The notes under the pieces: model-generated | Seen by the model: the letters and a program-made list of their open reading frames with translations, nothing else | Told to the model about the DNA's origin: nothing | Databases searched by the model: none | Shown here: piece by piece, positions 1 to 58,004 of the stretch | How positions within the stretch are numbered: the first letter of the stretch is position 1 | Layout of the letters: each line of letters starts with the position of its first letter | Position numbers and translations under genes: made by a program | Assembly (NCBI GenBank): GCA_948467395.1 | Contig: CAOKDX010000019.1 | Coordinates: 1 to 58,004 of the forward strand | Origin: an uncultured Clostridia bacterium | GTDB lineage: Bacteria; Bacillota; Clostridia; Lachnospirales; Lachnospiraceae | Length of the DNA: 58,004 bases | Direction of reading: 5' to 3'

Positions 1-21
1 CCTTAAGTTTTTATCTTAAGG
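1..21. repeat. 7-bp perfect inverted repeat at the left edge
   Basis: CCTTAAG and CTTAAGG flank a 7-base AT loop. It may lie inside the end of an upstream coding frame. No clean T-tract follows, so a terminator role is not shown. It could be an operator or chance in AT-rich DNA. Confidence 0.35.
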
Positions 22-113
22 ATAAAATAATATGCATGGATGGCATTAGTAAAAGTTGCATGGAGGCACGGAATATGAAAAAAAGGATACAGTATTTGTA
101 TGAATTTTATTAG
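3..113 (+). CDS. Possible C-terminal end of an upstream gene (cut by the window)
   Basis: The frame is open from the window edge to a TAG at 111-113 and gives about 36 residues rich in Lys, Arg and Tyr (ending KKRIQYLYEFY). A basic tail like this would suit the end of a glycosyltransferase, but there is too little to identify. It lies 57 bases before the first SDR gene on the same strand, so it could be the previous gene of the same operon. It may also be only an open stretch of AT-rich leader DNA. Confidence 0.3.
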   Translation, partial: LSFYLKDKIICMDGISKSCMEARNMKKRIQYLYEFY

Positions 114-115
114 AC

Positions 116-146
116 AAGCTATGTTCGAGTTAGGTGGATATAGCTT
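116..146. repeat. Inverted repeat between the upstream frame and the first SDR gene
   Basis: AAGCTAT (116-122) and ATAGCTT (140-146) form a perfect 7-bp dyad with a 17-base loop, just after the TAG at 111-113 and just before the AGGGAG ribosome site of the next gene. It could be a weak terminator, an operator or a leader hairpin. I see no convincing sigma-A promoter in these 57 bases, which favours transcription arriving from upstream. Confidence 0.3.
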
Positions 147-170
147 ATTTGGATTAAGGGAGAAATTGCA

Positions 171-890
171 TTGAAGGAGAAAAATATACTGATAACAGGA
201 GGCTCTCAGGGTATTGGCGCTAAAACGGCAGAGTATTTGTCTTCGCAGGGAGCAACGATTATTCTGGTGGCAAGAAATGAACAAAAATTAAGGAAGATGC
301 AGGAGGGTCTGCCAGGGACATCTTTTGCTTTTTCTTATGATTTACAGAATTTAAAGGATATAGAAAATATATTCCAATATTGTTTAGATAATAAAATAAA
401 ACTTCATGGCATGGTTCATTGTGCGGGCATCAATCGGGATATCCCTGTTAAGTATAATGACATTGATATGATGAAAGAAACCTTTGTCGTTAATTATATG
501 GCATTTGTAGAGCTGGGTAAATATTTTATGAAAAAGAAGTATTCGGCAGACGGCGGAAGTATTGTGGCAATCTCTTCCTCGGCAGCAAATACACTGCCTC
601 CGGGAATGTGTACATATGCATCATCTAAACTTGCTTTAGAGGGGGCGGTCAAGATAATGGCAAAGGAATTTTTAAAAAGAAAAATCCGTGTAAATGCAAT
701 AGCGCCATCGTGTGTTGATACAGAAATGATTGATAATGCGCCATTCATAAATGTAGATGATATAGAAATGACTCAGCCACTTGGCTTGATTGAGCCAATA
801 TACATTTCTTATTTAATAGAATATCTGATATCAGAGAAATCCAAATATATTACGGGAACTACGATACCAGTATATGCAGGAGCAGTATAG
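171..890 (+). CDS. Short-chain dehydrogenase/reductase, FabG-like (SDR 1)
   Basis: A 239-residue classical SDR, probably an NAD(P)H-dependent ketoreductase in the carrier-protein pathway encoded downstream. The cofactor motif TGGSQGIG is at residues 9-16, a CAG motif is near 84-86, the catalytic Ser is in the SSS run near 136-138, and Tyr149 and Lys153 form YASSK. The C-terminal part has the usual RVNAIAP motif. The start is TTG at 171, supported by AGGGAG about eight bases upstream; no ATG fits better. It is the first of three SDRs in the operon and is followed ten bases later by the second. The substrate is unknown; reduction of a 3-oxoacyl thioester is the simplest guess from family and context. 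Confidence 0.85.
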   Translation: MKEKNILITGGSQGIGAKTAEYLSSQGATIILVARNEQKLRKMQEGLPGTSFAFSYDLQNLKDIENIFQYCLDNKIKLHGMVHCAGINRDIPVKYNDIDMMKETFVVNYMAFVELGKYFMKKKYSADGGSIVAISSSAANTLPPGMCTYASSKLALEGAVKIMAKEFLKRKIRVNAIAPSCVDTEMIDNAPFINVDDIEMTQPLGLIEPIYISYLIEYLISEKSKYITGTTIPVYAGAV

Positions 891-900
891 GAGGATATAA

Positions 901-1626
901 ATGAAGTATTATCTGGTTGCGGGGGCTTCATCCGGAATGGGACGTGAAACGGCAATTCAACTTTCTGATAATGATACTACTATTATTCTTGTATCACGGC
1001 GGAAAGATGCTTTGGAAAGTGTCCAGAAAGAATTGTCAGGGGATAGTATTGTTATTCCATGCGATTTGACAAAATCAGAAGAAATAGGCCATTTGTTTCA
1101 AGTTTTGGCGGATCAAAAGATTAAACTGGATGGGATGGTTTATTGTGCAGGAATTTGTTTTACAAAGGCGCTTAAAGTAATGGATCAGGGGGATTTGGAA
1201 AACATGTTTCGGCTTAATGTCTTTGGATTTTATGAAATGTGCCGCTGTTTTCAGAAAGTGAAGGCATCAAATAAAGGAGCTTCCATCGTCGGGATTTCTT
1301 CTTATGCGGCCGTCACACGAGAAACCGGAATGTCTGCATATGCGATGACAAAAGAGACGATGAACGTTCAGGCTCAGGTGCTGGCAAAAGAATTTCTAAA
1401 GAGAAGGATTCGGATCAATACGGTGATGCCGGCCTATGTGATGTCTAAAATGAATGGTGTAGAAAATACATGGACAGAGGAAGAAATTATGCTGGCAGAA
1501 CAGAAACAGCCGCTGGGACTTATACCGATTGCCAGTGTGGTGAAACTTATTTTGTTTTTGCTGTCTGATGATGCAGAATATATTACTGGTGAGACGATTG
1601 CCATGAGCGCAGGATATCATGGATAG
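901..1626 (+). CDS. Short-chain dehydrogenase/reductase (SDR 2)
   Basis: A 241-residue SDR. The glycine motif GASSGMG is at residues 8-14, the catalytic Ser lies in the ISS motif near 132-134, and Tyr147 and Lys151 form YAMTK. RINTVMP is the usual substrate-pocket strand. AGGAGG lies just before the ATG. It resembles the first SDR in length and motifs, so the two probably arose by duplication. It sits directly before a condensing-enzyme gene, which suggests reduction of 3-oxoacyl or related carrier-bound intermediates. The substrate cannot be read from sequence. Confidence 0.85.
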   Translation: MKYYLVAGASSGMGRETAIQLSDNDTTIILVSRRKDALESVQKELSGDSIVIPCDLTKSEEIGHLFQVLADQKIKLDGMVYCAGICFTKALKVMDQGDLENMFRLNVFGFYEMCRCFQKVKASNKGASIVGISSYAAVTRETGMSAYAMTKETMNVQAQVLAKEFLKRRIRINTVMPAYVMSKMNGVENTWTEEEIMLAEQKQPLGLIPIASVVKLILFLLSDDAEYITGETIAMSAGYHG

Positions 1627-1637
1627 GAGGCGATGAA

Positions 1638-3278
1638 ATGAAGGGGCAGTATTCAAACATAAAGATAGCAGGTATTGCTTCAGCAGTTCCATCTTATGTT
1701 ATGGATAATATGGAATACATAGATTTGTTTGGGAAGAGACGGGTTGTGAAGCAGGCTAAGATGACAGGGGTATACCGGCATCATTTGTCGCGGCGTTATC
1801 AGAAGACCTCAGATCTCTGTATGCGTGCGGCGGAGGAGATGATAGAGCATTTGGGCTGGAACAGGGAAGAAATTAAAATTTTGCTTTTTGGTACCCAGTC
1901 TGCTGATTATGACATCCCATCGACATCGATTGATTTGTCAGCGCGTCTTGGGTTAGGTAAAGACTGTATGGCCTTTGATATCAATCTTGGATGTTCGTCA
2001 TATGACCTTGGAATACAGGCGGCAGCAGGATTACTGCAGAGTCAGCCGGACGGTACGAAGGCGCTGGTGATGATGGGAGATATGGCCTACGTGCCTTCTG
2101 GTGGCGTATGGGAGAAACAGGATATTATAAATATCATGATGTTTGGTGCCGGTGGTGGCGTTGTGGGGATAGAAAAGCAGCCGGGAAATGATTTTACCTT
2201 TTGTAATTTTAGCGATGGTACCGGATGGGATGCTATATTGAAGTATCGTTGGACGGCTACATTGATGAAGGGAAACCATGTTTTTGAATATGCGATCAAT
2301 GATGTGGCAGAAAATCTGATGAAATTTCAGGATGAACTGAAGCGGACTGCCGATTCTACGGATTATTTTGTGTTTCATCAGGCACAGAAATTGATTGTGG
2401 ATAATATTGCAGATGTATGTGGGCTGCCGAAAGAAAAAGTTATTACTTCATATGAAGAATACGGAAATACGTCAGGAGCATCCGTAGCTATTACAATATG
2501 CCATAACCGGGACAACTTTATTGATAAAGATAAGGTGAATATTTGCAGCTGTGGCTTTGGCGTCGGGTTGTCCATGGGGATTTCTTTTTATCAGATAGAC
2601 CCAAAGTGTGTTTTGCCAATCATTGAGACAGATGAACATTATGATGAACATATGAAGCATAATGGCATTTTGTACAAAAGAAGAGCACTTTTAATGGATC
2701 CATGCACAGAGATAGGTAAAATGATTGCGCGGCAGCTGGATCGCGCCAGCTGCAACCTGAGCTTGTGTGGGGACAGGAGCACTTTAGAAGAACTGCATTC
2801 TCAATTCTTTTGGAAAGATTGTGATTTGTTTGTCGACAATCTGGAAAAAGCAGTAGAAGATGTTTCACAAAAATACGATGCGGTGATTTATGATATGGAT
2901 AATCACTCAAAAAAACAGATACACGAACAGATTTCCTTCTTGAAACAGCAGGATATGTTGAGTGATACCTGTGATGTCATATTGGTGTCGCCTGAAAGTG
3001 AAAGCGAGACTTCGCTGCGCAATTTTATGTCGAACATAACAGAGGAATTTGGCTGTAGGGCAAATACAGTGGCATATGTACCAGATAGTTTTGATCTTTT
3101 TCCAGATATAGGTGACAATACGGACTGGATAGACCGTCAGATTTATTCGGAAGAACCGGAAAAAATGTCAAGACCTTTCTTTTTGACAAATGCCATAATA
3201 AGATTGGTATCATTAGAATTTGCAGCTGTTTCGCAGACTGTGATTCATGTGTCAGATACAGTTAATAAATTTAGTTAA
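1638..3278 (+). CDS. FabH-like condensing enzyme fused to a degenerate SDR-like domain
   Basis: A 546-residue protein. Residues 1-335 are a complete thiolase-fold KAS III-like enzyme with the full triad: Cys119 (NLGCSSYD), His247 (VFHQAQ) and Asn277 (EYGNTSGAS). KAS III enzymes join an acyl thioester to malonyl-carrier protein. A C-terminal extension of about 200 residues starts near KRRALLMDP. Its beta-alpha spacing recalls an SDR (LLMDPCTEIG where TGxxxGIG would be, a YDAVIYDM strand, a late SLEF segment), but the glycine motif and the YxxxK pair are gone. The extension may be a non-catalytic docking or scaffold domain. Usual KAS III length is 310-350 residues, so the fusion is unusual. AGGAGG precedes the ATG. 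Confidence 0.8.
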   Translation: MKGQYSNIKIAGIASAVPSYVMDNMEYIDLFGKRRVVKQAKMTGVYRHHLSRRYQKTSDLCMRAAEEMIEHLGWNREEIKILLFGTQSADYDIPSTSIDLSARLGLGKDCMAFDINLGCSSYDLGIQAAAGLLQSQPDGTKALVMMGDMAYVPSGGVWEKQDIINIMMFGAGGGVVGIEKQPGNDFTFCNFSDGTGWDAILKYRWTATLMKGNHVFEYAINDVAENLMKFQDELKRTADSTDYFVFHQAQKLIVDNIADVCGLPKEKVITSYEEYGNTSGASVAITICHNRDNFIDKDKVNICSCGFGVGLSMGISFYQIDPKCVLPIIETDEHYDEHMKHNGILYKRRALLMDPCTEIGKMIARQLDRASCNLSLCGDRSTLEELHSQFFWKDCDLFVDNLEKAVEDVSQKYDAVIYDMDNHSKKQIHEQISFLKQQDMLSDTCDVILVSPESESETSLRNFMSNITEEFGCRANTVAYVPDSFDLFPDIGDNTDWIDRQIYSEEPEKMSRPFFLTNAIIRLVSLEFAAVSQTVIHVSDTVNKFS

Positions 3279-3295
3279 GAAAAGGAGAGGAAGAA

Positions 3296-3517
3296 ATGAC
3301 TTTACAGGAAAAAATTGAATTTTTGGAAGAAATTATGGATGTGGAAGAGGAAACCCTGACTGCGGAAACAATTTTGGATGAAATAGAGGAATGGGATTCG
3401 CTAAGTACGTTGTCTTTAACAGTAGAGATGAAAAAAAGATACAATAAGATCCTTACCACAGAAATTATAAAGAATTTTAAAACTGTTGACGATGTATGTC
3501 AGTTTATTCCCGATTAG
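3296..3517 (+). CDS. Acyl carrier protein-like (carrier 1)
   Basis: A 73-residue acidic helical protein. Ser35 in EEWDSLSTLS matches the DSL phosphopantetheine attachment site. It would hold acyl or aminoacyl intermediates on a 4'-phosphopantetheine arm. The start ATG follows AAAGGAGAGG. It lies between two condensing-enzyme genes and is one of five carrier genes in the operon. With carriers 2 and 3 it belongs to a group starting MT-(L/R/I), with Ser at residue 35. Confidence 0.85.
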   Translation: MTLQEKIEFLEEIMDVEEETLTAETILDEIEEWDSLSTLSLTVEMKKRYNKILTTEIIKNFKTVDDVCQFIPD

Positions 3518-3528
3518 GAGGAAAACCG

Positions 3529-4542
3529 ATGCGTGGAGAATTGGAGCATATTTGTATTGAAGGTATTGTTACTACCGTGCCGGAAAATGAAGTTTGCAAT
3601 GATGATTATGTGAATAAAATACAAAATCGCAGAGTAAAGAAACAGATTTTGCTTACTGGCATCGATAACCGCAGAGTATCCGTAGGGGAACAGAAAGCCT
3701 CTGATCTGGCCACTGTGGCGGCGGACCGGTTATTGGATCATCTGAAATGGGATCGCAGCAAAATTGATGTATTAATTTTTGTTACGCAGTCGCCGGATTT
3801 GGTCAGACCATCAACGGCTTTTCTCATTCAGGATCGTCTTGGACTCAGCAGGGATTGTATGGTATATGATATCAATCAGGGATGTGCAGGATATATAGTA
3901 GGTCTGACAACGATCTGCAGTATTTTGCAGGTGACAAAAGGAAGAGGTTTGCTGTTAGTTGGAGAGAGCAATGCGGTTGCCGGTGATGAGATAGACAGAA
4001 ATGCACTTCTTGAGGGGGATGCAGCGGCTGCGACCGCTTTGCAATATAAAGAAAATGCAGATCCAATCAAATTTGTAAATTATTGTGATGGTTCCAGGGC
4101 GGATTATTTGTATAAGACACTTAATAATTTTGCTTTTATGGATGGAAATGCAGTGCTGCTTTTTGGACTGAGCGATGTGGCAGATTCTGTAAAACAGTTT
4201 ATGGGAGATAATAATATTAGTGTTGCTGATATTGACTATTATGTGTTCCATCAAGCCCAGAAGATGATTGTGGACGGTATAGCACAGGCTGTTGGCATAC
4301 CAGAGGACAAACTTTTCAACTCCTGTAAAGAATATGGGAATACCTCGTCGGCATCTGTTCCACTTACAATGTGCCTGCAAAAAGAGGAACGGAATCTTTC
4401 TGGAAAGAAGAGGGTTCTGTTATGTGGTTATGGGATTGGCCTTACCTGGGGCATGATTTTGCTGGATATTGATATGGATGTAGTTTTTCCGATCGTAGAG
4501 AGCAGTTATGTTTATGAAGATAGAAAGAAATTTGGATATTAA
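3529..4542 (+). CDS. FabH-like condensing enzyme (KAS III family)
   Basis: A 337-residue thiolase-fold enzyme with an intact triad: Cys119 (INQGCAGY), His241 (VFHQAQ) and Asn271 (EYGNTSSAS). The expected reaction is Claisen condensation of an acyl thioester with a malonyl-type carrier-bound extender; the exact starter is unknown. An in-frame ATG lies 33 bases upstream inside the carrier gene, but the ATG at 3529 has TAGGAGGAAAACCG in front of it and is the better start. It closely resembles the N-terminal part of the fused enzyme at 1638, indicating a local duplication. It is flanked by two carrier genes. Confidence 0.87.
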   Translation: MRGELEHICIEGIVTTVPENEVCNDDYVNKIQNRRVKKQILLTGIDNRRVSVGEQKASDLATVAADRLLDHLKWDRSKIDVLIFVTQSPDLVRPSTAFLIQDRLGLSRDCMVYDINQGCAGYIVGLTTICSILQVTKGRGLLLVGESNAVAGDEIDRNALLEGDAAAATALQYKENADPIKFVNYCDGSRADYLYKTLNNFAFMDGNAVLLFGLSDVADSVKQFMGDNNISVADIDYYVFHQAQKMIVDGIAQAVGIPEDKLFNSCKEYGNTSSASVPLTMCLQKEERNLSGKKRVLLCGYGIGLTWGMILLDIDMDVVFPIVESSYVYEDRKKFGY

Positions 4543-4556
4543 AGGAGGAAGGTAAG

Positions 4557-4781
4557 ATGACGAGAGAAGAGAAGATGGAAACCATCGCAGACATTTTGGA
4601 AATAGAGCCAGAGGAAGTGAACGAGGAGGCAGAACTGGAAGGATTTGATGCATGGGACTCCGTAGCCGTTCTTGGAATAATCTCTGCTGTTAGCGAAGAA
4701 ACGGGGCAGTATCTCCATGCGGACGAAATTCTCCAGTTAAAAACAATAGGTGATCTTTTTGATGTTTTAGATCCAAAGTAA
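4557..4781 (+). CDS. Acyl carrier protein-like (carrier 2)
   Basis: A 74-residue acidic protein with Ser35 in DAWDSVAVLG as the predicted phosphopantetheine site. AAAGGAGG precedes the ATG. It sits between the condensing enzyme at 3529 and the third SDR, so it may carry the 3-oxo intermediate that the SDR reduces. That pairing is inferred from gene order only. Confidence 0.85.
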   Translation: MTREEKMETIADILEIEPEEVNEEAELEGFDAWDSVAVLGIISAVSEETGQYLHADEILQLKTIGDLFDVLDPK

Positions 4782-4798
4782 GGAGTATGGGATTTAGT

Positions 4799-5557
4799 AT
4801 GGGAAAAAATTATATGATCGTTGGTGCTTCATCCGGGATTGGCGAAGCATGTGTTGATAAGCTTTCAGAAGAAGCAGAAAACCTAATTATAGTAGCAAGA
4901 AATAAAGAAAAACTAAATTTTCTCCAGAGCCAGTATCAAGGGAAAATTAATGTCGTCCCTGTGCCGTATGATGTGACGGATTTGGATCATATCAACACGG
5001 TATTCACAGTCTGCAAAGAAAAAAAAATAAAATTAAATGGGCTGGTATATTCTGCAGGAATGGATGGGACATGGCCGATTAAGATAAACAATACTGCACT
5101 AATGCAGGAGATGATGACAGTAAACTGTTTTGGCTTCGTTGAGATGGCGAGAAATTTCTACAGCAAAAGGTTTTCTGCGGATGGAGCATCTATTGTTGTT
5201 GTTTCCTCTATTGCCAGTGTCTTAAATGAGACTGGAATGTCAGCATATTGTGCGTCTAAGGCAGCTCTGAATTCTTATGTAAAAACTATGTCTAAGGAAT
5301 TTGTCCGCCGGAGAATCCGGGTGAATGCTGTGCTGCCAGCCGGGGTGAGTACACCGATGGCTGAGGAGAAGGGGATTCTGCTTTCAGGATTGGCTGTTGC
5401 CGGGAATGGTGGTGAAAATGGTATTTTACAGGATCCACAGCCTCTTGGAATGATTCCACCGAATATTGTTGCATCTCAGATTGCGTATCTTTTGTCTGAT
5501 CAGGCCGATTACATAACCGGAGAGCTGCTGACGATGGGTGCCGGCCGGTCATATTGA
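4799..5557 (+). CDS. Short-chain dehydrogenase/reductase (SDR 3)
   Basis: A 252-residue SDR. GASSGIG is at residues 9-15, the catalytic Ser is in VSS near 136-137, and Tyr150 and Lys154 form YCASK. RVNAVLP follows in the usual place. Two starts are possible. ATG at 4787 is only one base from AGGAG; ATG at 4799 is 13 bases away but matches the N-terminus of SDR 2, so I prefer it. A short Gly-rich insertion near residues 196-205 (AVAGNGGENG) distinguishes it from SDRs 1 and 2. It is likely a ketoreductase acting on a carrier-bound intermediate. Confidence 0.83.
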   Translation: MGKNYMIVGASSGIGEACVDKLSEEAENLIIVARNKEKLNFLQSQYQGKINVVPVPYDVTDLDHINTVFTVCKEKKIKLNGLVYSAGMDGTWPIKINNTALMQEMMTVNCFGFVEMARNFYSKRFSADGASIVVVSSIASVLNETGMSAYCASKAALNSYVKTMSKEFVRRRIRVNAVLPAGVSTPMAEEKGILLSGLAVAGNGGENGILQDPQPLGMIPPNIVASQIAYLLSDQADYITGELLTMGAGRSY

Positions 5558-5578
5558 TTGAAAAGAAGGAAGAATAGT

Positions 5579-6367
5579 ATGAAGATTAAGGAGATAAGCA
5601 AGAGAGTAAGAGAGATCAGAAGTGGATGCAGATTGCTGTATACGAATGTAAACTGGTCTAATTTAGATTTAGACAAAGATGTTGAGGTATTAGACGATAA
5701 AAATGGTATTGCTTTTCTTGTTCCGGAAACGAATAGAATGAAGGTGTATTATGCGGCAGCAGATCAGGATGGAATGGTGGAACTGCTGGAAAGAGTTCCG
5801 TCAGGAGTTGTCCTGGAATATTTCTATAAAAGAGACAATGATATGAATGAACTCTTTAAACGTGCCGGTTTTACACATTATGCAGAGTACTTTCGAGTGA
5901 CAACATTGTACGAAGAAAACCCATATGGCAAAGAGACGGGGAAGAAAAAACTGTTAGATGAATTATATGATCCTGAATGTGGCGAGTATCCGGAACTGGA
6001 AGATGCAGAAGAATTGGAAAAATTGCTGCGGGATAAATTTGATCCCTTAACGGATGACGTCTTTTCAAGGGACGAGTGGATAGAAATAATTAAAAGAAAA
6101 GAATGTCTTGTAATTAAGGAAAATGGTAAAATTGTTACCTGCTATGTATGGCGGCTTTCAGGAAAAAAGTTATATGGGAATATATCGTTAAATCTGGGAC
6201 CGGCAAATTATATGTATAATTTGGAACGCAAGGTCTTTGACAGTATGTGGGAAGCCGGGATACGGGTTAATTATGCATGGTTCAATGAGAAGAACAGCAG
6301 AGCATTTACAAAGAGCGGACTGACAAAAAAAGCAGGGGATCTCTATGATGCCATTTATATAAAATAA
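5579..6367 (+). CDS. Tandem GNAT-type N-acyltransferase
   Basis: A 262-residue protein with two GNAT-like halves. The N-terminal half (about 1-120) has a YTNVNW start and a KRAGFTHYAEYFRV strand-helix element. The C-terminal half has LVIKENGKIVTCYVWR followed by a NEKNSRAFTKSGL element of the kind that closes a GNAT acyl-CoA site. Such enzymes move an acyl group from CoA or a carrier protein to an amine. The ATG at 5579 follows AAGGAAG; the upstream TTG has no ribosome site. It shares its layout with the GNAT protein at 15484. In this context it could transfer the finished acyl group to an amino sugar, which is inference. Confidence 0.65.
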   Translation: MKIKEISKRVREIRSGCRLLYTNVNWSNLDLDKDVEVLDDKNGIAFLVPETNRMKVYYAAADQDGMVELLERVPSGVVLEYFYKRDNDMNELFKRAGFTHYAEYFRVTTLYEENPYGKETGKKKLLDELYDPECGEYPELEDAEELEKLLRDKFDPLTDDVFSRDEWIEIIKRKECLVIKENGKIVTCYVWRLSGKKLYGNISLNLGPANYMYNLERKVFDSMWEAGIRVNYAWFNEKNSRAFTKSGLTKKAGDLYDAIYIK

Positions 6368-6390
6368 GAAGAAAGGAAGGAGAGTTTGAG

Positions 6391-6609
6391 ATGACAATTC
6401 AACAGAAGATTCAGTTAATAGAGGAAATGATGGAACTGGAAGAAGGAGAATTAAAGGCAGATACTGTGCTGGAAGAGATTGATGAATACGATTCCTTTTT
6501 TAAACTTTATCTTACTACCTATGTTAAAAAGAATATGAATAAAAGGCTTACGGTGGAAGAGATTAATAATTTCACTACAATACAGAATATATGTGATTAT
6601 TTAGAGTAA
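6391..6609 (+). CDS. Acyl carrier protein-like (carrier 3)
   Basis: A 72-residue protein closely resembling carrier 1 in length and pattern (MTIQQKIQLIEEMM against MTLQEKIEFLEEIM). Ser35 in DEYDSFFKLY is the predicted attachment site, with Phe in place of the usual Leu after Ser. AAGGAAGGAGAG precedes the ATG. It probably duplicated from carrier 1. Confidence 0.8.
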   Translation: MTIQQKIQLIEEMMELEEGELKADTVLEEIDEYDSFFKLYLTTYVKKNMNKRLTVEEINNFTTIQNICDYLE

Positions 6610-6634
6610 ATATATGGAGACGGAGGGTTTTGAT

Positions 6635-6868
6635 ATGGAAGAGAAAATTATTGACATCTTAAAGGGAATACGCCCTGAATTCGACTTTGCCGAAAGCGAC
6701 GATTTTATAGAAGATGGGTATCTTGATTCCTTTGATGTAATCGAACTGATTGCCTGTATTGAAAAGGAATTGGGTGTGGTAATTGATGGTCTGGATATTT
6801 TGCCCGAAAATTTCAACAATCTGGATGCAATTGTAAAAACCATTAAAAGGAACGGTGGAACTGAATGA
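6635..6868 (+). CDS. Acyl/aminoacyl carrier protein-like (carrier 4)
   Basis: A 77-residue carrier with Ser32 in GYLDSFDVIE as the phosphopantetheine site. The LDSF signature and the RPEFDF...FIEDGYLDS layout are close to DltC-type aminoacyl carriers and differ from carriers 1-3. The ATG at 6635 follows CGGAGGG; an ATG at 6614 upstream lacks a ribosome site. The stop codon overlaps the next start (ATGA), so it is probably translationally coupled to the condensing enzyme that follows. Confidence 0.85.
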   Translation: MEEKIIDILKGIRPEFDFAESDDFIEDGYLDSFDVIELIACIEKELGVVIDGLDILPENFNNLDAIVKTIKRNGGTE

Positions 6869-7932
6869 AAGCAATTTGGAAAGGGAAAAAAATATCAGGT
6901 ATTTTAACGGTTCTTCCGGAAAATGAATATTCTTTTGAGGATACAATTCTGGCAGAAAGTATGAATCGTGTACGCCGTCTTAAAAAAATTATGGGTTTTG
7001 ATAAACGCCGTAGGGTGAAACCAGAGACAAATTCATCGGATTTGTATAAATTCGGCCTTGATTATATGATTGAGCATGAAATGATCAGGAAAGAAGAAAT
7101 TGGCGCCATAGTGGTTGTAACTTTGACCCAGGACTATCTTTCTCCGCAGATAAGCCATATACTTCATGGGGAGTTCCATCTTTCTGAGGATATAGTCTGT
7201 GTTGATATTGCACAGGGCTGTGCCGGCTATATTGTTGGCCTGTCCCAGGCTTTTATGCTTCTTAACCATATGAAGGATAAAAAGGTTCTGCTGTTTACAG
7301 GAGATATACTGAACCGAAAATATCCAAAAGAAGAAAAGGCATCGGAACCTTCTTTTGGAGGGGATGCGGTTTCTGTGACAGTGATCGAGAATGATGATTC
7401 TTTTTCTGATATTTATTTTCGCTATTATGCAGACGGGGCGCGCGGCATGAATTTGATTATGCCGGCAGGGGGTTTTAAGCATCCGGTATATTCTCCGGAA
7501 GATGCCTGTGTGACGTTGGAGGATGGAAGAACCGGAAATGGATTGGGTATATGGATGGATGGATCCTGGGTATTCAACTTTATCGTCAAAGATGTTCCTC
7601 CTCTGATTGAAGAAATATTACAAGATGCTCATGTACTGAAACAGGATATTGCCTATTTCTTTTTCCATCAGCCCAATCGCTATATTCTTGAAAAGCTTGC
7701 GGATCGGATGGAAGTTCCACGGGAGAAGATTCCTATGGATATTGTTGAAAAATATGGAAATTCCAATTCTTCCACAGTTCCCATGGTAATTACAGAAAAC
7801 GCTTCTCAGGAAATGATGGAATCCAGGCAGCTTGTCTGTCTGTCCGGTTTTGGTTCAGGACTTACCTGGACAGCCTTGGTGATGGAAATGGGAGAATTGG
7901 ATTTTTGCGAGATGATTGAATCAGTGTATTGA
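6865..7932 (+). CDS. FabH-like condensing enzyme (active partner of a tandem pair)
   Basis: A 355-residue KAS III-like enzyme with all three catalytic residues: Cys119 (IAQGCAGY), His268 (FFHQPN) and Asn299 (KYGNSNSS). It overlaps carrier 4 by four bases. The next gene is a close paralogue that keeps Cys but loses His and Asn, so the two may form a heterodimer comparable in logic to KS/chain-length-factor pairs. It differs more from the enzymes at 1638 and 3529 than those two do from each other. Confidence 0.85.
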   Translation: MKAIWKGKKISGILTVLPENEYSFEDTILAESMNRVRRLKKIMGFDKRRRVKPETNSSDLYKFGLDYMIEHEMIRKEEIGAIVVVTLTQDYLSPQISHILHGEFHLSEDIVCVDIAQGCAGYIVGLSQAFMLLNHMKDKKVLLFTGDILNRKYPKEEKASEPSFGGDAVSVTVIENDDSFSDIYFRYYADGARGMNLIMPAGGFKHPVYSPEDACVTLEDGRTGNGLGIWMDGSWVFNFIVKDVPPLIEEILQDAHVLKQDIAYFFFHQPNRYILEKLADRMEVPREKIPMDIVEKYGNSNSSTVPMVITENASQEMMESRQLVCLSGFGSGLTWTALVMEMGELDFCEMIESVY

Positions 7933-7942
7933 GAGGTGCTCT

Positions 7943-8977
7943 ATGGAAACGACATTTTATAATAAAAGAATAGCAGGTATTCTTGGGATTCTTCCGGAAA
8001 ATACATATTCCTTTGAAGAAGAAGTGAGAGATGGGGACAGTGTCCGCAATCAGAAAATCAAGAGAAATATGGGGTATGGAAAGCGGTATCGTGCTAAAAA
8101 GGATACAACAACGGCACAGCTCTGTATTAAAGGACTACGATATCTGTTAGAAAAAGAGTATATAAAAACAGAAGAAATTGGTGCTATTCTGGTAACCTCT
8201 TTTACTCCGGATTATTTTGTGCCTCAGATTTCAAATTTGATCCAGGGTGAATTTAATCTTCCAACAGATGTGTTTGCAGTAGATTACTGGGCTGGATGCT
8301 CTGGCTATATAAAAGGATTGATGAAAGCATTTATGCTGCTGGAATCATGGGAGGACGACAAAAAGGTTCTGCTCTTTACCGGGGATGTGATAAACCGGGT
8401 GCAGTCAGAAAATGAAGTGTACGATACACCTCCCTATGGAGGTGATGCAGCAAGCATTACAATATTGGAAAACACACCGTATGATTGTGAAATTCCTTAT
8501 GTTTTGAAGACAAATGGCGAGGCAAAAGACTTATTATCCTTTAAGCAGGGAGCATTTGCAGATCTTTATCATGAGGGAAAAAATATTTGGATGCCTGCTG
8601 ATGTAAATGAATCTTTTCGGTTTTTTCAGATGTGTGTTCCAGATGTTATGAAGCAATTAGTTGCTTATGCAGAGTGCAGCATGGATGAGATAGAACATTA
8701 TTTCTTTCTCCAGGCAAATAAGTTAAGTGCTCAGAAATTTGCGGATAAATTAGAACTTGACAGGAGTAAAGTATCTATGAATCTGGTGGAAAAATATGGC
8801 GATTTGAGCGCTACATTGAATCCAGTCAGCATTGTCGACTATTATGGTGAAAAATTGCTTGGCAAGGAAAATCATTTTGTTTCAATCTGCGGATATGGTC
8901 TTGGCGCAGAATGTGGCGGCGCATTAATGGAACTGGGAAATTTTATTTGTTGCGAAAACATTGTAACGGATTTATAG
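7943..8977 (+). CDS. FabH-like protein with a degenerate active site
   Basis: A 344-residue paralogue of the preceding enzyme (shared ILPENxYSFEE and KKVLLFTGD motifs). Cys119 is present (WAGCSGY), but the position of the catalytic His is Leu256 (YFFLQANK) and that of Asn is Asp287 (KYGDLSAT). It should not perform standard decarboxylative condensation. It may still accept an acyl group on Cys, act as a structural partner, or catalyse acyl transfer. The ATG at 7943 follows GAGAGG; an upstream ATG overlaps the previous gene and has no ribosome site. Confidence 0.8.
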   Translation: METTFYNKRIAGILGILPENTYSFEEEVRDGDSVRNQKIKRNMGYGKRYRAKKDTTTAQLCIKGLRYLLEKEYIKTEEIGAILVTSFTPDYFVPQISNLIQGEFNLPTDVFAVDYWAGCSGYIKGLMKAFMLLESWEDDKKVLLFTGDVINRVQSENEVYDTPPYGGDAASITILENTPYDCEIPYVLKTNGEAKDLLSFKQGAFADLYHEGKNIWMPADVNESFRFFQMCVPDVMKQLVAYAECSMDEIEHYFFLQANKLSAQKFADKLELDRSKVSMNLVEKYGDLSATLNPVSIVDYYGEKLLGKENHFVSICGYGLGAECGGALMELGNFICCENIVTDL

Positions 8978-8990
8978 AATGGAGATTTTT

Positions 8991-9224
8991 ATGGATAAGA
9001 TTTTAAATTGTTTAACGGAATTGCGGCCAGAATTTGATTTTACAAAGAGTGATAATTTTATTGAAGATAATTATCTTGACTCTTTTGATATTACTACTTT
9101 GGTAGCAGACCTGGAAGAAGAATTTGGATGCATTATTGATGGTGAGAATGTGCGTGCTGAAAACTTTGTGTCAGTACAGGCAATTGCAAACCTGGTAAAA
9201 ATAAGCGGTGGTTCCATTGACTGA
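8991..9224 (+). CDS. Acyl/aminoacyl carrier protein-like (carrier 5)
   Basis: A 77-residue carrier with Ser31 in NYLDSFDITT. It is the sister of carrier 4 (same RPEFDF and DNFIED motifs, same length). The start at 8991 is preceded by GGAG at six bases; an in-frame ATG at 8979 overlaps that ribosome site. It lies between the degenerate condensing enzyme and two DltA-like ligases, so it is a good candidate to be loaded by one of them. Confidence 0.85.
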   Translation: MDKILNCLTELRPEFDFTKSDNFIEDNYLDSFDITTLVADLEEEFGCIIDGENVRAENFVSVQAIANLVKISGGSID

Positions 9225-9259
9225 ATGAAAAAAATACGATTGGAGAGGAGAAACTCAAT

Positions 9260-10786
9260 ATGATGAATTCTGTTTTGGATTATATCGGTCAGGCAGTATT
9301 GAAATCGCCGGATAAACAGGCAGTTCACGATGGCGAGGTTTCTTACACATATCAGGAGCTGCAGAAAAGGGCTTTGCAGCTTGCCACAATGATAAAAGAT
9401 AAAGAAGATGCCGCCAAGAAACCAATACTAATCTATCTGCCAAAATCAAGTGATAGTATCGTGGCTTTTTTGGGGACGTTGTACAGTGGGAATTATTATA
9501 CGCCGACAGACGTGAAATTTCCATTTGAGAAAGTGAACAGCATTATTACATGTTTACAGCCCAGACTTATTGTATCTTGTCATGATGTGGCAGACAAATT
9601 GATCTCGAACGGAATTCCGAAAGAGCAGTTTGTGTTTATGGATGACATTACAGAGGATTCTGTTATGGCTGATCCAGAGAAGCTGACGGAACGCATTATT
9701 GATTGCGATCTGGCTTATGTGCTTTTTACGTCTGGATCTACGGGAATGCCAAAAGGAGTTGGTATTACTCATCGCAGTATTATTGATTTTGCTGATTGGG
9801 CGAAGGAGACTTTCTCCATCTCAAGTGAGGAAAGAATTGCTAATCAGACGCCATTGTATTTTGATATGTCTGTGCTGGATATATATTTGACATTCAGTGC
9901 CGGGGCATCCTTATATATTGTACCGGAATCCACCTTTTCCTTTCCTATTGAAATATTGGAATATATTAAGCAAAATGAGATTTCCTTTATCTGCTGGGTT
10001 CCCACCGTGTTTAAAAGCATTGCAAACGGCGATTTATTGCCAAAGGTGGATTGTAACTGTCTGAAGCATATATTTTTTGCCGGTGAAGTTATGCCAAACA
10101 AGGTATTAAACTATTTTAGAAGAAATCTGCCGGATGCGCAATATGCTGATTTGTTTGGCCCGACAGAAATAACAGATATTTGTACCTATTATGTTGTGAA
10201 CCGTGAATTTGCGGATAACGATCCACTGCCAATTGGGCGCCCCTGCAGGAATATTGATGCCTTTATCCTGTCTTCCGAGGATGAGTTGATTGAAGAGGAA
10301 GGAAGAATCGGTGAACTCTGTATTCGGGGGACATGTCTTGCTATGGGATATTATAATAATTCAGAAATGACAAGAAAGGTATTTGTTCAGAATCCATTAA
10401 ATAGTGTATTTGAAGAGAAAATCTATCGAACAGGTGACCTTGTTCATTATAATCAATACGGTGAGTTTGAGTATGATGGCAGGAAAGACTTCCAGATTAA
10501 ACATTTGGGATACCGCATTGAACTTGGGGAGATAGAGACGGCCGTGCTGGCGCTGCCAGGAATCTTTAACGGCTGCGTATTATATGATGATGTAAAAAAG
10601 GAAATCGTTCTTTTCTATCATGGTGAGAAAACTGCAGATAAGGGATATATCCGTCGGCAATTGATAGATATTCTCCCCAAATATATGCTGCCAACAGCTT
10701 TTGTCTGTCTGGATGAATTACCTTATAATGACAACGGAAAGATTGACCGCAAAAGATTGAGAGAAGAATATATAATGAGAGACTAA
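9260..10786 (+). CDS. DltA-like amino acid:carrier protein ligase (standalone adenylation domain 1)
   Basis: A 508-residue ANL-superfamily enzyme that would adenylate a carboxylic acid and transfer it to a carrier phosphopantetheine. The A3 P-loop is FTSGSTGMPKGV, A4 is YFDMSVLDIY with the Asp that binds an alpha-amino group in amino-acid-activating domains, A5 is FGPTE, A7 is YRTGD, A8 is GRKDFQIKHLGYRIELGEIE and the A10 lysine is in NGKIDRK. GEVMP is typical of DltA. There is no condensation, carrier or thioesterase domain. No dltB, dltC or dltD lies nearby, so this is probably not teichoic acid alanylation. Codons are AT-rich, unlike the following paralogue. Confidence 0.88.
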   Translation: MMNSVLDYIGQAVLKSPDKQAVHDGEVSYTYQELQKRALQLATMIKDKEDAAKKPILIYLPKSSDSIVAFLGTLYSGNYYTPTDVKFPFEKVNSIITCLQPRLIVSCHDVADKLISNGIPKEQFVFMDDITEDSVMADPEKLTERIIDCDLAYVLFTSGSTGMPKGVGITHRSIIDFADWAKETFSISSEERIANQTPLYFDMSVLDIYLTFSAGASLYIVPESTFSFPIEILEYIKQNEISFICWVPTVFKSIANGDLLPKVDCNCLKHIFFAGEVMPNKVLNYFRRNLPDAQYADLFGPTEITDICTYYVVNREFADNDPLPIGRPCRNIDAFILSSEDELIEEEGRIGELCIRGTCLAMGYYNNSEMTRKVFVQNPLNSVFEEKIYRTGDLVHYNQYGEFEYDGRKDFQIKHLGYRIELGEIETAVLALPGIFNGCVLYDDVKKEIVLFYHGEKTADKGYIRRQLIDILPKYMLPTAFVCLDELPYNDNGKIDRKRLREEYIMRD

Positions 10787-10818
10787 AAGAATAGTGGAAA
10801 CAGATAGGAGGAATAAAC

Positions 10819-12345
10819 TTGAAAAACTCAGTACTATGCTATTTGGAAAAGACGGCGCATGAATTTGAAAACAAAACAGCAGTTACTGATATAAACGGCG
10901 ATATGTCTTTTGGGAAATTCAGATCGCTGGCAGTAAAGACGGCCAATGCCATCGTGGGAAAGAATATTGGCGTACAGAAGCCGGTTTTGGTTTTTCTTCC
11001 CAAGTTAAAGGAAAGCTTTGCTGTCTTTATGGGAATTGTTTATTCCAGAAATATTTATGTGCCGACGGATGTCAAATATCCCGGTGAGAGAATCCATGCC
11101 CTTGTGGATATACTGAATCCTGGTCTGATAATTTCAGATGCAAAGAATGCACAGAAATTATCGGAATACGGTATTGATATACCGGTGCTGCTGCTGGAGG
11201 ATATCATGGAGTGCTCTGGTGGACTCAGTGGGGCTGAATTGTGCCGGAGAAGTCTATTGTCGGATCTGGTTTACATAATATTTACATCCGGTTCCACTGG
11301 TGCGCCAAAGGGTGTCAGCATCAGCAACCTGAATATAATCGAATACATTGACTGGGCGGTAGAGGTGTTCCACAGTGATGAAACAACAGTGATGGGAAGC
11401 CTGGCACCTCTGTATTTTGACCTCTCTACACACGAGCTGTATACCTGTCTGGCCAGGGCGTCTACACTTGTTATGATACCGGAAAGGTACAAGGCGTTTC
11501 CGGCGGCCATACTCAAATACCTGAAAGAGAATCATGTCAACTTCCTGTACTGGGTTCCCTCTGCCTATGTAAATGTGGCTACCTTCAATCTGTTGGAATC
11601 CATTGAACTGGACGAGATAAAAACGATGGTTTTTGGCGGGGAGGTTATGCCTGTCAAAACATTAAATTACTGGAAAAAGAATCTTCCTTCGCTCACTATG
11701 ATCGCCAATATGTATGGTCCGACGGAGGCCACGGTGAACTGTACTTACTATATCGTTGACCGTGAGTTTGGTGAGGATGAATTCCTGCCTCTGGGAAAGG
11801 CATGTGACATAAAAGAGGTTGTTGTCCTGGATGAAGAGGGGCATGAAATTACTCCGGACCAGACGGGGAAATCCGGGGAGCTTTGTGTCTGCGGTACGTC
11901 GTTGTCAAGAGGATATTGGAACAATGACGAGGTGACCCGGAAATATTTTGTTCAGAATCCTTTGAATCCATACCTGCCGGAAATCATGTACTGCACGGGA
12001 GACCTTGTATTTTACAATGATAGGGGAGAACTGGTTTTTTCGGGCAGAAAGGATTTTCAGATTAAGCATATGGGCTACCGCCTTGAGCTGGGAGAGATTG
12101 AGAGTGCAATCCTGCGGACGAAGATGGTTGATAATGTTTGTGTGCTGTATGATTCTAAGAATAAAAGCATCGTATTGTTTTACTGTGCCGCCAGTGAAAT
12201 TGACCCCGGGTATATGGCGAAGGAACTGGCCAATATACTTCCCCAGTATGCAGTACCTTCCCGATTTGAATACGTCCGTTCCTTCCCGATGACGGATTCC
12301 GGTAAGATCGACCGTCAGTACCTTAGCGGTCAGTATTTAAAATAA
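10819..12345 (+). CDS. DltA-like amino acid:carrier protein ligase (standalone adenylation domain 2)
   Basis: A 508-residue paralogue of the preceding ligase. Motifs are FTSGSTGAPKGVS (A3), YFDLSTHELY (A4, Asp kept), YGPTEAT (A5), YCTGD (A7), GRKDFQIKHMGYRLELGEIE (A8) and SGKIDRQ (A10 Lys). The residues after the A4 Asp differ (LSTH against MSVL), so the two ligases probably take different substrates. The start is TTG at 10819, with AGGAGG seven bases upstream. The gene is visibly more GC-rich than everything to its left, marking a composition boundary in the operon. Confidence 0.88.
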   Translation: MKNSVLCYLEKTAHEFENKTAVTDINGDMSFGKFRSLAVKTANAIVGKNIGVQKPVLVFLPKLKESFAVFMGIVYSRNIYVPTDVKYPGERIHALVDILNPGLIISDAKNAQKLSEYGIDIPVLLLEDIMECSGGLSGAELCRRSLLSDLVYIIFTSGSTGAPKGVSISNLNIIEYIDWAVEVFHSDETTVMGSLAPLYFDLSTHELYTCLARASTLVMIPERYKAFPAAILKYLKENHVNFLYWVPSAYVNVATFNLLESIELDEIKTMVFGGEVMPVKTLNYWKKNLPSLTMIANMYGPTEATVNCTYYIVDREFGEDEFLPLGKACDIKEVVVLDEEGHEITPDQTGKSGELCVCGTSLSRGYWNNDEVTRKYFVQNPLNPYLPEIMYCTGDLVFYNDRGELVFSGRKDFQIKHMGYRLELGEIESAILRTKMVDNVCVLYDSKNKSIVLFYCAASEIDPGYMAKELANILPQYAVPSRFEYVRSFPMTDSGKIDRQYLSGQYLK

Positions 12346-12366
12346 TAATGACAGGAGTGTTTTATA

Positions 12367-13254
12367 ATGACGAGAGTGGCTATTATCGGAAGTGGCAATG
12401 TTGGCACTGATCTGCTGTATAAGATCCAGCGGACAGAGGAGTTAGAATGTACGCTTTTTGCAGGTCAGAACCCCGATTCGGAAGGGCTGCAGATTGCGCG
12501 GGAGCTGGGAGTGACGGCTTCTGCAGGGTCCATAGATGCCATCGTTGAACATAAGGATGATATTGATATAATCTGTGATGCAACATCAGCTCTTGCTCAT
12601 ACGCAGAATCTGCCTGTTTTTAATCAGCTGAAAAAGCGTATGATCGACCTCACTCCGTCCAAAGTAGGAGACTTCTGTATTCCCGTACTCAACCGGAAGA
12701 AGTGTATGGAACTGAATGAAATAAATATGGTTACCTGCGGCGGACAGGCTACTATCCCCATTGCAAATGCCATCAGCCAGATCTATCAGGGTACGGATCA
12801 GATAAAATATATGGAAATCGTCGCCTGCATTGCATCGAATTCAGCCGGGATAGGGACCCGGAGGAATGTAGATGAATTTACCCAGACTACGAAGGACGCC
12901 CTCACCCAGTTTACAGGGATATCAAATACGAAAGCTATCATTATATTGAATCCGGCAGTCCCGGAGATCAATATGAGAAATACCCTGTACTGCTATATCG
13001 AGGATCCGGATATGGACATGATTCGGGATAATGTAAATGCAATGGTACAAAGAATCCAGGAATATGTGCCGGGATACCATCTGCTGATGGAGCCGGTGCT
13101 GGAGAATGGACGGGTTACTACAACCGTTGAAGTGTGCGGAGCTGCCGATTATCTGCCGTCCTATGCCGGAAATCTGGATATTATCACATGCGCGGCGCTC
13201 GAGATGGCAAAAGAATACGCAAAGCTGCAGAAAGCAGGAGGTTCCCATGAATAA
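12367..13254 (+). CDS. Acylating acetaldehyde dehydrogenase (DmpF/MhpF family)
   Basis: A 295-residue enzyme interconverting an aldehyde plus CoA and NAD+ with acyl-CoA and NADH. The NAD-binding GSGNVGTDL is near residue 8, the catalytic Cys124 is in VTCGGQATIP, and the late NPAVPEINMRNT segment is characteristic of the family. The length is normal. It overlaps the aldolase gene by eight bases; the two usually form a complex that channels aldehyde. In catabolism the pair splits 4-hydroxy-2-oxovalerate. Here, in a biosynthetic operon with no aromatic-degradation genes, it may run in reverse and deliver an aldehyde to the aldolase (inference). Confidence 0.92.
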   Translation: MTRVAIIGSGNVGTDLLYKIQRTEELECTLFAGQNPDSEGLQIARELGVTASAGSIDAIVEHKDDIDIICDATSALAHTQNLPVFNQLKKRMIDLTPSKVGDFCIPVLNRKKCMELNEINMVTCGGQATIPIANAISQIYQGTDQIKYMEIVACIASNSAGIGTRRNVDEFTQTTKDALTQFTGISNTKAIIILNPAVPEINMRNTLYCYIEDPDMDMIRDNVNAMVQRIQEYVPGYHLLMEPVLENGRVTTTVEVCGAADYLPSYAGNLDIITCAALEMAKEYAKLQKAGGSHE

Positions 13255-14260
13255 AATAATGGTTTTTGATTCTACCCTGCGTGATGGTTCTCATGCAAAT
13301 AAGCATCAGTTTACAGAAAAACAGATTTCAGATTATTGTACGTCTTTTGATGAAGCGGGGATGGATGCCATTTTTGTCGGACACGGCAATGGTCTGGGAG
13401 CATCCTCCTCACAAATTGGTTTTTCCCTTGTGGATGAGATGCAGATGATTCGGATCGCGCGGGAAAAATTGAAAAAAACAATGCTGGGAGCATATCTGAT
13501 CCCGGGCTTTGGCACCATTCGCGATCAGATATCCAAGGCTGTCGATCTTGGAGTAGACATTTTTGAAATTGGCTGTCACTGCACGGAGGCTGATATTTCC
13601 CAACAGCACATCGAATATATTAGTAAGAGACAGAGGAAAGCATATGGCACGCTAATGATGTTTCATATGGCTTCCCCTGATGTTATATTGGAGAATGCAT
13701 TAAAAATGGAAAGCTATGGTGCGAATGGCATTATTCTTATGGACTCTGCCGGTGCGTCCACCAATGACATGGTCAGGGAATATATAGGCCTGCTTACAGA
13801 TAAGCTATCCATTCCCGTTGGCTTTCATGCACACAATAATCTTGGACTGGCAGTTTCCAATACCTTTACTGCCCTGGAACAGGGGGCTCAGATCATAGAC
13901 GGGACGATGCGCGGCTACGGCGCAGGCGCGGGCAACTGCCAGCTGGAAGCGATCTGTGCCCTTCTCTATAAAAAGGGATGGAATTCCCGGATCCGCCTTG
14001 ATTTCTTTCAACTGCTAAAGAAGTCGGATGTCCTTATGGACAGCATTATGCATGAACCCATGGGAATTTCCCCTCTCAGTATAGCCAGTGGAGTGGCGGG
14101 GGTATTTTCTGCCTTCAAAGAACATGCGGTGAAAGCGGGAGAGGCTTTCGGCGTCGACCCCAAGGAGGTTCTTCTGGAGGTAGGGAGACGGAAGGCAGTG
14201 GGTGGCCAGGAGGATATCATTGTCCAGATTGCCAGTGAATTGTCGGAAAAGAAGGAGTGA
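13247..14260 (+). CDS. 4-hydroxy-2-oxovalerate aldolase (DmpG/MhpE family)
   Basis: A 337-residue HMGL-like TIM-barrel aldolase that joins or splits pyruvate and an aldehyde. STLRDGSHA at residues 9-17 holds the catalytic Arg and metal Asp, HAHNN at 194-198 the metal-binding His pair, and GAGAGNCQLEA the C-terminal catalytic loop. The ATG at 13247 follows GCAGGAGG inside the end of the dehydrogenase gene, so the two are translationally coupled. In the synthetic direction the product would be a 4-hydroxy-2-oxo acid, a natural substrate for the aminotransferase encoded next. Confidence 0.92.
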   Translation: MNKIMVFDSTLRDGSHANKHQFTEKQISDYCTSFDEAGMDAIFVGHGNGLGASSSQIGFSLVDEMQMIRIAREKLKKTMLGAYLIPGFGTIRDQISKAVDLGVDIFEIGCHCTEADISQQHIEYISKRQRKAYGTLMMFHMASPDVILENALKMESYGANGIILMDSAGASTNDMVREYIGLLTDKLSIPVGFHAHNNLGLAVSNTFTALEQGAQIIDGTMRGYGAGAGNCQLEAICALLYKKGWNSRIRLDFFQLLKKSDVLMDSIMHEPMGISPLSIASGVAGVFSAFKEHAVKAGEAFGVDPKEVLLEVGRRKAVGGQEDIIVQIASELSEKKE

Positions 14261-14266
14261 GGGAAA

Positions 14267-15445
14267 ATGGATTATCATTTTTCAAAGTTAATACAGGGAA
14301 TCCGGCCTTCTGCCGCTGACCGGATGCTGGAACAGATGAACGATCCGGAACTTTTGTCACTGGCGGGAGGAAATCCCTCTCCGGAAACGTTTCCCATTGA
14401 TGAGATACGGCAGGCGTCCAGCCGGCTACTGGAGACGGATCCCATCCGGATATTGCAGTATTCCGTTACGGAAGGGTATGCGCCGTTAAGAAAGGCGGCC
14501 AGAGAATATTTTGTTTCCAGAGGGCAGCATTTCGGGCCGGATGATGAACTTATTATCACATCTGGTTCCCAGCAGGTTCCTGACCTGGCGGCAAAATGTT
14601 TTTTGGAATATGGAGATGTCGTTGCGGTGGAAGATCCCTCCTATTATTTAACCCTGGATACCTTCCGGAGCCACGGTATTCGTCTGGCAGGTGTCCCTAT
14701 GGAAGAGGATGGTATGGATTTGGATGAATTGGAGAAGGTGATCTGCAGCTATCATCCCAAAATGCTATATACCATTCCCAATTTCCACAATCCCACAGGA
14801 ATTACGACTTCTCTTGAAAAGAGACAGAAGATATACGATATCTGCACGAGAAATCATGTCCTGATCCTGGAGGATAATCCCTATGGTGATATCTATTTTG
14901 GAGAAACCGCACTGCCACTGATCAAAAACTTTGACAGACAGGGATCCGTGATACTTGCCCAGTCATTGTCGAAAATTATTGCGCCGGGTCTCCGTGTATC
15001 GGCTTGCATTGCCAACAAAAGAATAATTCAGAAATTAGTTCTGGCTAAAAGATGTGCAGATGTTCATACACCCACATGGGGGCAGTATATTTGTGAACAG
15101 ATACTGGTAAATCTTGACATGGATGAGCACATAAGGAAGCTTCGGCACTATTATAAAGAAAAATGCAGTGTTATGTTAAATGGGGTAGAACAGAATTTTC
15201 CCGAGGATGTCAAACGGATCCATCCGCAGGGTGGGATGTTTATGTGGGTCACTCTGCCGGAACGTTTTTCCATGCCAGACATTGTTGAGGCGGCTTTGGA
15301 TCAGAAGGTTGCCGTAGTACCGGGAAATATATTTTTTGTGGATCAGAATGCGCCCTGTCAGAGTATCCGTATGAATTATTCTACTCCTTCTGCGGAAGAT
15401 ATAGAACATGCAGTCTCCGTGATCGGTACAATACTTCGCGGGTAA
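14267..15445 (+). CDS. PLP-dependent aminotransferase, class I/II (2-aminoadipate/MocR-like)
   Basis: A 392-residue fold-type I aminotransferase. The PLP lysine is Lys236 in AQSLSKIIAPGLR, with NFHNPTG at 172-178, LEDNPYGDIYF at 201-211 and the C-terminal carboxylate-binding Arg in SIRMNYS. Family members convert 2-oxo acids and 2-amino acids. It follows the DmpFG pair by six bases, so its likely substrate is the 4-hydroxy-2-oxo acid made there, giving a gamma-hydroxy amino acid. It is not a DegT/PseC-type sugar aminotransferase. Confidence 0.88.
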   Translation: MDYHFSKLIQGIRPSAADRMLEQMNDPELLSLAGGNPSPETFPIDEIRQASSRLLETDPIRILQYSVTEGYAPLRKAAREYFVSRGQHFGPDDELIITSGSQQVPDLAAKCFLEYGDVVAVEDPSYYLTLDTFRSHGIRLAGVPMEEDGMDLDELEKVICSYHPKMLYTIPNFHNPTGITTSLEKRQKIYDICTRNHVLILEDNPYGDIYFGETALPLIKNFDRQGSVILAQSLSKIIAPGLRVSACIANKRIIQKLVLAKRCADVHTPTWGQYICEQILVNLDMDEHIRKLRHYYKEKCSVMLNGVEQNFPEDVKRIHPQGGMFMWVTLPERFSMPDIVEAALDQKVAVVPGNIFFVDQNAPCQSIRMNYSTPSAEDIEHAVSVIGTILRG

Positions 15446-15483
15446 CGGACTGGAAATTTTCATCTGGGGAAGAGGGAAGAATT

Positions 15484-16296
15484 GTGGAAGAAATATTAAC
15501 GGAAAAAGGACAAGCTGTTATTCGGAATGCGGTTGGAAATTCATCCTTAACGAACTGTTATCTTTCCTATAATCTGGTGATGGAAAGGATAAGGGCACAG
15601 GAAATCCGTTGTATTTGCTATAGCGGTATTATTTTAATGGTTCACAGCCTGGACGGGGTAAATAAAGTATATTATTTTCTGGAGAGCAGGGATGTGCTGG
15701 CTCCCGATGTTATCAGGAGAATAGAGGGGGAATTGTCAGGATATCCGGATCTGGTAGGTACTGTTGTATCCAGGCTGCCCAATCAGAATGTGGACATTCT
15801 GGAAATGTTGGGATTCCGTCCATATAAGCAGTATATCAGGAAGCAGATGGCCGCGGGCACAGCTGTTTTGTGCCAGGCAGTATGGCCGGTAGAAACCGCC
15901 GCTGTGGGCGATCTTGATCATATTTATCCGCTCCTGGAGGGGATATCTGATGTTATGACCGATCATCTGGTATCCAAAGAGGAGCTTTATGTTTTTCTTG
16001 CAGCGCGGCAGGTTCTTAAGGTAGTGGCAGAGGGAGAGTTAGCAGGAGTATTGGTTTTCGAGATCTTTGGCAAAAAATCATATCTTCGCACCATTTCAGT
16101 TGCAGACAGATTTAAAGGAAGAAAAATTGGCTTATCTTTGATAGAAGGTTATTTTCAGAAAAATAGAGAGAATGCAAAATTATTTTATCTATGGGTAGAG
16201 AGCACAAATGAGAGAGCGATACGCCTGTATGACAGTCTTGGATATAAGGACGATGGACTGAAGGAGTATATTTACCGGAAGGGACAATGGGCTTGA
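15484..16296 (+). CDS. Tandem GNAT-type N-acyltransferase
   Basis: A 270-residue protein. The C-terminal half is a clear GNAT domain: SVADRFKGRKIGLSLIEGYF carries the acyl-CoA phosphate-binding loop, followed by ESTNERAIRLYDSLGYKDDG. The N-terminal half is a weaker GNAT-like fold ending MLGFRPYKQYIRK. Layout and the Tyr/Asn-rich start resemble the protein at 5579. The start is GTG at 15484 after GAGGGAAG. It is the last gene of the operon, before a terminator. It may transfer the assembled acyl or aminoacyl group, or stand in for PseH; neither can be shown from sequence. Confidence 0.75.
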   Translation: MEEILTEKGQAVIRNAVGNSSLTNCYLSYNLVMERIRAQEIRCICYSGIILMVHSLDGVNKVYYFLESRDVLAPDVIRRIEGELSGYPDLVGTVVSRLPNQNVDILEMLGFRPYKQYIRKQMAAGTAVLCQAVWPVETAAVGDLDHIYPLLEGISDVMTDHLVSKEELYVFLAARQVLKVVAEGELAGVLVFEIFGKKSYLRTISVADRFKGRKIGLSLIEGYFQKNRENAKLFYLWVESTNERAIRLYDSLGYKDDGLKEYIYRKGQWA

Positions 16297-16315
16297 CCAG
16301 GTGTCTGCAATGATA

Positions 16316-16356
16316 CAGTCTTGTTTTATTAGAACGCATAAAGCAAGGCTGTTTTT
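16316..16356 (+). terminator. Intrinsic terminator ending the assembly-line operon
   Basis: CAGTCTTG (16316-16323) pairs with CAAGGCTG (16344-16351) with one G-U pair, followed by TTTTT. It lies 20 bases after the stop of the GNAT gene and separates this operon from the nonulosonate operon. The 53 bases between it and the next ATG contain TATATTAAAT but no convincing -35, so read-through may matter. Confidence 0.75.
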
Positions 16357-16409
16357 GTGAAATATTACGTTATATATTAAATGACCAGAGAATGAGAAGG
16401 AGGTTAGAC

Positions 16410-18386
16410 ATGGCATCTACAATGCAGAGAGACAGAGTGCGTTTCAACGAGCTGATCAATACAATAGAAATTTCCTTTCTTGAGAAAATAGGAAATAGGA
16501 AATTAATCTGCTATGGAGCATCTGCTATATGGCCGAATCTTGTCCGGATTCTTGCGATCAATGATCTGGTAGAATTTTTTGTTGACAGGGATAAGAGCAA
16601 ATGGGGGGAACTCTATTATGGTAAGGAGATTAAGTCACCCATCGAGATTGCCAACGTTCCTGAAGGCGAATATGCCGTTTTGGTTCTTACCGGGGCATTT
16701 GAAGAAGTCAGCGCAGTACTTGACAAGGCAGGGCTTATAAAGGATAAAGATTATTTTAATATCTATCAGTATATCCATGTTTATAAAGAAGTATCCTTTG
16801 ATGTGATAAATAAATATATGAGGTTTCTGGATACCGTACCGCCGGAAATTGGCAATATTAGCTCCGCAAAAGAGAGTGAAAGGATTGGGATTGTACTGAC
16901 TGCCGAGGGACTGAATTTTGGAACCACTTATCTCCCATATCTGGTTTCCCTGTTTCTGATCCTGAAATGGAAAGGCTATCATGTAAAGCTGATCGTTGAC
17001 CGGCTCCACTGGGAGGGCGATATGGAATTGTACGAGGGACATTGTGCGGTCTGCGATCATGTAAGAGATCTGGTGATGGGCAAATTAGAGAAGCTTGTTC
17101 CCGCAGAAGATATCTTATACCTGGATGAGGATGACACTCAGGCACTCTCGGAGGAGGATGAGAGGGAGTGCGAGCGCATCGCGGGGTACAGTGCGGGCTG
17201 GAGTAAATGGTATAATTGCTGGAATTCCCGTTTTCGGTCAAAAGAGGCAGTACAGAAAGACTTTTCAAAGATATTTAAGAAAAATCTGGCATATATAGAC
17301 GCTTTTTTTGAGAAAAATCACTTTGATACGATCAACGCCATAACAGCTCTTCACAAAATGGCAGGAGTATATGATTATGCTGGCAGAAAGAGGAATATAC
17401 GGGTTTCATCCCAGGATGGGATTGATGGATATACACTGATCTGTGCCAATGGGCCATCTTCTTACGGAGATGATATCCCGCGGTTTCTAAACGGAATGTG
17501 GGGGGAGATCTCCGATCAGGAGGAGTTCTTAGACAGAGCGGTGAAGATGTGGAACAGGAGAAGGGGAGCATCCGTCAAATTAAGTGAAGTATCCTATGGT
17601 GAGTATGAGAAAAATAAAAAGGAGCTGGGCTATGATAAAATTAGTTTTCAGGCCTCGCAGGAAGAACTTGTACAGACATATGATGTAATCATTCCTTTAA
17701 ATCTGCAGAACGATGGTGCTGCATTAGGGGTTGCGACACTCTTTGACGATATGCGACAATGGCTGGAACAGACACTCGATTTCGTCATCAATAAAGGGAA
17801 TGGCACAGTATTGATACGGGAGCATCCCGTGGGAAAGATTATGCCCCAGGATATGGCAAATTCAGAGATATATACGGTATATCCGGAAATACTGGAGCGA
17901 TATGCCGGGGACGAACGGCTTCGTTATGTCAGTTCACAGGAGGAACTGAACCTCTATCAGTATATTGAGGAGTGTAAGGTTCTTATCCCCTGGACATCCA
18001 CAGTTGGTGTGGAGGCGGGACTCATGGGAAAAAATGTTTTGGTACATACAGATGTTTACTATAAAAATGCCGCCTTTGCCACCTGTCCTCATACCAAGGA
18101 GGAATATTTTGAATATCTGGGGCGGTGTGTTTTAAATAATGAATTTCTGCCGGGAAATAGAAACGAAGCATATGAGGAGGCATTGAAGTATTTCTATTTC
18201 ACTATGAACAGAATTTTAACGACAGATTTTACAATTGTGAATTCCAACGAAGCGGATTGGAAATTTAAAAGTTTTAGGGAATTGTTAGAGGCAGAGGGCG
18301 TGGAAGAGATAATACAGATTGTAGCGGAAAATGTTCCCAGTGTGTATCTTGTGGAAAGACAGCGCAGGCGTCTGGGACAATTATAG
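16410..18386 (+). CDS. Large GT-B-like transferase, capsule/Kdo-transferase-like C-terminus
   Basis: A 658-residue cytoplasmic protein. The first 130 residues form a small Rossmann-like domain (KLICYGASAIWPN, then EFFVDRDKSKWG), like sugar- or CoA-binding domains in polysaccharide enzymes. The central part has a second GT-B-like fold start (RIGIVLTAEGLNFGTTYLPY). The C-terminal part has VLIREHPVGK and then IPWTSTVGVEAGLMGKNVLV, matching the HP and NSTxGxEA motifs of KpsC/KpsS-type transferases. The start at 16410 follows AAGGAGG. It is first in the pseudaminic acid operon, so it is a candidate nonulosonate transferase. The family assignment is tentative. Confidence 0.55.
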   Translation: MASTMQRDRVRFNELINTIEISFLEKIGNRKLICYGASAIWPNLVRILAINDLVEFFVDRDKSKWGELYYGKEIKSPIEIANVPEGEYAVLVLTGAFEEVSAVLDKAGLIKDKDYFNIYQYIHVYKEVSFDVINKYMRFLDTVPPEIGNISSAKESERIGIVLTAEGLNFGTTYLPYLVSLFLILKWKGYHVKLIVDRLHWEGDMELYEGHCAVCDHVRDLVMGKLEKLVPAEDILYLDEDDTQALSEEDERECERIAGYSAGWSKWYNCWNSRFRSKEAVQKDFSKIFKKNLAYIDAFFEKNHFDTINAITALHKMAGVYDYAGRKRNIRVSSQDGIDGYTLICANGPSSYGDDIPRFLNGMWGEISDQEEFLDRAVKMWNRRRGASVKLSEVSYGEYEKNKKELGYDKISFQASQEELVQTYDVIIPLNLQNDGAALGVATLFDDMRQWLEQTLDFVINKGNGTVLIREHPVGKIMPQDMANSEIYTVYPEILERYAGDERLRYVSSQEELNLYQYIEECKVLIPWTSTVGVEAGLMGKNVLVHTDVYYKNAAFATCPHTKEEYFEYLGRCVLNNEFLPGNRNEAYEEALKYFYFTMNRILTTDFTIVNSNEADWKFKSFRELLEAEGVEEIIQIVAENVPSVYLVERQRRRLGQL

Positions 18387-18408
18387 AGCAAAGGATGGAG
18401 GAAGTGAA

Positions 18409-19404
18409 ATGTTGAATGGCAGATCTATTTTAGTGACAGGGGGTACGGGCTCCTTTGGCAATCATTTTGTTGAGTACATCTTAAAACATTATAAACCGAA
18501 GAAAATTATTATTTATTCCAGGGATGAATACAAGCAGTTTATCATGGCAAATAAATTCCAGGAGCATAAGGACGTATTGCGGTTTTTTATCGGGGATGTC
18601 AGAGACAAAGACCGTCTGAAGAGGGCTTTGAACGGTGTGGATTTTGTAATTCATGCGGCGGCCATGAAACAGGTTCCTACTTGTGAATACAATCCCATTG
18701 AGGCTGTCAAAACAAATATAGATGGAGCGATGAACGTTGTAGATGCTGTGCTGGATTCTGATACGGTGAAGAAGGTTGTGGCACTTTCCACGGATAAATC
18801 TGTCAATCCAATCAATCTGTATGGTGGTACGAAGCTGGTTTCAGACAAGCTTTTTATCGCGGCGAATGCCTATGCCGGTGCCAGGGATCTAAATTTCTCG
18901 GTAGTGCGATATGGAAATGTGGCGGGCAGCAGAGGATCCGTCATCCCTTTCTTTCGCAATCTCATCGAGAATGGCGAGAAAGAGCTGCCCATTACGGATT
19001 ATCATATGACCAGGTTCTGGATCGATCTGGAAGAGGGGGTAGAGCTTGTAGTCAAGGCGCTTCGCGATGCAAAAGGCGGTGAGACTTTTATATCTAAGAT
19101 TCCCTCCTTTCAGATAACCGATCTGGCAGAAGCCATGCTGCCGGGCTGTGAAAAAACGGAGGTTGGTATCCGGGAGGGAGAAAAGCTTCATGAAGTTATG
19201 ATCACCCGGGAAGATTCTATGACTACCTATGAGTACGATAAGCACTATATCATATATCCTCATTATAAATGGTGGAATAAGGAGATCCTCCCAGGCGGAA
19301 CCTTAGTAGATAACGGATTTGAGTATAATTCCGGCAATAATACGGAGTGGCTTGGCGTGGAAGAATTACGGGAGAAATTAAGAAGTGCACCGTCGTTAAA
19401 CTGA
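18409..19404 (+). CDS. pseB: UDP-N-acetylglucosamine 4,6-dehydratase (inverting), PseB
   Basis: A 331-residue extended SDR that starts pseudaminic acid synthesis by dehydrating UDP-GlcNAc and inverting C5. The NADP site is TGGTGSFG, the family hallmark AAAMKQVPTCEYNP follows, and the catalytic Asp-Lys and Tyr/Lys are in STDKSVNPINLYGGTK. The ATG at 18409 follows ATGGAGGAAG; a longer in-frame extension into the previous gene is not credible. The next enzyme in the textbook pathway, the aminotransferase PseC, is not encoded in this window. Confidence 0.92.
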   Translation: MLNGRSILVTGGTGSFGNHFVEYILKHYKPKKIIIYSRDEYKQFIMANKFQEHKDVLRFFIGDVRDKDRLKRALNGVDFVIHAAAMKQVPTCEYNPIEAVKTNIDGAMNVVDAVLDSDTVKKVVALSTDKSVNPINLYGGTKLVSDKLFIAANAYAGARDLNFSVVRYGNVAGSRGSVIPFFRNLIENGEKELPITDYHMTRFWIDLEEGVELVVKALRDAKGGETFISKIPSFQITDLAEAMLPGCEKTEVGIREGEKLHEVMITREDSMTTYEYDKHYIIYPHYKWWNKEILPGGTLVDNGFEYNSGNNTEWLGVEELREKLRSAPSLN

Positions 19405-19448
19405 ACTTTCTGCGGATCGTATATGGAGATGAATGAGGGAAGGAAAAT

Positions 19449-20153
19449 ATGAGAAGCATTGCTATTATTACGGCCAGGGGCGGAAGTAAGCGTATCCCCA
19501 AAAAAAATATTAAGGATTTCTGTGGTAGACCGATTATCAGCTATTCTATACAGGCGGCTCTGGAGAGCAAGTTATTTGATGAGGTTATGGTTTCGACAGA
19601 TAGTGATGAGATTGCACAGATAGCTACACAGTATGGGGCGAGGGTGCCGTTCCTGAGAAGTCCGGAGACATCCAACGATACAGCCACAACGAGTGAGGTC
19701 ATTCAGGAGGTTCTTGACAGGTATGAAACAGAGGGAGAATATTTCGATACGGCCTGCTGTATCTACCCTACGGCCCCTTTTATGAAAGCCAGCCATTTGG
19801 TGGAGGCCAGTGAGATACTGGCTGATAAAGAAGCGGATATCGTCATTCCCATGGCGGAGTTTTCCTATCCGCCCCAGCGTGGAATGGTACAGGGACGGGA
19901 TGGCAGTGTGAAAATGGTTCATCCGGAATATCGAAATTCGCGTTCCCAGGATCTGGAACCCATCTATCATGACTGCGGCCAGTACTATTTCTTCTCTGTA
20001 CCAAAATTCAAGGTAAATCAAAATATTATGTGTGGGAGAATCGTGCCCATTATCATTTCGCAATTGGAAATGCAGGATATTGACAATGAGTCCGATTGGA
20101 AACTGGCGGAATTGAAATACAGGCTGTTAGTAGAAAAGGATGGCCTTTCCTGA
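19449..20153 (+). CDS. pseF: CMP-nonulosonate cytidylyltransferase, PseF/NeuA family
   Basis: A 234-residue enzyme that activates the nine-carbon acid with CTP. It has the signature ARGGSKRIPKKNIKDF at residues 9-24, a STDSDEIA motif and the late HDCGQYYFF segment typical of PseF. AGGGAAGGAAAAT precedes the ATG. Being between pseB and pseI supports pseudaminic rather than sialic acid. It acts in the cytoplasm. Confidence 0.9.
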   Translation: MRSIAIITARGGSKRIPKKNIKDFCGRPIISYSIQAALESKLFDEVMVSTDSDEIAQIATQYGARVPFLRSPETSNDTATTSEVIQEVLDRYETEGEYFDTACCIYPTAPFMKASHLVEASEILADKEADIVIPMAEFSYPPQRGMVQGRDGSVKMVHPEYRNSRSQDLEPIYHDCGQYYFFSVPKFKVNQNIMCGRIVPIIISQLEMQDIDNESDWKLAELKYRLLVEKDGLS

Positions 20154-20182
20154 TACAGGAGAGAGCTGTGGAGGTAGATATC

Positions 20183-21226
20183 ATGATGAATACGGAGGGC
20201 CGCAATGCATATATTATTGCGGAAATGTCAGCGAATCATGCAGGAAGCTTCGAGAGGGCGAAAGAGATCATACATAGTGCCAGAGCATCCGGAGCAGATT
20301 GCATAAAGATACAAACCTATACGCCGGACACGATGACGATTGATTGTGACAATGAATATTTCCGAATCAATCAGGGTACCTGGAAGGGTGAGAATCTATA
20401 TCAGCTCTATGGGAAGGCATATACTCCATGGGAGTGGCAGAAGGCGCTGAAGGAAGAGGCGGAAAGAATAGGAATTGATTTTCTTTCTACTCCCTTTGAT
20501 CGAAAATCTGTGGATTTTTTGGAGGACCTGAATGTTGGACAATATAAAATCGCCTCCTTTGAGCTTGTGGACATTCCCCTGATCGAGTATGTCGCCTCCA
20601 TGAAAAAACCCATTATTTTATCCACCGGAATGGGGACGATAGAAGAGATCGATGATGCGGTAAACGCCATCCGCAAATATCATGATCATATCACTCTGTT
20701 GAAATGTTCCAGTGCGTATCCTGCCATATCGGAGGAGATGAACCTTGTTACTATGCTGGATATGAAAGAGCGTTTTGGATGTCCTGTGGGTATATCGGAT
20801 CATTCTATGGGAGGGCTCGGTGCGGCAGCGGCGGTTGCCATGGGCGCCAGTGTGGTGGAGAAACACTATTGTCTCAGCAGGGAGATTGAAAATCCGGATT
20901 CTTCTTTTTCGATGGAACCTGGGGAATTTTCAGATATGGTACAAGAGATCCGCACAGTGGAAAAGGCCAGGGGGAAGGTTCAATATGGTCCGACGGAGCA
21001 GGAAAGTGACAGCATCGTTTTCCGAAGATCATTGTTCGCCGTGGAGGATATTAGAGCCGGAGAGAAGTTTACGAAAGATAATATCCGGGTGATACGTCCG
21101 GGATATGGAATGAAACCGAAATATTATGATGATGTGTTAGGGAAGATCGCAGCCCGGTATATAGGCAGGGGAACCCCTTTGGCTGGCGAAATGATCAGAA
21201 CGGAGGATAGAGGGACAGAAATATGA
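20183..21226 (+). CDS. pseI: Pseudaminic acid synthase, PseI (NeuB family)
   Basis: A 347-residue enzyme that condenses a 2,4-diamido-2,4,6-trideoxyhexose with phosphoenolpyruvate. The N-terminal barrel begins IIAEMSANHAGSF; KIQTYTPDTMTID, YGKAYTPWEW and STPFD are PseI-type motifs, and GISDHSMGG and EKHYCLSRE carry metal and substrate ligands. The last 65 residues are a SAF antifreeze-like domain (RRSLFAVEDIRAGE, then RPGYGMKPKYYDDVLGK). The start at 20183 follows GGAGG at eight bases; longer in-frame starts overlap pseF. It overlaps the next gene by four bases. Confidence 0.92.
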   Translation: MMNTEGRNAYIIAEMSANHAGSFERAKEIIHSARASGADCIKIQTYTPDTMTIDCDNEYFRINQGTWKGENLYQLYGKAYTPWEWQKALKEEAERIGIDFLSTPFDRKSVDFLEDLNVGQYKIASFELVDIPLIEYVASMKKPIILSTGMGTIEEIDDAVNAIRKYHDHITLLKCSSAYPAISEEMNLVTMLDMKERFGCPVGISDHSMGGLGAAAAVAMGASVVEKHYCLSREIENPDSSFSMEPGEFSDMVQEIRTVEKARGKVQYGPTEQESDSIVFRRSLFAVEDIRAGEKFTKDNIRVIRPGYGMKPKYYDDVLGKIAARYIGRGTPLAGEMIRTEDRGTEI

Positions 21227-21915
21227 AAATATTAATTTGCACGATTAAGTCATGGAATCTGGTACAGGCCCAAAAGCTAAAAGAATATTATGGGAAAACC
21301 CATGAGGTTTTTATTATTTCAGACCCCGGTCTTTTATTGCCTGAGACTGCTAACATAAATCCAGATTATATTTTTTTCCCTCATTGGTCCTATATGATCC
21401 CCTCCCAGATCCATGCGAAATACAAGTGCGTGGTATTTCATATGACGGATCTTCCTTTCGGACGCGGCGGCAGTCCGCTCCAAAACCTTATTGCCAGAGG
21501 GATTTATCAAACAAAAATATCTGCTATCCGGGTCGTGGATCAATTAGATGCCGGCCCTGTTTTTATGAAAGAAGATCTGAAGCTGGATGGACCGGCAGAG
21601 GAGATTTTTAAAAGGGCAGCAGATATTATCTTTACGAAAATGATTCCATTTATTCTGGAAGAAAATCCGGAGCCGCTGGAGCAGCAGGGACAGGTGGTGA
21701 CATTTAGACGGAGGAAACCGGAGGAGGGAGAAATCACACAGGATATGCCACTGTATCAAATATACGATTATATCCGGATGTTGGACGCAGAAGGTTATCC
21801 TCCCGCCTATATAAGCTTTGGGAAATATCAACTGGAGTTTTCCGGGGCTTCCTACCAGGATGGCAAATTAACTGCAGCCGTGGAGTTTGTGGAGAAAAAG
21901 GAAGAGGTGCATTAG
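21223..21915 (+). CDS. PseJ-type formyltransferase
   Basis: A 230-residue protein of the 10-formyltetrahydrofolate-dependent formyltransferase fold. It has the motif FHMTDLPFGRGGSPLQN (in place of HxSLLPxxRGxxP) and RVVDQLDAGPVF, which holds the catalytic Asp region. The Asn two residues before the His in ordinary formyltransferases is Val here. Comparable pathway enzymes, named PseJ in other bacteria, formylate the 4-amine of the pseudaminic precursor in place of PseH acetylation. It overlaps pseI by four bases. The C-terminal part (IYDYIRMLDAEGYPPAYI) is like that of methionyl-tRNA and sugar formyltransferases. Confidence 0.82.
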   Translation: MKILICTIKSWNLVQAQKLKEYYGKTHEVFIISDPGLLLPETANINPDYIFFPHWSYMIPSQIHAKYKCVVFHMTDLPFGRGGSPLQNLIARGIYQTKISAIRVVDQLDAGPVFMKEDLKLDGPAEEIFKRAADIIFTKMIPFILEENPEPLEQQGQVVTFRRRKPEEGEITQDMPLYQIYDYIRMLDAEGYPPAYISFGKYQLEFSGASYQDGKLTAAVEFVEKKEEVH

Positions 21916-21919
21916 ATTT

Positions 21920-22951
21920 ATGAAGAGAATAGCGATACGTCTGGATGCCGGAAAATCAATTGGCATCGGACACCTGATGCGGTGTATGGCACTGGCAGAA
22001 GGGCTGCAGAGAGAGGAGGATGTCTCCGTACTTTTTATCTGTAGAAACAGGATATCCATAGAGGAACCATATCAAGTGGTGTATCTGGATATCCCCTATC
22101 CTATGGCCGAAGGCGGGTATGCTGTTCCCTCAATCCATGATGAGATAGAGGAACTTGCGGAGGTATTATTGGAATATCGGATTGACTGTCTGATTGTGGA
22201 TCATTATGGTGCGGATGATAATTATTTTCAATGCATCAGGAGGGCTGTTCCGTGCCTCGTTTGTATTGATGATAGTGTGAGACGGCATATTCCGGCAGAT
22301 ATCATGATTAACGGAAATATATATGGAACCGAAGCGGACTATGGCTCCGTGCCCGTGCAGCTGCTGGGAGGGAAATATACATTACTAAGAAGGGAGTTTG
22401 CTGGTCTTTCCGCCAGGACGTTAAGAGAAGGGATAGAGGATGTATATATTACCTCAGGGGGCTCCGACCCGTTACGGTTTAGTGAATGTATCGCAAAAGC
22501 CCTGTGGGAAAAGTTTCATGATATTCGGATCCATGTGATTGCTGGGGCGGGGTTTGAGCGGGATTATGTCCAGAATTTGAAAGATATCGGTGTGACTGTT
22601 CATACAAATGCAAATATGTTACAATGTATGCAGGATGCGGATCTTTTTATATCCGGTGCAGGGAGTACCCTATATGAACTGGCGGTAACAGGAACTCCGT
22701 CCATAAGTTATATTCTTGCAGATAATCAGATCAGGATTGCAGAGAGGATGTGGAAAGAGAACTGCAGTGTGTCAGGCGGAAGATTTGAAGAATTTGATTC
22801 CGAAAGGCTTTCTGCCATCTTTCACAATATCTCTGATTATGAGAGGAGAAGGAGAATGAGTGAGAGGGCACAGAAAACCATTCACAGTGATGGCGCTCTT
22901 TGTGCCGCTGCCCAGATCGTTTCATTTTTGAATGGGGAAGGGGGAGAATAA
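21920..22951 (+). CDS. pseG: UDP-2,4-diacetamido-2,4,6-trideoxy-altropyranose hydrolase, PseG
   Basis: A 343-residue GT-B-fold hydrolase that removes UDP from the diamido sugar before PseI acts. The N-terminal signature RLDAGKSIGIGHLMRC holds the catalytic His18. ISGAGSTLYEL is the nucleotide-binding segment, and TSGGSDP lies in the middle. The ATG at 21920 is just after the stop of the formyltransferase gene and gives a standard-length protein; a longer in-frame start at 21887 overlaps that gene. Confidence 0.9.
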   Translation: MKRIAIRLDAGKSIGIGHLMRCMALAEGLQREEDVSVLFICRNRISIEEPYQVVYLDIPYPMAEGGYAVPSIHDEIEELAEVLLEYRIDCLIVDHYGADDNYFQCIRRAVPCLVCIDDSVRRHIPADIMINGNIYGTEADYGSVPVQLLGGKYTLLRREFAGLSARTLREGIEDVYITSGGSDPLRFSECIAKALWEKFHDIRIHVIAGAGFERDYVQNLKDIGVTVHTNANMLQCMQDADLFISGAGSTLYELAVTGTPSISYILADNQIRIAERMWKENCSVSGGRFEEFDSERLSAIFHNISDYERRRRMSERAQKTIHSDGALCAAAQIVSFLNGEGGE

Positions 22952-22952
22952 T

Positions 22953-23633
22953 ATGGGTAATGTATTGATTGTTGCTGCGCATCCGGATGATGAAATTTTA
23001 GGCGTGGGCGCAACTGCTGCCAAACGGGCGGCGCAGGGAGATCGGGTAAGAGCCGTTATTTTGGGGGAAGGCCAGACCTCACGCTGGGAAAGGCGGGAAG
23101 AGGCGCCGAAGGAAATATTGGAAAAACTGCATACAGATACGATACGGGCGGCACAAATCATCGGGTACGAGAAGGTTTACTTCGCTGATTTTCCTGATAA
23201 CCGTTTTGATCATGTGGATTTACTTGATGTAGTCAAATATGTGGAAAAGGTGATACAGGAGTTTTCACCAGAAGTCATATACACCCATCATGCAGGGGAT
23301 TTGAATATCGACCATCAGATCACATATAAGGCGGTATTAACGGCGGCCAGACCGGTTGGGGATTATTCGGTGAAAGAGATTTATACCTTTGAAACCCTGT
23401 CATCTACAGAGTGGGAATTTTCATACCAGAATGCCTTCTGCCCCAATGTCTTTGAGGAGGTGGAATGTTTTATGGAGAAAAAACTGAACGCCATGAGCTG
23501 CTATGGGAGTGAGCTGTGTGAGTTTCCACATCCGCGCTCTCTGGAAGGAATGCGTGTGGCTGCCCGAAAATATGGCAGTGTCATAAGCAGACCCTATGCC
23601 GAGGCATTTATGACGGTGAGAATCATTAAGTGA
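22953..23633 (+). CDS. PIG-L/LmbE-family N-deacetylase
   Basis: A 226-residue zinc-dependent deacetylase. AAHPDDEILGVGA at residues 8-20 gives the HPDD zinc and base motif, and HHAGDLNIDHQ the second zinc-ligand cluster. Family members remove N-acetyl groups from amino sugars. Next to a formyltransferase gene and inside the nonulosonate operon, it may free an amine that is then re-acylated or formylated. The start at 22953 follows GGAAGGGGGAG. The true substrate is unknown. Confidence 0.88.
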   Translation: MGNVLIVAAHPDDEILGVGATAAKRAAQGDRVRAVILGEGQTSRWERREEAPKEILEKLHTDTIRAAQIIGYEKVYFADFPDNRFDHVDLLDVVKYVEKVIQEFSPEVIYTHHAGDLNIDHQITYKAVLTAARPVGDYSVKEIYTFETLSSTEWEFSYQNAFCPNVFEEVECFMEKKLNAMSCYGSELCEFPHPRSLEGMRVAARKYGSVISRPYAEAFMTVRIIK

Positions 23634-23668
23634 GGTACAAATACCAGACAGGGAAGGGGGAACCAGCC

Positions 23669-24262
23669 GTGGATCGACTGCTTGTCTTAACAAATAATGA
23701 GAATAGCTCCGCTGTTATTAGATTTTTACAAGAGGATGGAAATCAGGTATATGTATGGAACGAGAGACTGTGTCGGGAAGATGTGGAAAACATTATGCCG
23801 TCCTTTCTTGTTAGTTATAACTACAATTATATGATTACCCAGGATATCATCGAATATATGGAGGGAAGGGTGATCAATATGCACATATCATTACTTCCCT
23901 GGAATCGGGGGTTTAGTCCTAATATCTGGAGCTTTATTGACGACACGCCAAAAGGGGTTACGATTCATAAAGTAGACGCTTCACTGGATACGGGAGATAT
24001 ACTTTTTCAAAAGGAACTATCATTTTCTTGTGAAAAGGAGACATTTGCTACTACCTATAAAAAATTAAACGATGCGGTTCAGGAATTGTTTATGGATCAT
24101 TGGAGCCAGATCCGTAATGGAAAAGTTAAACCGTACAGACAACAGGGAACAGGATCTTATCATTGCAAGAAAGATCTGGAACAGCTGCAGCGCTGCATTA
24201 AGTTCACATGGGATGACAATATTCAGGAATTTCTTGAAAGATATGAAGAGGGGAAAAGCTAA
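23669..24262 (+). CDS. Formyltransferase-family protein (second in the operon)
   Basis: A 197-residue formyltransferase-fold protein with the classical catalytic Asn and His in INMHISLLPWNRG and the Asp in VDASLDTGDI. It would transfer formyl from 10-formyltetrahydrofolate to a sugar amine. I chose GTG at 23669 because GGGAAGGGGGAAC lies upstream and the sequence DRLLVLTNN then starts the first beta strand; GTG at 23630 overlaps the deacetylase stop and lacks a ribosome site. Unlike the PseJ-type enzyme it keeps the canonical Asn. Confidence 0.8.
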   Translation: MDRLLVLTNNENSSAVIRFLQEDGNQVYVWNERLCREDVENIMPSFLVSYNYNYMITQDIIEYMEGRVINMHISLLPWNRGFSPNIWSFIDDTPKGVTIHKVDASLDTGDILFQKELSFSCEKETFATTYKKLNDAVQELFMDHWSQIRNGKVKPYRQQGTGSYHCKKDLEQLQRCIKFTWDDNIQEFLERYEEGKS

Positions 24263-24264
24263 TT

Positions 24265-25452
24265 ATGCGGAAATCAGGGTATTACTCATCCGGCCAGTTT
24301 GCCAGAATGGCACATATTTCAGTGCGGACCGTGAGATACTATGACAAACAGAATATTTTGAAACCTTCTTATGTGAATGAATCGGGGGCGAGATTCTATT
24401 CGGACCGTGATTTCGTGCGCCTTCAGCAGATTATGCTTCTGAAATACCTGGGATTTTCCCTGGAGGATATCCGGGAGCTGCTGATCGAGGACATGGATTC
24501 TCATTTTCTCAGGAATTCCCTGGAATTGCAGAGAAAGCTGATTCAGGACAAGATCGAGCAGCTGCAGATGGTAGAGAAGGCAATCGCCGATACATCCGAG
24601 GAGATCCGCCGCAGTGAAAATGTGAACTGGGTTCATATGCTGGATCTGATTCATCTGACCAATATGGAGAACAGCCTTAAGAGCCAGTACCGGAATTCCA
24701 GCAACATCATGGCCAGGATCCGGCTTCACAGCAAGTATTCCGTCAATCCACAGGGATGGTTTCCCTGGCTGTATGAGCAGTGCAGGATTCAGGATGGCAT
24801 GAAGATACTGGAGATAGGATGTGGGAATGCCCAGCTCTGGACAGAGAACAGAAACAGGCTTCCCAAAGAGCTGTCTGTTGTCCTGTCAGATATTTCGGAG
24901 GGGATGATTCGTGAGATCCGCCGTGATGAAAGACTGGACGGGCAGTGTTTTACCTTTGAGGTGGAGGACTGTCATCATTTACCATATAAGGAAGAAACCT
25001 TTGATCTTGTGATCGCCAATCACATGCTTTTCTATTGTGAGAATATTCCCGCCGTGCTGGATGAGGTGGAAAGAGTGCTGAAAAAGGGCGGCGGGTTTAT
25101 CTGCAGCACCTATGGTTCCCGGCATATGAAAGAGATTAATGAGCTCGTTCAGGAATTTGACCATCGTATCATGCTGTCGGCAGACCGTCTCTATGAGCGG
25201 TTTGGAAGGGAAAATGGGAAAGGCATTCTGGAACAATCTTTTCATGAGGTGGTATGGCTGCCATATGAGGATTCACTGGAGATCGATGTGCCGGAGCCGC
25301 TGATTGAGTATATTCTCTCCTGTCATGGCAACCAAAACCAGTATATTGTTGACCGATATACAAAATTCCGGGCGTTTGTAGCTAAGAAAATGTCTTATAA
25401 AAAACTGACGATAACGAAGGACGCCGGGGCTTTTTTATCAAAAAAATGGTAA
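24265..25452 (+). CDS. MerR-type regulator fused to a SAM-dependent methyltransferase
   Basis: A 395-residue fusion. Residues 1-75 are a MerR winged helix (YYSSGQFARMAHISVRTVRYYDK, recognition region followed by LGFSLEDIRELL), then a coiled coil to about residue 125. From about 180 there is a class I methyltransferase with the glycine motif ILEIGCGNAQLW and the later HHLPYKEETFDLVIANH strand. It starts two bases after the formyltransferase stop and is the last gene before a terminator. It may be a regulator that senses or modifies a small molecule; whether it controls this operon is not visible. Confidence 0.85.
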   Translation: MRKSGYYSSGQFARMAHISVRTVRYYDKQNILKPSYVNESGARFYSDRDFVRLQQIMLLKYLGFSLEDIRELLIEDMDSHFLRNSLELQRKLIQDKIEQLQMVEKAIADTSEEIRRSENVNWVHMLDLIHLTNMENSLKSQYRNSSNIMARIRLHSKYSVNPQGWFPWLYEQCRIQDGMKILEIGCGNAQLWTENRNRLPKELSVVLSDISEGMIREIRRDERLDGQCFTFEVEDCHHLPYKEETFDLVIANHMLFYCENIPAVLDEVERVLKKGGGFICSTYGSRHMKEINELVQEFDHRIMLSADRLYERFGRENGKGILEQSFHEVVWLPYEDSLEIDVPEPLIEYILSCHGNQNQYIVDRYTKFRAFVAKKMSYKKLTITKDAGAFLSKKW

Positions 25453-25473
25453 AATGCAAAAAAAGTACTTGAA

Positions 25474-25494
25474 GGTGACGTTGCGTCACCTTTT
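25474..25494 (+). terminator. Intrinsic terminator ending the nonulosonate operon
   Basis: GGTGACG and CGTCACC form a perfect 7-bp stem with a TTG loop, followed by TTTT, 22 bases after the MerR-methyltransferase stop. No convincing sigma-A promoter is visible in the next 98 bases before rfbA, although a CCAGCTATGG dyad is present there. Confidence 0.85.
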
Positions 25495-25592
25495 ATAATA
25501 GCAATAAATAAGTCAGACAGCACAGAATATGCCAGCTATGGCGGGCTTGATATAGCGACCGCCTATTACTTTAGAAAGAGAGGATTGATTGT

Positions 25593-26489
25593 ATGAAAGG
25601 TATTATATTAGCAGGTGGATCGGGAACCCGGCTGTATCCCCTGACTAAAGTAACCAGTAAACAGCTCCTGCCGATCTATGACAAGCCCATGATTTATTAT
25701 CCCATGTCGGTACTGATGAATGCAGGCATCCGTGATATCCTGATCATATCAACGCCAATGGATACCCCGCGGTTTCGGGAACTGCTGGGAGACGGAGCAC
25801 AGTTTGGCCTGAATCTGTCCTATGCCGTTCAGCCAAGTCCGGATGGACTGGCACAGGCATTTGTGATCGGCAGGGACTTTATTGGAGAGGATTCCGTAGC
25901 GATGGTGCTGGGAGATAATATTTTTGCCGGACACGGTCTGAATAAGAGACTGAAGGCAGCAGTAGAAAATGCGGAAACAGGTAAGGGGGCCACGATATTT
26001 GGATATTATGTGGACGATCCGGAACGTTTTGGGATAGTAGAATTTGACAGCGACGGCAGAGCCATATCCATTGAAGAAAAACCGGAGAATCCGAAAAGCA
26101 ATTATTGTGTGACCGGGCTGTACTTTTATGATAATAAGGTGGTGGATTATGCCGTTCATCTAAGGCCGTCGGCCCGGGGAGAGCTTGAGATCACAGATCT
26201 GAACCGGATCTATCTGGAGGAAAATATGCTGAATGTGGAACTTCTCGGCCAGGGATTTACCTGGCTGGATACCGGAACACATGAGAGTCTCGTAGATGCC
26301 ACAAATTTTGTCAAGACCATCGAAACACACCAGCACCGCAAAATTGCCTGTCTGGAGGAAATTGCATACCTGAATGGATGGATCACCAGGGAAGATGTGC
26401 TTGCCATCTACGAGGAAGTGAAGAAAAATCAGTATGGCCAGTATTTAATGGATGTGCTGGAAGGCAAATATATGGATGCGTTGTATTAG
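25593..26489 (+). CDS. rfbA: Glucose-1-phosphate thymidylyltransferase
   Basis: A 298-residue nucleotidyltransferase that makes dTDP-glucose from glucose-1-phosphate and dTTP, the first step of dTDP-L-rhamnose synthesis. The nucleotide-binding signature [17 protein letters not shown] opens the protein, with [19 protein letters not shown] and [10 protein letters not shown] in the expected order. Length is normal. It is first of four rhamnose genes in the order A, B, D, C. Confidence 0.95.
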
Positions 26490-26511
26490 AATAGAGGAAG
26501 AGAGGTAAAAT

Positions 26512-27537
26512 ATGGGTAAGACAATTATCGTTACCGGCGGTGCCGGATTTATTGGAAGTAATTTTGTATTTTATATGCTTGACAGATATTCCGATTATCG
26601 GATCATCTGCCTGGACTGCCTGACATATGCGGGAAATCTGTCGACGCTTCAGCCAGTGATGGAGCATCCGAATTTCCGTTTTGTGAAGGAGAGCATAACA
26701 GACAGGGAAGCGGTATATCAGCTTTTTGAAGAGGAAAAACCGGATGTGGTTGTAAATTTTGCGGCGGAGAGCCACGTGGACCGTTCCATAGAGAATCCTC
26801 AGGTATTTCTGGATACCAATATTATAGGGACTTCGGTGTTGATGGATGCCTGCCGCAAGTATGGTATCGAGCGATACCATCAGGTTTCTACGGATGAGGT
26901 CTACGGTGATCTCCCCTTGGATCGTCCAGATCTTTTCTTTACCGAGGACACGCCGATCCATACCTCAAGTCCGTATTCGTCCAGCAAGGCGGCTGCCGAT
27001 CTCCTTGTTCTTGCCTACCACAGAACCTATGGCCTTCCCGTAACCATCAGCCGCTGTTCCAACAACTATGGACCGTATCATTTCCCGGAAAAGCTCATTC
27101 CACTGATGATTGCCAATGCCTTAAATGACAAGCCGCTCCCTGTATACGGCAAGGGTGAGAATGTCCGGGACTGGCTCTATGTGGAGGATCACTGTAAGGC
27201 CATCGACCTTATTATCCATAAGGGGCGTGTGGGTGAGGTTTATAATGTGGGCGGCCATAATGAGATGAAAAATATTGATATCGTGAAGATGATCTGCAAG
27301 GCACTGGATAAACCGGAGAGCCTGATTACCTATGTGACAGACCGAAAGGGACATGATATGAGATATGCCATAGATCCCACAAAGATCCATAATGAGCTGG
27401 GCTGGCTTCCCGAGACTAAGTTTGAGGATGGAATACAAAAGACGATTCAGTGGTATCTGGATCATAAGGAATGGTGGGAAACTATAATTTCTGGTGAGTA
27501 TCAGAATTATTATGAAAAGATGTATGGAAATCGGTAA
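26512..27537 (+). CDS. rfbB: dTDP-glucose 4,6-dehydratase
   Basis: A 341-residue extended SDR converting dTDP-glucose to dTDP-4-keto-6-deoxyglucose. The NAD site is TGGAGFIGSNF, the catalytic segment STDEVYGDL contains Asp-Glu, and Tyr/Lys are in YSSSKAAADLL. NNYGPYHFPEKLIPL and GKGENVRDWLYVEDH are family hallmarks. AGGAAGAGAGG precedes the ATG. Confidence 0.95.
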   Translation: MGKTIIVTGGAGFIGSNFVFYMLDRYSDYRIICLDCLTYAGNLSTLQPVMEHPNFRFVKESITDREAVYQLFEEEKPDVVVNFAAESHVDRSIENPQVFLDTNIIGTSVLMDACRKYGIERYHQVSTDEVYGDLPLDRPDLFFTEDTPIHTSSPYSSSKAAADLLVLAYHRTYGLPVTISRCSNNYGPYHFPEKLIPLMIANALNDKPLPVYGKGENVRDWLYVEDHCKAIDLIIHKGRVGEVYNVGGHNEMKNIDIVKMICKALDKPESLITYVTDRKGHDMRYAIDPTKIHNELGWLPETKFEDGIQKTIQWYLDHKEWWETIISGEYQNYYEKMYGNR

Positions 27538-27563
27538 TGTGCTGTTGAAAAAGGAGAATGGCT

Positions 27564-28505
27564 ATGAAGGTGCTGGTGACAGGGGTAGGCGGTCAATTGG
27601 GGCATGATGTGATGAATGAACTGGCAAAGCGGGGACACGAGGGGAGTGGTTCTGGCCTCGCAGCAGTCTACAGTGGTATACCGGATGGAACAGCCGTGAC
27701 CAGGATGCCATATTATTGTATGGATATTACTGATTCTACTGCGGTAGAGAATGTATTTTCCAAAGTCCGTCCAGATGCTGTCGTGCACTGTGCAGCATGG
27801 ACTGCTGTGGATTCTGCCGAGGAAAATGGCAACAGGGAAAAGGCAGCCAGAATCAATGTGGATGGGACAGAGAATATCGTTCGGGCCTGCCGGAAGGCGG
27901 GGTGCAGGCTGATGTACCTTTCCACCGATTATGTCTTTGACGGACGGGGTGACACGCCGTGGGATCCGGACTGTAAGGCCTATGCTCCACTGAATGTGTA
28001 TGGAAGGACAAAATTAGAAGGCGAATTTGTTGTGGCAGAACAGCTTTCCAGATATTTTATTGTCCGAATTGCATGGGTGTTCGGAGTGAACGGCAATAAC
28101 TTTATCAGGACAATGCTGCGACTGGGAAAGGATCATGAACAGCTGTCCGTTGTAAATGACCAGATAGGGACGCCAACTTACACATATGATCTGGCAAGGC
28201 TTATTGTGGATATGATTGAGACAGAGAAATATGGGTATTATCATGCTACCAATGAGGGCGGCTATATCAGCTGGTATGATTTTGCTGTGGAGATATTCCG
28301 GCAGGCTGCAGAGCTGGGGCATGAAGAGTATGATAAAGACCATCTGCAGGTCAGGTCAGTTACTACGGAGGAGTATGGTGCTTCTAAGGCGAGACGTCCG
28401 TTTAATTCAAGACTTGATAAAAGTAAGCTCAAAGCAAATGGGTTTGAACTGCTGCCGGTATGGCAGGATGCATTACACAGGTATTTGAAGATCGTTGGAT
28501 TATAG
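27564..28505 (+). CDS. rfbD: dTDP-4-dehydrorhamnose reductase
   Basis: A 313-residue SDR giving dTDP-L-rhamnose. It has GVGGQLGHDV at the N-terminus, YLSTDYVFDG, Tyr/Lys in YGRTKLEGE, and VRIAWVFG. ATG at 27564 has AAGGAG seven bases upstream; an ATG six bases earlier is too close to that site. About 20 residues near 28-45 are longer than in many homologues. Confidence 0.93.
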   Translation: MKVLVTGVGGQLGHDVMNELAKRGHEGSGSGLAAVYSGIPDGTAVTRMPYYCMDITDSTAVENVFSKVRPDAVVHCAAWTAVDSAEENGNREKAARINVDGTENIVRACRKAGCRLMYLSTDYVFDGRGDTPWDPDCKAYAPLNVYGRTKLEGEFVVAEQLSRYFIVRIAWVFGVNGNNFIRTMLRLGKDHEQLSVVNDQIGTPTYTYDLARLIVDMIETEKYGYYHATNEGGYISWYDFAVEIFRQAAELGHEEYDKDHLQVRSVTTEEYGASKARRPFNSRLDKSKLKANGFELLPVWQDALHRYLKIVGL

Positions 28506-28523
28506 AATAAAATGGAGGAAAGT

Positions 28524-29129
28524 ATGGGACAGATTAAGGTTGAAAGGAATGCAGGAGGCATCGAGGGTGTGAACGTGATCGAACCTGCTGTTCATGGGGA
28601 CAGCAGGGGCTATTTTATGGAGACATATAATCAAAACGATATGGCGGAGGCAGGGCTGAATTATGTATTTGTACAGGATAATCAGTCAAGCTCGCCCAAA
28701 GGAGTATTGAGGGGGCTTCATTTTCAGAAAGAACACCCTCAGGGAAAGCTGGTCCGGGTAATTCGCGGCAGGGTGTTTGATGTGGTAGTGGATCTTAGGG
28801 AGGATTCCGACACCTTCGGTAAGTGGTTTGGCATTGAGTTGACAGAGGAAAATAAGAAACAGATCCTGATCCCAAAAGGGTTTGCTCATGGATATCTGGT
28901 ACTCAGTGACTGGGCAGAGTTCTGCTATAAATGTACCGACTTCTATCATCCTGGCGATGAGGGAGGGCTTGTCTGGAATGATCCGGACATTGGCATAGAA
29001 TGGCCGGAGATCCGCGGAGAATATCCCGGAAACGGTGCCTGCAGCGGATATACTCTGACGGATGGTTTCCCATTAAAGATGAACGAGAGGGATCAGAATT
29101 GGGCGGGGATAAAGGAGTATAGACGATGA
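28524..29129 (+). CDS. rfbC: dTDP-4-dehydrorhamnose 3,5-epimerase
   Basis: A 201-residue cupin-fold epimerase. Hallmarks are DSRGYFMETYN, QDNQSSSPKGVLRGLHFQ with the catalytic His, VFDVVVDLR, and IPKGFAHGYLVLSD. The ATG at 28524 follows GGAGG at six bases; the ATG at 28512 overlaps that site. The stop overlaps the following gene start (ATGA). Confidence 0.94.
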   Translation: MGQIKVERNAGGIEGVNVIEPAVHGDSRGYFMETYNQNDMAEAGLNYVFVQDNQSSSPKGVLRGLHFQKEHPQGKLVRVIRGRVFDVVVDLREDSDTFGKWFGIELTEENKKQILIPKGFAHGYLVLSDWAEFCYKCTDFYHPGDEGGLVWNDPDIGIEWPEIRGEYPGNGACSGYTLTDGFPLKMNERDQNWAGIKEYRR

Positions 29130-29809
29130 AGAGGACAGTGGCAGCAGCGGCGGCAGTGACAGCCCTTTTGGGAATATTTGCTGCGGCACCGCCGGCAGCA
29201 GTACAGGCAAAGACATATAAAAAAGGGTTTGCCTATCAGAAAATATCTTCTGAAATGAAATCCCAAATGACAGGAAGATCGTTTCCCAAATCAGGGGCTA
29301 AAATATCTTTTTCCGATCTCCGGGAGGTCCGGGTCAGATACTATGATTTTAAAGGCAAGGTAAGAACCGGCTCCCTGGTTGTAAATAAGAAGATTGCCTT
29401 GAAGACGGCTAAAATTTTTTATGAACTCTACCAGATCAGATATCCAGTGCAGAGAATCCGGCCTATCGATATGTATGAGGCAGACGATACGCGGTCCATG
29501 GAGGCAAATAATACATCTGCCTTTAATTACCGAAGGGTTCAGGGAAGCACAAAGCTCTCCATGCACAGTAAGGGTCTGGCTATTGACCTCAATCCCCGTA
29601 TCAACCCCTGTATCCGGAATGGCGTGGTGGACCCTCCCGGCGGGAAGATATATAAAAACCGTAATGTCGGGAAATGCAGGGGAAAGTACAGGAAGTATAT
29701 GATCCATAAAGGAGACAGGGTGTATAAGATCTTCAAAAAATATGGGTTTAAATGGGGCGGGGAATGGTATTCCTTAAAAGATTACCAGCATTTTGAGTAT
29801 ACAGGTTAA
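29126..29809 (+). CDS. Secreted M15-family (D-Ala-D-Ala carboxypeptidase/endopeptidase-like) protein
   Basis: A 227-residue protein with a signal peptide (basic start, Ala-rich core, AQAK-like cleavage near residue 28). The zinc site is SMHSKGLAIDLNP (His and Asp) and the C-terminal YQHFEYTG (His and Glu), as in M15 peptidases that cut peptidoglycan stem peptides. GGEWYSLKD is the usual segment before the last His. It is coupled to rfbC by a four-base overlap, tying cell-wall cleavage to rhamnose polymer synthesis. Whether it is an endolysin-like L,D-endopeptidase or a carboxypeptidase is not resolved. Confidence 0.85.
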   Translation: MKRTVAAAAAVTALLGIFAAAPPAAVQAKTYKKGFAYQKISSEMKSQMTGRSFPKSGAKISFSDLREVRVRYYDFKGKVRTGSLVVNKKIALKTAKIFYELYQIRYPVQRIRPIDMYEADDTRSMEANNTSAFNYRRVQGSTKLSMHSKGLAIDLNPRINPCIRNGVVDPPGGKIYKNRNVGKCRGKYRKYMIHKGDRVYKIFKKYGFKWGGEWYSLKDYQHFEYTG

Positions 29810-29853
29810 ATAAGGAATATATTATCCAGCATGCATGATTTCTAGTATATGGC

Positions 29854-29901
29854 AAAAGAGCTGCTGCAAAGAGGAATCACTCTTTTTGCAGCAGCTCTTT
29901 T
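29854..29901. terminator. Bidirectional intrinsic terminator between convergent genes
   Basis: AAAGAGCTGCTGCAAA (from 29854) pairs with TTTGCAGCAGCTCTTT (to about 29900); the A-run on one side and T-run on the other make it usable in both directions. It lies between the M15 peptidase (plus) and the SpoIID-like gene (minus). Confidence 0.88.
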
Positions 29902-29921
29902 CTATATGGGGATCCATATTT

Positions 29922-31154
29922 TTATATAAGCTCGGCGATGCGGCTGACGCCGACGTAGATCTGCGAGATTTTATACCAGGTCCGGAATCCCACGATGCCA
30001 TCCTGGGTGAGGTTAAAGATTTTCTGGAATGTCTTAACGGCTTCCTCCGTCCTTGGACCGAAGATTCCGTCCTCAGCTATCTTTGGTATCAGCGGATAGG
30101 CTCCCGCAATCACGTTGAGCTGGCGCTGCATCTGTCTCACCTTGTCGCCCGTAGAACCCTGCCGCAGGGGAGTTCCCGGGTAGGAGGAGGGTACGCCGGA
30201 GATTTCTTCTGTCTCATTGATATAAATGGAATCGCCATAATAGTTTCGCAGTATTTCAATGGCCGTGTAACCCTGGTCCCCCAGTGATTTGGATCCCCAC
30301 TGGCTCATCCAGTTCGGGCAGGATACATTTTTGCCGTCGCAGTACTGGGTCAGGATTGGCTGCTGCACATTGGGCCGCGAGAGGAAGTTGCTGAATATCT
30401 CATCCACCACTGTGGATATGCTCTCGAAGATATTTCGGTTCGGGATCCATTTGTGGTCGTAAGCCGTGGAGGTGGTTATGGTAAACTCATAGCCCTTGTT
30501 GCGATACCATTCCGTATATACTCTGTTCAGCGTAAAGGACTGGATGGCCAGTACATTTGCCTGGATTGTGGACTCCGGCCAGGTGGAGTAGATCTCACTG
30601 CTTGCCACATTTTTAATATAATCACGGTATCTTACATAATAGTTCTTTGCTCCCGGATCAGACGGCGGACCGTCGTGAACAACGACGAATTCTGGTATGA
30701 CTACACGGGACAGGACGATCTCACCCGTCTCATCTACTGTTTTGATCTCGCTTTCTGCGATCTTCGGCGGGTAGTCGCCCCACAATGTGTGGTCCGGGAT
30801 CACGAAGAGCTCGGCGCTGTCAGGCTCTGCCGTGTCTGCAGGAATCAGACTTACATCCTGGATGGCAGTTTCTCCAGAGAAGATTTCGGCACCGTTCACC
30901 TCCACTGTTTCAAATCCCGGTGCGCTGATGTATATAGTATATTCCGAATATGGTTTGTCAGCTGTGGGGTCCATGGAGTATTCCAGAGGCGGAGCCTCCA
31001 GTTCAACATTATTCAGCTGCCCCTGTGCATCCGTGCGGGCTTCTTCGATGGTCTGTCCGGGGGCATTTTCCGTTGTGATCCGTATGGTGGCGCCCTCCAC
31101 AGGACGGCTGGTATTATCAGATATAACATTGACATTTAATTTTCCATATTCCAT
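29922..31154 (-). CDS. SpoIID/LytB-like protein with peptidoglycan-binding domain
   Basis: A 410-residue protein without a signal peptide. Residues 1-100 form a carboxypeptidase-regulatory-like beta domain (KLNVNVISDNTSRPVEGATI, later IYISAPGFETVEVNG). The middle, about 140-310, is SpoIID/LytB-like (VRYRDYIKNVASSEIY, then IQANVLAIQSFTLNRVY and ITTSTAYDHKW). The last 80 residues are a PG_binding_1 repeat (LRQGSTGDKVRQMQRQLN, GIFGPRTEEAVKTFQ). The start at 31154 follows GGAGG; a start 12 bases further out lies on the ribosome site. Probably acts on spore or vegetative peptidoglycan. Confidence 0.82.
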   Translation of the reverse strand: MEYGKLNVNVISDNTSRPVEGATIRITTENAPGQTIEEARTDAQGQLNNVELEAPPLEYSMDPTADKPYSEYTIYISAPGFETVEVNGAEIFSGETAIQDVSLIPADTAEPDSAELFVIPDHTLWGDYPPKIAESEIKTVDETGEIVLSRVVIPEFVVVHDGPPSDPGAKNYYVRYRDYIKNVASSEIYSTWPESTIQANVLAIQSFTLNRVYTEWYRNKGYEFTITTSTAYDHKWIPNRNIFESISTVVDEIFSNFLSRPNVQQPILTQYCDGKNVSCPNWMSQWGSKSLGDQGYTAIEILRNYYGDSIYINETEEISGVPSSYPGTPLRQGSTGDKVRQMQRQLNVIAGAYPLIPKIAEDGIFGPRTEEAVKTFQKIFNLTQDGIVGFRTWYKISQIYVGVSRIAELI

Positions 31155-31222
31155 GCTAACCTCCATGAAATGGATAGATTCACTTTATTATATGAACAAT
31201 CTGTGAAAACGGTGAATTTTGC

Positions 31223-31275
31223 TTGACATTTTGTCTCGGAGGGATATAATTAACTTGCTAATTGTTTATAAGCTA
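31223..31275 (+). promoter_or_regulatory. Sigma-A promoter and possible MarR operator
   Basis: TTGACA (31223-31228) and TATAAT (31245-31250) are separated by 16 bases. Immediately downstream are an AATTA...TAATT dyad and two copies of GCTAATT, a layout expected for autoregulation by the MarR protein encoded next. The operator reading is inference. Confidence 0.8.
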
Positions 31276-31299
31276 ATTATCTGGAGGGGAGGTTTGTGA

Positions 31300-31800
31300 G
31301 TGAGAGAAAGAGAGCCGGCAGATGAATATGAGCCAAGAGAGGTTACCCGGCGCATGATTCTGGCCAGCCAGCTGCACAGGAGAATGCTGGAAAATAATCT
31401 GGAGGGAAGCGGGATCCACCGGGCTCAGCACCGTCTTCTGATGGCGCTGGCCTGCGATCCGTTTCCGTCCCAGGTGGAGCTGGCGCGAAAACTCGAAATA
31501 TCTCCTGCCACTATAGCCGTTTCGCTAAAAACACTGGAGAAGGCGGGGCTGATCAGGAAACGGATGCGTCAGGAGGACAACCGGGTAAACTTTGTGGAAC
31601 TGACAGAGAGAGGGCGCCGCGTCGTGGAGGATAGCAGGGATTTTTTTGACATGCTGGACAGACAGATGTATCGGGGCTTTACCAGGGATGAAAGAAAACA
31701 GTTCAGCCATTTCCTGGAGCGCATGTATGAAAATATGCAGGGAATGGCGGAGAAACAGAAAACAGGAGGTGCAGGATGGGACAATACAAAAAATATATAA
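31300..31800 (+). CDS. MarR-family transcriptional regulator
   Basis: A 166-residue winged-helix regulator. The helix-turn-helix covers SQVELARKLEISPATIAVSL, followed by KTLEKAGLIRKR and the wing RQEDNRVNFVELTERG. The start is GTG at 31300 with GGAGGGGAGG upstream. It overlaps the first ABC exporter gene, so it very likely represses this three-gene operon and is relieved by a transported or toxic compound. Confidence 0.88.
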   Translation: MREREPADEYEPREVTRRMILASQLHRRMLENNLEGSGIHRAQHRLLMALACDPFPSQVELARKLEISPATIAVSLKTLEKAGLIRKRMRQEDNRVNFVELTERGRRVVEDSRDFFDMLDRQMYRGFTRDERKQFSHFLERMYENMQGMAEKQKTGGAGWDNTKNI

Positions 31801-33530
31801 AACCCTATTTATCTGCTTTTATCCTCGGTCCGGTCTTTATGATCGTTGAGGTTTTGGGGGAGATAATACTCCCAAAGCTTATGGCGGTGATCATCAATAT
31901 CGGCTGCGGGGCAGAGCACGGCGTAGAAGCCAGAGGAACCGGATTTATTATTATGATGGGGGCGGCAATGATTCTGACAGCGTTTTTAATGATGCTGGGA
32001 GGGGTTCTGGGAGCCTATTTCGCCATCAAAGCATCCGTGAATTTTGCCGCAGATCTGAGACATGATGTGTTTGCCAAGGTGCAGAAATTTTCCTTTGCCA
32101 ATATTGAGAAATTTTCAACGGGATCTCTGGTGACCCGGCTTACCAATGACATTACCAATATCCAGAATGTGGTGGCCATGGCCCTGAGAATGATGCTGCG
32201 GGCGCCGGGGATGCTGATCGGCGGAATGATCATGGCATTTCTCATCAATGCCAAGCTGGCAATGGTATTTTGCGTTGTAATACCTCTTTTGATCGTGGTG
32301 CTTGCCATTATTATGAAGACAGCTTTTCCGCGATTTGATGTGATGCAGAAGAAAATTGACGCACTGAATTCACGGATTCAGGAAAATATTACGAACCAGC
32401 GCGTGGTCAAGTCCTTTGTCCGGGATGATTTTGAGAAAGAAACCTTTGATCAGGCCAGCAACGAGCTGAAAGATAAGACACTTCGGGCCATGAAGGTAGT
32501 GATTGCCACCATACCGGTAATGACACTGGCAATGAATGTTACGACGATTGCTGTCGTATGGTTTGGAGGCAAACAGATTCTGGTGGGGGATATGCCGGTG
32601 GGGGATCTGACTGCATTTACTACATATGTAGTCCAGATACTTATGTCCCTGATGATGGTTTCCATGATCTTTATCCAGGGTTCCCGTGCGGTTGCCTCTT
32701 CCCGTCGTATCACTGCTGTGCTGGATACGGAGATCGATCTGAATGATGACGAAGTGAAAGACAGGGACAGGAAGGTTACAAGCGGAAGAATTGAATTCCG
32801 GGGTGTGGGATTCCGTTATTACAAGAAGCATAAGCGAAATGTACTGCAGGACATCAGCTTCTGTGCGGAGCCGGGAGAAGTGATTGGCATTATTGGTTCA
32901 ACGGGAGCCGGGAAGAGTTCACTTGTACAGCTGATCCCGCGTCTGTATGACTGCGACGAGGGCGAGGTGCTGGTGGACGGCATCAATGTAAAGGATTATA
33001 CCCTGGAAAATCTAAGAAATGGCGTGGCTATGGTACTTCAGAAGAATACGCTGTTCTCTGGCACCATTATGGATAATCTTCGATGGGGAGACGAAAATGC
33101 CACAGACCAGGAGGTATTTGCCATGGCAGACGCCGCGCAGGCAGATTTGTTTGTAAGAGATTTTACTGACGGATATGAGACGGAGCTGGGTCAGGGCGGT
33201 GTCAATGTGTCCGGCGGGCAGAAGCAGAGATTGTGCATTGCCAGAGCTTTACTGAAGAAACCGAAGATCCTGATTCTGGACGACAGTACCAGTGCAGTGG
33301 ATACAGCCACGGAGGCCAGGATCCGGCAGAGCTTTGAGACAACGCTGAAGGACACGACCAAGCTGATCATTGCGCAGCGTATATCCTCTGTGGAGCCGGC
33401 GGACCGGATTCTTGTTATGGAGGAGGGACGCATTGTTGGTCAGGGGACACACAGGGAGCTTATGGAGAACTGTGAACCTTATCAGGAAATCTATTATTCG
33501 CAGAAGGACAGAGAGGAGGCGGCAGGATGA
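31776..33530 (+). CDS. ABC exporter half-transporter, first subunit
   Basis: A 584-residue protein with an N-terminal six-helix exporter domain (about 1-310) and a C-terminal ATPase. Walker A is GSTGAGKSS, the signature VSGGQKQRLCIARAL and Walker B ILILDDSTSAVD. The residue after the Walker B Asp is Asp instead of the catalytic Glu, so its own site should be the degenerate one of a heterodimer. It overlaps the MarR gene at its start and the partner gene at its end (ATGA). Substrate unknown; drug or lipid export is typical. Confidence 0.9.
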   Translation: MGQYKKYIKPYLSAFILGPVFMIVEVLGEIILPKLMAVIINIGCGAEHGVEARGTGFIIMMGAAMILTAFLMMLGGVLGAYFAIKASVNFAADLRHDVFAKVQKFSFANIEKFSTGSLVTRLTNDITNIQNVVAMALRMMLRAPGMLIGGMIMAFLINAKLAMVFCVVIPLLIVVLAIIMKTAFPRFDVMQKKIDALNSRIQENITNQRVVKSFVRDDFEKETFDQASNELKDKTLRAMKVVIATIPVMTLAMNVTTIAVVWFGGKQILVGDMPVGDLTAFTTYVVQILMSLMMVSMIFIQGSRAVASSRRITAVLDTEIDLNDDEVKDRDRKVTSGRIEFRGVGFRYYKKHKRNVLQDISFCAEPGEVIGIIGSTGAGKSSLVQLIPRLYDCDEGEVLVDGINVKDYTLENLRNGVAMVLQKNTLFSGTIMDNLRWGDENATDQEVFAMADAAQADLFVRDFTDGYETELGQGGVNVSGGQKQRLCIARALLKKPKILILDDSTSAVDTATEARIRQSFETTLKDTTKLIIAQRISSVEPADRILVMEEGRIVGQGTHRELMENCEPYQEIYYSQKDREEAAG

Positions 33531-35377
33531 GTAGAGGACCAGGCGGTCACGGCCCCGGACATGGACCGGGAGCTATGAGAGGAGGAAAACCGAAGAATGC
33601 GGGAGCTGCCATCGGAAGATTGTTCTCTTATATGAAGAGAGACAGAGGCTGGGTGGCAGCGGCGATGCTCTGTGTGGTGATCAGCAGTGCAACTATGCTG
33701 GCCGGTTCTTATATGCTCAAACCCATTATTGATCATCTCACTAATTCAGCCAGGGCCATTCTGGAGGCACAGGCAGGGGAGCGGGCAGCACTCATTGCAT
33801 CGGCCACAGGGACATTGCTGTATAGCGTTCTTACTATGCTGGCAGTTTACGGTGCCGGGATTCTGTCCAGTTATCTGCAGCAGCGCATCATGATCGGTGT
33901 GTCCCAGAGGGCGTTGATCCGGATCAGGAAGGATCTCTTTGATCATCTGCAGGATATGCCGGTGCGTTATTTTGATACTAATAGTGTGGGAGATATTATG
34001 AGCCGGTTTACCAATGATGTTGACGCCATCGGCGAACTTCTGAATAATACGGTGACACAGCTTGTGTCAGGGATAATAAGTATTGTCGGTACACTTGTCA
34101 TAATGCTGGCCAATAATGTATGGCTGACGCTGATTACTATTGTAATGGTGCCGGTGATGGTCAAGGCGGGAGGAACCATTGCGAAGAAGAGTTCTTCTTA
34201 TTACAGGGAACAACAGAATGCGCTGGGATCCCTGAATGGTTATATTGAGGAGACAGTGACGGGCCAGAAGGTAGTAAAGGTATTCTGCCACGAGGAGAAG
34301 GCGGTGGAGGATTTTACATCACTGAATGATACGCTGAGGGAGAAACAGATCAGGGCTCAGTTCTTTGGTGGAATCATGGGGCCGGTTATGGGAAATATCG
34401 GGCAGATCTGTTATGGGCTCACGGCTGCGGTGGGAGCGCTTTTCCTGTTGAAAGGATCCCTGTCTGTGGGGGGGCTGACTATCTTTGTGGGATATTCCAG
34501 GCAATTCAGCCGGCCCATCAATGAGCTGTCTATGCAGGTGAATACGATTTTCTCAGCACTTGCCGGAGCAGAGAGGGTCTTTACGGTTATGGACATGGAA
34601 CCGGAACAGGCCGATCCGGCGGACGCGGTGGAGATGAAGGAGGTGAAGGGCGAGGTCATACTGGATCACGTAACCTTTGGCTATCATCCGGATAAGGTGA
34701 TACTGAAAGATATCAGCCTGTATGCCCATGCTGGACAGAAGGTGGCGTTTGTCGGTTCCACCGGAGCGGGAAAGACTACAATTACAAATCTTCTCAACCG
34801 CTTTTATGATATCGAGGAGGGAACGATAACCATTGACGGCATAGATCTGAAGCAATACAAAAGAGAGAGCCTGCGCAGTCATATTGCCATGGTTCTGCAG
34901 GATACCCATCTGTTCAGCGGCACAGTCCGGGAAAATATCCGGTATGGACGTCCAGACGCCACAGATGAGGAGGTGGAACAGGCGGCGAAGACAGCCAGCG
35001 CCCATTCCTTTATTATGAGACTGGAGGATGGTTACGATACGATGCTGGAGGGAGACGGTACGAATCTGAGCCAGGGGCAGAGGCAGCTGTTAAATATTGC
35101 CAGAGCCGCTATTTCAGTGGCGCCTATCCTGGTTCTGGATGAGGCCACAAGCTCGGTTGACACCCGGACGGAGATGCATATTGACCACGGCATGGAACGT
35201 CTGATGAAGAACCGTACGACCTTTGTAATCGCCCATCGTCTGTCCACTGTGCGCAATGCGGACTGCATCATGGTTCTGGAGCAGGGGGAGATTATGGAGC
35301 GTGGCACCCATGAGGAACTACTGGGACAGAAAGGAAGATACTACCAGCTGTACACGGGAGCGGTGGAGCTTGCTTAG
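33527..35377 (+). CDS. ABC exporter half-transporter, second subunit
   Basis: A 616-residue partner of the preceding protein. It has a Gly/Pro/His-rich N-terminal tail of about 25 residues (GPGGHGPGHGPG), then six helices and an ATPase with GSTGAGKTT, LSQGQRQLLNIARAA and ILVLDEATSSVD, which keeps the catalytic Glu. Together the two subunits would make an asymmetric exporter of the BmrCD/TM287-288 kind. The His-rich tail is an unexplained addition. Confidence 0.9.
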   Translation: MSRGPGGHGPGHGPGAMRGGKPKNAGAAIGRLFSYMKRDRGWVAAAMLCVVISSATMLAGSYMLKPIIDHLTNSARAILEAQAGERAALIASATGTLLYSVLTMLAVYGAGILSSYLQQRIMIGVSQRALIRIRKDLFDHLQDMPVRYFDTNSVGDIMSRFTNDVDAIGELLNNTVTQLVSGIISIVGTLVIMLANNVWLTLITIVMVPVMVKAGGTIAKKSSSYYREQQNALGSLNGYIEETVTGQKVVKVFCHEEKAVEDFTSLNDTLREKQIRAQFFGGIMGPVMGNIGQICYGLTAAVGALFLLKGSLSVGGLTIFVGYSRQFSRPINELSMQVNTIFSALAGAERVFTVMDMEPEQADPADAVEMKEVKGEVILDHVTFGYHPDKVILKDISLYAHAGQKVAFVGSTGAGKTTITNLLNRFYDIEEGTITIDGIDLKQYKRESLRSHIAMVLQDTHLFSGTVRENIRYGRPDATDEEVEQAAKTASAHSFIMRLEDGYDTMLEGDGTNLSQGQRQLLNIARAAISVAPILVLDEATSSVDTRTEMHIDHGMERLMKNRTTFVIAHRLSTVRNADCIMVLEQGEIMERGTHEELLGQKGRYYQLYTGAVELA

Positions 35378-35436
35378 CAAGTTCCACTGGACAAATTTGT
35401 TCTTATGGTATAGAATCATTGTAGTAGATTCTATAC
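35363..35436. repeat. Three stacked dyads after the ABC exporter
   Basis: First, GTGGAGCTTGC and GCAAGTTCCAC (35363-35387) form an 11-bp stem with one G-U pair, loop TTA overlapping the exporter stop codon. Second, ACAAATTTGT (35391-35400) is a perfect palindrome. Third, GTATAGAATC (35408-35417) and GATTCTATAC (35427-35436) form a perfect 10-bp dyad. None has a T-tract, so they are not ordinary terminators; the third could be an operator for the next gene. Confidence 0.6.
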
Positions 35437-35458
35437 AATAGGAAGGAGAGTGAGCAAT

Positions 35459-36310
35459 ATGTTCAGAACTGGCAGTAAAAAAGGGCTGGCTGAGAACCGC
35501 AGCTTCCGCATACCAAGGATTTTACCATCAAATAGAAAAGTGATCAGTCTGGTACTGGCGCTGGCAATTGGAATCTGTCCAGCAGTGACACCAGGACAGG
35601 CTAAGGCAGAGACGCAGGGAGGACTTCCGAGTATGACAACATCCGGATCGGCAGTGACACAGGATCCGTCCCAGGTGCCTGTTACACCTGTAGACCCAGC
35701 GAAGATTAAGCTGAACCGGACTAAGGGTATTTTTATGGCTGGAAAGAAGGTGACGCTGAGTATCAGCGGTACACTGAGTCCTGTGACGTGGACAAGCCAG
35801 AATCCGGAAATTGCCACCGTCAGTGAGACAGGTGTAGTAAAAGGCTTGAAGAAAGGAAAGGCAGCGATTCAGGCCAGTGTGGACGGTGTTATCCGTCAGT
35901 GCAATATCACCATCGTGGATAAGATGGGGAAAAAGGATTTTGGCAAATTCAATGGAGAGAATTTTGTCAGCTATTGCAAGAGAAAGGGCTTTAGCAAGGG
36001 TTATGCATGGTCGGGCCAGTGGAAGGGCGGCGGAAAGAAGAAATCTACATACCGCAAGATCAAGATTGGCGCTTCTAAGACGAAGGTTCAGAATGCCTAT
36101 GGTGAGATGAGCTGGAAGAAATGTACCTCAAAGGATCCCTTTACGAAAATGAAGGGACTTAAGAAAAATAAGGTGAAAACATATGGGGATGCCGTATATG
36201 GCAAATACCGCATCCGGTTTTATCTGAATAAAAAGAACAAGGTAGTTGCGATTATTCTGGCTTGTAATATTGGCCGGATCAAGAAGAGTGCTCTCCGGGG
36301 ATATCTTTGA
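35459..36310 (+). CDS. Secreted protein with a bacterial Ig-like (Big2) domain
   Basis: A 283-residue protein. A long basic N-terminus and a hydrophobic stretch (VISLVLALAIGICPAV) ending near AKAE look like a signal peptide of about 50 residues. Residues about 85-155 are a Big2 domain (KIKLNRTKGIFMAGKKVTLS, ending PEIATVSETGVVKGLKKGKA). The C-terminal 120 residues are Lys/Gly-rich and unrecognised (GWKKCT-like region, then YGKYRIRFYLNKKNKV). ATG at 35459 is preferred; the GTG at 35450 is too close to GGAAGGAG. Confidence 0.75.
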   Translation: MFRTGSKKGLAENRSFRIPRILPSNRKVISLVLALAIGICPAVTPGQAKAETQGGLPSMTTSGSAVTQDPSQVPVTPVDPAKIKLNRTKGIFMAGKKVTLSISGTLSPVTWTSQNPEIATVSETGVVKGLKKGKAAIQASVDGVIRQCNITIVDKMGKKDFGKFNGENFVSYCKRKGFSKGYAWSGQWKGGGKKKSTYRKIKIGASKTKVQNAYGEMSWKKCTSKDPFTKMKGLKKNKVKTYGDAVYGKYRIRFYLNKKNKVVAIILACNIGRIKKSALRGYL

Positions 36311-36335
36311 TCGGGAGCGGTTGAGCTGGCATAAG

Positions 36336-36378
36336 GAGACAGTGTATGTGAAAATATGTACGCTGTCTCTTAACTTTT
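36336..36378 (+). terminator. Intrinsic terminator after the Big2 gene
   Basis: GAGACAGTGTA (36336-36346) pairs with TACGCTGTCTC (36359-36369) with one G-U pair, followed by a T-rich stretch TTAACTTTT. Confidence 0.78.
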
Positions 36379-36406
36379 GTCATTATTATTAAATAGAAGC
36401 TAAATT
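36377..36406 (+). promoter_or_regulatory. Possible sigma-A promoter for the next gene
   Basis: TTGTCA (36377-36382) and TAAATT (36401-36406) with 18 bases between. Both hexamers deviate from consensus, but the position right after a terminator and 26 bases before a start codon is suitable. Confidence 0.4.
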
Positions 36407-36431
36407 AGTATTGTTTCCTGGAGGGTATACA

Positions 36432-37175
36432 TTGAATCACAAAAATGTAGTACATATTTGTATTGCTGCTATCTTTATCATTTGTTTCACAGCCGGCGTA
36501 ATCATTTCCCGGGAGAGTAATGTTTATAAAGAGGAGGGACAATATTCCGAAAACTATGATGCAGTATTGAATGATATTGGTACGCCGAAAGAAATTGTTC
36601 AGAGCATGAGTTACGAGTTTAAAGAGTATATTTGCAATAAAATCGGAAATGATGAAAAATTTGAATTTCATAATCCGGGAATTTATCTGGACTATGAGAA
36701 TCAAATGGCTGGAAGAGGTTATGGAGTTCATATATTTACCACTAGTTTTATGAAAGAAAACGTGGATGTGAATCGAATTTACCTCTTCTTTTCCTGGTTA
36801 AGGCCGCCGGCATTATTTTCTGGCGGAGAGTCATTTTGGGTGAATTTGAATACCAGCTGGACTATCAAGACAGTGGAGGATCCCTCGTTTTTTGAACTCA
36901 GACAGGGAAAATGTGGTGAGGACAATGCATATACTGTCTTTTATGAGAGAAGTCAGACAGGCGGGGTGGGAGCTGCTATTCATATTCCAATCGCCTTTGA
37001 TTGGAAGGCGTTATTTTTGAAAGGCTATTATAGAGGCTATACTGATTTTTGTGTTGAAGAAAATATAAGCAGTGAGAGAGAGGGAGAGAAGGAAAAATAT
37101 TTCGAAATTGGCTGTTCACTAAATGAGGATATGAGATCCCGAAATGTTCCGTGGGGACGTAATACGCAGAAATAA
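36432..37175 (+). CDS. Membrane-anchored protein of unknown function
   Basis: A 247-residue protein I do not recognise. Residues 6-25 (VVHICIAAIFIICFTAGVII) are one transmembrane anchor; the rest looks extracellular, with many Tyr, Phe and Glu residues. The start is TTG at 36432, six bases after GGAGGG; no ATG lies nearby. The DNA is more AT-rich than its neighbours. It stands alone between two terminators. Confidence 0.6.
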   Translation: MNHKNVVHICIAAIFIICFTAGVIISRESNVYKEEGQYSENYDAVLNDIGTPKEIVQSMSYEFKEYICNKIGNDEKFEFHNPGIYLDYENQMAGRGYGVHIFTTSFMKENVDVNRIYLFFSWLRPPALFSGGESFWVNLNTSWTIKTVEDPSFFELRQGKCGEDNAYTVFYERSQTGGVGAAIHIPIAFDWKALFLKGYYRGYTDFCVEENISSEREGEKEKYFEIGCSLNEDMRSRNVPWGRNTQK

Positions 37176-37204
37176 TCCAGGGCATATAGATACCCTGGAT
37201 TATT
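37171..37204. terminator. Bidirectional intrinsic terminator
   Basis: AATAATCCAGGG (37171-37182) and CCCTGGATTATT (37193-37204) form a perfect 12-bp stem with a 10-base loop. The stem begins inside the stop codon of the upstream gene. It serves the convergent gene on the minus strand as well. Confidence 0.88.
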
Positions 37205-37230
37205 TGATCTTAGTTTGACAGCAGGATTGT

Positions 37231-37593
37231 TTATATGGCTTCTTCTGCATTTTCTTCGGATTCGTCATCCGTTTCTTCTCCGGCTTCCTCTGTTTTTTTC
37301 TCTTTCGGAGGCTGGGAGAGGAGTACCAGTGCGATCATCAGGGCCGACAATACAAATGGTGCCAGATAGACCACAAGCTTAACCTCCTGTGATATGGAAT
37401 GTCTTCCCGTGTTAAACCAGACGATGACGCCAAAGTATATGGTGAAAACAAGGATTCCCAGAATGGCCGCCAGAATACGGGCGATGGCTTTCCGGTTTCC
37501 GCCAAACCGTGCTTTCACGATATAATATACAAGGAAAAATGCCACTCCTGAATCGATCAGGCCAAATAGCAGCATAGCTGGATTCATGGTCAC
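37231..37593 (-). CDS. Small membrane protein of unknown function
   Basis: A 120-residue protein with three predicted membrane helices (about 8-26, 38-60 and 73-92), followed by a highly acidic, Glu-rich tail (EKKTEEAGEETDDESEENAE). No family recognised. The start is GTG at 37593, with AAGAGGTGAT upstream; ATG at 37587 is a possible alternative. It has its own extended -10 promoter and sits downstream of the HD-GYP gene on the same strand. Confidence 0.7.
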   Translation of the reverse strand: MTMNPAMLLFGLIDSGVAFFLVYYIVKARFGGNRKAIARILAAILGILVFTIYFGVIVWFNTGRHSISQEVKLVVYLAPFVLSALMIALVLLSQPPKEKKTEEAGEETDDESEENAEEAI

Positions 37594-37626
37594 GATATCA
37601 CCTCTTAGATAAAAAATTCTTTCCTC

Positions 37627-37635
37627 ATTATAGCA
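37627..37635 (-). promoter_or_regulatory. Extended -10 promoter for the small membrane protein
   Basis: Read on the minus strand the sequence is TGCTATAAT, a TGnTATAAT extended -10 element, about 34 bases before the start codon. The -35 (TTTCCT at a 17-base spacing) is weak, as is common with extended -10 promoters. A CTTTCCTC/GAGGAAAG dyad with a T-run downstream overlaps it and could end the HD-GYP transcript. Confidence 0.6.
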
Positions 37636-37664
37636 TACAAATCAGGAAGAGGAAAGCCCTCCTG

Positions 37665-38705
37665 TCATACATTTTCAAATTCTGTTCTGACTTTTCTCAG
37701 ACATTCCATAAGTTTCGGTGAAAATACACCGCATTCGCCATTGATGATCATACGGAAGGCATGATCCTTTGGGATGGCATCCTTATATACCCGTTCATTT
37801 GTCAGGGCATCGTATACATCCGCAATGGAAACGATCTGGGCGGACAGAGGGATTTCCGAACCCCGCAGGCCATCCGGGTAACCGCTTCCGTCATACCGCT
37901 CGTGATGGGAGTGGCAGATTTCCTTACAGACCTTTGAGTACTCGTCACTCCATATGCCTCTCATATTATCCAGTATTTCGCAGCCGCTGATGGTATGGGA
38001 TTTGATGTACTCAAATTCCTGGTCGGTAAGACGCCCCGGTTTCATCAGTATCTTATCCGGCAGGGCAATCTTACCGATATCGTGCAGGGGGCTTGCGGTA
38101 ACGATGACAGAGACCTTTTCCGGCGTGAGGTTGAATTCAGGAAAACATTTCATCGCCTCTGTGGCAAGGATCCGGGTATATTCCTTTACCCGGTGTATAT
38201 GTTCACCGCTCTCCACATTCCGGTATTCTACGATATCGCCCAGTGCGTCAATAATAGTCTCATTGCTTTTCGTCAGACGATCTGACTGCAGTTTCAGCAG
38301 CTTGTGCTGTTTCTGCATTGTATTCTGGTATTGGAACAGCCGGATGCAGTTTCGGATTCTGTGTTTGACCAGACTGGCATCGAAGGGCGCACAGATAAAC
38401 TCGGCAATCTCATATCTGCAGAGCTCGTCTCCCAGGCTGGATGGGATTTCAGAACAGACAGCCAGAAGAGGTATCCTGTCACATGTGCTGTTCTGCCGGA
38501 TTGTCTTTACCAGGGCAAATTCTTCTGATTTCATTGTGGGATAATCTGCGAGGATCGCAGCAATGGACTCGGTATCATGGGTAATAAAGTCATTTAACTG
38601 CCGGATATCCGTGATTTCTGCCAGGACATAATCCTCATTCAGTATTCTTTTTAATAATGGATAATTTTGCTCCTGAGGATCGATCAGTATAATTCTATTT
38701 TGCAT
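37665..38705 (-). CDS. Response-regulator-like HD-GYP domain protein
   Basis: A 346-residue protein. Residues 1-120 are a receiver-like domain with degenerate key positions: a single acid in LIDPQE, Asp in AILADYPT, and Ala where Lys is expected (CAPFD). Residues about 160-340 are HD-GYP, with HDIGKIALPDKIL and HHERYDGSGYPDGL intact, so hydrolysis of cyclic di-GMP is likely. A short coiled coil joins the two. It lies 21 bases after the FapA-like gene on the same strand, probably in one operon, which links second-messenger turnover with a flagellum-associated protein. Confidence 0.88.
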   Translation of the reverse strand: MQNRIILIDPQEQNYPLLKRILNEDYVLAEITDIRQLNDFITHDTESIAAILADYPTMKSEEFALVKTIRQNSTCDRIPLLAVCSEIPSSLGDELCRYEIAEFICAPFDASLVKHRIRNCIRLFQYQNTMQKQHKLLKLQSDRLTKSNETIIDALGDIVEYRNVESGEHIHRVKEYTRILATEAMKCFPEFNLTPEKVSVIVTASPLHDIGKIALPDKILMKPGRLTDQEFEYIKSHTISGCEILDNMRGIWSDEYSKVCKEICHSHHERYDGSGYPDGLRGSEIPLSAQIVSIADVYDALTNERVYKDAIPKDHAFRMIINGECGVFSPKLMECLRKVRTEFENV

Positions 38706-38726
38706 GTATTACCTCCATATATAGGG

Positions 38727-40910
38727 TTATGTTTCAAGATTGATGGCCCCGTCGGTATTTTTCCGAAACGTTACCTGCCGGAGCTTATCGCCGCGCCAGA
38801 TAGTTCCGCTGATCTCGATTACTACGTTGTCATACAGAACATTGCGGATAATCACGCAGGCAGAGTCTGTCTTCTCCAACCGTTCCCTCATCCTTTCTGT
38901 CTCATTTTCCAGCTCGGAAAGCTGCTTTTGTTTGGCGTCTATGGCCTCTTCCAGTTCCAGATAGGGTTTCATCGTGTTTCGGACCTCCGGTTTGAACCGG
39001 CGGTGATAATCCTCATAGGCATGTCCCAGTATACTCAGTTCATCCTGAATCTCCTTTAACTGGTGTGCGAGCCTTGCATTTTCTTTTTCCAGATCTTCCG
39101 TGATTCCGGTGGTGAGACTGGTGGGAACCCCGGCGGCATTTCCTGCATTCATAATCTGGAAGCCGGATTCGGAATAAGCGGTTCCACCGGCTATCATTCC
39201 CTTTCCGTCCAGGGCAGATATGACCCCGCGGGCAAAGAGCCTGCTGTTGAGACAGTAGGCGGCCTGGATCTCCCCCTCCGCGTATAGGTTGGCGGATTCA
39301 AAATAATGGCCGACAATGTTTTGGGCGGCGCGTACCGTTCCGGAGCCGCTGGCATTGATACCCTGTCTGATCAGGATATTTCCGTCACAGGAGAGCTCAG
39401 CGGCTTCTACATAACCGTTTACAACGATATCTCCGGTGGCGTGGAGCACCGCTCCGGTGCCAATATTTCCATTAACCTGAATACTGCCGTCGAAATCAAT
39501 GTCCCCGCCTGCAGCAGTGACATCCTCCAGGACAAGAAGGCTTGTGATATCCATTCTTTCTCCGTTCAGTTCAATCCTTCCGGTATTGGTGGCGACATAG
39601 GTTTTTTGATCCGGCAGAACCTTAAAGCCGATGCCGGTCAGGCGGGGCTGTTCTTTTCCGGATTTGGATGGCAGAAACTGTCCGGTTACTGATTTTCCCG
39701 GGGTTCCTTCCTGCGGCTCATGATAGAAGGCGATCTTCTGATCCTCTTCCACCAGTTCAAACCATTCCACACTGTGATAGTCCACCGATCCATCCGGCAG
39801 TTCTTTGGGTTTTCGGTTGAGATCTGTGCGGAAAAAGAATTCGTACCAGCCGTCGCTGCCCTCTTCTGCGGGAGTTCCCCGGGCGATAACAGTGCCGTTG
39901 CCTTTATATTTTCCAGAAATCAGACCGTCGATGGCAATCTCATCAATTCCGTGCCGCACGCCCTGTGCCAATAGAGTTGCCAGTATTGCCTCTCTCGTCA
40001 GCGGAGGGCGGGAGTCTGCCACATGAATATGGGCCGTCATATTGTCTTCGCTGACAGAGATATAGAAGGCCTCTCCGGGAACGGTTTCCTGACGAAATTG
40101 TTCTATATTTGTAGATTCACCTTTTTCCAGTAGAAGGCGCCGCCGCCGCATCTCCTTTGTCGTATACATCAGACTGCTGTATCTGCTTACATCCAGCCGC
40201 CGCTCCAGTCCTTTTCGAATCTCTTCCATCTGTGAGTAGGAGTAGAGGGGATCTGCATATTGTGAGATATCCAGCCGTCGCTCCAGTCCCAGCCGGATCT
40301 CCCGCATCTGACGCCATGAATATCCAGGATCCGCATACAGGGACACATCCAGGCCATGGGAGAGTCCGGAGCTTATTTCACGGATAGAATCGCCTTTATA
40401 GTATGGCTTCAGCCACGGTTCAATGGGAATTCTCTTTTCCACGGCGTGCCGGATCGCTTTGAGCTGTTCTTCATCATAGCCCTCTTTGATATAGGGGATA
40501 ATGGATATGCCTGATAAAATAGATTTGCGAAGCTGCTGCAGGATACCTACCTTTAGATGTAGAAAGGGAGTTAAATTCATATCCTGTTCCAATCCTTTGC
40601 GAAGCTCCCGCATCTTGGTATATGGGATGTCCGGTTTGGCATATATGCTGACATCAATGCCATTTTCCAGTCCCTTTCGGATCTCTTCCATCTGGAACCA
40701 GTCGTAGCACGGTCTGGCGTAGAATTCTACAGGAAGCTGTTCCTGGAGGCCAAGCCGGATCTGATACATCTGAATGGCCATATAATCCCTGCTGGCATAA
40801 CTGGCTACATGGAGACCGGCCTCCATCCCTGTCCTGATTTCATGGATCTGGTCGGCAGAAAAGCCCTTCTTCTGTAAAAAAATCTCTAAATCCGCTGTTT
40901 TTTCTTTCAT
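38727..40910 (-). CDS. FapA-like (DUF342) protein with a 25-residue repeat array
   Basis: A 727-residue protein. The C-terminal half, from about 270, is a FapA/DUF342-type domain: a lobe with SVEWFELVEEDQKIAFYHEP, then a right-handed beta-helix of short Gly-rich turns (GDIDFDGSIQVNGNIGTGAV, ALDGKGMIAGGTAYSES), then a coiled coil (KENARLAHQLKEIQDELS). The N-terminal 260 residues consist of about ten imperfect 25-residue repeats with the core QMREIRKGLERGLDVSxYADP. Family members are tied to flagellar assembly or polar localisation. The repeats are not part of standard FapA and may be a binding scaffold. First gene of a leftward operon. Confidence 0.82.
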   Translation of the reverse strand: MKEKTADLEIFLQKKGFSADQIHEIRTGMEAGLHVASYASRDYMAIQMYQIRLGLQEQLPVEFYARPCYDWFQMEEIRKGLENGIDVSIYAKPDIPYTKMRELRKGLEQDMNLTPFLHLKVGILQQLRKSILSGISIIPYIKEGYDEEQLKAIRHAVEKRIPIEPWLKPYYKGDSIREISSGLSHGLDVSLYADPGYSWRQMREIRLGLERRLDISQYADPLYSYSQMEEIRKGLERRLDVSRYSSLMYTTKEMRRRRLLLEKGESTNIEQFRQETVPGEAFYISVSEDNMTAHIHVADSRPPLTREAILATLLAQGVRHGIDEIAIDGLISGKYKGNGTVIARGTPAEEGSDGWYEFFFRTDLNRKPKELPDGSVDYHSVEWFELVEEDQKIAFYHEPQEGTPGKSVTGQFLPSKSGKEQPRLTGIGFKVLPDQKTYVATNTGRIELNGERMDITSLLVLEDVTAAGGDIDFDGSIQVNGNIGTGAVLHATGDIVVNGYVEAAELSCDGNILIRQGINASGSGTVRAAQNIVGHYFESANLYAEGEIQAAYCLNSRLFARGVISALDGKGMIAGGTAYSESGFQIMNAGNAAGVPTSLTTGITEDLEKENARLAHQLKEIQDELSILGHAYEDYHRRFKPEVRNTMKPYLELEEAIDAKQKQLSELENETERMRERLEKTDSACVIIRNVLYDNVVIEISGTIWRGDKLRQVTFRKNTDGAINLET
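39950..40860 (-). repeat. DNA encoding tandem 25-residue repeats
   Basis: About ten head-to-tail units of roughly 75 bases encode the (M/L)REIRxGLExxxDVSxYA pattern. Copies diverge in sequence, so this is an old amino-acid-level repeat rather than a recent exact DNA expansion. The best matching units are those around 40190-40330. Boundaries are approximate. Confidence 0.7.
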
Positions 40911-40950
40911 TTTCCATTCCTTTTATACATCCGCATTATAGTATGATTTT

Positions 40951-40980
40951 AGTATACTAAGAAATATTCTAATTTGTCAA
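40951..40980 (-). promoter_or_regulatory. Sigma-A promoter for the FapA-like/HD-GYP operon
   Basis: On the minus strand TTGACA (40980-40975) and TATACT (40956-40951) are 18 bases apart, about 40 bases before the start codon. It is divergent from the tRNA promoter. Confidence 0.75.
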
Positions 40981-41005
40981 ATCCAAAAAAATTTTGTTTT
41001 TTTTC

Positions 41006-41034
41006 TTGACATTTTTTGAGAACCGTGGTAACAT
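41006..41034 (+). promoter_or_regulatory. Sigma-A promoter for tRNA-Leu
   Basis: TTGACA (41006-41011), a 17-base spacer and TAACAT (41029-41034), ending 11 bases before the mature tRNA 5' end. Confidence 0.8.
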
Positions 41035-41045
41035 AACTCTTGCAT

Positions 41046-41129
41046 GCAGGAATGGCGGAATTGGCAGACGCGCACGGTTCAGGTCCGTGTGGTAGCAATA
41101 CCATGAGGGTTCAAGTCCCTTTTCCTGCA
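41046..41129 (+). tRNA. tRNA-Leu (anticodon CAG)
   Basis: An 84-base class II tRNA. The acceptor stem is GCAGGAA/TTCCTGC with discriminator A. The D-loop carries AATTGGCAGAC, the anticodon loop TTCAGGT with CAG is closed by ACGG/CCGT, a long variable arm contains TGGTAGCAATACCA, and GGGTTCAAGTCCC is the T-arm. CCA is not encoded. Confidence 0.96.
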
Positions 41130-41159
41130 TTTTTTATTTGCTAATAGGACAGAGATGCG

Positions 41160-41197
41160 GGGTTAGATTTCCAGGTGAGGTCTAACCTGTTTTTTTC
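41160..41197 (+). terminator. Intrinsic terminator after tRNA-Leu
   Basis: GGTTAGA (41161-41167) pairs with TCTAACC (41181-41187), followed by TG and seven T. It lies just upstream of the response-regulator gene and within any longer reading of that gene, which supports the GTG start chosen there. Confidence 0.85.
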
Positions 41198-41246
41198 TTA
41201 TAGGAAAGAGCGTCATGTGTGTTGTGAAAACCTAGGGGGGAATGAA

Positions 41247-41909
41247 GTGTCACAGGGAAGAGTATTGATTATCGAAGATGAGATTTCCATAGCGAAGATG
41301 ATAGCGATGAATCTTAAGGTGGCGGGATATTGCGTGACAATGTTCCACGATGGCGCCCAGGCCGCCGAATCAGTCAGGGAGGAGCACGATTATGATATAG
41401 CCCTTCTTGATGTGATGCTGCCCGGCATGGATGGCTTTACTCTGCTGGAAGTGATCCGGCAGTATGGGATCCCGGTGATCTTTCTGACTGCCCGGGATGA
41501 TATCGGATCCAAGGTGCAGGGACTGCAGGGCGGCGCAGAGGACTATATAGTAAAGCCCTTTGAGATGCTGGAGCTTATGGTGCGGATGGAGAAGGTACTG
41601 GACAGGACGAGGAAATCTGGTGACGTGATCCACATACTGGACATTGATATCAATCTGCTGGAGCATACTGTGAGAAAAGGCGGAGAAGAGATTGTATTGA
41701 AGCCAATGGAATTTGAATTGCTGTGTGTGCTGGCCCGGAATAAGAATATTGCCATTTCCAGAGAAGAGCTGCTGCGCCGGGTGTGGGGAGTGGATTATAT
41801 GGGGGAGACGCGGACGGTGGATGTTCATATTGGACAGCTTAGGAAAAAGCTCTCCCTGTCTGGTCACATTAAAACCATTTCCAAGCTGGGTTACCGGTTT
41901 GAGGAGTAG
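41247..41909 (+). CDS. OmpR/PhoB-family response regulator
   Basis: A 220-residue regulator. The receiver domain has acidic residues at EDE (10-12), phosphoacceptor Asp55 in LLDVMLPGMDG, Thr in FLTARDD and Lys in IVKPFE. The C-terminal winged helix includes LKPMEFELLCVLARN and TVDVHIGQLRKKL. The start is GTG at 41247, six bases after AGGGGGG. It is followed by its histidine kinase. Confidence 0.9.
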   Translation: MSQGRVLIIEDEISIAKMIAMNLKVAGYCVTMFHDGAQAAESVREEHDYDIALLDVMLPGMDGFTLLEVIRQYGIPVIFLTARDDIGSKVQGLQGGAEDYIVKPFEMLELMVRMEKVLDRTRKSGDVIHILDIDINLLEHTVRKGGEEIVLKPMEFELLCVLARNKNIAISREELLRRVWGVDYMGETRTVDVHIGQLRKKLSLSGHIKTISKLGYRFEE

Positions 41910-41913
41910 AACC

Positions 41914-43299
41914 ATGCGTCTGAAAACAAAAATAATTCTTATCTGTTGTATCAGTGTTCTTTTTTCCTCTTCCGCCTGCAGTGCGGCAGTCTATTTTATA
42001 GTAAAAAATTTTTCCCTGGATGCAGCAGAGGGCCAGAGCTTTAAGGATGCCTTCGCTGCTTTTTCTGATCTGGAGCATGATATGACAGCGCTGAAGATTG
42101 GGGCGAATGAGACAGTAGACAGGAATGTGCTGGAATATATAATGAAGAAACAGGGAGATGAGTTCTTATTGTGCTTTTCCCACCGAAAAAACGAGGAACA
42201 GGAGATCTACAATTCAACAGTATTAAAAAGAGAGGAACTGGAGGCGCTGAAGTACCAGACAGAGGAGACGATGCTGGTTGAGAAGGCAGAGCTGGAGTGG
42301 GAGGGAAAACATTTTTTTGTCTATCGGAGAGAGTATTATGATGCGGATTTCTATAAACTGGAGGACATTTCCTATGTAGGGGAACGAGTGAGGCTTCTGG
42401 GGACAGGCATGGCTGTTCTGGCGGGCATTGTGACGATCGTTGTCTGCCTTCTGCTTTTCTTCATATTAAATAAAGTATTTCGGCCTCTGCATCAGCTGAG
42501 TGCCGGCGCCCGGCAGATTGCCCAGGGCAGATATGATAGAAGGATCGTCGTGGAACGCCAGGATGAAATCGGCGAACTAAGTGAAGACTTCAATCAGATG
42601 GCAGAAGCGGTGCAGTACCATATAGAAAGCCTGGAGGAGGCCCAGCGGAGGCGGACCCTTTTCATGGGGAACCTGACTCACGAGCTGAAGACTCCCATGA
42701 CGGCAGTATCCGGATATGCCAGAACACTGCTTACGGTGAAGCTTTCGGAGGAGGACAGGGAGGAGGCGCTCACTTATATTTACGAGGAGAGCTGCCGTCT
42801 GGAACGTCTCTCCAAAAAAATGATGAACCTTCTTCTGCTGGAGGAAGAGGACGTGATCAGGCTGGTGGAAGTGCCGGCACGAAAATTATTTTCCAGTACG
42901 GAGGAGGCCTGCCGGCGCAGTCTGGCAGAGGACGGAATCCGGTTGGAATGCAGGGAAGAGGGAGAAGCTTTTCTTGTAGATGAGGATCTCTTTACCGAAG
43001 TTCTCATCAATCTGGTTGATAACGCCAGAAAGGCAAGCCGGCAGGGAGACCGGATCATCCTGTCTGCGGCGGGCAATGTAATTGAGGTCAGGGATTTTGG
43101 CAGCGGAATCCCGGAGGATGAGAGGGATAAGATACTGGAACCATTTTATATGATTGATAAGTCCCGCAGCAGAAGGAGCGGGGGTGCAGGACTGGGTCTT
43201 GCCATTACTGCCATGATATTGAAACGGCATAACTGCCGGATGGAGATTGAAAGCACAGTGGGAGAGGGAACCAGGATACGATGCCTGTTTCCCATTTGA
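41914..43299 (+). CDS. Sensor histidine kinase
   Basis: A 461-residue membrane kinase. Transmembrane helices lie near 6-30 and 163-187 around an extracytoplasmic sensor of about 130 residues. HAMP follows (FRPLHQLSAGARQIAQGRYD), then HisKA with phosphorylated His256 in LTHELKTPMTAV, and HATPase motifs NLVDNARKAS, DFGSGIPEDERDKI and GAGLGLAI. GAGGAG lies six bases before the ATG, within the end of the regulator gene. The downstream lipoprotein/ABC set is a plausible target. Confidence 0.9.
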   Translation: MRLKTKIILICCISVLFSSSACSAAVYFIVKNFSLDAAEGQSFKDAFAAFSDLEHDMTALKIGANETVDRNVLEYIMKKQGDEFLLCFSHRKNEEQEIYNSTVLKREELEALKYQTEETMLVEKAELEWEGKHFFVYRREYYDADFYKLEDISYVGERVRLLGTGMAVLAGIVTIVVCLLLFFILNKVFRPLHQLSAGARQIAQGRYDRRIVVERQDEIGELSEDFNQMAEAVQYHIESLEEAQRRRTLFMGNLTHELKTPMTAVSGYARTLLTVKLSEEDREEALTYIYEESCRLERLSKKMMNLLLLEEEDVIRLVEVPARKLFSSTEEACRRSLAEDGIRLECREEGEAFLVDEDLFTEVLINLVDNARKASRQGDRIILSAAGNVIEVRDFGSGIPEDERDKILEPFYMIDKSRSRRSGGAGLGLAITAMILKRHNCRMEIESTVGEGTRIRCLFPI

Positions 43300-43360
43300 C
43301 CGGCGTTTTTTATGGCCAGGGCTTTTTACAATTTGTTTAAAAAATGATGAATACCTGATG

Positions 43361-43406
43361 CAGATGTCTATGTTACAATGGGTTCAACATAGACGTCTGT
43401 TTTTTA
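43361..43406 (+). terminator. Strong intrinsic terminator after the two-component genes
   Basis: CAGATGTCTATGTT (43361-43374) pairs with AACATAGACGTCTG (43386-43399) over 14 bp with one G-U pair, followed by TTTTTT. It leaves only about 50 bases before the next start codon, so the downstream gene's promoter must be very close or the hairpin acts as an attenuator. Confidence 0.9.
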
Positions 43407-43459
43407 TTCTAGTGAGTAATGGCGTTGTTGCACTAACAGAAATAAGGGAGGTAAGTACA

Positions 43460-45022
43460 ATGAAACAATTTATGGCATGCATGGCGGCGTGCGCTCTGGC
43501 GATTACACTGGCAGGCTGCGCCAGCAGTCCGGAGAAATCGGTTGTCCGGGAAAAGGATATGGAAAAGATGCTGGAACAGGCACAGGGCAAAGATGAGGCT
43601 GGCTCATATGAACAGGTGAAGGAAGAGCTGAAGAAGTACGATAGTTATAAAACAAAGCTTGATAATAAAAAGCTTAAGGTTACCGTAGACGTGGATGCCA
43701 GGGTGGAGGTGCCGGAGGTGGAGAAGCTTTCCGTCTACCGTGTCAGCCAGGCAAAGATCAGCCAGAGATTCTTAGATCAGGTGAGGAAGGCACTGACGCC
43801 GGATGTGGTTTATTATGACGGGAATAAAAAGGAGGCTCGAACCAAATCCGTAGTGGCACAGGAGCTCAGGGAGGTAGAACAGTGGCTGGCGGATGCAAGG
43901 AAGTCCGGCGACAACCAGATGGCAGAGGAGTATGCCCAGAATGTGGCAGAGCTCAAGAGGGAATACGAGGAGGTGCCGGATCAGGTTAATCTTACCGATT
44001 TTCCATCAGACAATAAGATCCAGAGTATAAAGAAATTGTATGACGACAGCCCCAAAGATACTTTTTACAGCTGGCTGCATTCTCTCCATGGCACCGGAGA
44101 TGTGTATTACGGGGTGAGTGACGCAAAGGATGGAAATATCCGTGAATTGTTTGTCCAGAATTCCCCCAATTACGGAAACTGCCTGCGGTATACCAGTGGA
44201 AGAAATGGCTGTGCCACTCATATATACAATGCGAATGTGGGAAGCGAGGTTCCCTTTATCGTTCCGAAAAAGGATGGTCAGGAACCGGATTTCATGGAGT
44301 CGGGGATAGAGAATGGGAACGGAAAAGGAAAGGGAGACGGGGTCACTGCGAAACCGGTGGACAATGAACCCCTGACTCTGTCACAGGAGGATGCGGAGAA
44401 AAAAGTGAATACATTTCTGAAGCAGCTTGGCCTGAATGACTACCAGTGTTATGAGAAGGGGCTGTGCGCCCAGATGGTGGGAGATGCGCTGGGGGAAGGG
44501 AAAGAAGGACAGAAATACCGGAATGTCTACCGATTTACCTTCCTAAGGAAACTGGATCAGGTATTCGTCAACAATCTGTCAGGATTTAAGTTCAACGAAG
44601 GGTGGCAGGGAAATGAACATGTGAAGAAGATGTGGGAGAGTGAGACGATCGTGGTCACAGTAAACGACAGCGGCATCACAGATTTCTATTATCTCTCTCC
44701 CCTGACGATTGATAAGACTCTGGTGGAGAAGAGCAGGATTAAGTCCTTTGAGGAGATCAGGGGCACTTTTGAGCAGATGGTGGTGATCGAGAATGCCGAT
44801 AAAGACAGCGAATCAGAAGGCAGCGTAGCCGTCAAGGTGACAGACGTATCCCTCGTATACACAAGGATTAGTGAAAAAGACAGCTTTGATACAGGTCTTA
44901 TCGTTCCTGTGTGGAATTTTAACGGGACAGTGACGGATTCTTATGGTGAAAAGAAGACAGGCACCGTTCTGTCGGTCAATGCCATTGACGGCTCTGTTAT
45001 CAACCAGACACTGGGATATTGA
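43460..45022 (+). CDS. Lipoprotein, possibly DUF6034-like
   Basis: A 520-residue lipoprotein. The signal ends with lipobox LAGC, lipid-bearing Cys20. The mature part is mostly hydrophilic; a helical Lys/Glu-rich stretch (residues 25-65) precedes beta-rich domains, and a Gly/Lys-rich linker (GNGKGKGDG) sits near residue 285. I do not recognise a firm family, though large lipoproteins of this style, some called DUF6034, are common in Lachnospiraceae. The start at 43460 follows AAGGGAGG. It opens a six-gene plus-strand set and may be its external sensor or binding subunit. Confidence 0.72.
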   Translation: MKQFMACMAACALAITLAGCASSPEKSVVREKDMEKMLEQAQGKDEAGSYEQVKEELKKYDSYKTKLDNKKLKVTVDVDARVEVPEVEKLSVYRVSQAKISQRFLDQVRKALTPDVVYYDGNKKEARTKSVVAQELREVEQWLADARKSGDNQMAEEYAQNVAELKREYEEVPDQVNLTDFPSDNKIQSIKKLYDDSPKDTFYSWLHSLHGTGDVYYGVSDAKDGNIRELFVQNSPNYGNCLRYTSGRNGCATHIYNANVGSEVPFIVPKKDGQEPDFMESGIENGNGKGKGDGVTAKPVDNEPLTLSQEDAEKKVNTFLKQLGLNDYQCYEKGLCAQMVGDALGEGKEGQKYRNVYRFTFLRKLDQVFVNNLSGFKFNEGWQGNEHVKKMWESETIVVTVNDSGITDFYYLSPLTIDKTLVEKSRIKSFEEIRGTFEQMVVIENADKDSESEGSVAVKVTDVSLVYTRISEKDSFDTGLIVPVWNFNGTVTDSYGEKKTGTVLSVNAIDGSVINQTLGY

Positions 45023-45065
45023 GCCGTCCCGTTTCCGGGGAAATGGGATAGAAGGGAGAGGGAAG

Positions 45066-45692
45066 ATGAATAGCTTTGAAACGGATTTGAAACGGGCGTT
45101 CTGCAGTGTAAATTTCATAGCGGGACTTCTGATTGAATGTTTCATTCTCTGGCGCGCCGGTTTTGGCTCCGATCTGTTCCGCATCAGTATACCGGTCCTG
45201 ACTTCGGTACCCTATTCCACGGCGTGGCTCAGTGAATATCAGAGTGGATTTATCAAAGAATACCTGCCGCGATGCGGGCAGAGCTCCTATATACTGGGGA
45301 AATTCTCTGCCTGCGGAATCAGCGGCGGTGCCCTGCCCCTCACGGCCTGTTTATTGTACAGTCAGATGGGAGAGGGGGACGCAATGCCAGAGAAATACCT
45401 GCTTATTTTTCTTTCCGGAATGTTCTGGGCAGTGACCGCAGCCGTTCTTGCTGCGGCGGCAAACAGCAGATATGTGGCGTATGGTGGATCCTTTGTTCTT
45501 TTTTATATGCTTGTGATACTCTATGAGCGCTATTTTAAAACGCTGTACTGCCTGTATCCAGTGGAGTGGTATGCTCCGGAACACATATGGGTGCTGGGGG
45601 ATACTGGTATAGTGCTGATGCTCTCCGGTCTGATTCTGATTCAGGGGATCGTTTACTATTCAATATTAGCGAGGTGTATCGAATATGCGTAA
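45066..45692 (+). CDS. ABC-2-like multi-pass membrane protein (small permease)
   Basis: A 208-residue protein with about five membrane helices (FIAGLLIECFILW, then segments near 70-90, 103-125, 135-152 and 180-200). The arrangement N-terminal helix, amphipathic loop, then paired helices resembles ABC-2 permeases. It overlaps the next membrane gene by eight bases and is followed by an ATPase gene, so it is probably one of two permease subunits. Confidence 0.7.
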   Translation: MNSFETDLKRAFCSVNFIAGLLIECFILWRAGFGSDLFRISIPVLTSVPYSTAWLSEYQSGFIKEYLPRCGQSSYILGKFSACGISGGALPLTACLLYSQMGEGDAMPEKYLLIFLSGMFWAVTAAVLAAAANSRYVAYGGSFVLFYMLVILYERYFKTLYCLYPVEWYAPEHIWVLGDTGIVLMLSGLILIQGIVYYSILARCIEYA

Positions 45693-46572
45693 GATCAAAC
45701 AGATTATTCTGACCGCCCGGGAATGCTTTCGGAAGTGGCACAGAAATCCCCAGATTATCCTGTGCTTCCTCCTTGCCTTTGTCTTCTGTTTCCTCCTGTC
45801 GGATAAGGTCATGCAGTTTGCATTGGAGCACGACACGTATCTACAGGGACTGGAGGCATTTATCTGGACCTTTGGGGACGCCCAGTCCGTGCTGGCCATT
45901 TCTATCCTGCTTCTTCTTCTGTTCTCCGGTATGCCGGGGCTCTCCAATGAGGTTCCCTATTTTATGGTGAGAACGGACAGGAGGATATGGATGTGCGGGC
46001 AGATCCTATATCTCATTACGGCCACTTTTTTCTTTATTCTTTTTATCCTTGCCTCTACTGCGCTGTTATCTGCCGGGCGGGCTTATGCGGCAAACTTGTG
46101 GAGTGATACAGCGGCCATCCTTGGCTATTCCGGAATTGGGGAAGAGATTGCCGTGCCGTCATTTGTAAAGGTGCTGGAGCTCACCGACCCTTACCACTGT
46201 ACCCTGCATATTTTCTTTCTCATGACAGGGTATTCTGTTACGATGGCGGGGCTTATCCTGTTTCTCAATCTCTGCAAAAGCAATGGCGGTATGATAGGAG
46301 GAGTAGTTTTCAGCGGATTTGGAATCCTTCTGAATCCCGATATCGTGGCGGAGTGGTTTGGGATACCCATTGAGCGGATTCGGTTTGCCAATATTATCTG
46401 CGGCTGGATCTCACCCCTGAACCATGCCACCTATTATATGCACAGCTTTGGATATGATAATCTGCCCCAGCTCTGGCAGTCCTATCTGTTCTTCCTGGCG
46501 GCAGGGGTGGTACTTTTTGCGGCGTCGCTGGCGAAGATCAGGAACTATCCGTTTCAGTTTACAGGTACATGA
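45685..46572 (+). CDS. ABC-2-like membrane permease
   Basis: A 295-residue protein with about six membrane helices (for example IILCFLLAFVFCFLLS and ATFFFILFILASTALL). It begins with a basic cytoplasmic segment (RKIKQIILTARECFRKWH), as in ABC-2 permeases. Together with the preceding protein and the following ATPase it would form a complete transporter. Substrate unknown. Confidence 0.75.
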   Translation: MRKIKQIILTARECFRKWHRNPQIILCFLLAFVFCFLLSDKVMQFALEHDTYLQGLEAFIWTFGDAQSVLAISILLLLLFSGMPGLSNEVPYFMVRTDRRIWMCGQILYLITATFFFILFILASTALLSAGRAYAANLWSDTAAILGYSGIGEEIAVPSFVKVLELTDPYHCTLHIFFLMTGYSVTMAGLILFLNLCKSNGGMIGGVVFSGFGILLNPDIVAEWFGIPIERIRFANIICGWISPLNHATYYMHSFGYDNLPQLWQSYLFFLAAGVVLFAASLAKIRNYPFQFTGT

Positions 46573-46616
46573 TAAGAGGAGCCGCGTGAAATCTACTGCG
46601 GCGGGGAGGTTTTAGA

Positions 46617-47294
46617 ATGAAGGAAGGCAAAGGGATCGAGGTAATGGATGTCTGTAAATCTTTTGGGAAGGAACAGGTATTGCGGGGGATAACTTTTTCC
46701 ATTCCGCCGGGAAGCATTTATGGCGTAGTGGGAAATAACGGGAGTGGCAAGACCGTCCTGATGAAATGCATCTGTGGATTTATGAAATGTGACAGGGGAA
46801 AGATTCTGGTGAATGGCAGACAGGTGGGAAGAGAGGTGGATTTTCCTGACCGGCTGGGGGTCATTATAGAGACTCCGGGGTTTATTCCCAACCTGTCCGG
46901 CTATAAAAATCTGAAAATCCTTGCCTCTCTGAAGGGATGGATCGGAAAACAGGAAATCCGGGAAACCATGAGAAGGGTGGGATTGAATCCGGATATGAAG
47001 AAACCAGTGGCAAAATACTCTCTCGGGATGCGGCAGAGGCTGGGTATTGCCCAGGCCATCATGGAGGATCCCGAAGTCCTCGTACTGGATGAGCCGTTTA
47101 ACGGCCTGGACCGGTACGGCGTGGTGGAGATACGCACTCTTCTGAAGGAATTGAAGGCGGCTGGCAAGTCAATTCTGCTTGCCAGCCACAATGCACAGGA
47201 TATAGAAGAGCTTTGCGATCATGTGCTGGATCTGATGCAGCAGTCAAAAGATTCCGGGGAGGATGTCCGGAACGATTGGGAGGAATTGGAATGA
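46617..47294 (+). CDS. ABC transporter ATP-binding protein
   Basis: A 225-residue ATPase. Walker A is GNNGSGKT, the signature YSLGMRQRLGIAQAI, and Walker B VLVLDEPFNGLD with the catalytic Glu. The switch His is in LLASHNAQDIEELCD. It is short, lacking an accessory domain. The stop overlaps the next start (ATGA), so it is translationally coupled to the Ig-like membrane protein. Confidence 0.92.
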   Translation: MKEGKGIEVMDVCKSFGKEQVLRGITFSIPPGSIYGVVGNNGSGKTVLMKCICGFMKCDRGKILVNGRQVGREVDFPDRLGVIIETPGFIPNLSGYKNLKILASLKGWIGKQEIRETMRRVGLNPDMKKPVAKYSLGMRQRLGIAQAIMEDPEVLVLDEPFNGLDRYGVVEIRTLLKELKAAGKSILLASHNAQDIEELCDHVLDLMQQSKDSGEDVRNDWEELE

Positions 47295-49174
47295 ATTGGA
47301 AGAAAATAATCGCAATGTCCTGTCTTTTCACCTGCATCCTGGCAGGCATTGTAACAGAAAATCAACATATCTGTGCCGCACAGAAGGCTCTGTCGGAGGA
47401 AAAGGGGCTTGACAGCACAGAGGAGCAGGGAAAAACCGAAACGGGAGGAACGGGGGGATTTGTCATCGACAACCAGAATGTTTATGACGGCATGGCAAAT
47501 TCCTATTCCGGAGGATATACTCCCCAAACAGACGGAAAAAAGGCAGTCGTTGTACTTCCCCTGGTGGCAAAGCGCAGAATGTCAGGAGACCGGATTACTG
47601 TTACCCTGCGTTTTGGAGAGGCGGATTCTCTCCCCTTTGTTCAGAAAAATTATGAAAAGGCGGTTTCATTTGGCCAACATAGGACAGTAAATCCGGCAGG
47701 CAGCTCCGGCTGTTATCTTGTTTCCTTCTCACTGGAGCTGAAAAGGGAGAGGTATAATGGGAATTATCCGGTGATGCTGTCAGTCTCCGCAGAGGATATG
47801 GAGGGGAACGAGATCAGTCAGGAATTTACCATATACGTGACGATATCGGATGGAAAGGAAATGGGTGCACAGGATAAATCTGGTGCCTCAGAGTCGGGAG
47901 GTTCTGCCGTTTTTTCCATTGACAATAAACATGTGTACAGGGGGATGGGAAAATCATATGCCCATGGGTATGTTCCAAAGACCTATGGGGACAGGGCGGT
48001 TCTGGTGCTGCCGCTGCTGGCGAAGAGAAGTCTGGCGGGAAGTAAGCTTACGGCTGCCCTGAAGCTTGGGGAATCAGAGAATCAGCCCTTTGTGCAGAAG
48101 AACTATGAAAAGACAGTGAAAAAGAGGAAAAATTCCAGCTGTTACCTGATTTCATATAACCTAAAACTGAAAAAGAAGCGGTATAACGGAAGTTATCCCG
48201 TTACGGTGACGGTCAGTGCGGAAGAACAGAACGGCACGGAGATCAGTCAGGAGTTTACGGTATACGTCACGATCACAGACGGCAGGGGTATCCAGGGGGA
48301 TTCCAGGAGAGAAGAAAATCAGCCGCAGCCGGCTCCCAAGGTTCAGATAGCGTCATGGAATTTCTCCAAGGAAAAAATATTGTGCGGGGAAAAATTCAAG
48401 GCGAAGCTCACCCTGCGGAACACCAGCAGGACGGAGGCCGTAAGGAATATGATGGTTACCGTGTCGCCAGGGGAGAATGTGGAGCTTTTGGGAAAGGCGG
48501 ACAGCGTCTATGTGGAACAGCTGGCAGCCGGCAGGAATTGTGAGGTATCGTTTGACTTCCGGGTAAGTGCCGATGCGCCCCGGGGACAATACAATATAGA
48601 GGCAAAGCTGGAATATGCTGACAGCAAAGGAACTTCCTATGATGTTCAGGGAGCGGTGAAGGTGTCGGCGGAACAGAAGGTGAGGATTGGCATAGATCCG
48701 GTTCAGGTTCCCAAGGAGATCCAGCTGGGGGATACAGTAGTCTTGAAGATGCAGGCGATGAATCTCGGCAGGGGCAGACTTTACAATGTCCGGGCGGCAC
48801 TGGAGGCGGAGGGTCTGACGTCATCGGGCTCTGCCTATATGGGGGATGCAGAGGCGGGTACTGCCCTGGCCGGAACATTGGAAGTGACAGCGGAGGGGCT
48901 GACCGGGGATTCCATTTATGGGAGTACCAGAGGAAAGGTGGTTTTTTACTATGAAGATGAGATGGGTAATGAGATAACGGAAGAGCAGACATTTGAGACG
49001 TCTATCTTCTCGCCCCTCAGAGAGGAGCAGAATGATACGCCGGTGGATAACACAGGTCAGTGGTGGGTCATTATGGCCATCCTGACAGCGGCTCTTGCAG
49101 CGGCAGCGGCCGTGTTTCTTGTGAGGAAGAAACGGCAGGCACAGAAGGAGGAGGGTGTGGCGGATGAAAAATAA
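47291..49174 (+). CDS. Secreted membrane-anchored protein with duplicated domains and CARDB-like Ig repeats
   Basis: A 627-residue protein. There is a signal peptide (KKIIAMSCLFTCILAGIV). Two homologous domains of about 130 residues follow, each opening with (V/S)IDN(Q/K)(N/H)VY(D/R)GM and ending with SQEFT(I/V)YVTI(S/T)DG. After them come two CARDB/NEW3-like beta domains (CGEKFKAKLTLRNTS and IQLGDTVVLKMQAMNLGRG). The C-terminus is an anchor helix (WWVIMAILTAALAAAAAVFL) and a Lys/Arg-rich tail. It probably spans the wall and contacts the ABC complex. The duplicated domain is one I do not recognise. Confidence 0.75.
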   Translation: MNWKKIIAMSCLFTCILAGIVTENQHICAAQKALSEEKGLDSTEEQGKTETGGTGGFVIDNQNVYDGMANSYSGGYTPQTDGKKAVVVLPLVAKRRMSGDRITVTLRFGEADSLPFVQKNYEKAVSFGQHRTVNPAGSSGCYLVSFSLELKRERYNGNYPVMLSVSAEDMEGNEISQEFTIYVTISDGKEMGAQDKSGASESGGSAVFSIDNKHVYRGMGKSYAHGYVPKTYGDRAVLVLPLLAKRSLAGSKLTAALKLGESENQPFVQKNYEKTVKKRKNSSCYLISYNLKLKKKRYNGSYPVTVTVSAEEQNGTEISQEFTVYVTITDGRGIQGDSRREENQPQPAPKVQIASWNFSKEKILCGEKFKAKLTLRNTSRTEAVRNMMVTVSPGENVELLGKADSVYVEQLAAGRNCEVSFDFRVSADAPRGQYNIEAKLEYADSKGTSYDVQGAVKVSAEQKVRIGIDPVQVPKEIQLGDTVVLKMQAMNLGRGRLYNVRAALEAEGLTSSGSAYMGDAEAGTALAGTLEVTAEGLTGDSIYGSTRGKVVFYYEDEMGNEITEEQTFETSIFSPLREEQNDTPVDNTGQWWVIMAILTAALAAAAAVFLVRKKRQAQKEEGVADEK

Positions 49175-50027
49175 AGCCAGTGGCAGGATACGAAACCTTC
49201 TGCGGCTCAGGAAACAGAACGACACAGTGAAGATCATCTGCATTCTTTCCCTGGCCGCCATGGCATTTCTGATCCGCACAGTGCAGCAGATATGGGGAAT
49301 TTATCAATATGCGGCGGCTCCCGCCGAATATATTGTGACAGCAGAAGGGGCCATGTCCGGCAAAAGGGTAGATGAGCTGCTGCAGAATAAAGAGGTGGCC
49401 AGGGTGAGCCGGCAGATGAAGTTACCGGTATCTGTTTTATTCAAAGGAAGGGAGGCTGTTGTCGACTGCAGTGTGCTGTCTCAGGAATATATGCAGGAGA
49501 TAACCGGCATGGAATCTGCATCGGGCTCCAGCCGGATCTATATGAATGAGGCGGCATATGCCGACCTTCAGGAAATGGTATCAGAAGGAGAGGGAACCAT
49601 TCCGCAGGAGAGCGGACAGGGATTGGCAGAGAAGGGAAGGGAAATGGATATCCGTTATTCCACCGGGGAGGATCCGGAGGCTGGAGAGGTCACCGGTCAG
49701 ACGGAAGCTCTTCCGAATTATTATTGGGCCAAGCTGGTCGTTTATAAAGCAGGCGGGGAGGAACCAGAAAGTTTTATTTATACAGCGGAGACGGACAGAC
49801 GGCTGCAGCGGGAGGCAGCCGGTCTCCGGGTTCAATTCAAAAATCATGATCTGGATGGGATCCATGTGGAGAATTTAAAGAAACTGGGATATGAAATAGA
49901 AAACCAGGAGACAGTTTCAGAAGAGGAGTGGGAGCTGCAGATAAAGCTGCTTCATATACGATACGGACTGCTGGTCTGCGGACTCTGTGTTCTTTGTGGG
50001 TGGCTGTTGGGCAAATATGCTTATTGA
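49164..50027 (+). CDS. Two-helix membrane protein of unknown function
   Basis: A 287-residue protein with helices near 19-40 (ICILSLAAMAFLI) and 267-285 (LLVCGLCVLCGWLLGKY), and a long extracytoplasmic domain between them rich in Glu. The layout of two flanking helices around a periplasm-side domain resembles MacB-type or coupling subunits, but no motif proves it. ATG at 49164 has AAGGAGGAGGG nine bases upstream; GTG at 49155 is too close. The 3' end overlaps the convergent metalloprotein gene by seven bases. Confidence 0.65.
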   Translation: MKNKASGRIRNLLRLRKQNDTVKIICILSLAAMAFLIRTVQQIWGIYQYAAAPAEYIVTAEGAMSGKRVDELLQNKEVARVSRQMKLPVSVLFKGREAVVDCSVLSQEYMQEITGMESASGSSRIYMNEAAYADLQEMVSEGEGTIPQESGQGLAEKGREMDIRYSTGEDPEAGEVTGQTEALPNYYWAKLVVYKAGGEEPESFIYTAETDRRLQREAAGLRVQFKNHDLDGIHVENLKKLGYEIENQETVSEEEWELQIKLLHIRYGLLVCGLCVLCGWLLGKYAY

Positions 50028-50794
50028 TAATAGTTTTCAAGAAAATGGATCCATTCTTCATAAATCTGTTTTTTCGATTTGTGAAAACATTCTTCATAAT
50101 TTTCTGTTTCTATAAGCTTTCGCACCATATCCCATCCATATGTTTGTTCTAAATATTCAATATATGTATGGGCAAAGGTATAACCACCGCAATTTGAAAA
50201 GGTAAGCGGATTGTTTGAAGCTGTATCACTGTATGATGGTAAGGGAAAAGATTCCAGGTACGCCTGATAAAATGGTTCTCCATTACTTAAATACAATGCT
50301 GCCCCTTCAGTAAGCCACAAATCCACATCTTCATTTATGACACTGATATAGGCGTGTACGATTTCATGCAGTACGGCGAGCTTATTATCATCATAGTCAT
50401 GTACTTCTCCTGGATTTGCCGGAGATGTCAAGATAACGTCTGTTCCGATATTATCGCCAATATACCAGTCAAGCCCTAACAACGATGTGGCATAACCATA
50501 CTTCTTCGTCTGCATTGTACTTTGATGATCATAAATATAGACATTAACCTTCTGTTTTTTGGTGATTCCTAATTTTGTCGCTATGGAAGCCGTTTGTGCA
50601 TTGGCGTAGGTAAATATATCCTGGGCAGCAGATTTTTCTGTTTCATAATATACATTGACCCAATCGCCGTTTAATTTACGCATATCCTTGGTCTCCAAAT
50701 TCCATGTTGGAATAAAATTGACCGCGATGCCAGACAGCAGGAAACCGATCCCTATAAAAAGAATCAGGATATGCTTTTTTGTTTTTGTAGTCAT
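50021..50794 (-). CDS. Membrane-anchored HExxH metalloprotein (gluzincin-like)
   Basis: A 257-residue protein with one N-terminal anchor helix (HILILFIGIGFLLSGIAV). The zinc motif is AVLHEIVHAY, with a second Glu 20 residues on in LWLTEGAALYLS, as in gluzincin metallopeptidases. The rest is extracytoplasmic. It is encoded 68 bases downstream of the LuxR-type regulator on the same strand, which may control it. The DNA is more AT-rich than the flanking operons. Confidence 0.78.
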   Translation of the reverse strand: MTTKTKKHILILFIGIGFLLSGIAVNFIPTWNLETKDMRKLNGDWVNVYYETEKSAAQDIFTYANAQTASIATKLGITKKQKVNVYIYDHQSTMQTKKYGYATSLLGLDWYIGDNIGTDVILTSPANPGEVHDYDDNKLAVLHEIVHAYISVINEDVDLWLTEGAALYLSNGEPFYQAYLESFPLPSYSDTASNNPLTFSNCGGYTFAHTYIEYLEQTYGWDMVRKLIETENYEECFHKSKKQIYEEWIHFLENYYQ

Positions 50795-50862
50795 ATACAG
50801 ACCCCCTTTTCGAATAATGTATAAAATCTGTATAGAAAAGGGAAGTTACTGTGGTCATTCCT

Positions 50863-51705
50863 TTATATGACTTCGGTCATTTCTTTTGCAAACCGGTTGA
50901 ATTTTATAATGAGAGCGTTTCGTTCCCTGGTGCCAAGCTTTTCGTAGATCGTGGAGATATAATTTTTTACTGTTCCATTTGATAAGCATAATCTGTCTGC
51001 AATCTGCATGTTGGTGTACCCGCTTACGAGCAGTACAAAGACAGACCGTTCACGCTGCGTCAAATCCTGCAGTATCGTTTCAAATTCTTTTTTTTCTTCC
51101 ATTTCCTGATCCGTATCATCGTTTGTAGAATTTTCTTTAGCAGGAGCAATATGCAGAATGAGCTCCATATAGCGGTCCACCATAAGGAATATAAGAAAAA
51201 AACAGCCTAAATACTGCAGGCATCGGGGTGCTGCACCATATCTGAGAATTGCTGCCATATCAGTAAACGGCTCTATCCAGGGCTGGAGCAAATACATTCC
51301 TGAAATAGTATGGGCCGTTAGAATAGCGGCAACAGATAGTATTCCGGAATAATACAGCAGCCGTTTATTCATATAAAATCCGGCTATTACAGAAGGTACG
51401 ATAAAGATGATTACGGCTTGAAAGGTAAACAGGACATATGACGTCCCTGCCATAACTGCTGTTGCCGTTACAATAAGATATTTCATCCTGTCGTTATAAA
51501 AATGAAAGTTTAATATCATCACAGCAGGTACAACCAGAGTGACCAGCGCTGTCAGCAGCAGAACCACCGTCATATCAAAGGAGATGTCAAATACGCCGAT
51601 CCAGCAGAGCAGATCAGTCAATAAGACAATTCCCCAGATACCCCAAAGCCCCTTCGCGGCATTTTCATTAATTTCAGCTTCATTTTTCTTTATAATAATA
51701 TCCAT
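50863..51705 (-). CDS. Membrane-bound LuxR-family regulator
   Basis: A 280-residue protein with about six membrane helices in residues 20-190 and a C-terminal LuxR/GerE helix-turn-helix (LTQRERSVFVLLVSGYTNMQ, then LCLSNGTVKNYISTIYEKLG). It has no receiver domain. Such proteins are taken to regulate transcription from the membrane; the ligand is unknown. It precedes the metalloprotein gene. Confidence 0.85.
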   Translation of the reverse strand: MDIIIKKNEAEINENAAKGLWGIWGIVLLTDLLCWIGVFDISFDMTVVLLLTALVTLVVPAVMILNFHFYNDRMKYLIVTATAVMAGTSYVLFTFQAVIIFIVPSVIAGFYMNKRLLYYSGILSVAAILTAHTISGMYLLQPWIEPFTDMAAILRYGAAPRCLQYLGCFFLIFLMVDRYMELILHIAPAKENSTNDDTDQEMEEKKEFETILQDLTQRERSVFVLLVSGYTNMQIADRLCLSNGTVKNYISTIYEKLGTRERNALIIKFNRFAKEMTEVI

Positions 51706-51762
51706 AAATTTTCTTTCCCATAATATTTGAATCTGCCATATTTGTATTTTTCTGACAGCCTG

Positions 51763-53610
51763 CTATGCCCGCAGATCAAAATTATACCGTTTCAGGTCTC
51801 CCACGGGGGCATCGGCGCCAATAAAATCCTTTACTACATCCATGTCCTTTTCTTTCATGGAGAGCTGTGAGGTAAAGGCGTAGCCCTGTTCATTTATGGC
51901 GTCATTGAGTAATTCGATATTCCGTTCCAGCAGATCCTTTGTTTCTTTTGTGGAAACAAAGAAATTGGCGGAGACAGCGGTATTTTCCTTGAGGATCTGG
52001 ATATCCAGGGTTCCCAGATGATCCATATCCAGGTGCAGAAGAACGCTTAGCTTACCCGGATTTCTGCGGAGAGCTTCTTTTCGCGTCATGACATACAGAT
52101 CTCCGTGGGCCGTCTGATTCTGCAGTTTAAGGGGCAGCTGTATATACTGGAAGGTCTGGTTCATCATTTTCATAAAATCCAGATTGTTACTCATATCAGA
52201 AGCGTGCTGGGTCAGCTGGGAGAATACATCCTTTCCCAGCACCTGTTCACTGAAATGGGACAGGCTCTCAAACTGACGTGACATCTTATCATAGATTATA
52301 TCCAGGGCCTGTTCCTTCTTCAGCTGTTCCGGCGATACGGTCCAGCCCGAGATAAACTGGGCCTTGACCAGATTCTGGAAAGACCTGGATGTAAGGAGCT
52401 TCCCTGCCTGCTCCTCAGTGAGCTCCGGTAACATATTTTTAATTTCTGAGAGCAGCTGTCTTGCTGTGGCGGTGCCGTCAGCCAGAGCCTGTTTCCCTTC
52501 ATCTGACAGCGGATAATCAGACAGAAAGGCGGAGAAGGACTGGCGTTCTTCCGGTGACAGAATAAAGCCGGTCTGTTCATGGATAAAGGGCGTGCGGAAA
52601 TCCTCACTCAGTCCGGATTCCGTCAGGGCTGTTCTGGCGGCGGCATTGCCGTCAGTCAGAGTAGTGAACAGCTGTTTCATGCGGGCGAAGGGTCCCTGTG
52701 CCTGTTCTGCTTTGGCCGGGTCGCCGGGGGATATTATTTCTGTTTCAGCCGGTCTCGCGGCATTTCCGTCTGCGCCCTCGGGGGAGCCGGCCTTTGCCGT
52801 GCCGGTCTCCGCCGTCTGTTTGGGATCGGCTGGAACGGCGTCCTCTCCCTCGGGATTTTCCAATAGAACATTGTCGGCAGAAGCTGTCTTTTCCAACAGT
52901 GCCTGTTCCTCCGGGGTGGGGTTTCCCTCCAGGACCATAGCCAGTATACGGGAGCCGATCTCTGCGGCCAGCCGGGGAACCTGGCTGCCGATGGAATTCA
53001 GCATATTTCCAATATCATTGGTAAGGGAATCCATCTTATTTAATAACTGGTGGTTCTGATTCTGGTAGTTTTCAAATTGTTTTACAGATTCCTGGGTCAT
53101 GGGCAGATTCAGCCGTTTCATTGTGATAATGGCATTGACATCTACTTTTGGAAAACGGGCGCAAAGCTGGATGGATGCCATGATATTCTCCCGGCTGATG
53201 GACTGCTGGTTCTGCAAAAGGGAGCGCACCACCTCGATGTTGCGGTCCGATTTGGGCAGGGCAGCCTCTTCCAGTGCCTGTTCGATGGTATCTTCTATAT
53301 CCAATAGATAGGCACCACTGACAGCCTTCATATAGATTGTGTTCTGATCCAGAGAGGTAATCTGGAAAGCGGCTTTCTGGCCGATAGAATACTGACTGGC
53401 ATCGGGAAGCTTTCCTGTGAAGGAAGAACCGTCTTCCATGGAAAGGGTGATCTCACTGCCATGTACATCGCTGACAACCCCTTTCAGCGTCTGCCCCTCC
53501 TGGAGATGCAGGGTGGAACTACCGGAACGGTACGCCTGTGAGCGGGAGGAAGAGATGCCGGAGGATGTTCCCTGGGAATTGTTTTGAATTGAATTGCTGA
53601 TGATTGCCAT
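51763..53610 (-). CDS. FliK-like flagellar hook-length control protein
   Basis: A 615-residue protein with a Ser/Gln/Asn-rich N-terminus (NSIQNNSQGTSSGISSSRSQ), a small beta domain (HLQEGQTLKGVVSDV), a long Ala/Glu-rich central region, and a C-terminal segment like the FliK/Flg_hook domain (QLPLKLQNQTAHGDLYVMTR, then LDMDHLGTLDIQI and SANFFVSTKETKDLLERN). This order fits hook-length proteins. No other flagellar structural gene is in the window. The start at 53610 follows GAAAGGGGC; a start seven codons upstream lies on that site. Confidence 0.7.
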   Translation of the reverse strand: MAIISNSIQNNSQGTSSGISSSRSQAYRSGSSTLHLQEGQTLKGVVSDVHGSEITLSMEDGSSFTGKLPDASQYSIGQKAAFQITSLDQNTIYMKAVSGAYLLDIEDTIEQALEEAALPKSDRNIEVVRSLLQNQQSISRENIMASIQLCARFPKVDVNAIITMKRLNLPMTQESVKQFENYQNQNHQLLNKMDSLTNDIGNMLNSIGSQVPRLAAEIGSRILAMVLEGNPTPEEQALLEKTASADNVLLENPEGEDAVPADPKQTAETGTAKAGSPEGADGNAARPAETEIISPGDPAKAEQAQGPFARMKQLFTTLTDGNAAARTALTESGLSEDFRTPFIHEQTGFILSPEERQSFSAFLSDYPLSDEGKQALADGTATARQLLSEIKNMLPELTEEQAGKLLTSRSFQNLVKAQFISGWTVSPEQLKKEQALDIIYDKMSRQFESLSHFSEQVLGKDVFSQLTQHASDMSNNLDFMKMMNQTFQYIQLPLKLQNQTAHGDLYVMTRKEALRRNPGKLSVLLHLDMDHLGTLDIQILKENTAVSANFFVSTKETKDLLERNIELLNDAINEQGYAFTSQLSMKEKDMDVVKDFIGADAPVGDLKRYNFDLRA

Positions 53611-53762
53611 GGCAATGCCCCTTTCTAACATAACTGTAATAAGTATATCGACATTTCTTGTTTTTTTTGCAACCTTTTGCCCTGGATTCTATTATATTAC
53701 AGCTTTATGCTAAAATGGGTAAAATGAGGCAAGGGAACCCCTCAGGATACAACAGATGATTC

Positions 53763-53790
53763 TTGACATACTATGAAATCTGACTAAAAT
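53763..53790 (+). promoter_or_regulatory. Sigma-A promoter for the agrC-like gene
   Basis: TTGACA (53763-53768), 16-base spacer, TAAAAT (53785-53790), about 77 bases before the start codon. Confidence 0.75.
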
Positions 53791-53866
53791 GAAAGTAGTT
53801 TTAGCCGGATTTTTTTGCATGGATATTCTGGAGACGCTGTAGTGGATACGCAGGAGGGATGAAGTA

Positions 53867-54655
53867 ATGCTTTTGCGGATAAACGGACTCTTTAATATTC
53901 TTATGATTCTGTTTGGATTTTGGATTATACTTACCTGCTTTCTGGCTGTGATGTGGCTTAGGAGCCGGAGGGAGATCAGAGAGAAGGACAAAGAGATAGC
54001 AATGATGAGGAACTATGGGAAGTCTTACCGGAGTCTGGTACAGACAGTGCGGATGAGACAGCATCAGTTTGAGAATCATCTTATGGCGCTGGGCGGAATT
54101 TATAAGACTGCCGGCTCGGTAGAGGAGCTGATCCGTTTGCAGAGCCTGTACTGTCAGGGCGTTGCAGAGGAGAATCATTACAACCATCTGTTGTCTGCCG
54201 GCTCGCCTATTCTTGCCGGTTTTCTCTATTCCAAGATTATTATGGCAGAGGAAAGAGGATGCGTGGTGGAATATCTGGTAAATACAACGGATGGTGATAG
54301 ACATATCATTCCGGAATACCATACAATTGAAATGCTGGGAATACTGATGGACAATGCAGTGGAAGCCCTGGAGTCCGCAGAACACAGAAGCCTTTACGTG
54401 GAGATTCTGGAAACAGCCGGCCGGATGAAGATTACAGTCTGCAATGTATCGGTCTATATTTCCCAGACACAGATATTGAACTTTGTAAAGAAAGGGTTTA
54501 GCACAAAGGGAGAGGGAAGAGGTCTCGGCCTGTCATTTCTGACATCTCTTGTCAATCAGTATGGTGGTAATCTTGCTGTCTATAATGAAGAGAAGGACTC
54601 AGAGAACTGGCTCGTATTTTCCATATTAATAACAAAAGAGGCAGCGTCCTCATGA
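53867..54655 (+). CDS. AgrC-like histidine kinase without the usual receptor domain
   Basis: A 262-residue GHKL-type kinase. One membrane helix lies at about 8-31, followed by a coiled coil (REIREKDKEIAMM) and the phospho-acceptor region VRMRQHQFENHL, the AgrC-type RxHDFxNH motif with Gln replacing Asp. ATPase motifs are MLGILMDNAVEAL and STKGEGRGLGLS. Typical AgrC is about 430 residues with six or seven helices that bind the peptide; here that part is missing. AGGAGGGATGAAGTA precedes the ATG. It is convergent with agrD/agrB. Confidence 0.83.
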   Translation: MLLRINGLFNILMILFGFWIILTCFLAVMWLRSRREIREKDKEIAMMRNYGKSYRSLVQTVRMRQHQFENHLMALGGIYKTAGSVEELIRLQSLYCQGVAEENHYNHLLSAGSPILAGFLYSKIIMAEERGCVVEYLVNTTDGDRHIIPEYHTIEMLGILMDNAVEALESAEHRSLYVEILETAGRMKITVCNVSVYISQTQILNFVKKGFSTKGEGRGLGLSFLTSLVNQYGGNLAVYNEEKDSENWLVFSILITKEAASS

Positions 54656-54670
54656 TATCCAGACACTGCC
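54640..54670 (-). terminator. Terminator hairpin between the convergent agrC-like and agrD genes
   Basis: GGCAGCGTC (54640-54648) pairs with GACACTGCC (54662-54670) with one G-U pair. On the minus strand the stem is followed by TCTTTTGTTATT, so it can end the agrBD transcript. It overlaps the end of the agrC-like gene. The plus-strand side has only CTTCT. Confidence 0.65.
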
Positions 54671-54680
54671 CTTCTGAGAA

Positions 54681-54809
54681 TCAGTCCTCCGTTGGATAGG
54701 GTAATTCACCAAATAGTACATAGCTTACATGTCCCCAATGAAGAAAACTTGCAAAAGCAATACACAGATTGCATGCCGTAAACAGGCATGATCTACTCAG
54801 GTGTTTCAT
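54681..54809 (-). CDS. agrD: AgrD-like cyclic autoinducer pre-peptide (Ser-type)
   Basis: A 42-residue peptide. An amphipathic leader (KHLSRSCLFTACNLCIAFAS) precedes the core HVSYVLFGELPYPTED. The five residues Ser29-Tyr-Val-Leu-Phe33, followed by a Pro/Glu-rich acidic tail, match the AgrD layout where Cys plus four hydrophobic residues form the ring. Ser in place of Cys predicts a lactone, not a thiolactone. The ribosome site AAAGGAGGAAGAATC is strong. It overlaps the end of agrB by 17 bases. Other Cys residues (8, 13, 16) lie in the leader. Confidence 0.8.
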   Translation of the reverse strand: MKHLSRSCLFTACNLCIAFASFLHWGHVSYVLFGELPYPTED

Positions 54810-55368
54810 GATTCTTCCTCCTTTTTTGTAAAAGATTTGCAGCTGTGAGCTGCAGTGATTGTAACAATATGATCCATGTCCCAACCGGCATATGCCGGTT
54901 ATTTGGGATGAGAAATACCAGACAGGCATAGATAGAAATAATGAGAAAGGACTGCAGCTTTGCCTTTCTGATCAGAATGCCGTCCGGAACTGGCCGGAAG
55001 GAGGATACCACCGGAGCATACTTATAATTCAGCAGGATACACAGGCACAGCAGAAGAAGCTGTACATAATTTGGAATAGTCAGCACAGGCAGTACACAGA
55101 TGCCGGCATAAAAGAATAAGAACGACATGATCAGGCACGACCAGTAATGTTTGTAGTGCAGTCCGCCGGTAGCAGTCCGCAAGGTACAGAGAACGGCTGC
55201 GGCCAGCAGATAGGCAGTAACATTACCCGTACAGTAGAAGAAGATGCCGATGATGATCAGCTTGCTCATTTCCGACAGGATGCTCAGAAGGGCATACCGG
55301 ATCTGGGCAATCTGGAAGTCGGTGTATCCGTATGTGCTTTTCAAATAGGTTTGTATGTTTGCGCTCAT
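54793..55368 (-). CDS. agrB: AgrB-like membrane peptidase
   Basis: A 191-residue membrane protein with five or six helices. The catalytic pair is His71 and Cys78 in RTATGGLHYKHYWSC, spaced exactly as in AgrB cysteine proteases. It cuts and cyclises AgrD. The start at 55368 follows AAAGGGG; further in-frame ATGs exist upstream but would make an unusually long N-terminus. It is divergent from the LytTR regulator gene. Confidence 0.9.
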   Translation of the reverse strand: MSANIQTYLKSTYGYTDFQIAQIRYALLSILSEMSKLIIIGIFFYCTGNVTAYLLAAAVLCTLRTATGGLHYKHYWSCLIMSFLFFYAGICVLPVLTIPNYVQLLLLCLCILLNYKYAPVVSSFRPVPDGILIRKAKLQSFLIISIYACLVFLIPNNRHMPVGTWIILLQSLQLTAANLLQKRRKNHETPE

Positions 55369-55459
55369 GACAGAATCCCCTTTCGACATGAATTGTAACA
55401 GCATAGAGACACCCTTCCGGATATCTTTGCCGGACTGTGTCAGAATGGCATTGAACAAA

Positions 55460-55492
55460 GCCGGGGCAGCCGGTCTCTACCCGCTGCCCGGC
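55460..55492. repeat. GC-rich hairpin between agrB and the LytTR regulator
   Basis: GCCGGGGCAGC (55460-55470) and GCTGCCCGGC (55483-55492) form a 10-bp stem with one bulged base. On the minus strand it is followed by TTTGTTC, so it could work as a terminator or attenuator ahead of agrB. On the plus strand it would be a leader hairpin before the regulator. Confidence 0.55.
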
Positions 55493-55520
55493 TGGAATAT
55501 CAGAAAAAGAGGAAATCGAT

Positions 55521-56246
55521 ATGACGAAGGTACTGATCCTGGAAGACAAGCGGCAGTCCCGGGAACTGCTGGTGAGAATCGTGAAGGAAATTGACGCGGG
55601 TGCTGACGTGTATGCGCTGGACAATGAAGAAGAGGCGTATGTCATAGCCATAAAGAAGAACATCGATGTATTTCTGGTGGATATCATACTGCATCCGGAG
55701 AAGCCGGGTGATCAGTCCGGCGCAGTTTTCGCCAGCAATATAAGGAGTATTGAAAGATATCTTTTTACACCTGTCATTTTTATCACAACCCTGTATGATA
55801 CAAAAATGAGTATGTTCAGCACCGTGCAGTGTTATGGATTTATTGAGAAACCATTTGACCTGGAGAAGACAAAGAAAATGATCGCTACCGCCATGCACTA
55901 TCATACGACAGAGCGGCGTGAAAAAACATTTATCTTTCATACCGAGGGACTGGTGGGAGCCGTCCCGGTAGACGACATAATATACATTGAGAGCAGGGGC
56001 CACAAATTGTATATACATACCACAAAGGACAACATTGTACTGCCCTACCGGTCATGCAAAAGGATTATGGAGGAAATTGACTCTGAAAATTTTGAGATGT
56101 GCAACAGGGGCACCGTGGTAAATATGGCTTTTATTAAGAGGATCGATTCTCCCGGCCGATATCTTTATCTGAGAGGGATCGAAAATGCAATTGAAATCGG
56201 CCCTGTTCTGAAAAAGAAATTTATGGAACGTTTTAAAGACCGGTAA
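55521..56246 (+). CDS. AgrA-like LytTR response regulator
   Basis: A 241-residue regulator. The receiver domain has acidic LEDK, phosphoacceptor Asp54 in VFLVDIIL, and Lys in FIEKPFD. The C-terminal LytTR domain begins near 140 (IIYIESRGHKLYIHT) and includes CNRGTVVNMAFIKRI. AAGAGGAAATCGAT precedes the ATG. It is separated from its likely kinase by the oppositely oriented agrB-agrD. Confidence 0.88.
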   Translation: MTKVLILEDKRQSRELLVRIVKEIDAGADVYALDNEEEAYVIAIKKNIDVFLVDIILHPEKPGDQSGAVFASNIRSIERYLFTPVIFITTLYDTKMSMFSTVQCYGFIEKPFDLEKTKKMIATAMHYHTTERREKTFIFHTEGLVGAVPVDDIIYIESRGHKLYIHTTKDNIVLPYRSCKRIMEEIDSENFEMCNRGTVVNMAFIKRIDSPGRYLYLRGIENAIEIGPVLKKKFMERFKDR

Positions 56247-56301
56247 GCCCGGTTTCAAAATCACACTGTTCAGCAAATAGTATGTCGACTTTTGTCAAAA
56301 A

Positions 56302-56310
56302 TGGTATAAT
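56302..56310 (+). promoter_or_regulatory. Extended -10 promoter for the XRE regulator
   Basis: TGGTATAAT is a TGnTATAAT element about 35 bases before the start codon. A TTGTCA is present but only seven bases upstream, so it is not a -35; TTGTCAAAAATGG may instead be an operator half. Confidence 0.65.
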
Positions 56311-56345
56311 TGTACAAAAGCTAAGACAAGGGGTGAGCAGTAGTT

Positions 56346-56672
56346 ATGGATTCTAAAGAACTGAGTGCCGGGGCACGGATCATGCTTCTGCGGAGTGAAA
56401 AGGGATTTTCACGGGAGTATTTATCTGAGAGAGCCGGGATATCAACCAAATTTCTCTATAATATAGAAATCCGGGGCAGCGGGTTTTCTGCCAGGACGCT
56501 GCTGCGGATTGCCCAGGAACTGGAAGTGTCGACAGATTACATACTTATGGGAAAGGGAAATCCCCGGTACGATGAGAAGCTCTTCCATACCATCGAACGA
56601 TTTGAACCGGATACACTGGAAACAGTAAAGAGACTGCTGGAGATCGCATATGAGCTGGCGGGGAAGAAGTAG
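56346..56672 (+). CDS. XRE-family transcriptional regulator
   Basis: A 108-residue protein with an N-terminal helix-turn-helix (IMLLRSEKGFSREYLSERAG and ISTKFLYNIEIRGSGFSART) followed by LEVSTDYILMGK. The last 35 residues are helical (RFEPDTLETVKRLLEIAYEL) and may mediate dimerisation. AAGGGGTGAGCAGTT precedes the ATG. Target unknown; it is adjacent to the agr locus on the same strand as the LytTR regulator. Confidence 0.85.
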   Translation: MDSKELSAGARIMLLRSEKGFSREYLSERAGISTKFLYNIEIRGSGFSARTLLRIAQELEVSTDYILMGKGNPRYDEKLFHTIERFEPDTLETVKRLLEIAYELAGKK

Positions 56673-56999
56673 GGGATAGGGGCCGAGGTATCGTCTCATA
56701 TTTCCGCTTCTTCTATTGAACCGCCTGGCAAATTATAATAATCAGTATAGGTTCTCACATTTTTTTGCAAATTCATAATTTATTCTTATACTTTCACTAA
56801 TCGCTTGTTATATCATTTCATACATTTTGTGCATAGATTTCACACGCATGTTTAGAAATAGAACGAAAGGTATCACTGTTTAGAATTTTTGTTTCTGGCT
56901 TTACTTGAGTTTAGATGGTACTATTTTTCTATAAAATATGAGAAAAGCCGAATGAAAGGAAGATGGTGTGTTTGTTTTTATGCACCATAAAAAGTAAAA
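56673..56999. other. AT-rich intergenic region
   Basis: No gene of credible length is visible on either strand. The first 30 bases are G-rich, then the composition drops sharply. It holds one good sigma-A promoter and, near the right end, a short frame that starts at ATG 56963 right after AAGGAAG and overlaps the next gene. Confidence 0.6.
56765..56792 (+). promoter_or_regulatory. Candidate sigma-A promoter
   Basis: TTGCAA (56765-56770), 16-base spacer, TATACT (56787-56792). If used, it gives a leader of about 200 bases for the gene at the right edge. Confidence 0.5.
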
Positions 57000-58004
57000 A
57001 TGGAAAATACAGTGTCAATATTAAAAAAATCATCAAAGTTTGACAGCACAGAGCAGATGGTTTTATTATTATCCAGAACAGATTTTAACGAGGATATGAG
57101 AGATTATATCAATGGACTCATTTCCAAGGGCAATATAGAATGGGATATATTTCTTGGCCTCGCTATTAACCACAGGGTAAATGGTGTTATTTATAAGCAA
57201 CTTAGAGGTATTGAGGGAATGCCCAAGACAGTAAGACGGGCATTGCATTATATGCATATATCGCAGAAGGAACGGAACCGTTGTCACAGGAATGAAATAA
57301 AGAAGCTGTCTCTGGCTTTGGAACAAAAGGGATTTAACTATGCCTTTTTAAAAGGTGCCGTGCTAAATACAATATATTATGGAGATGGTGAGAGAATCTC
57401 CAATGATACAGATATTCTTTTGGATGTCAGGGATTTGAAAGAAGTCATTCAATTATGTACATCATTGGGGTATATACAGGGAGAGGTTGAAAATGGAGAA
57501 ATAATCAGGGCAACCAAGAAGAAAATATTATTTGCACAGTTAAATACATATGAAACGGTTCCGTTGATAAAGAAAACGGGTAATTCTTATTTGCCGTTTC
57601 ATGAATTTGATGTTAATTTCCGATTGGGAAATGACGATAAGAGCGGTTTATCTAATCATCTGATTCAAAATACTGTTCTATCAGGTGATGATGAATTTTC
57701 TCTGCGTACTATGACAGTTGAAAACTTTCTGATCTATCTTTGCATTCATTTATACAGAGAGGCCGTGATGGTTTATAAAATAGCACAAGGTGCAGATTTA
57801 ATACTATATAAATTTATGGATATTCATCACTATATTGAGGCTAACAGGCAAAACATATCATGGAAAAAAATGCAGGAAGAAGTATTTCAGCTTGATAAGG
57901 TAGAAGATATTTACTATGTATTGTTTTACACCGAAAAGTTATATCCGGGAACGGTCGACGATAAAATATTGGACATGTTTGAGCCGGATGATGTCCGTTA
58001 TCTT
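57000..58004 (+). CDS. Nucleotidyltransferase-family protein (NTP_transf_5-like), cut by the window end
   Basis: The first 335 residues of a protein resembling the uncharacterised nucleotidyltransferase family PF14907. The diagnostic segment is FLKGAVLNTIYYGDGE followed by SNDTDILLDVRDL (Lys-Gly, then D-x-D metal site). Later, FHEFDVNFRLG and TVENFLIYLCIHLY match the family layout. These genes often sit in polysaccharide or lasso-peptide regions. The start is uncertain: ATG at 57000 has no clear ribosome site, whereas AAGGAAG lies before ATG 56963 in another frame. The region is AT-rich. No stop occurs before the window edge. Confidence 0.72.
   Translation, partial: MENTVSILKKSSKFDSTEQMVLLLSRTDFNEDMRDYINGLISKGNIEWDIFLGLAINHRVNGVIYKQLRGIEGMPKTVRRALHYMHISQKERNRCHRNEIKKLSLALEQKGFNYAFLKGAVLNTIYYGDGERISNDTDILLDVRDLKEVIQLCTSLGYIQGEVENGEIIRATKKKILFAQLNTYETVPLIKKTGNSYLPFHEFDVNFRLGNDDKSGLSNHLIQNTVLSGDDEFSLRTMTVENFLIYLCIHLYREAVMVYKIAQGADLILYKFMDIHHYIEANRQNISWKKMQEEVFQLDKVEDIYYVLFYTEKLYPGTVDDKILDMFEPDDVRYL

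Follow-up and report, generated by a model that had tools for sequence, protein, structure and literature searches.

Which product would be built by a run of dissociated carrier-protein enzymes that lies shortly before a set of pseudaminic acid genes, and to what would that product be attached? In the window, the whole 58,004-nucleotide stretch of Lachnospiraceae DNA analysed here, 19 genes (g1-g19) at 171-16296 are all encoded on the forward strand, with intergenic distances of -22 to 38 bases, and form one operon-like run. They comprise four KASIII enzymes, five carrier proteins, three SDRs, two DltA-like ligases, a DmpF/DmpG pair, one aminotransferase and two GNATs, and are followed by a terminator-like hairpin:

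171-890, forward: g1, ketoreductase-like SDR (Pfam adh_short 1e-40; YASSK motif)
901-1626, forward: g2, SDR (Pfam adh_short_C2 3.5e-41; YAMTK)
1638-3278, forward: g3, KASIII type 1 fused to a degenerate SDR-like domain (ACP_syn_III_C 9.7e-19)
3296-3517, forward: g4, carrier protein (PP-binding 1.9e-05; WDSLS)
3496-4542, forward: g5, KASIII type 1 (family match; triad intact)
4557-4781, forward: g6, carrier protein (PP-binding 2.4e-06)
4787-5557, forward: g7, SDR (Pfam match; YCASK)
5558-6367, likely start 5579, forward: g8, tandem-GNAT-like acyltransferase (AlphaFold2 model)
6391-6609, forward: g9, carrier protein (weak NCBIfam ACP match, E 0.007; EYDSFF)
6614-6868, forward: g10, carrier protein of the DltA-linked type (PP-binding 1.5e-05)
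6865-7932, forward: g11, KASIII type 2 (ACP_syn_III_C 3.6e-23; triad intact)
7943-8977, forward: g12, degenerate KASIII type 2 (KASIII family match; triad check)
8979-9224, forward: g13, carrier protein of the g10 type (PP-binding 3.1e-04)
9260-10786, forward: g14, DltA-like aminoacyl ligase (pocket code DMLCFALDI)
10819-12345, forward: g15, DltA-like ligase paired with DmpFG (pocket code DLHYVGMVN)
12367-13254, forward: g16, DmpF acylating aldehyde dehydrogenase (TIGR03215 387.7 bits, cut-off 282.25)
13247-14260, forward: g17, DmpG 4-hydroxy-2-oxoacid aldolase (HMGL-like, DmpG_comm; LRDGSHA and HAHNN motifs)
14267-15445, forward: g18, class I/II aminotransferase (Pfam 2.9e-42)
15484-16296, forward: g19, GNAT acyltransferase (Acetyltransf_1 5.5e-09, in the C-terminal half)
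16315-16352, forward: terminator-like hairpin with a T run (consensus match)

All families named in the preliminary description are thus present, with one Pfam gap each for g9, assigned by its weak ACP match, and g8, assigned by its model. Its statement that modular PKS/NRPS megaenzymes, thioesterases and exporters are missing was likewise borne out for g1-g19: no multidomain megasynthase occurs among them (the largest protein has 546 aa), and profile searches recognized no thioesterase or exporter there, nor was a dehydratase or enoyl reductase recognized. Since the window starts at base 1 of its contig, the left end of the operon may be missing. The hairpin search returned 16 such sites in the real sequence, where shuffled versions gave 11.5 (sd 3.3); the hairpin is therefore to be read as a consensus match only.

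The catalytic residues of these proteins are largely in place. YxxxK is found in all three SDRs and a DS motif in all five carriers (g4, g6, g9, g10 and g13), four of which match Pfam PP-binding, g9 being missed. The Cys-His-Asn triad of g3 is intact; its C-terminal SDR-like domain has no YxxxK and gave no SDR match when searched, whereas that of its homologue in a second cassette copy, on contig C10 of the same genome, matches SDR with E 3e-14. In g12 the Cys is kept, His is replaced by Leu and Asn by Asp, and the same pair pattern (His to Leu or Ile, Asn to Asp) recurs in loci L081 and L085, which makes g12 a probable non-catalytic partner of g11. PqsBC is a KAS/chain-length-factor-like heterodimer, and g11 (C-H-N) beside g12 (C-L-D) would fit the pattern of such pairs.

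Against TIGR01733 (cut-off 317.4) g14 scored above, with 336.2 bits, and g15 below, with 293 bits; against the DltA equivalog (cut-off 559.85) they reached about half, 297.4 and 276.6 bits, respectively, and neither passes as DltA by this score. All 78 ligases in our alignment retain the Asp that matches the FD position in solved structures of amino-acid-adenylating domains, and we take this residue to bind the substrate alpha-amine. The DmpFG pair shows both the family score and the catalytic motifs expected, and the Tyr of AGVYSS (L127, PDB 8ih7) is replaced by Phe in g17, L071 and L126. No Pfam match was obtained for g8, which can be aligned with g19; judged from the secondary structure of its AlphaFold2 model (pLDDT 88.6), it appears to consist of two GNAT-like halves.

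The pocket code of g15 occurs in two of the 78 ligases, g15 itself and that of L071, and in both genomes, the two from which the pairing is known, the ligase is followed by DmpF, DmpG and an aminotransferase; another code, DIQYMGVVN, was found in ten of the 78. Among 15 genomes with g15-like ligases, DmpF was detected in one, L071's own. Comparison with a sister species revealed g10-g14 to be 84-94% identical and pieces of g24-g26 92-93% identical, but g15 only 51% and g19 50%, with g16-g18 absent and a different ligase in place. Conversely, g15-g18 are 81-84% identical to their counterparts in L071, where the preceding carrier, KASIII and GNAT reach 49-55%; high identity nevertheless extends beyond the supply block, g4-g7 reaching 78-86%. 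Exchange of the g15-g19 block and pairing of the code with DmpFG are seen directly in these comparisons. Because this code was found only with DmpF-DmpG-aminotransferase, and the sister with the other ligase has no DmpFG, these enzymes probably make the amino acid loaded by g15, and the operon apparently provides one of its building blocks itself.

The preliminary description had also reported pseudaminic acid genes downstream. These were confirmed, in the next gene unit, where four of them pass curated cut-offs:

16392-18386, forward: g20, 664-aa protein of unassigned family (weak polysaccharide-enzyme matches)
18409-19404, forward: g21, PseB (TIGR03589 528.6 bits, cut-off 407.75)
19449-20153, forward: g22, PseF (TIGR03584 288.2 bits, cut-off 205.7)
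20183-21226, forward: g23, PseI (TIGR03586 457.9 bits, cut-off 340.25)
21223-21915, forward: g24, formyltransferase-like (Formyl_trans_C_2 1.2e-25)
21920-22951, forward: g25, PseG (TIGR03590 192 bits, cut-off 153.55)
22932-23633, forward: g26, PIG-L type N-deacetylase (Pfam 3.1e-27)
23630-24262, forward: g27, sugar N-formyltransferase-like (Formyl_trans_N 1.5e-16)

The first of them begins about 2.1 kb past the hairpin, beyond g20, which has a homologue in the C10 island and no sequence match among PDB entries. None of the genome's five strong DegT matches exceeds the PseC cut-off of 423.5 (best 270.2 bits), and the genome may encode a divergent PseC.

We surveyed named loci encoding a KASIII of the g11 type, taking the best 80 of the 119 detected and fetching each with up to 10 kb on either side (24 of the 80 were shorter than 15 kb). 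The core of DltA-like ligase, carrier and KASIII recurs across phyla, which by record titles are Bacillota/Clostridia, Bacteroidetes, an Acidobacteria type, Verrucomicrobia and Treponema. Within these best 80, a DltA-like ligase was present in 76, a g10-type carrier in 76 and both in 72; an SDR was found in 65, a GNAT-like protein in 60 and an AAC(3)-family N-acyltransferase in 25. Nonulosonate genes accompanied 11 of them, and the DNA fetched for the remaining 69 contained no such marker. The preliminary description had proposed that its reading be given up if the gene set usually lay away from nonulosonate genes, and in this sample it broadly does; as a specific claim, the nonulosonate acceptor was not upheld. 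Closer relatives are more favorable to it: in seven of 14 genomes tested, drawn from the 15 with a g15-like match, NeuB shares a contig with such a match, at a distance of no more than about 15 kb, while three of the 14, including L071's genome (the only other one with DmpFG), gave no NeuB match.

The more general idea of a carrier-bound pathway supplying a group for an amino sugar was supported, and so was the link to flagella, likewise proposed at the outset. We found that the C10 cassette shares its contig with FlgK, FliW, FliD and flagellin, beside a NeuB-family gene and a PseF-PseG-like fusion that both score below the subtype curated cut-offs. The window contig itself has no PF00669 flagellin match. 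It may be joined to C10, to judge from the sister species, in which the g1- and g3-like genes are only 64% and 56% identical and the compared contig stretches do not overlap. No Maf match lies by any flagellin gene of this genome, whose only MptE-like match (40.6 bits, cut-off 34.6) is on contig C14, which carries no PF00669 flagellin. Maf-like genes occur in relatives L046, L074, L076 and L077 (the last by Pfam), and an ordinary flagellin was on the cassette contig in three of six relatives tested and, as judged by contig numbers, absent from it in three. In some relatives, flagellin, Maf-like and pse genes surround the cassette. Six of the seven flagellin/Maf loci are also nonulosonate loci (six of 11 such loci among the best 80 of 119; hypergeometric p 1e-5, kinship between loci ignored).

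Taken together, these data lead us to favor, with some reserve, a dissociated line in which an N-acyl group is assembled on discrete carriers and then passed to an amino group on a sugar of a surface glycan. The likeliest acceptor is the pseudaminic-type sugar of the next unit, displayed on flagellin. As the genomic context suggests, DmpF would reduce an acyl thioester, and DmpG would join the resulting aldehyde to pyruvate, giving a 4-hydroxy-2-oxoacid that g18 would turn into a 4-hydroxy-2-amino acid; with an acetyl starter, this would be 4-hydroxynorvaline. From their family, g15 would load this amino acid, and g14 another, onto g10/g13-type carriers; g11 with g12, as well as g3 and g5, may extend or shuttle the carrier-bound acyl chain, the SDRs would reduce ketones to hydroxyacyl products, and g8 and g19 would free the chain by linking it to the sugar as an amide, which would account for the lack of a thioesterase. 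Rather doubtful, in our view, is a fuller version: an in-trans hybrid aminoacyl-polyketide route in which the DmpFG/aminotransferase-made 4-hydroxy-2-amino acid, a stand-alone ligase and KASIII with its chain-length-factor-like partner give, after reduction, a statine-like gamma-amino-beta-hydroxyacyl chain, amidated by a tandem GNAT onto flagellin nonulosonic acid, with ligase, supply and transferase swapped between strains as one block, like an antigen cassette.

The same line could instead serve another amino sugar of a flagellar or surface glycan, a reading that we consider less probable yet worth real weight. It agrees with a core found mostly without nonulosonate genes, with a DegT sugar aminotransferase in 26 of the best 80 of 119 loci, and with a Parabacteroides capsule locus ordered acetyltransferase-carrier-carrier-ligase-KASIII-SDR (KASIII 29.8% identical to g11). 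The L071 contig, which stops about 1 kb after the aminotransferase, points the same way, carrying flagellin, LicD-like and phosphonate genes alongside DmpFG in a genome, of unstated completeness, that gave no NeuB match. The pseudaminic unit next door, the NeuB-family gene and fusion by the C10 copy and the NeuB neighbors in half of the genomes tested argue against it. The best-known role of DmpFG is in meta-cleavage catabolism, and none of the three other family genomes above the cut-off has it beside the cassette; even so, a catabolic DmpFG-g18 set placed here by chance, which would be compatible with the other readings, is quite unlikely, as the set follows a ligase of one and the same subtype in two genomes whose KASIII neighbors differ, and is absent from the sister, which has another ligase. 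Natural products, too, are made by adenylation, carrier, KASIII and SDR enzymes, and downstream of the operon (31776-35377) there are two ABC transporter genes side by side. A diffusible amino polyketide unrelated to glycans is nonetheless very improbable, given the recurrence of the cassette in sugar loci and flagellar islands and the lack of a recognized thioesterase or exporter in g1-g19.

If the favored N-acyl reading is correct, flagellar glycans would be diversified beyond sugar type by bespoke amino- or hydroxyacyl groups made on dedicated carriers, and exchangeable blocks would couple each ligase to the enzymes that provide its substrate. The ligase-carrier-KASIII core would then allow unusual N-acyl groups on surface sugars to be predicted from sequence, and the operon would offer a compact model for KASIII enzymes acting in trans on aminoacyl carriers.

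Among known systems, nikkomycin NikA/NikB with an aminotransferase also combines an acylating aldehyde dehydrogenase and a DmpG-type aldolase to give a 4-hydroxy-2-amino acid, but in an antibiotic pathway with a pyridyl starter. The D-alanine ligase DltA belongs to a related adenylation family and works with a discrete carrier; g14 and g15 differ from it in score, as given above. The preliminary description had called the pathway unfamiliar; the combination is not entirely without precedent, as dissociated ACP/KAS/KR sets are already published for the F. psychrophilum O-antigen locus and for Aeromonas and Pseudomonas flagellin islands (PMC6519341, PMC7874193, PMC4020848). The product of the F. 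psychrophilum R-group genes wfpC-wfpG, a 3,5-dihydroxyhexanoyl amide on a 4-amino sugar, has been solved, the gene roles being the authors' prediction; as described, the locus resembles ours in its two ketoacyl-ACP synthases, dedicated ACP, ketoreductase and N-acyltransferase within a surface-glycan locus, and differs in that the account describes no adenylating ligase, DmpFG or acyl-group aminotransferase, and in its PglD-type transferase, bacillosamine-type sugar and LPS, against GNAT and a proposed flagellin here (PMC6519341). The P. aeruginosa a-type flagellin island (orfA-orfI) has an aminotransferase, an ACP and a 3-oxoacyl-ACP enzyme and reductase between flgL and flagellin, but only one set of these, and the description given names neither DltA-like ligases nor DmpFG nor pseudaminic genes (PMC4020848). 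Aeromonas group II (PMC7874193) and Enterobacteriaceae (PMC4875605) islands place an ACP, a 3-oxoacyl-ACP reductase and an AMP-dependent or CoA ligase next to genes for pseudaminic acid or for other flagellin glycans, yet theirs is a LuxC/LuxE type set, for which these reports describe no KASIII battery or DmpFG. The Acinetobacter PsaGH module, predicted to yield pseudaminic acid with 3-hydroxybutanoyl on N7, differs from the diacetyl module in two genes, and that source lists no dedicated carrier-protein pathway with it (PMC9676051). The operon described here has the carriers, ketosynthases and ketoreductases of a type II FAS-like N-acyl pathway, adjacent to amino-sugar genes, together with candidate amine acyltransferases, g19 by Pfam and g8 by model only, of a class that differs from PglD.

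The genome comprises 2.99 Mb in 42 contigs, and the window begins at base 1 of contig C19. All the enzyme families that the preliminary description had assigned to the operon are indeed encoded by its 19 genes, separated by intergenic gaps of -22 to 38 bases.

171–16296, plus strand: 19 tightly packed genes (g1–g19)
16315–16352: terminator-like hairpin between this operon and g20, in the next unit
21223–24262: within the pseudaminic unit, a PIG-L deacetylase gene and a pair of formyltransferase-like genes
24265–25452: methyltransferase fused to a MerR-type DNA-binding domain

The four KASIII enzymes are of two types, type 1 (g3, g5) and type 2 (g11, g12). In a tree of 16 KASIII sequences, g11 and g12 clustered with the KASIII of a second copy on contig C10 and with three relatives; two outgroup rows were faulty (wrong frames), and only this g11-type grouping is used here. 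The Cys-His-Asn triad is intact in g3, g5 and g11, while g12 retains the Cys alone. Since similar pairs of an intact and a degenerate KASIII occur in L081 (the sister species) and in another locus, L085, these data suggest that g12 is a non-catalytic partner subunit. The C-terminus of g3 is an SDR remnant. A PDB sequence search with g20 gave no match, and a profile search of PDB with the family of g8, a GNAT-like protein, returned just chance-level kinase matches.

Named genomes were scanned with the g11-type KASIII, which gave 119 relatives, and the best 80 of the 119 were analyzed; locus labels are best matches to a hand-made reference protein set, not curated families. Three DegT_C14 and two flagellin rows, being wrong frames or a LicD gene, were excluded from this set, whereas DegT_C32, in fact no DegT, remained in it. 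A DltA-like ligase was present in 76 of the 80 loci, a g10-type carrier likewise in 76, and both in 72. The full core of ligase, carrier and KASIII was missing from eight loci, four of them stretches shorter than 8 kb and the other four of 12.4 to 21.1 kb. Frequent companions were SDRs (65), GNAT-like proteins (60), type 1 KASIII (34), AAC(3)-family acyltransferases (25) and DegT proteins (at least 26, a lower bound resting on the single reference row DegT_C8). In 28 loci the cassette is accompanied by a protein of the metallo-beta-lactamase fold (for example L037:9332-10054 and L033:6603-7283); this protein could be an editing thioesterase.

The preliminary description had linked this gene set to the nonulosonate genes. 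The link is clear in L074, L076 and L077, whose cassettes lie amid flagellin, Maf-like and pse genes, but it is not the rule: nonulosonate markers were found in just 11 of the 80 loci. Seven loci have flagellin or Maf, and six of these seven are among the nonulosonate loci (p 1e-5, relatedness of loci ignored). A Parabacteroides capsule locus combines an acetyltransferase, two carriers, a ligase, a KASIII 29.8% identical to g11 and an SDR. The set is uncommon in genomes sampled from the class and the family: at E 1e-60, 6 of 391 have the g11 type and 6 of 250 the g3 type. The core thus serves surface-sugar loci in general, and its use beside nonulosonate and flagellin genes is one among others.

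The copy on C10 encodes SDRs, a KASIII-SDR fusion, a type 2 KASIII, two GNAT-like proteins, a DltA-like ligase and another ligase. It also has a g20 homologue and two genes that score under the subtype cut-offs, one of the NeuB family and one encoding a PseF-PseG-like fusion. A flagellin gene lies approximately 12 kb beyond this NeuB, with FlgK, FliW and FliD genes near. In the sister species (G776), genes of the C10-type operon are 80–97% identical, small carriers excepted. Divergent from that operon, g1-like (64%) and g3-like (56%) genes stand at the contig end, with an integrase and an AAA-ATPase-like gene between the divergent operons, and a second contig begins at a g4 homologue (82%). 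When 160 bases near the end of sister contig 11 were compared with the opening 360 bases of contig 23, they shared no identical run as long as 15 bases; the final 40 bases of contig 11 lay outside the compared stretch. As these ends show no overlap, it is an inference that C10 and C19 adjoin within a single flagellar island.

LicD-like and phosphonate genes come after the C10 flagellin. In L017 (G000:C10:58000-77999) these are two LicD-family genes and genes for phosphonopyruvate decarboxylase and PEP mutase; a similar set with a 2-aminoethylphosphonate aminotransferase is present in the sister (L135), and L136 has another order, several of these assignments being by likeness only. These sets suggest that the flagellar glycan carries a phosphonate. 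In the sister, a 567-aa opposite-strand frame (L081:10840-12543) occupies the place of most of g20, PseB, PseF and PseI, flanked by a g20 piece on one side and a g24 piece on the other; we take its first residues to resemble a group II intron reverse transcriptase.

The ligase g15 is distinguished by its pocket code, read by motif and by alignment. In the alignment the first letter is D in all 78 ligases compared; ten carry DIQYMGVVN, and DLHYVGMVN occurs only in g15 and in the L071 ligase, 81% identical to it. The chemical meaning of the positions is assumed here, and the codes name no substrate. Directly behind both DLHYVGMVN ligases lie DmpF, DmpG and an aminotransferase (g18 in the window), a pairing seen in two genomes. 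Of 15 genomes that carry a g15-like ligase, 14 lack DmpF, and only that of L071 has it. Over the cut-off, DmpFG was found in 4 of 397 family genomes, with the cassette in this genome only; one of the other three has the pair split over two contig ends. In L126 (G029:C18), from another Lachnospiraceae genome, DmpF-DmpG lies amid sugar-nucleotide-type genes, as judged from sequences, and its DmpG has AGVFSA, as g17, not AGVYSS.

Compared with the window, L071 is 81–84% identical over g15–g18 and 78–86% over g4–g7, but only 49–55% in the GNAT, carrier and KASIII lying between. Judged by these identities, L071 is a mosaic whose ligase has remained linked to the supply genes. The sister retains 84–94% identity over g10–g14 and 92–93% in pieces of g24–g26, but its ligase and GNAT are only 51% and 50% identical, respectively, and it lacks all three supply genes; g19, the GNAT, thus varies between the sister species in step with g15. 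In the simplest reading, DmpF, DmpG and g18 would produce a 4-hydroxy-2-amino acid to be loaded by g15, and g19 would transfer the resulting product. A complete trans-acting aminoacyl-polyketide route, with an exchangeable block of ligase, supply and transferase, delivering onto a flagellin nonulosonic acid, is unlikely as a whole.

That an N-acyl group is placed on some surface amino sugar is highly probable; that the acceptor is a nonulosonate is less certain. PseB, PseF, PseI and PseG in the unit after the operon all score above cut-off. The two formyltransferases and the deacetylase of this unit fit an unusual N-acyl pattern, and its product is possibly an N-formylated nonulosonate; no PseH-like gene was recognized in the unit. 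None of five DegT proteins, encoded on C32, C8 and C14, passed the PseC cut-off. As a replacement PseC, g18 was also rejected: it accompanies g15-DmpFG in L071, whose genome gave no NeuB match, and none was seen in the fetched stretches of L067 and L049, where PseB adjoins the cassette. A NeuB-family gene lies within about 15 kb on the same contig in 7 of the 14 genomes searched (those with g15-like matches, all but G996 of 15), and NeuB was not matched in three of the 14, including that of L071. Another amino sugar as the acceptor is, on balance, rather unlikely.

An acyl group on a pseudaminic-type sugar of flagellin is the best explanation and has somewhat better than even support. Ordinary flagellin shares a contig with the cassette in the C10 copy and in three of six relatives (G776, G778, G781). 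In G777 the only flagellin-like frame on that contig is of 1645 aa, and the correspondingly numbered contigs of G779 and G780 have no flagellin, the numbering being confirmed in G777 and G779. These three contigs, the L071 mosaic and the low identity of the sister's g1- and g3-like genes slightly lower our confidence in this explanation and in the trans-acting route, and slightly raise that in another amino sugar as the acceptor. The genome has one Maf match, distant from flagellin. On contig C1 a flagellin-like 1636-aa open frame lies beside a 685-aa flagellin (L019:10458-15368).

Campylobacter Cj1299–Cj1308 may be a comparable set, although literature searches yielded no description of its function, and the flagellin island of P. 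syringae reportedly includes a KASIII homologue. A term search of the literature on aldolases with flagellin or polysaccharide showed no aldolase among the matches listed. Passages in PMC6519341 describe a dedicated ACP/KAS/KR set for an N-acyl group, F. psychrophilum wfpC-G, with its product solved as a 3,5-dihydroxyhexanoyl amide. ACP and 3-oxoacyl-ACP genes are likewise reported in passages on the flagellin islands of P. aeruginosa (PMC4020848), Aeromonas and Enterobacteriaceae (PMC7874193, PMC4875605); the main text of a survey of flagellar islands in Clostridium, published in 2026 (PMC13317340), contains none of the terms acyl carrier, ketoacyl and FabH. Since such ACP/KAS/KR sets are already known, and searches of the open-licence PMC literature turned up none that is joined to DltA-like ligases and a supply block of the DmpFG kind, we regard the operon as a variation on a known theme.
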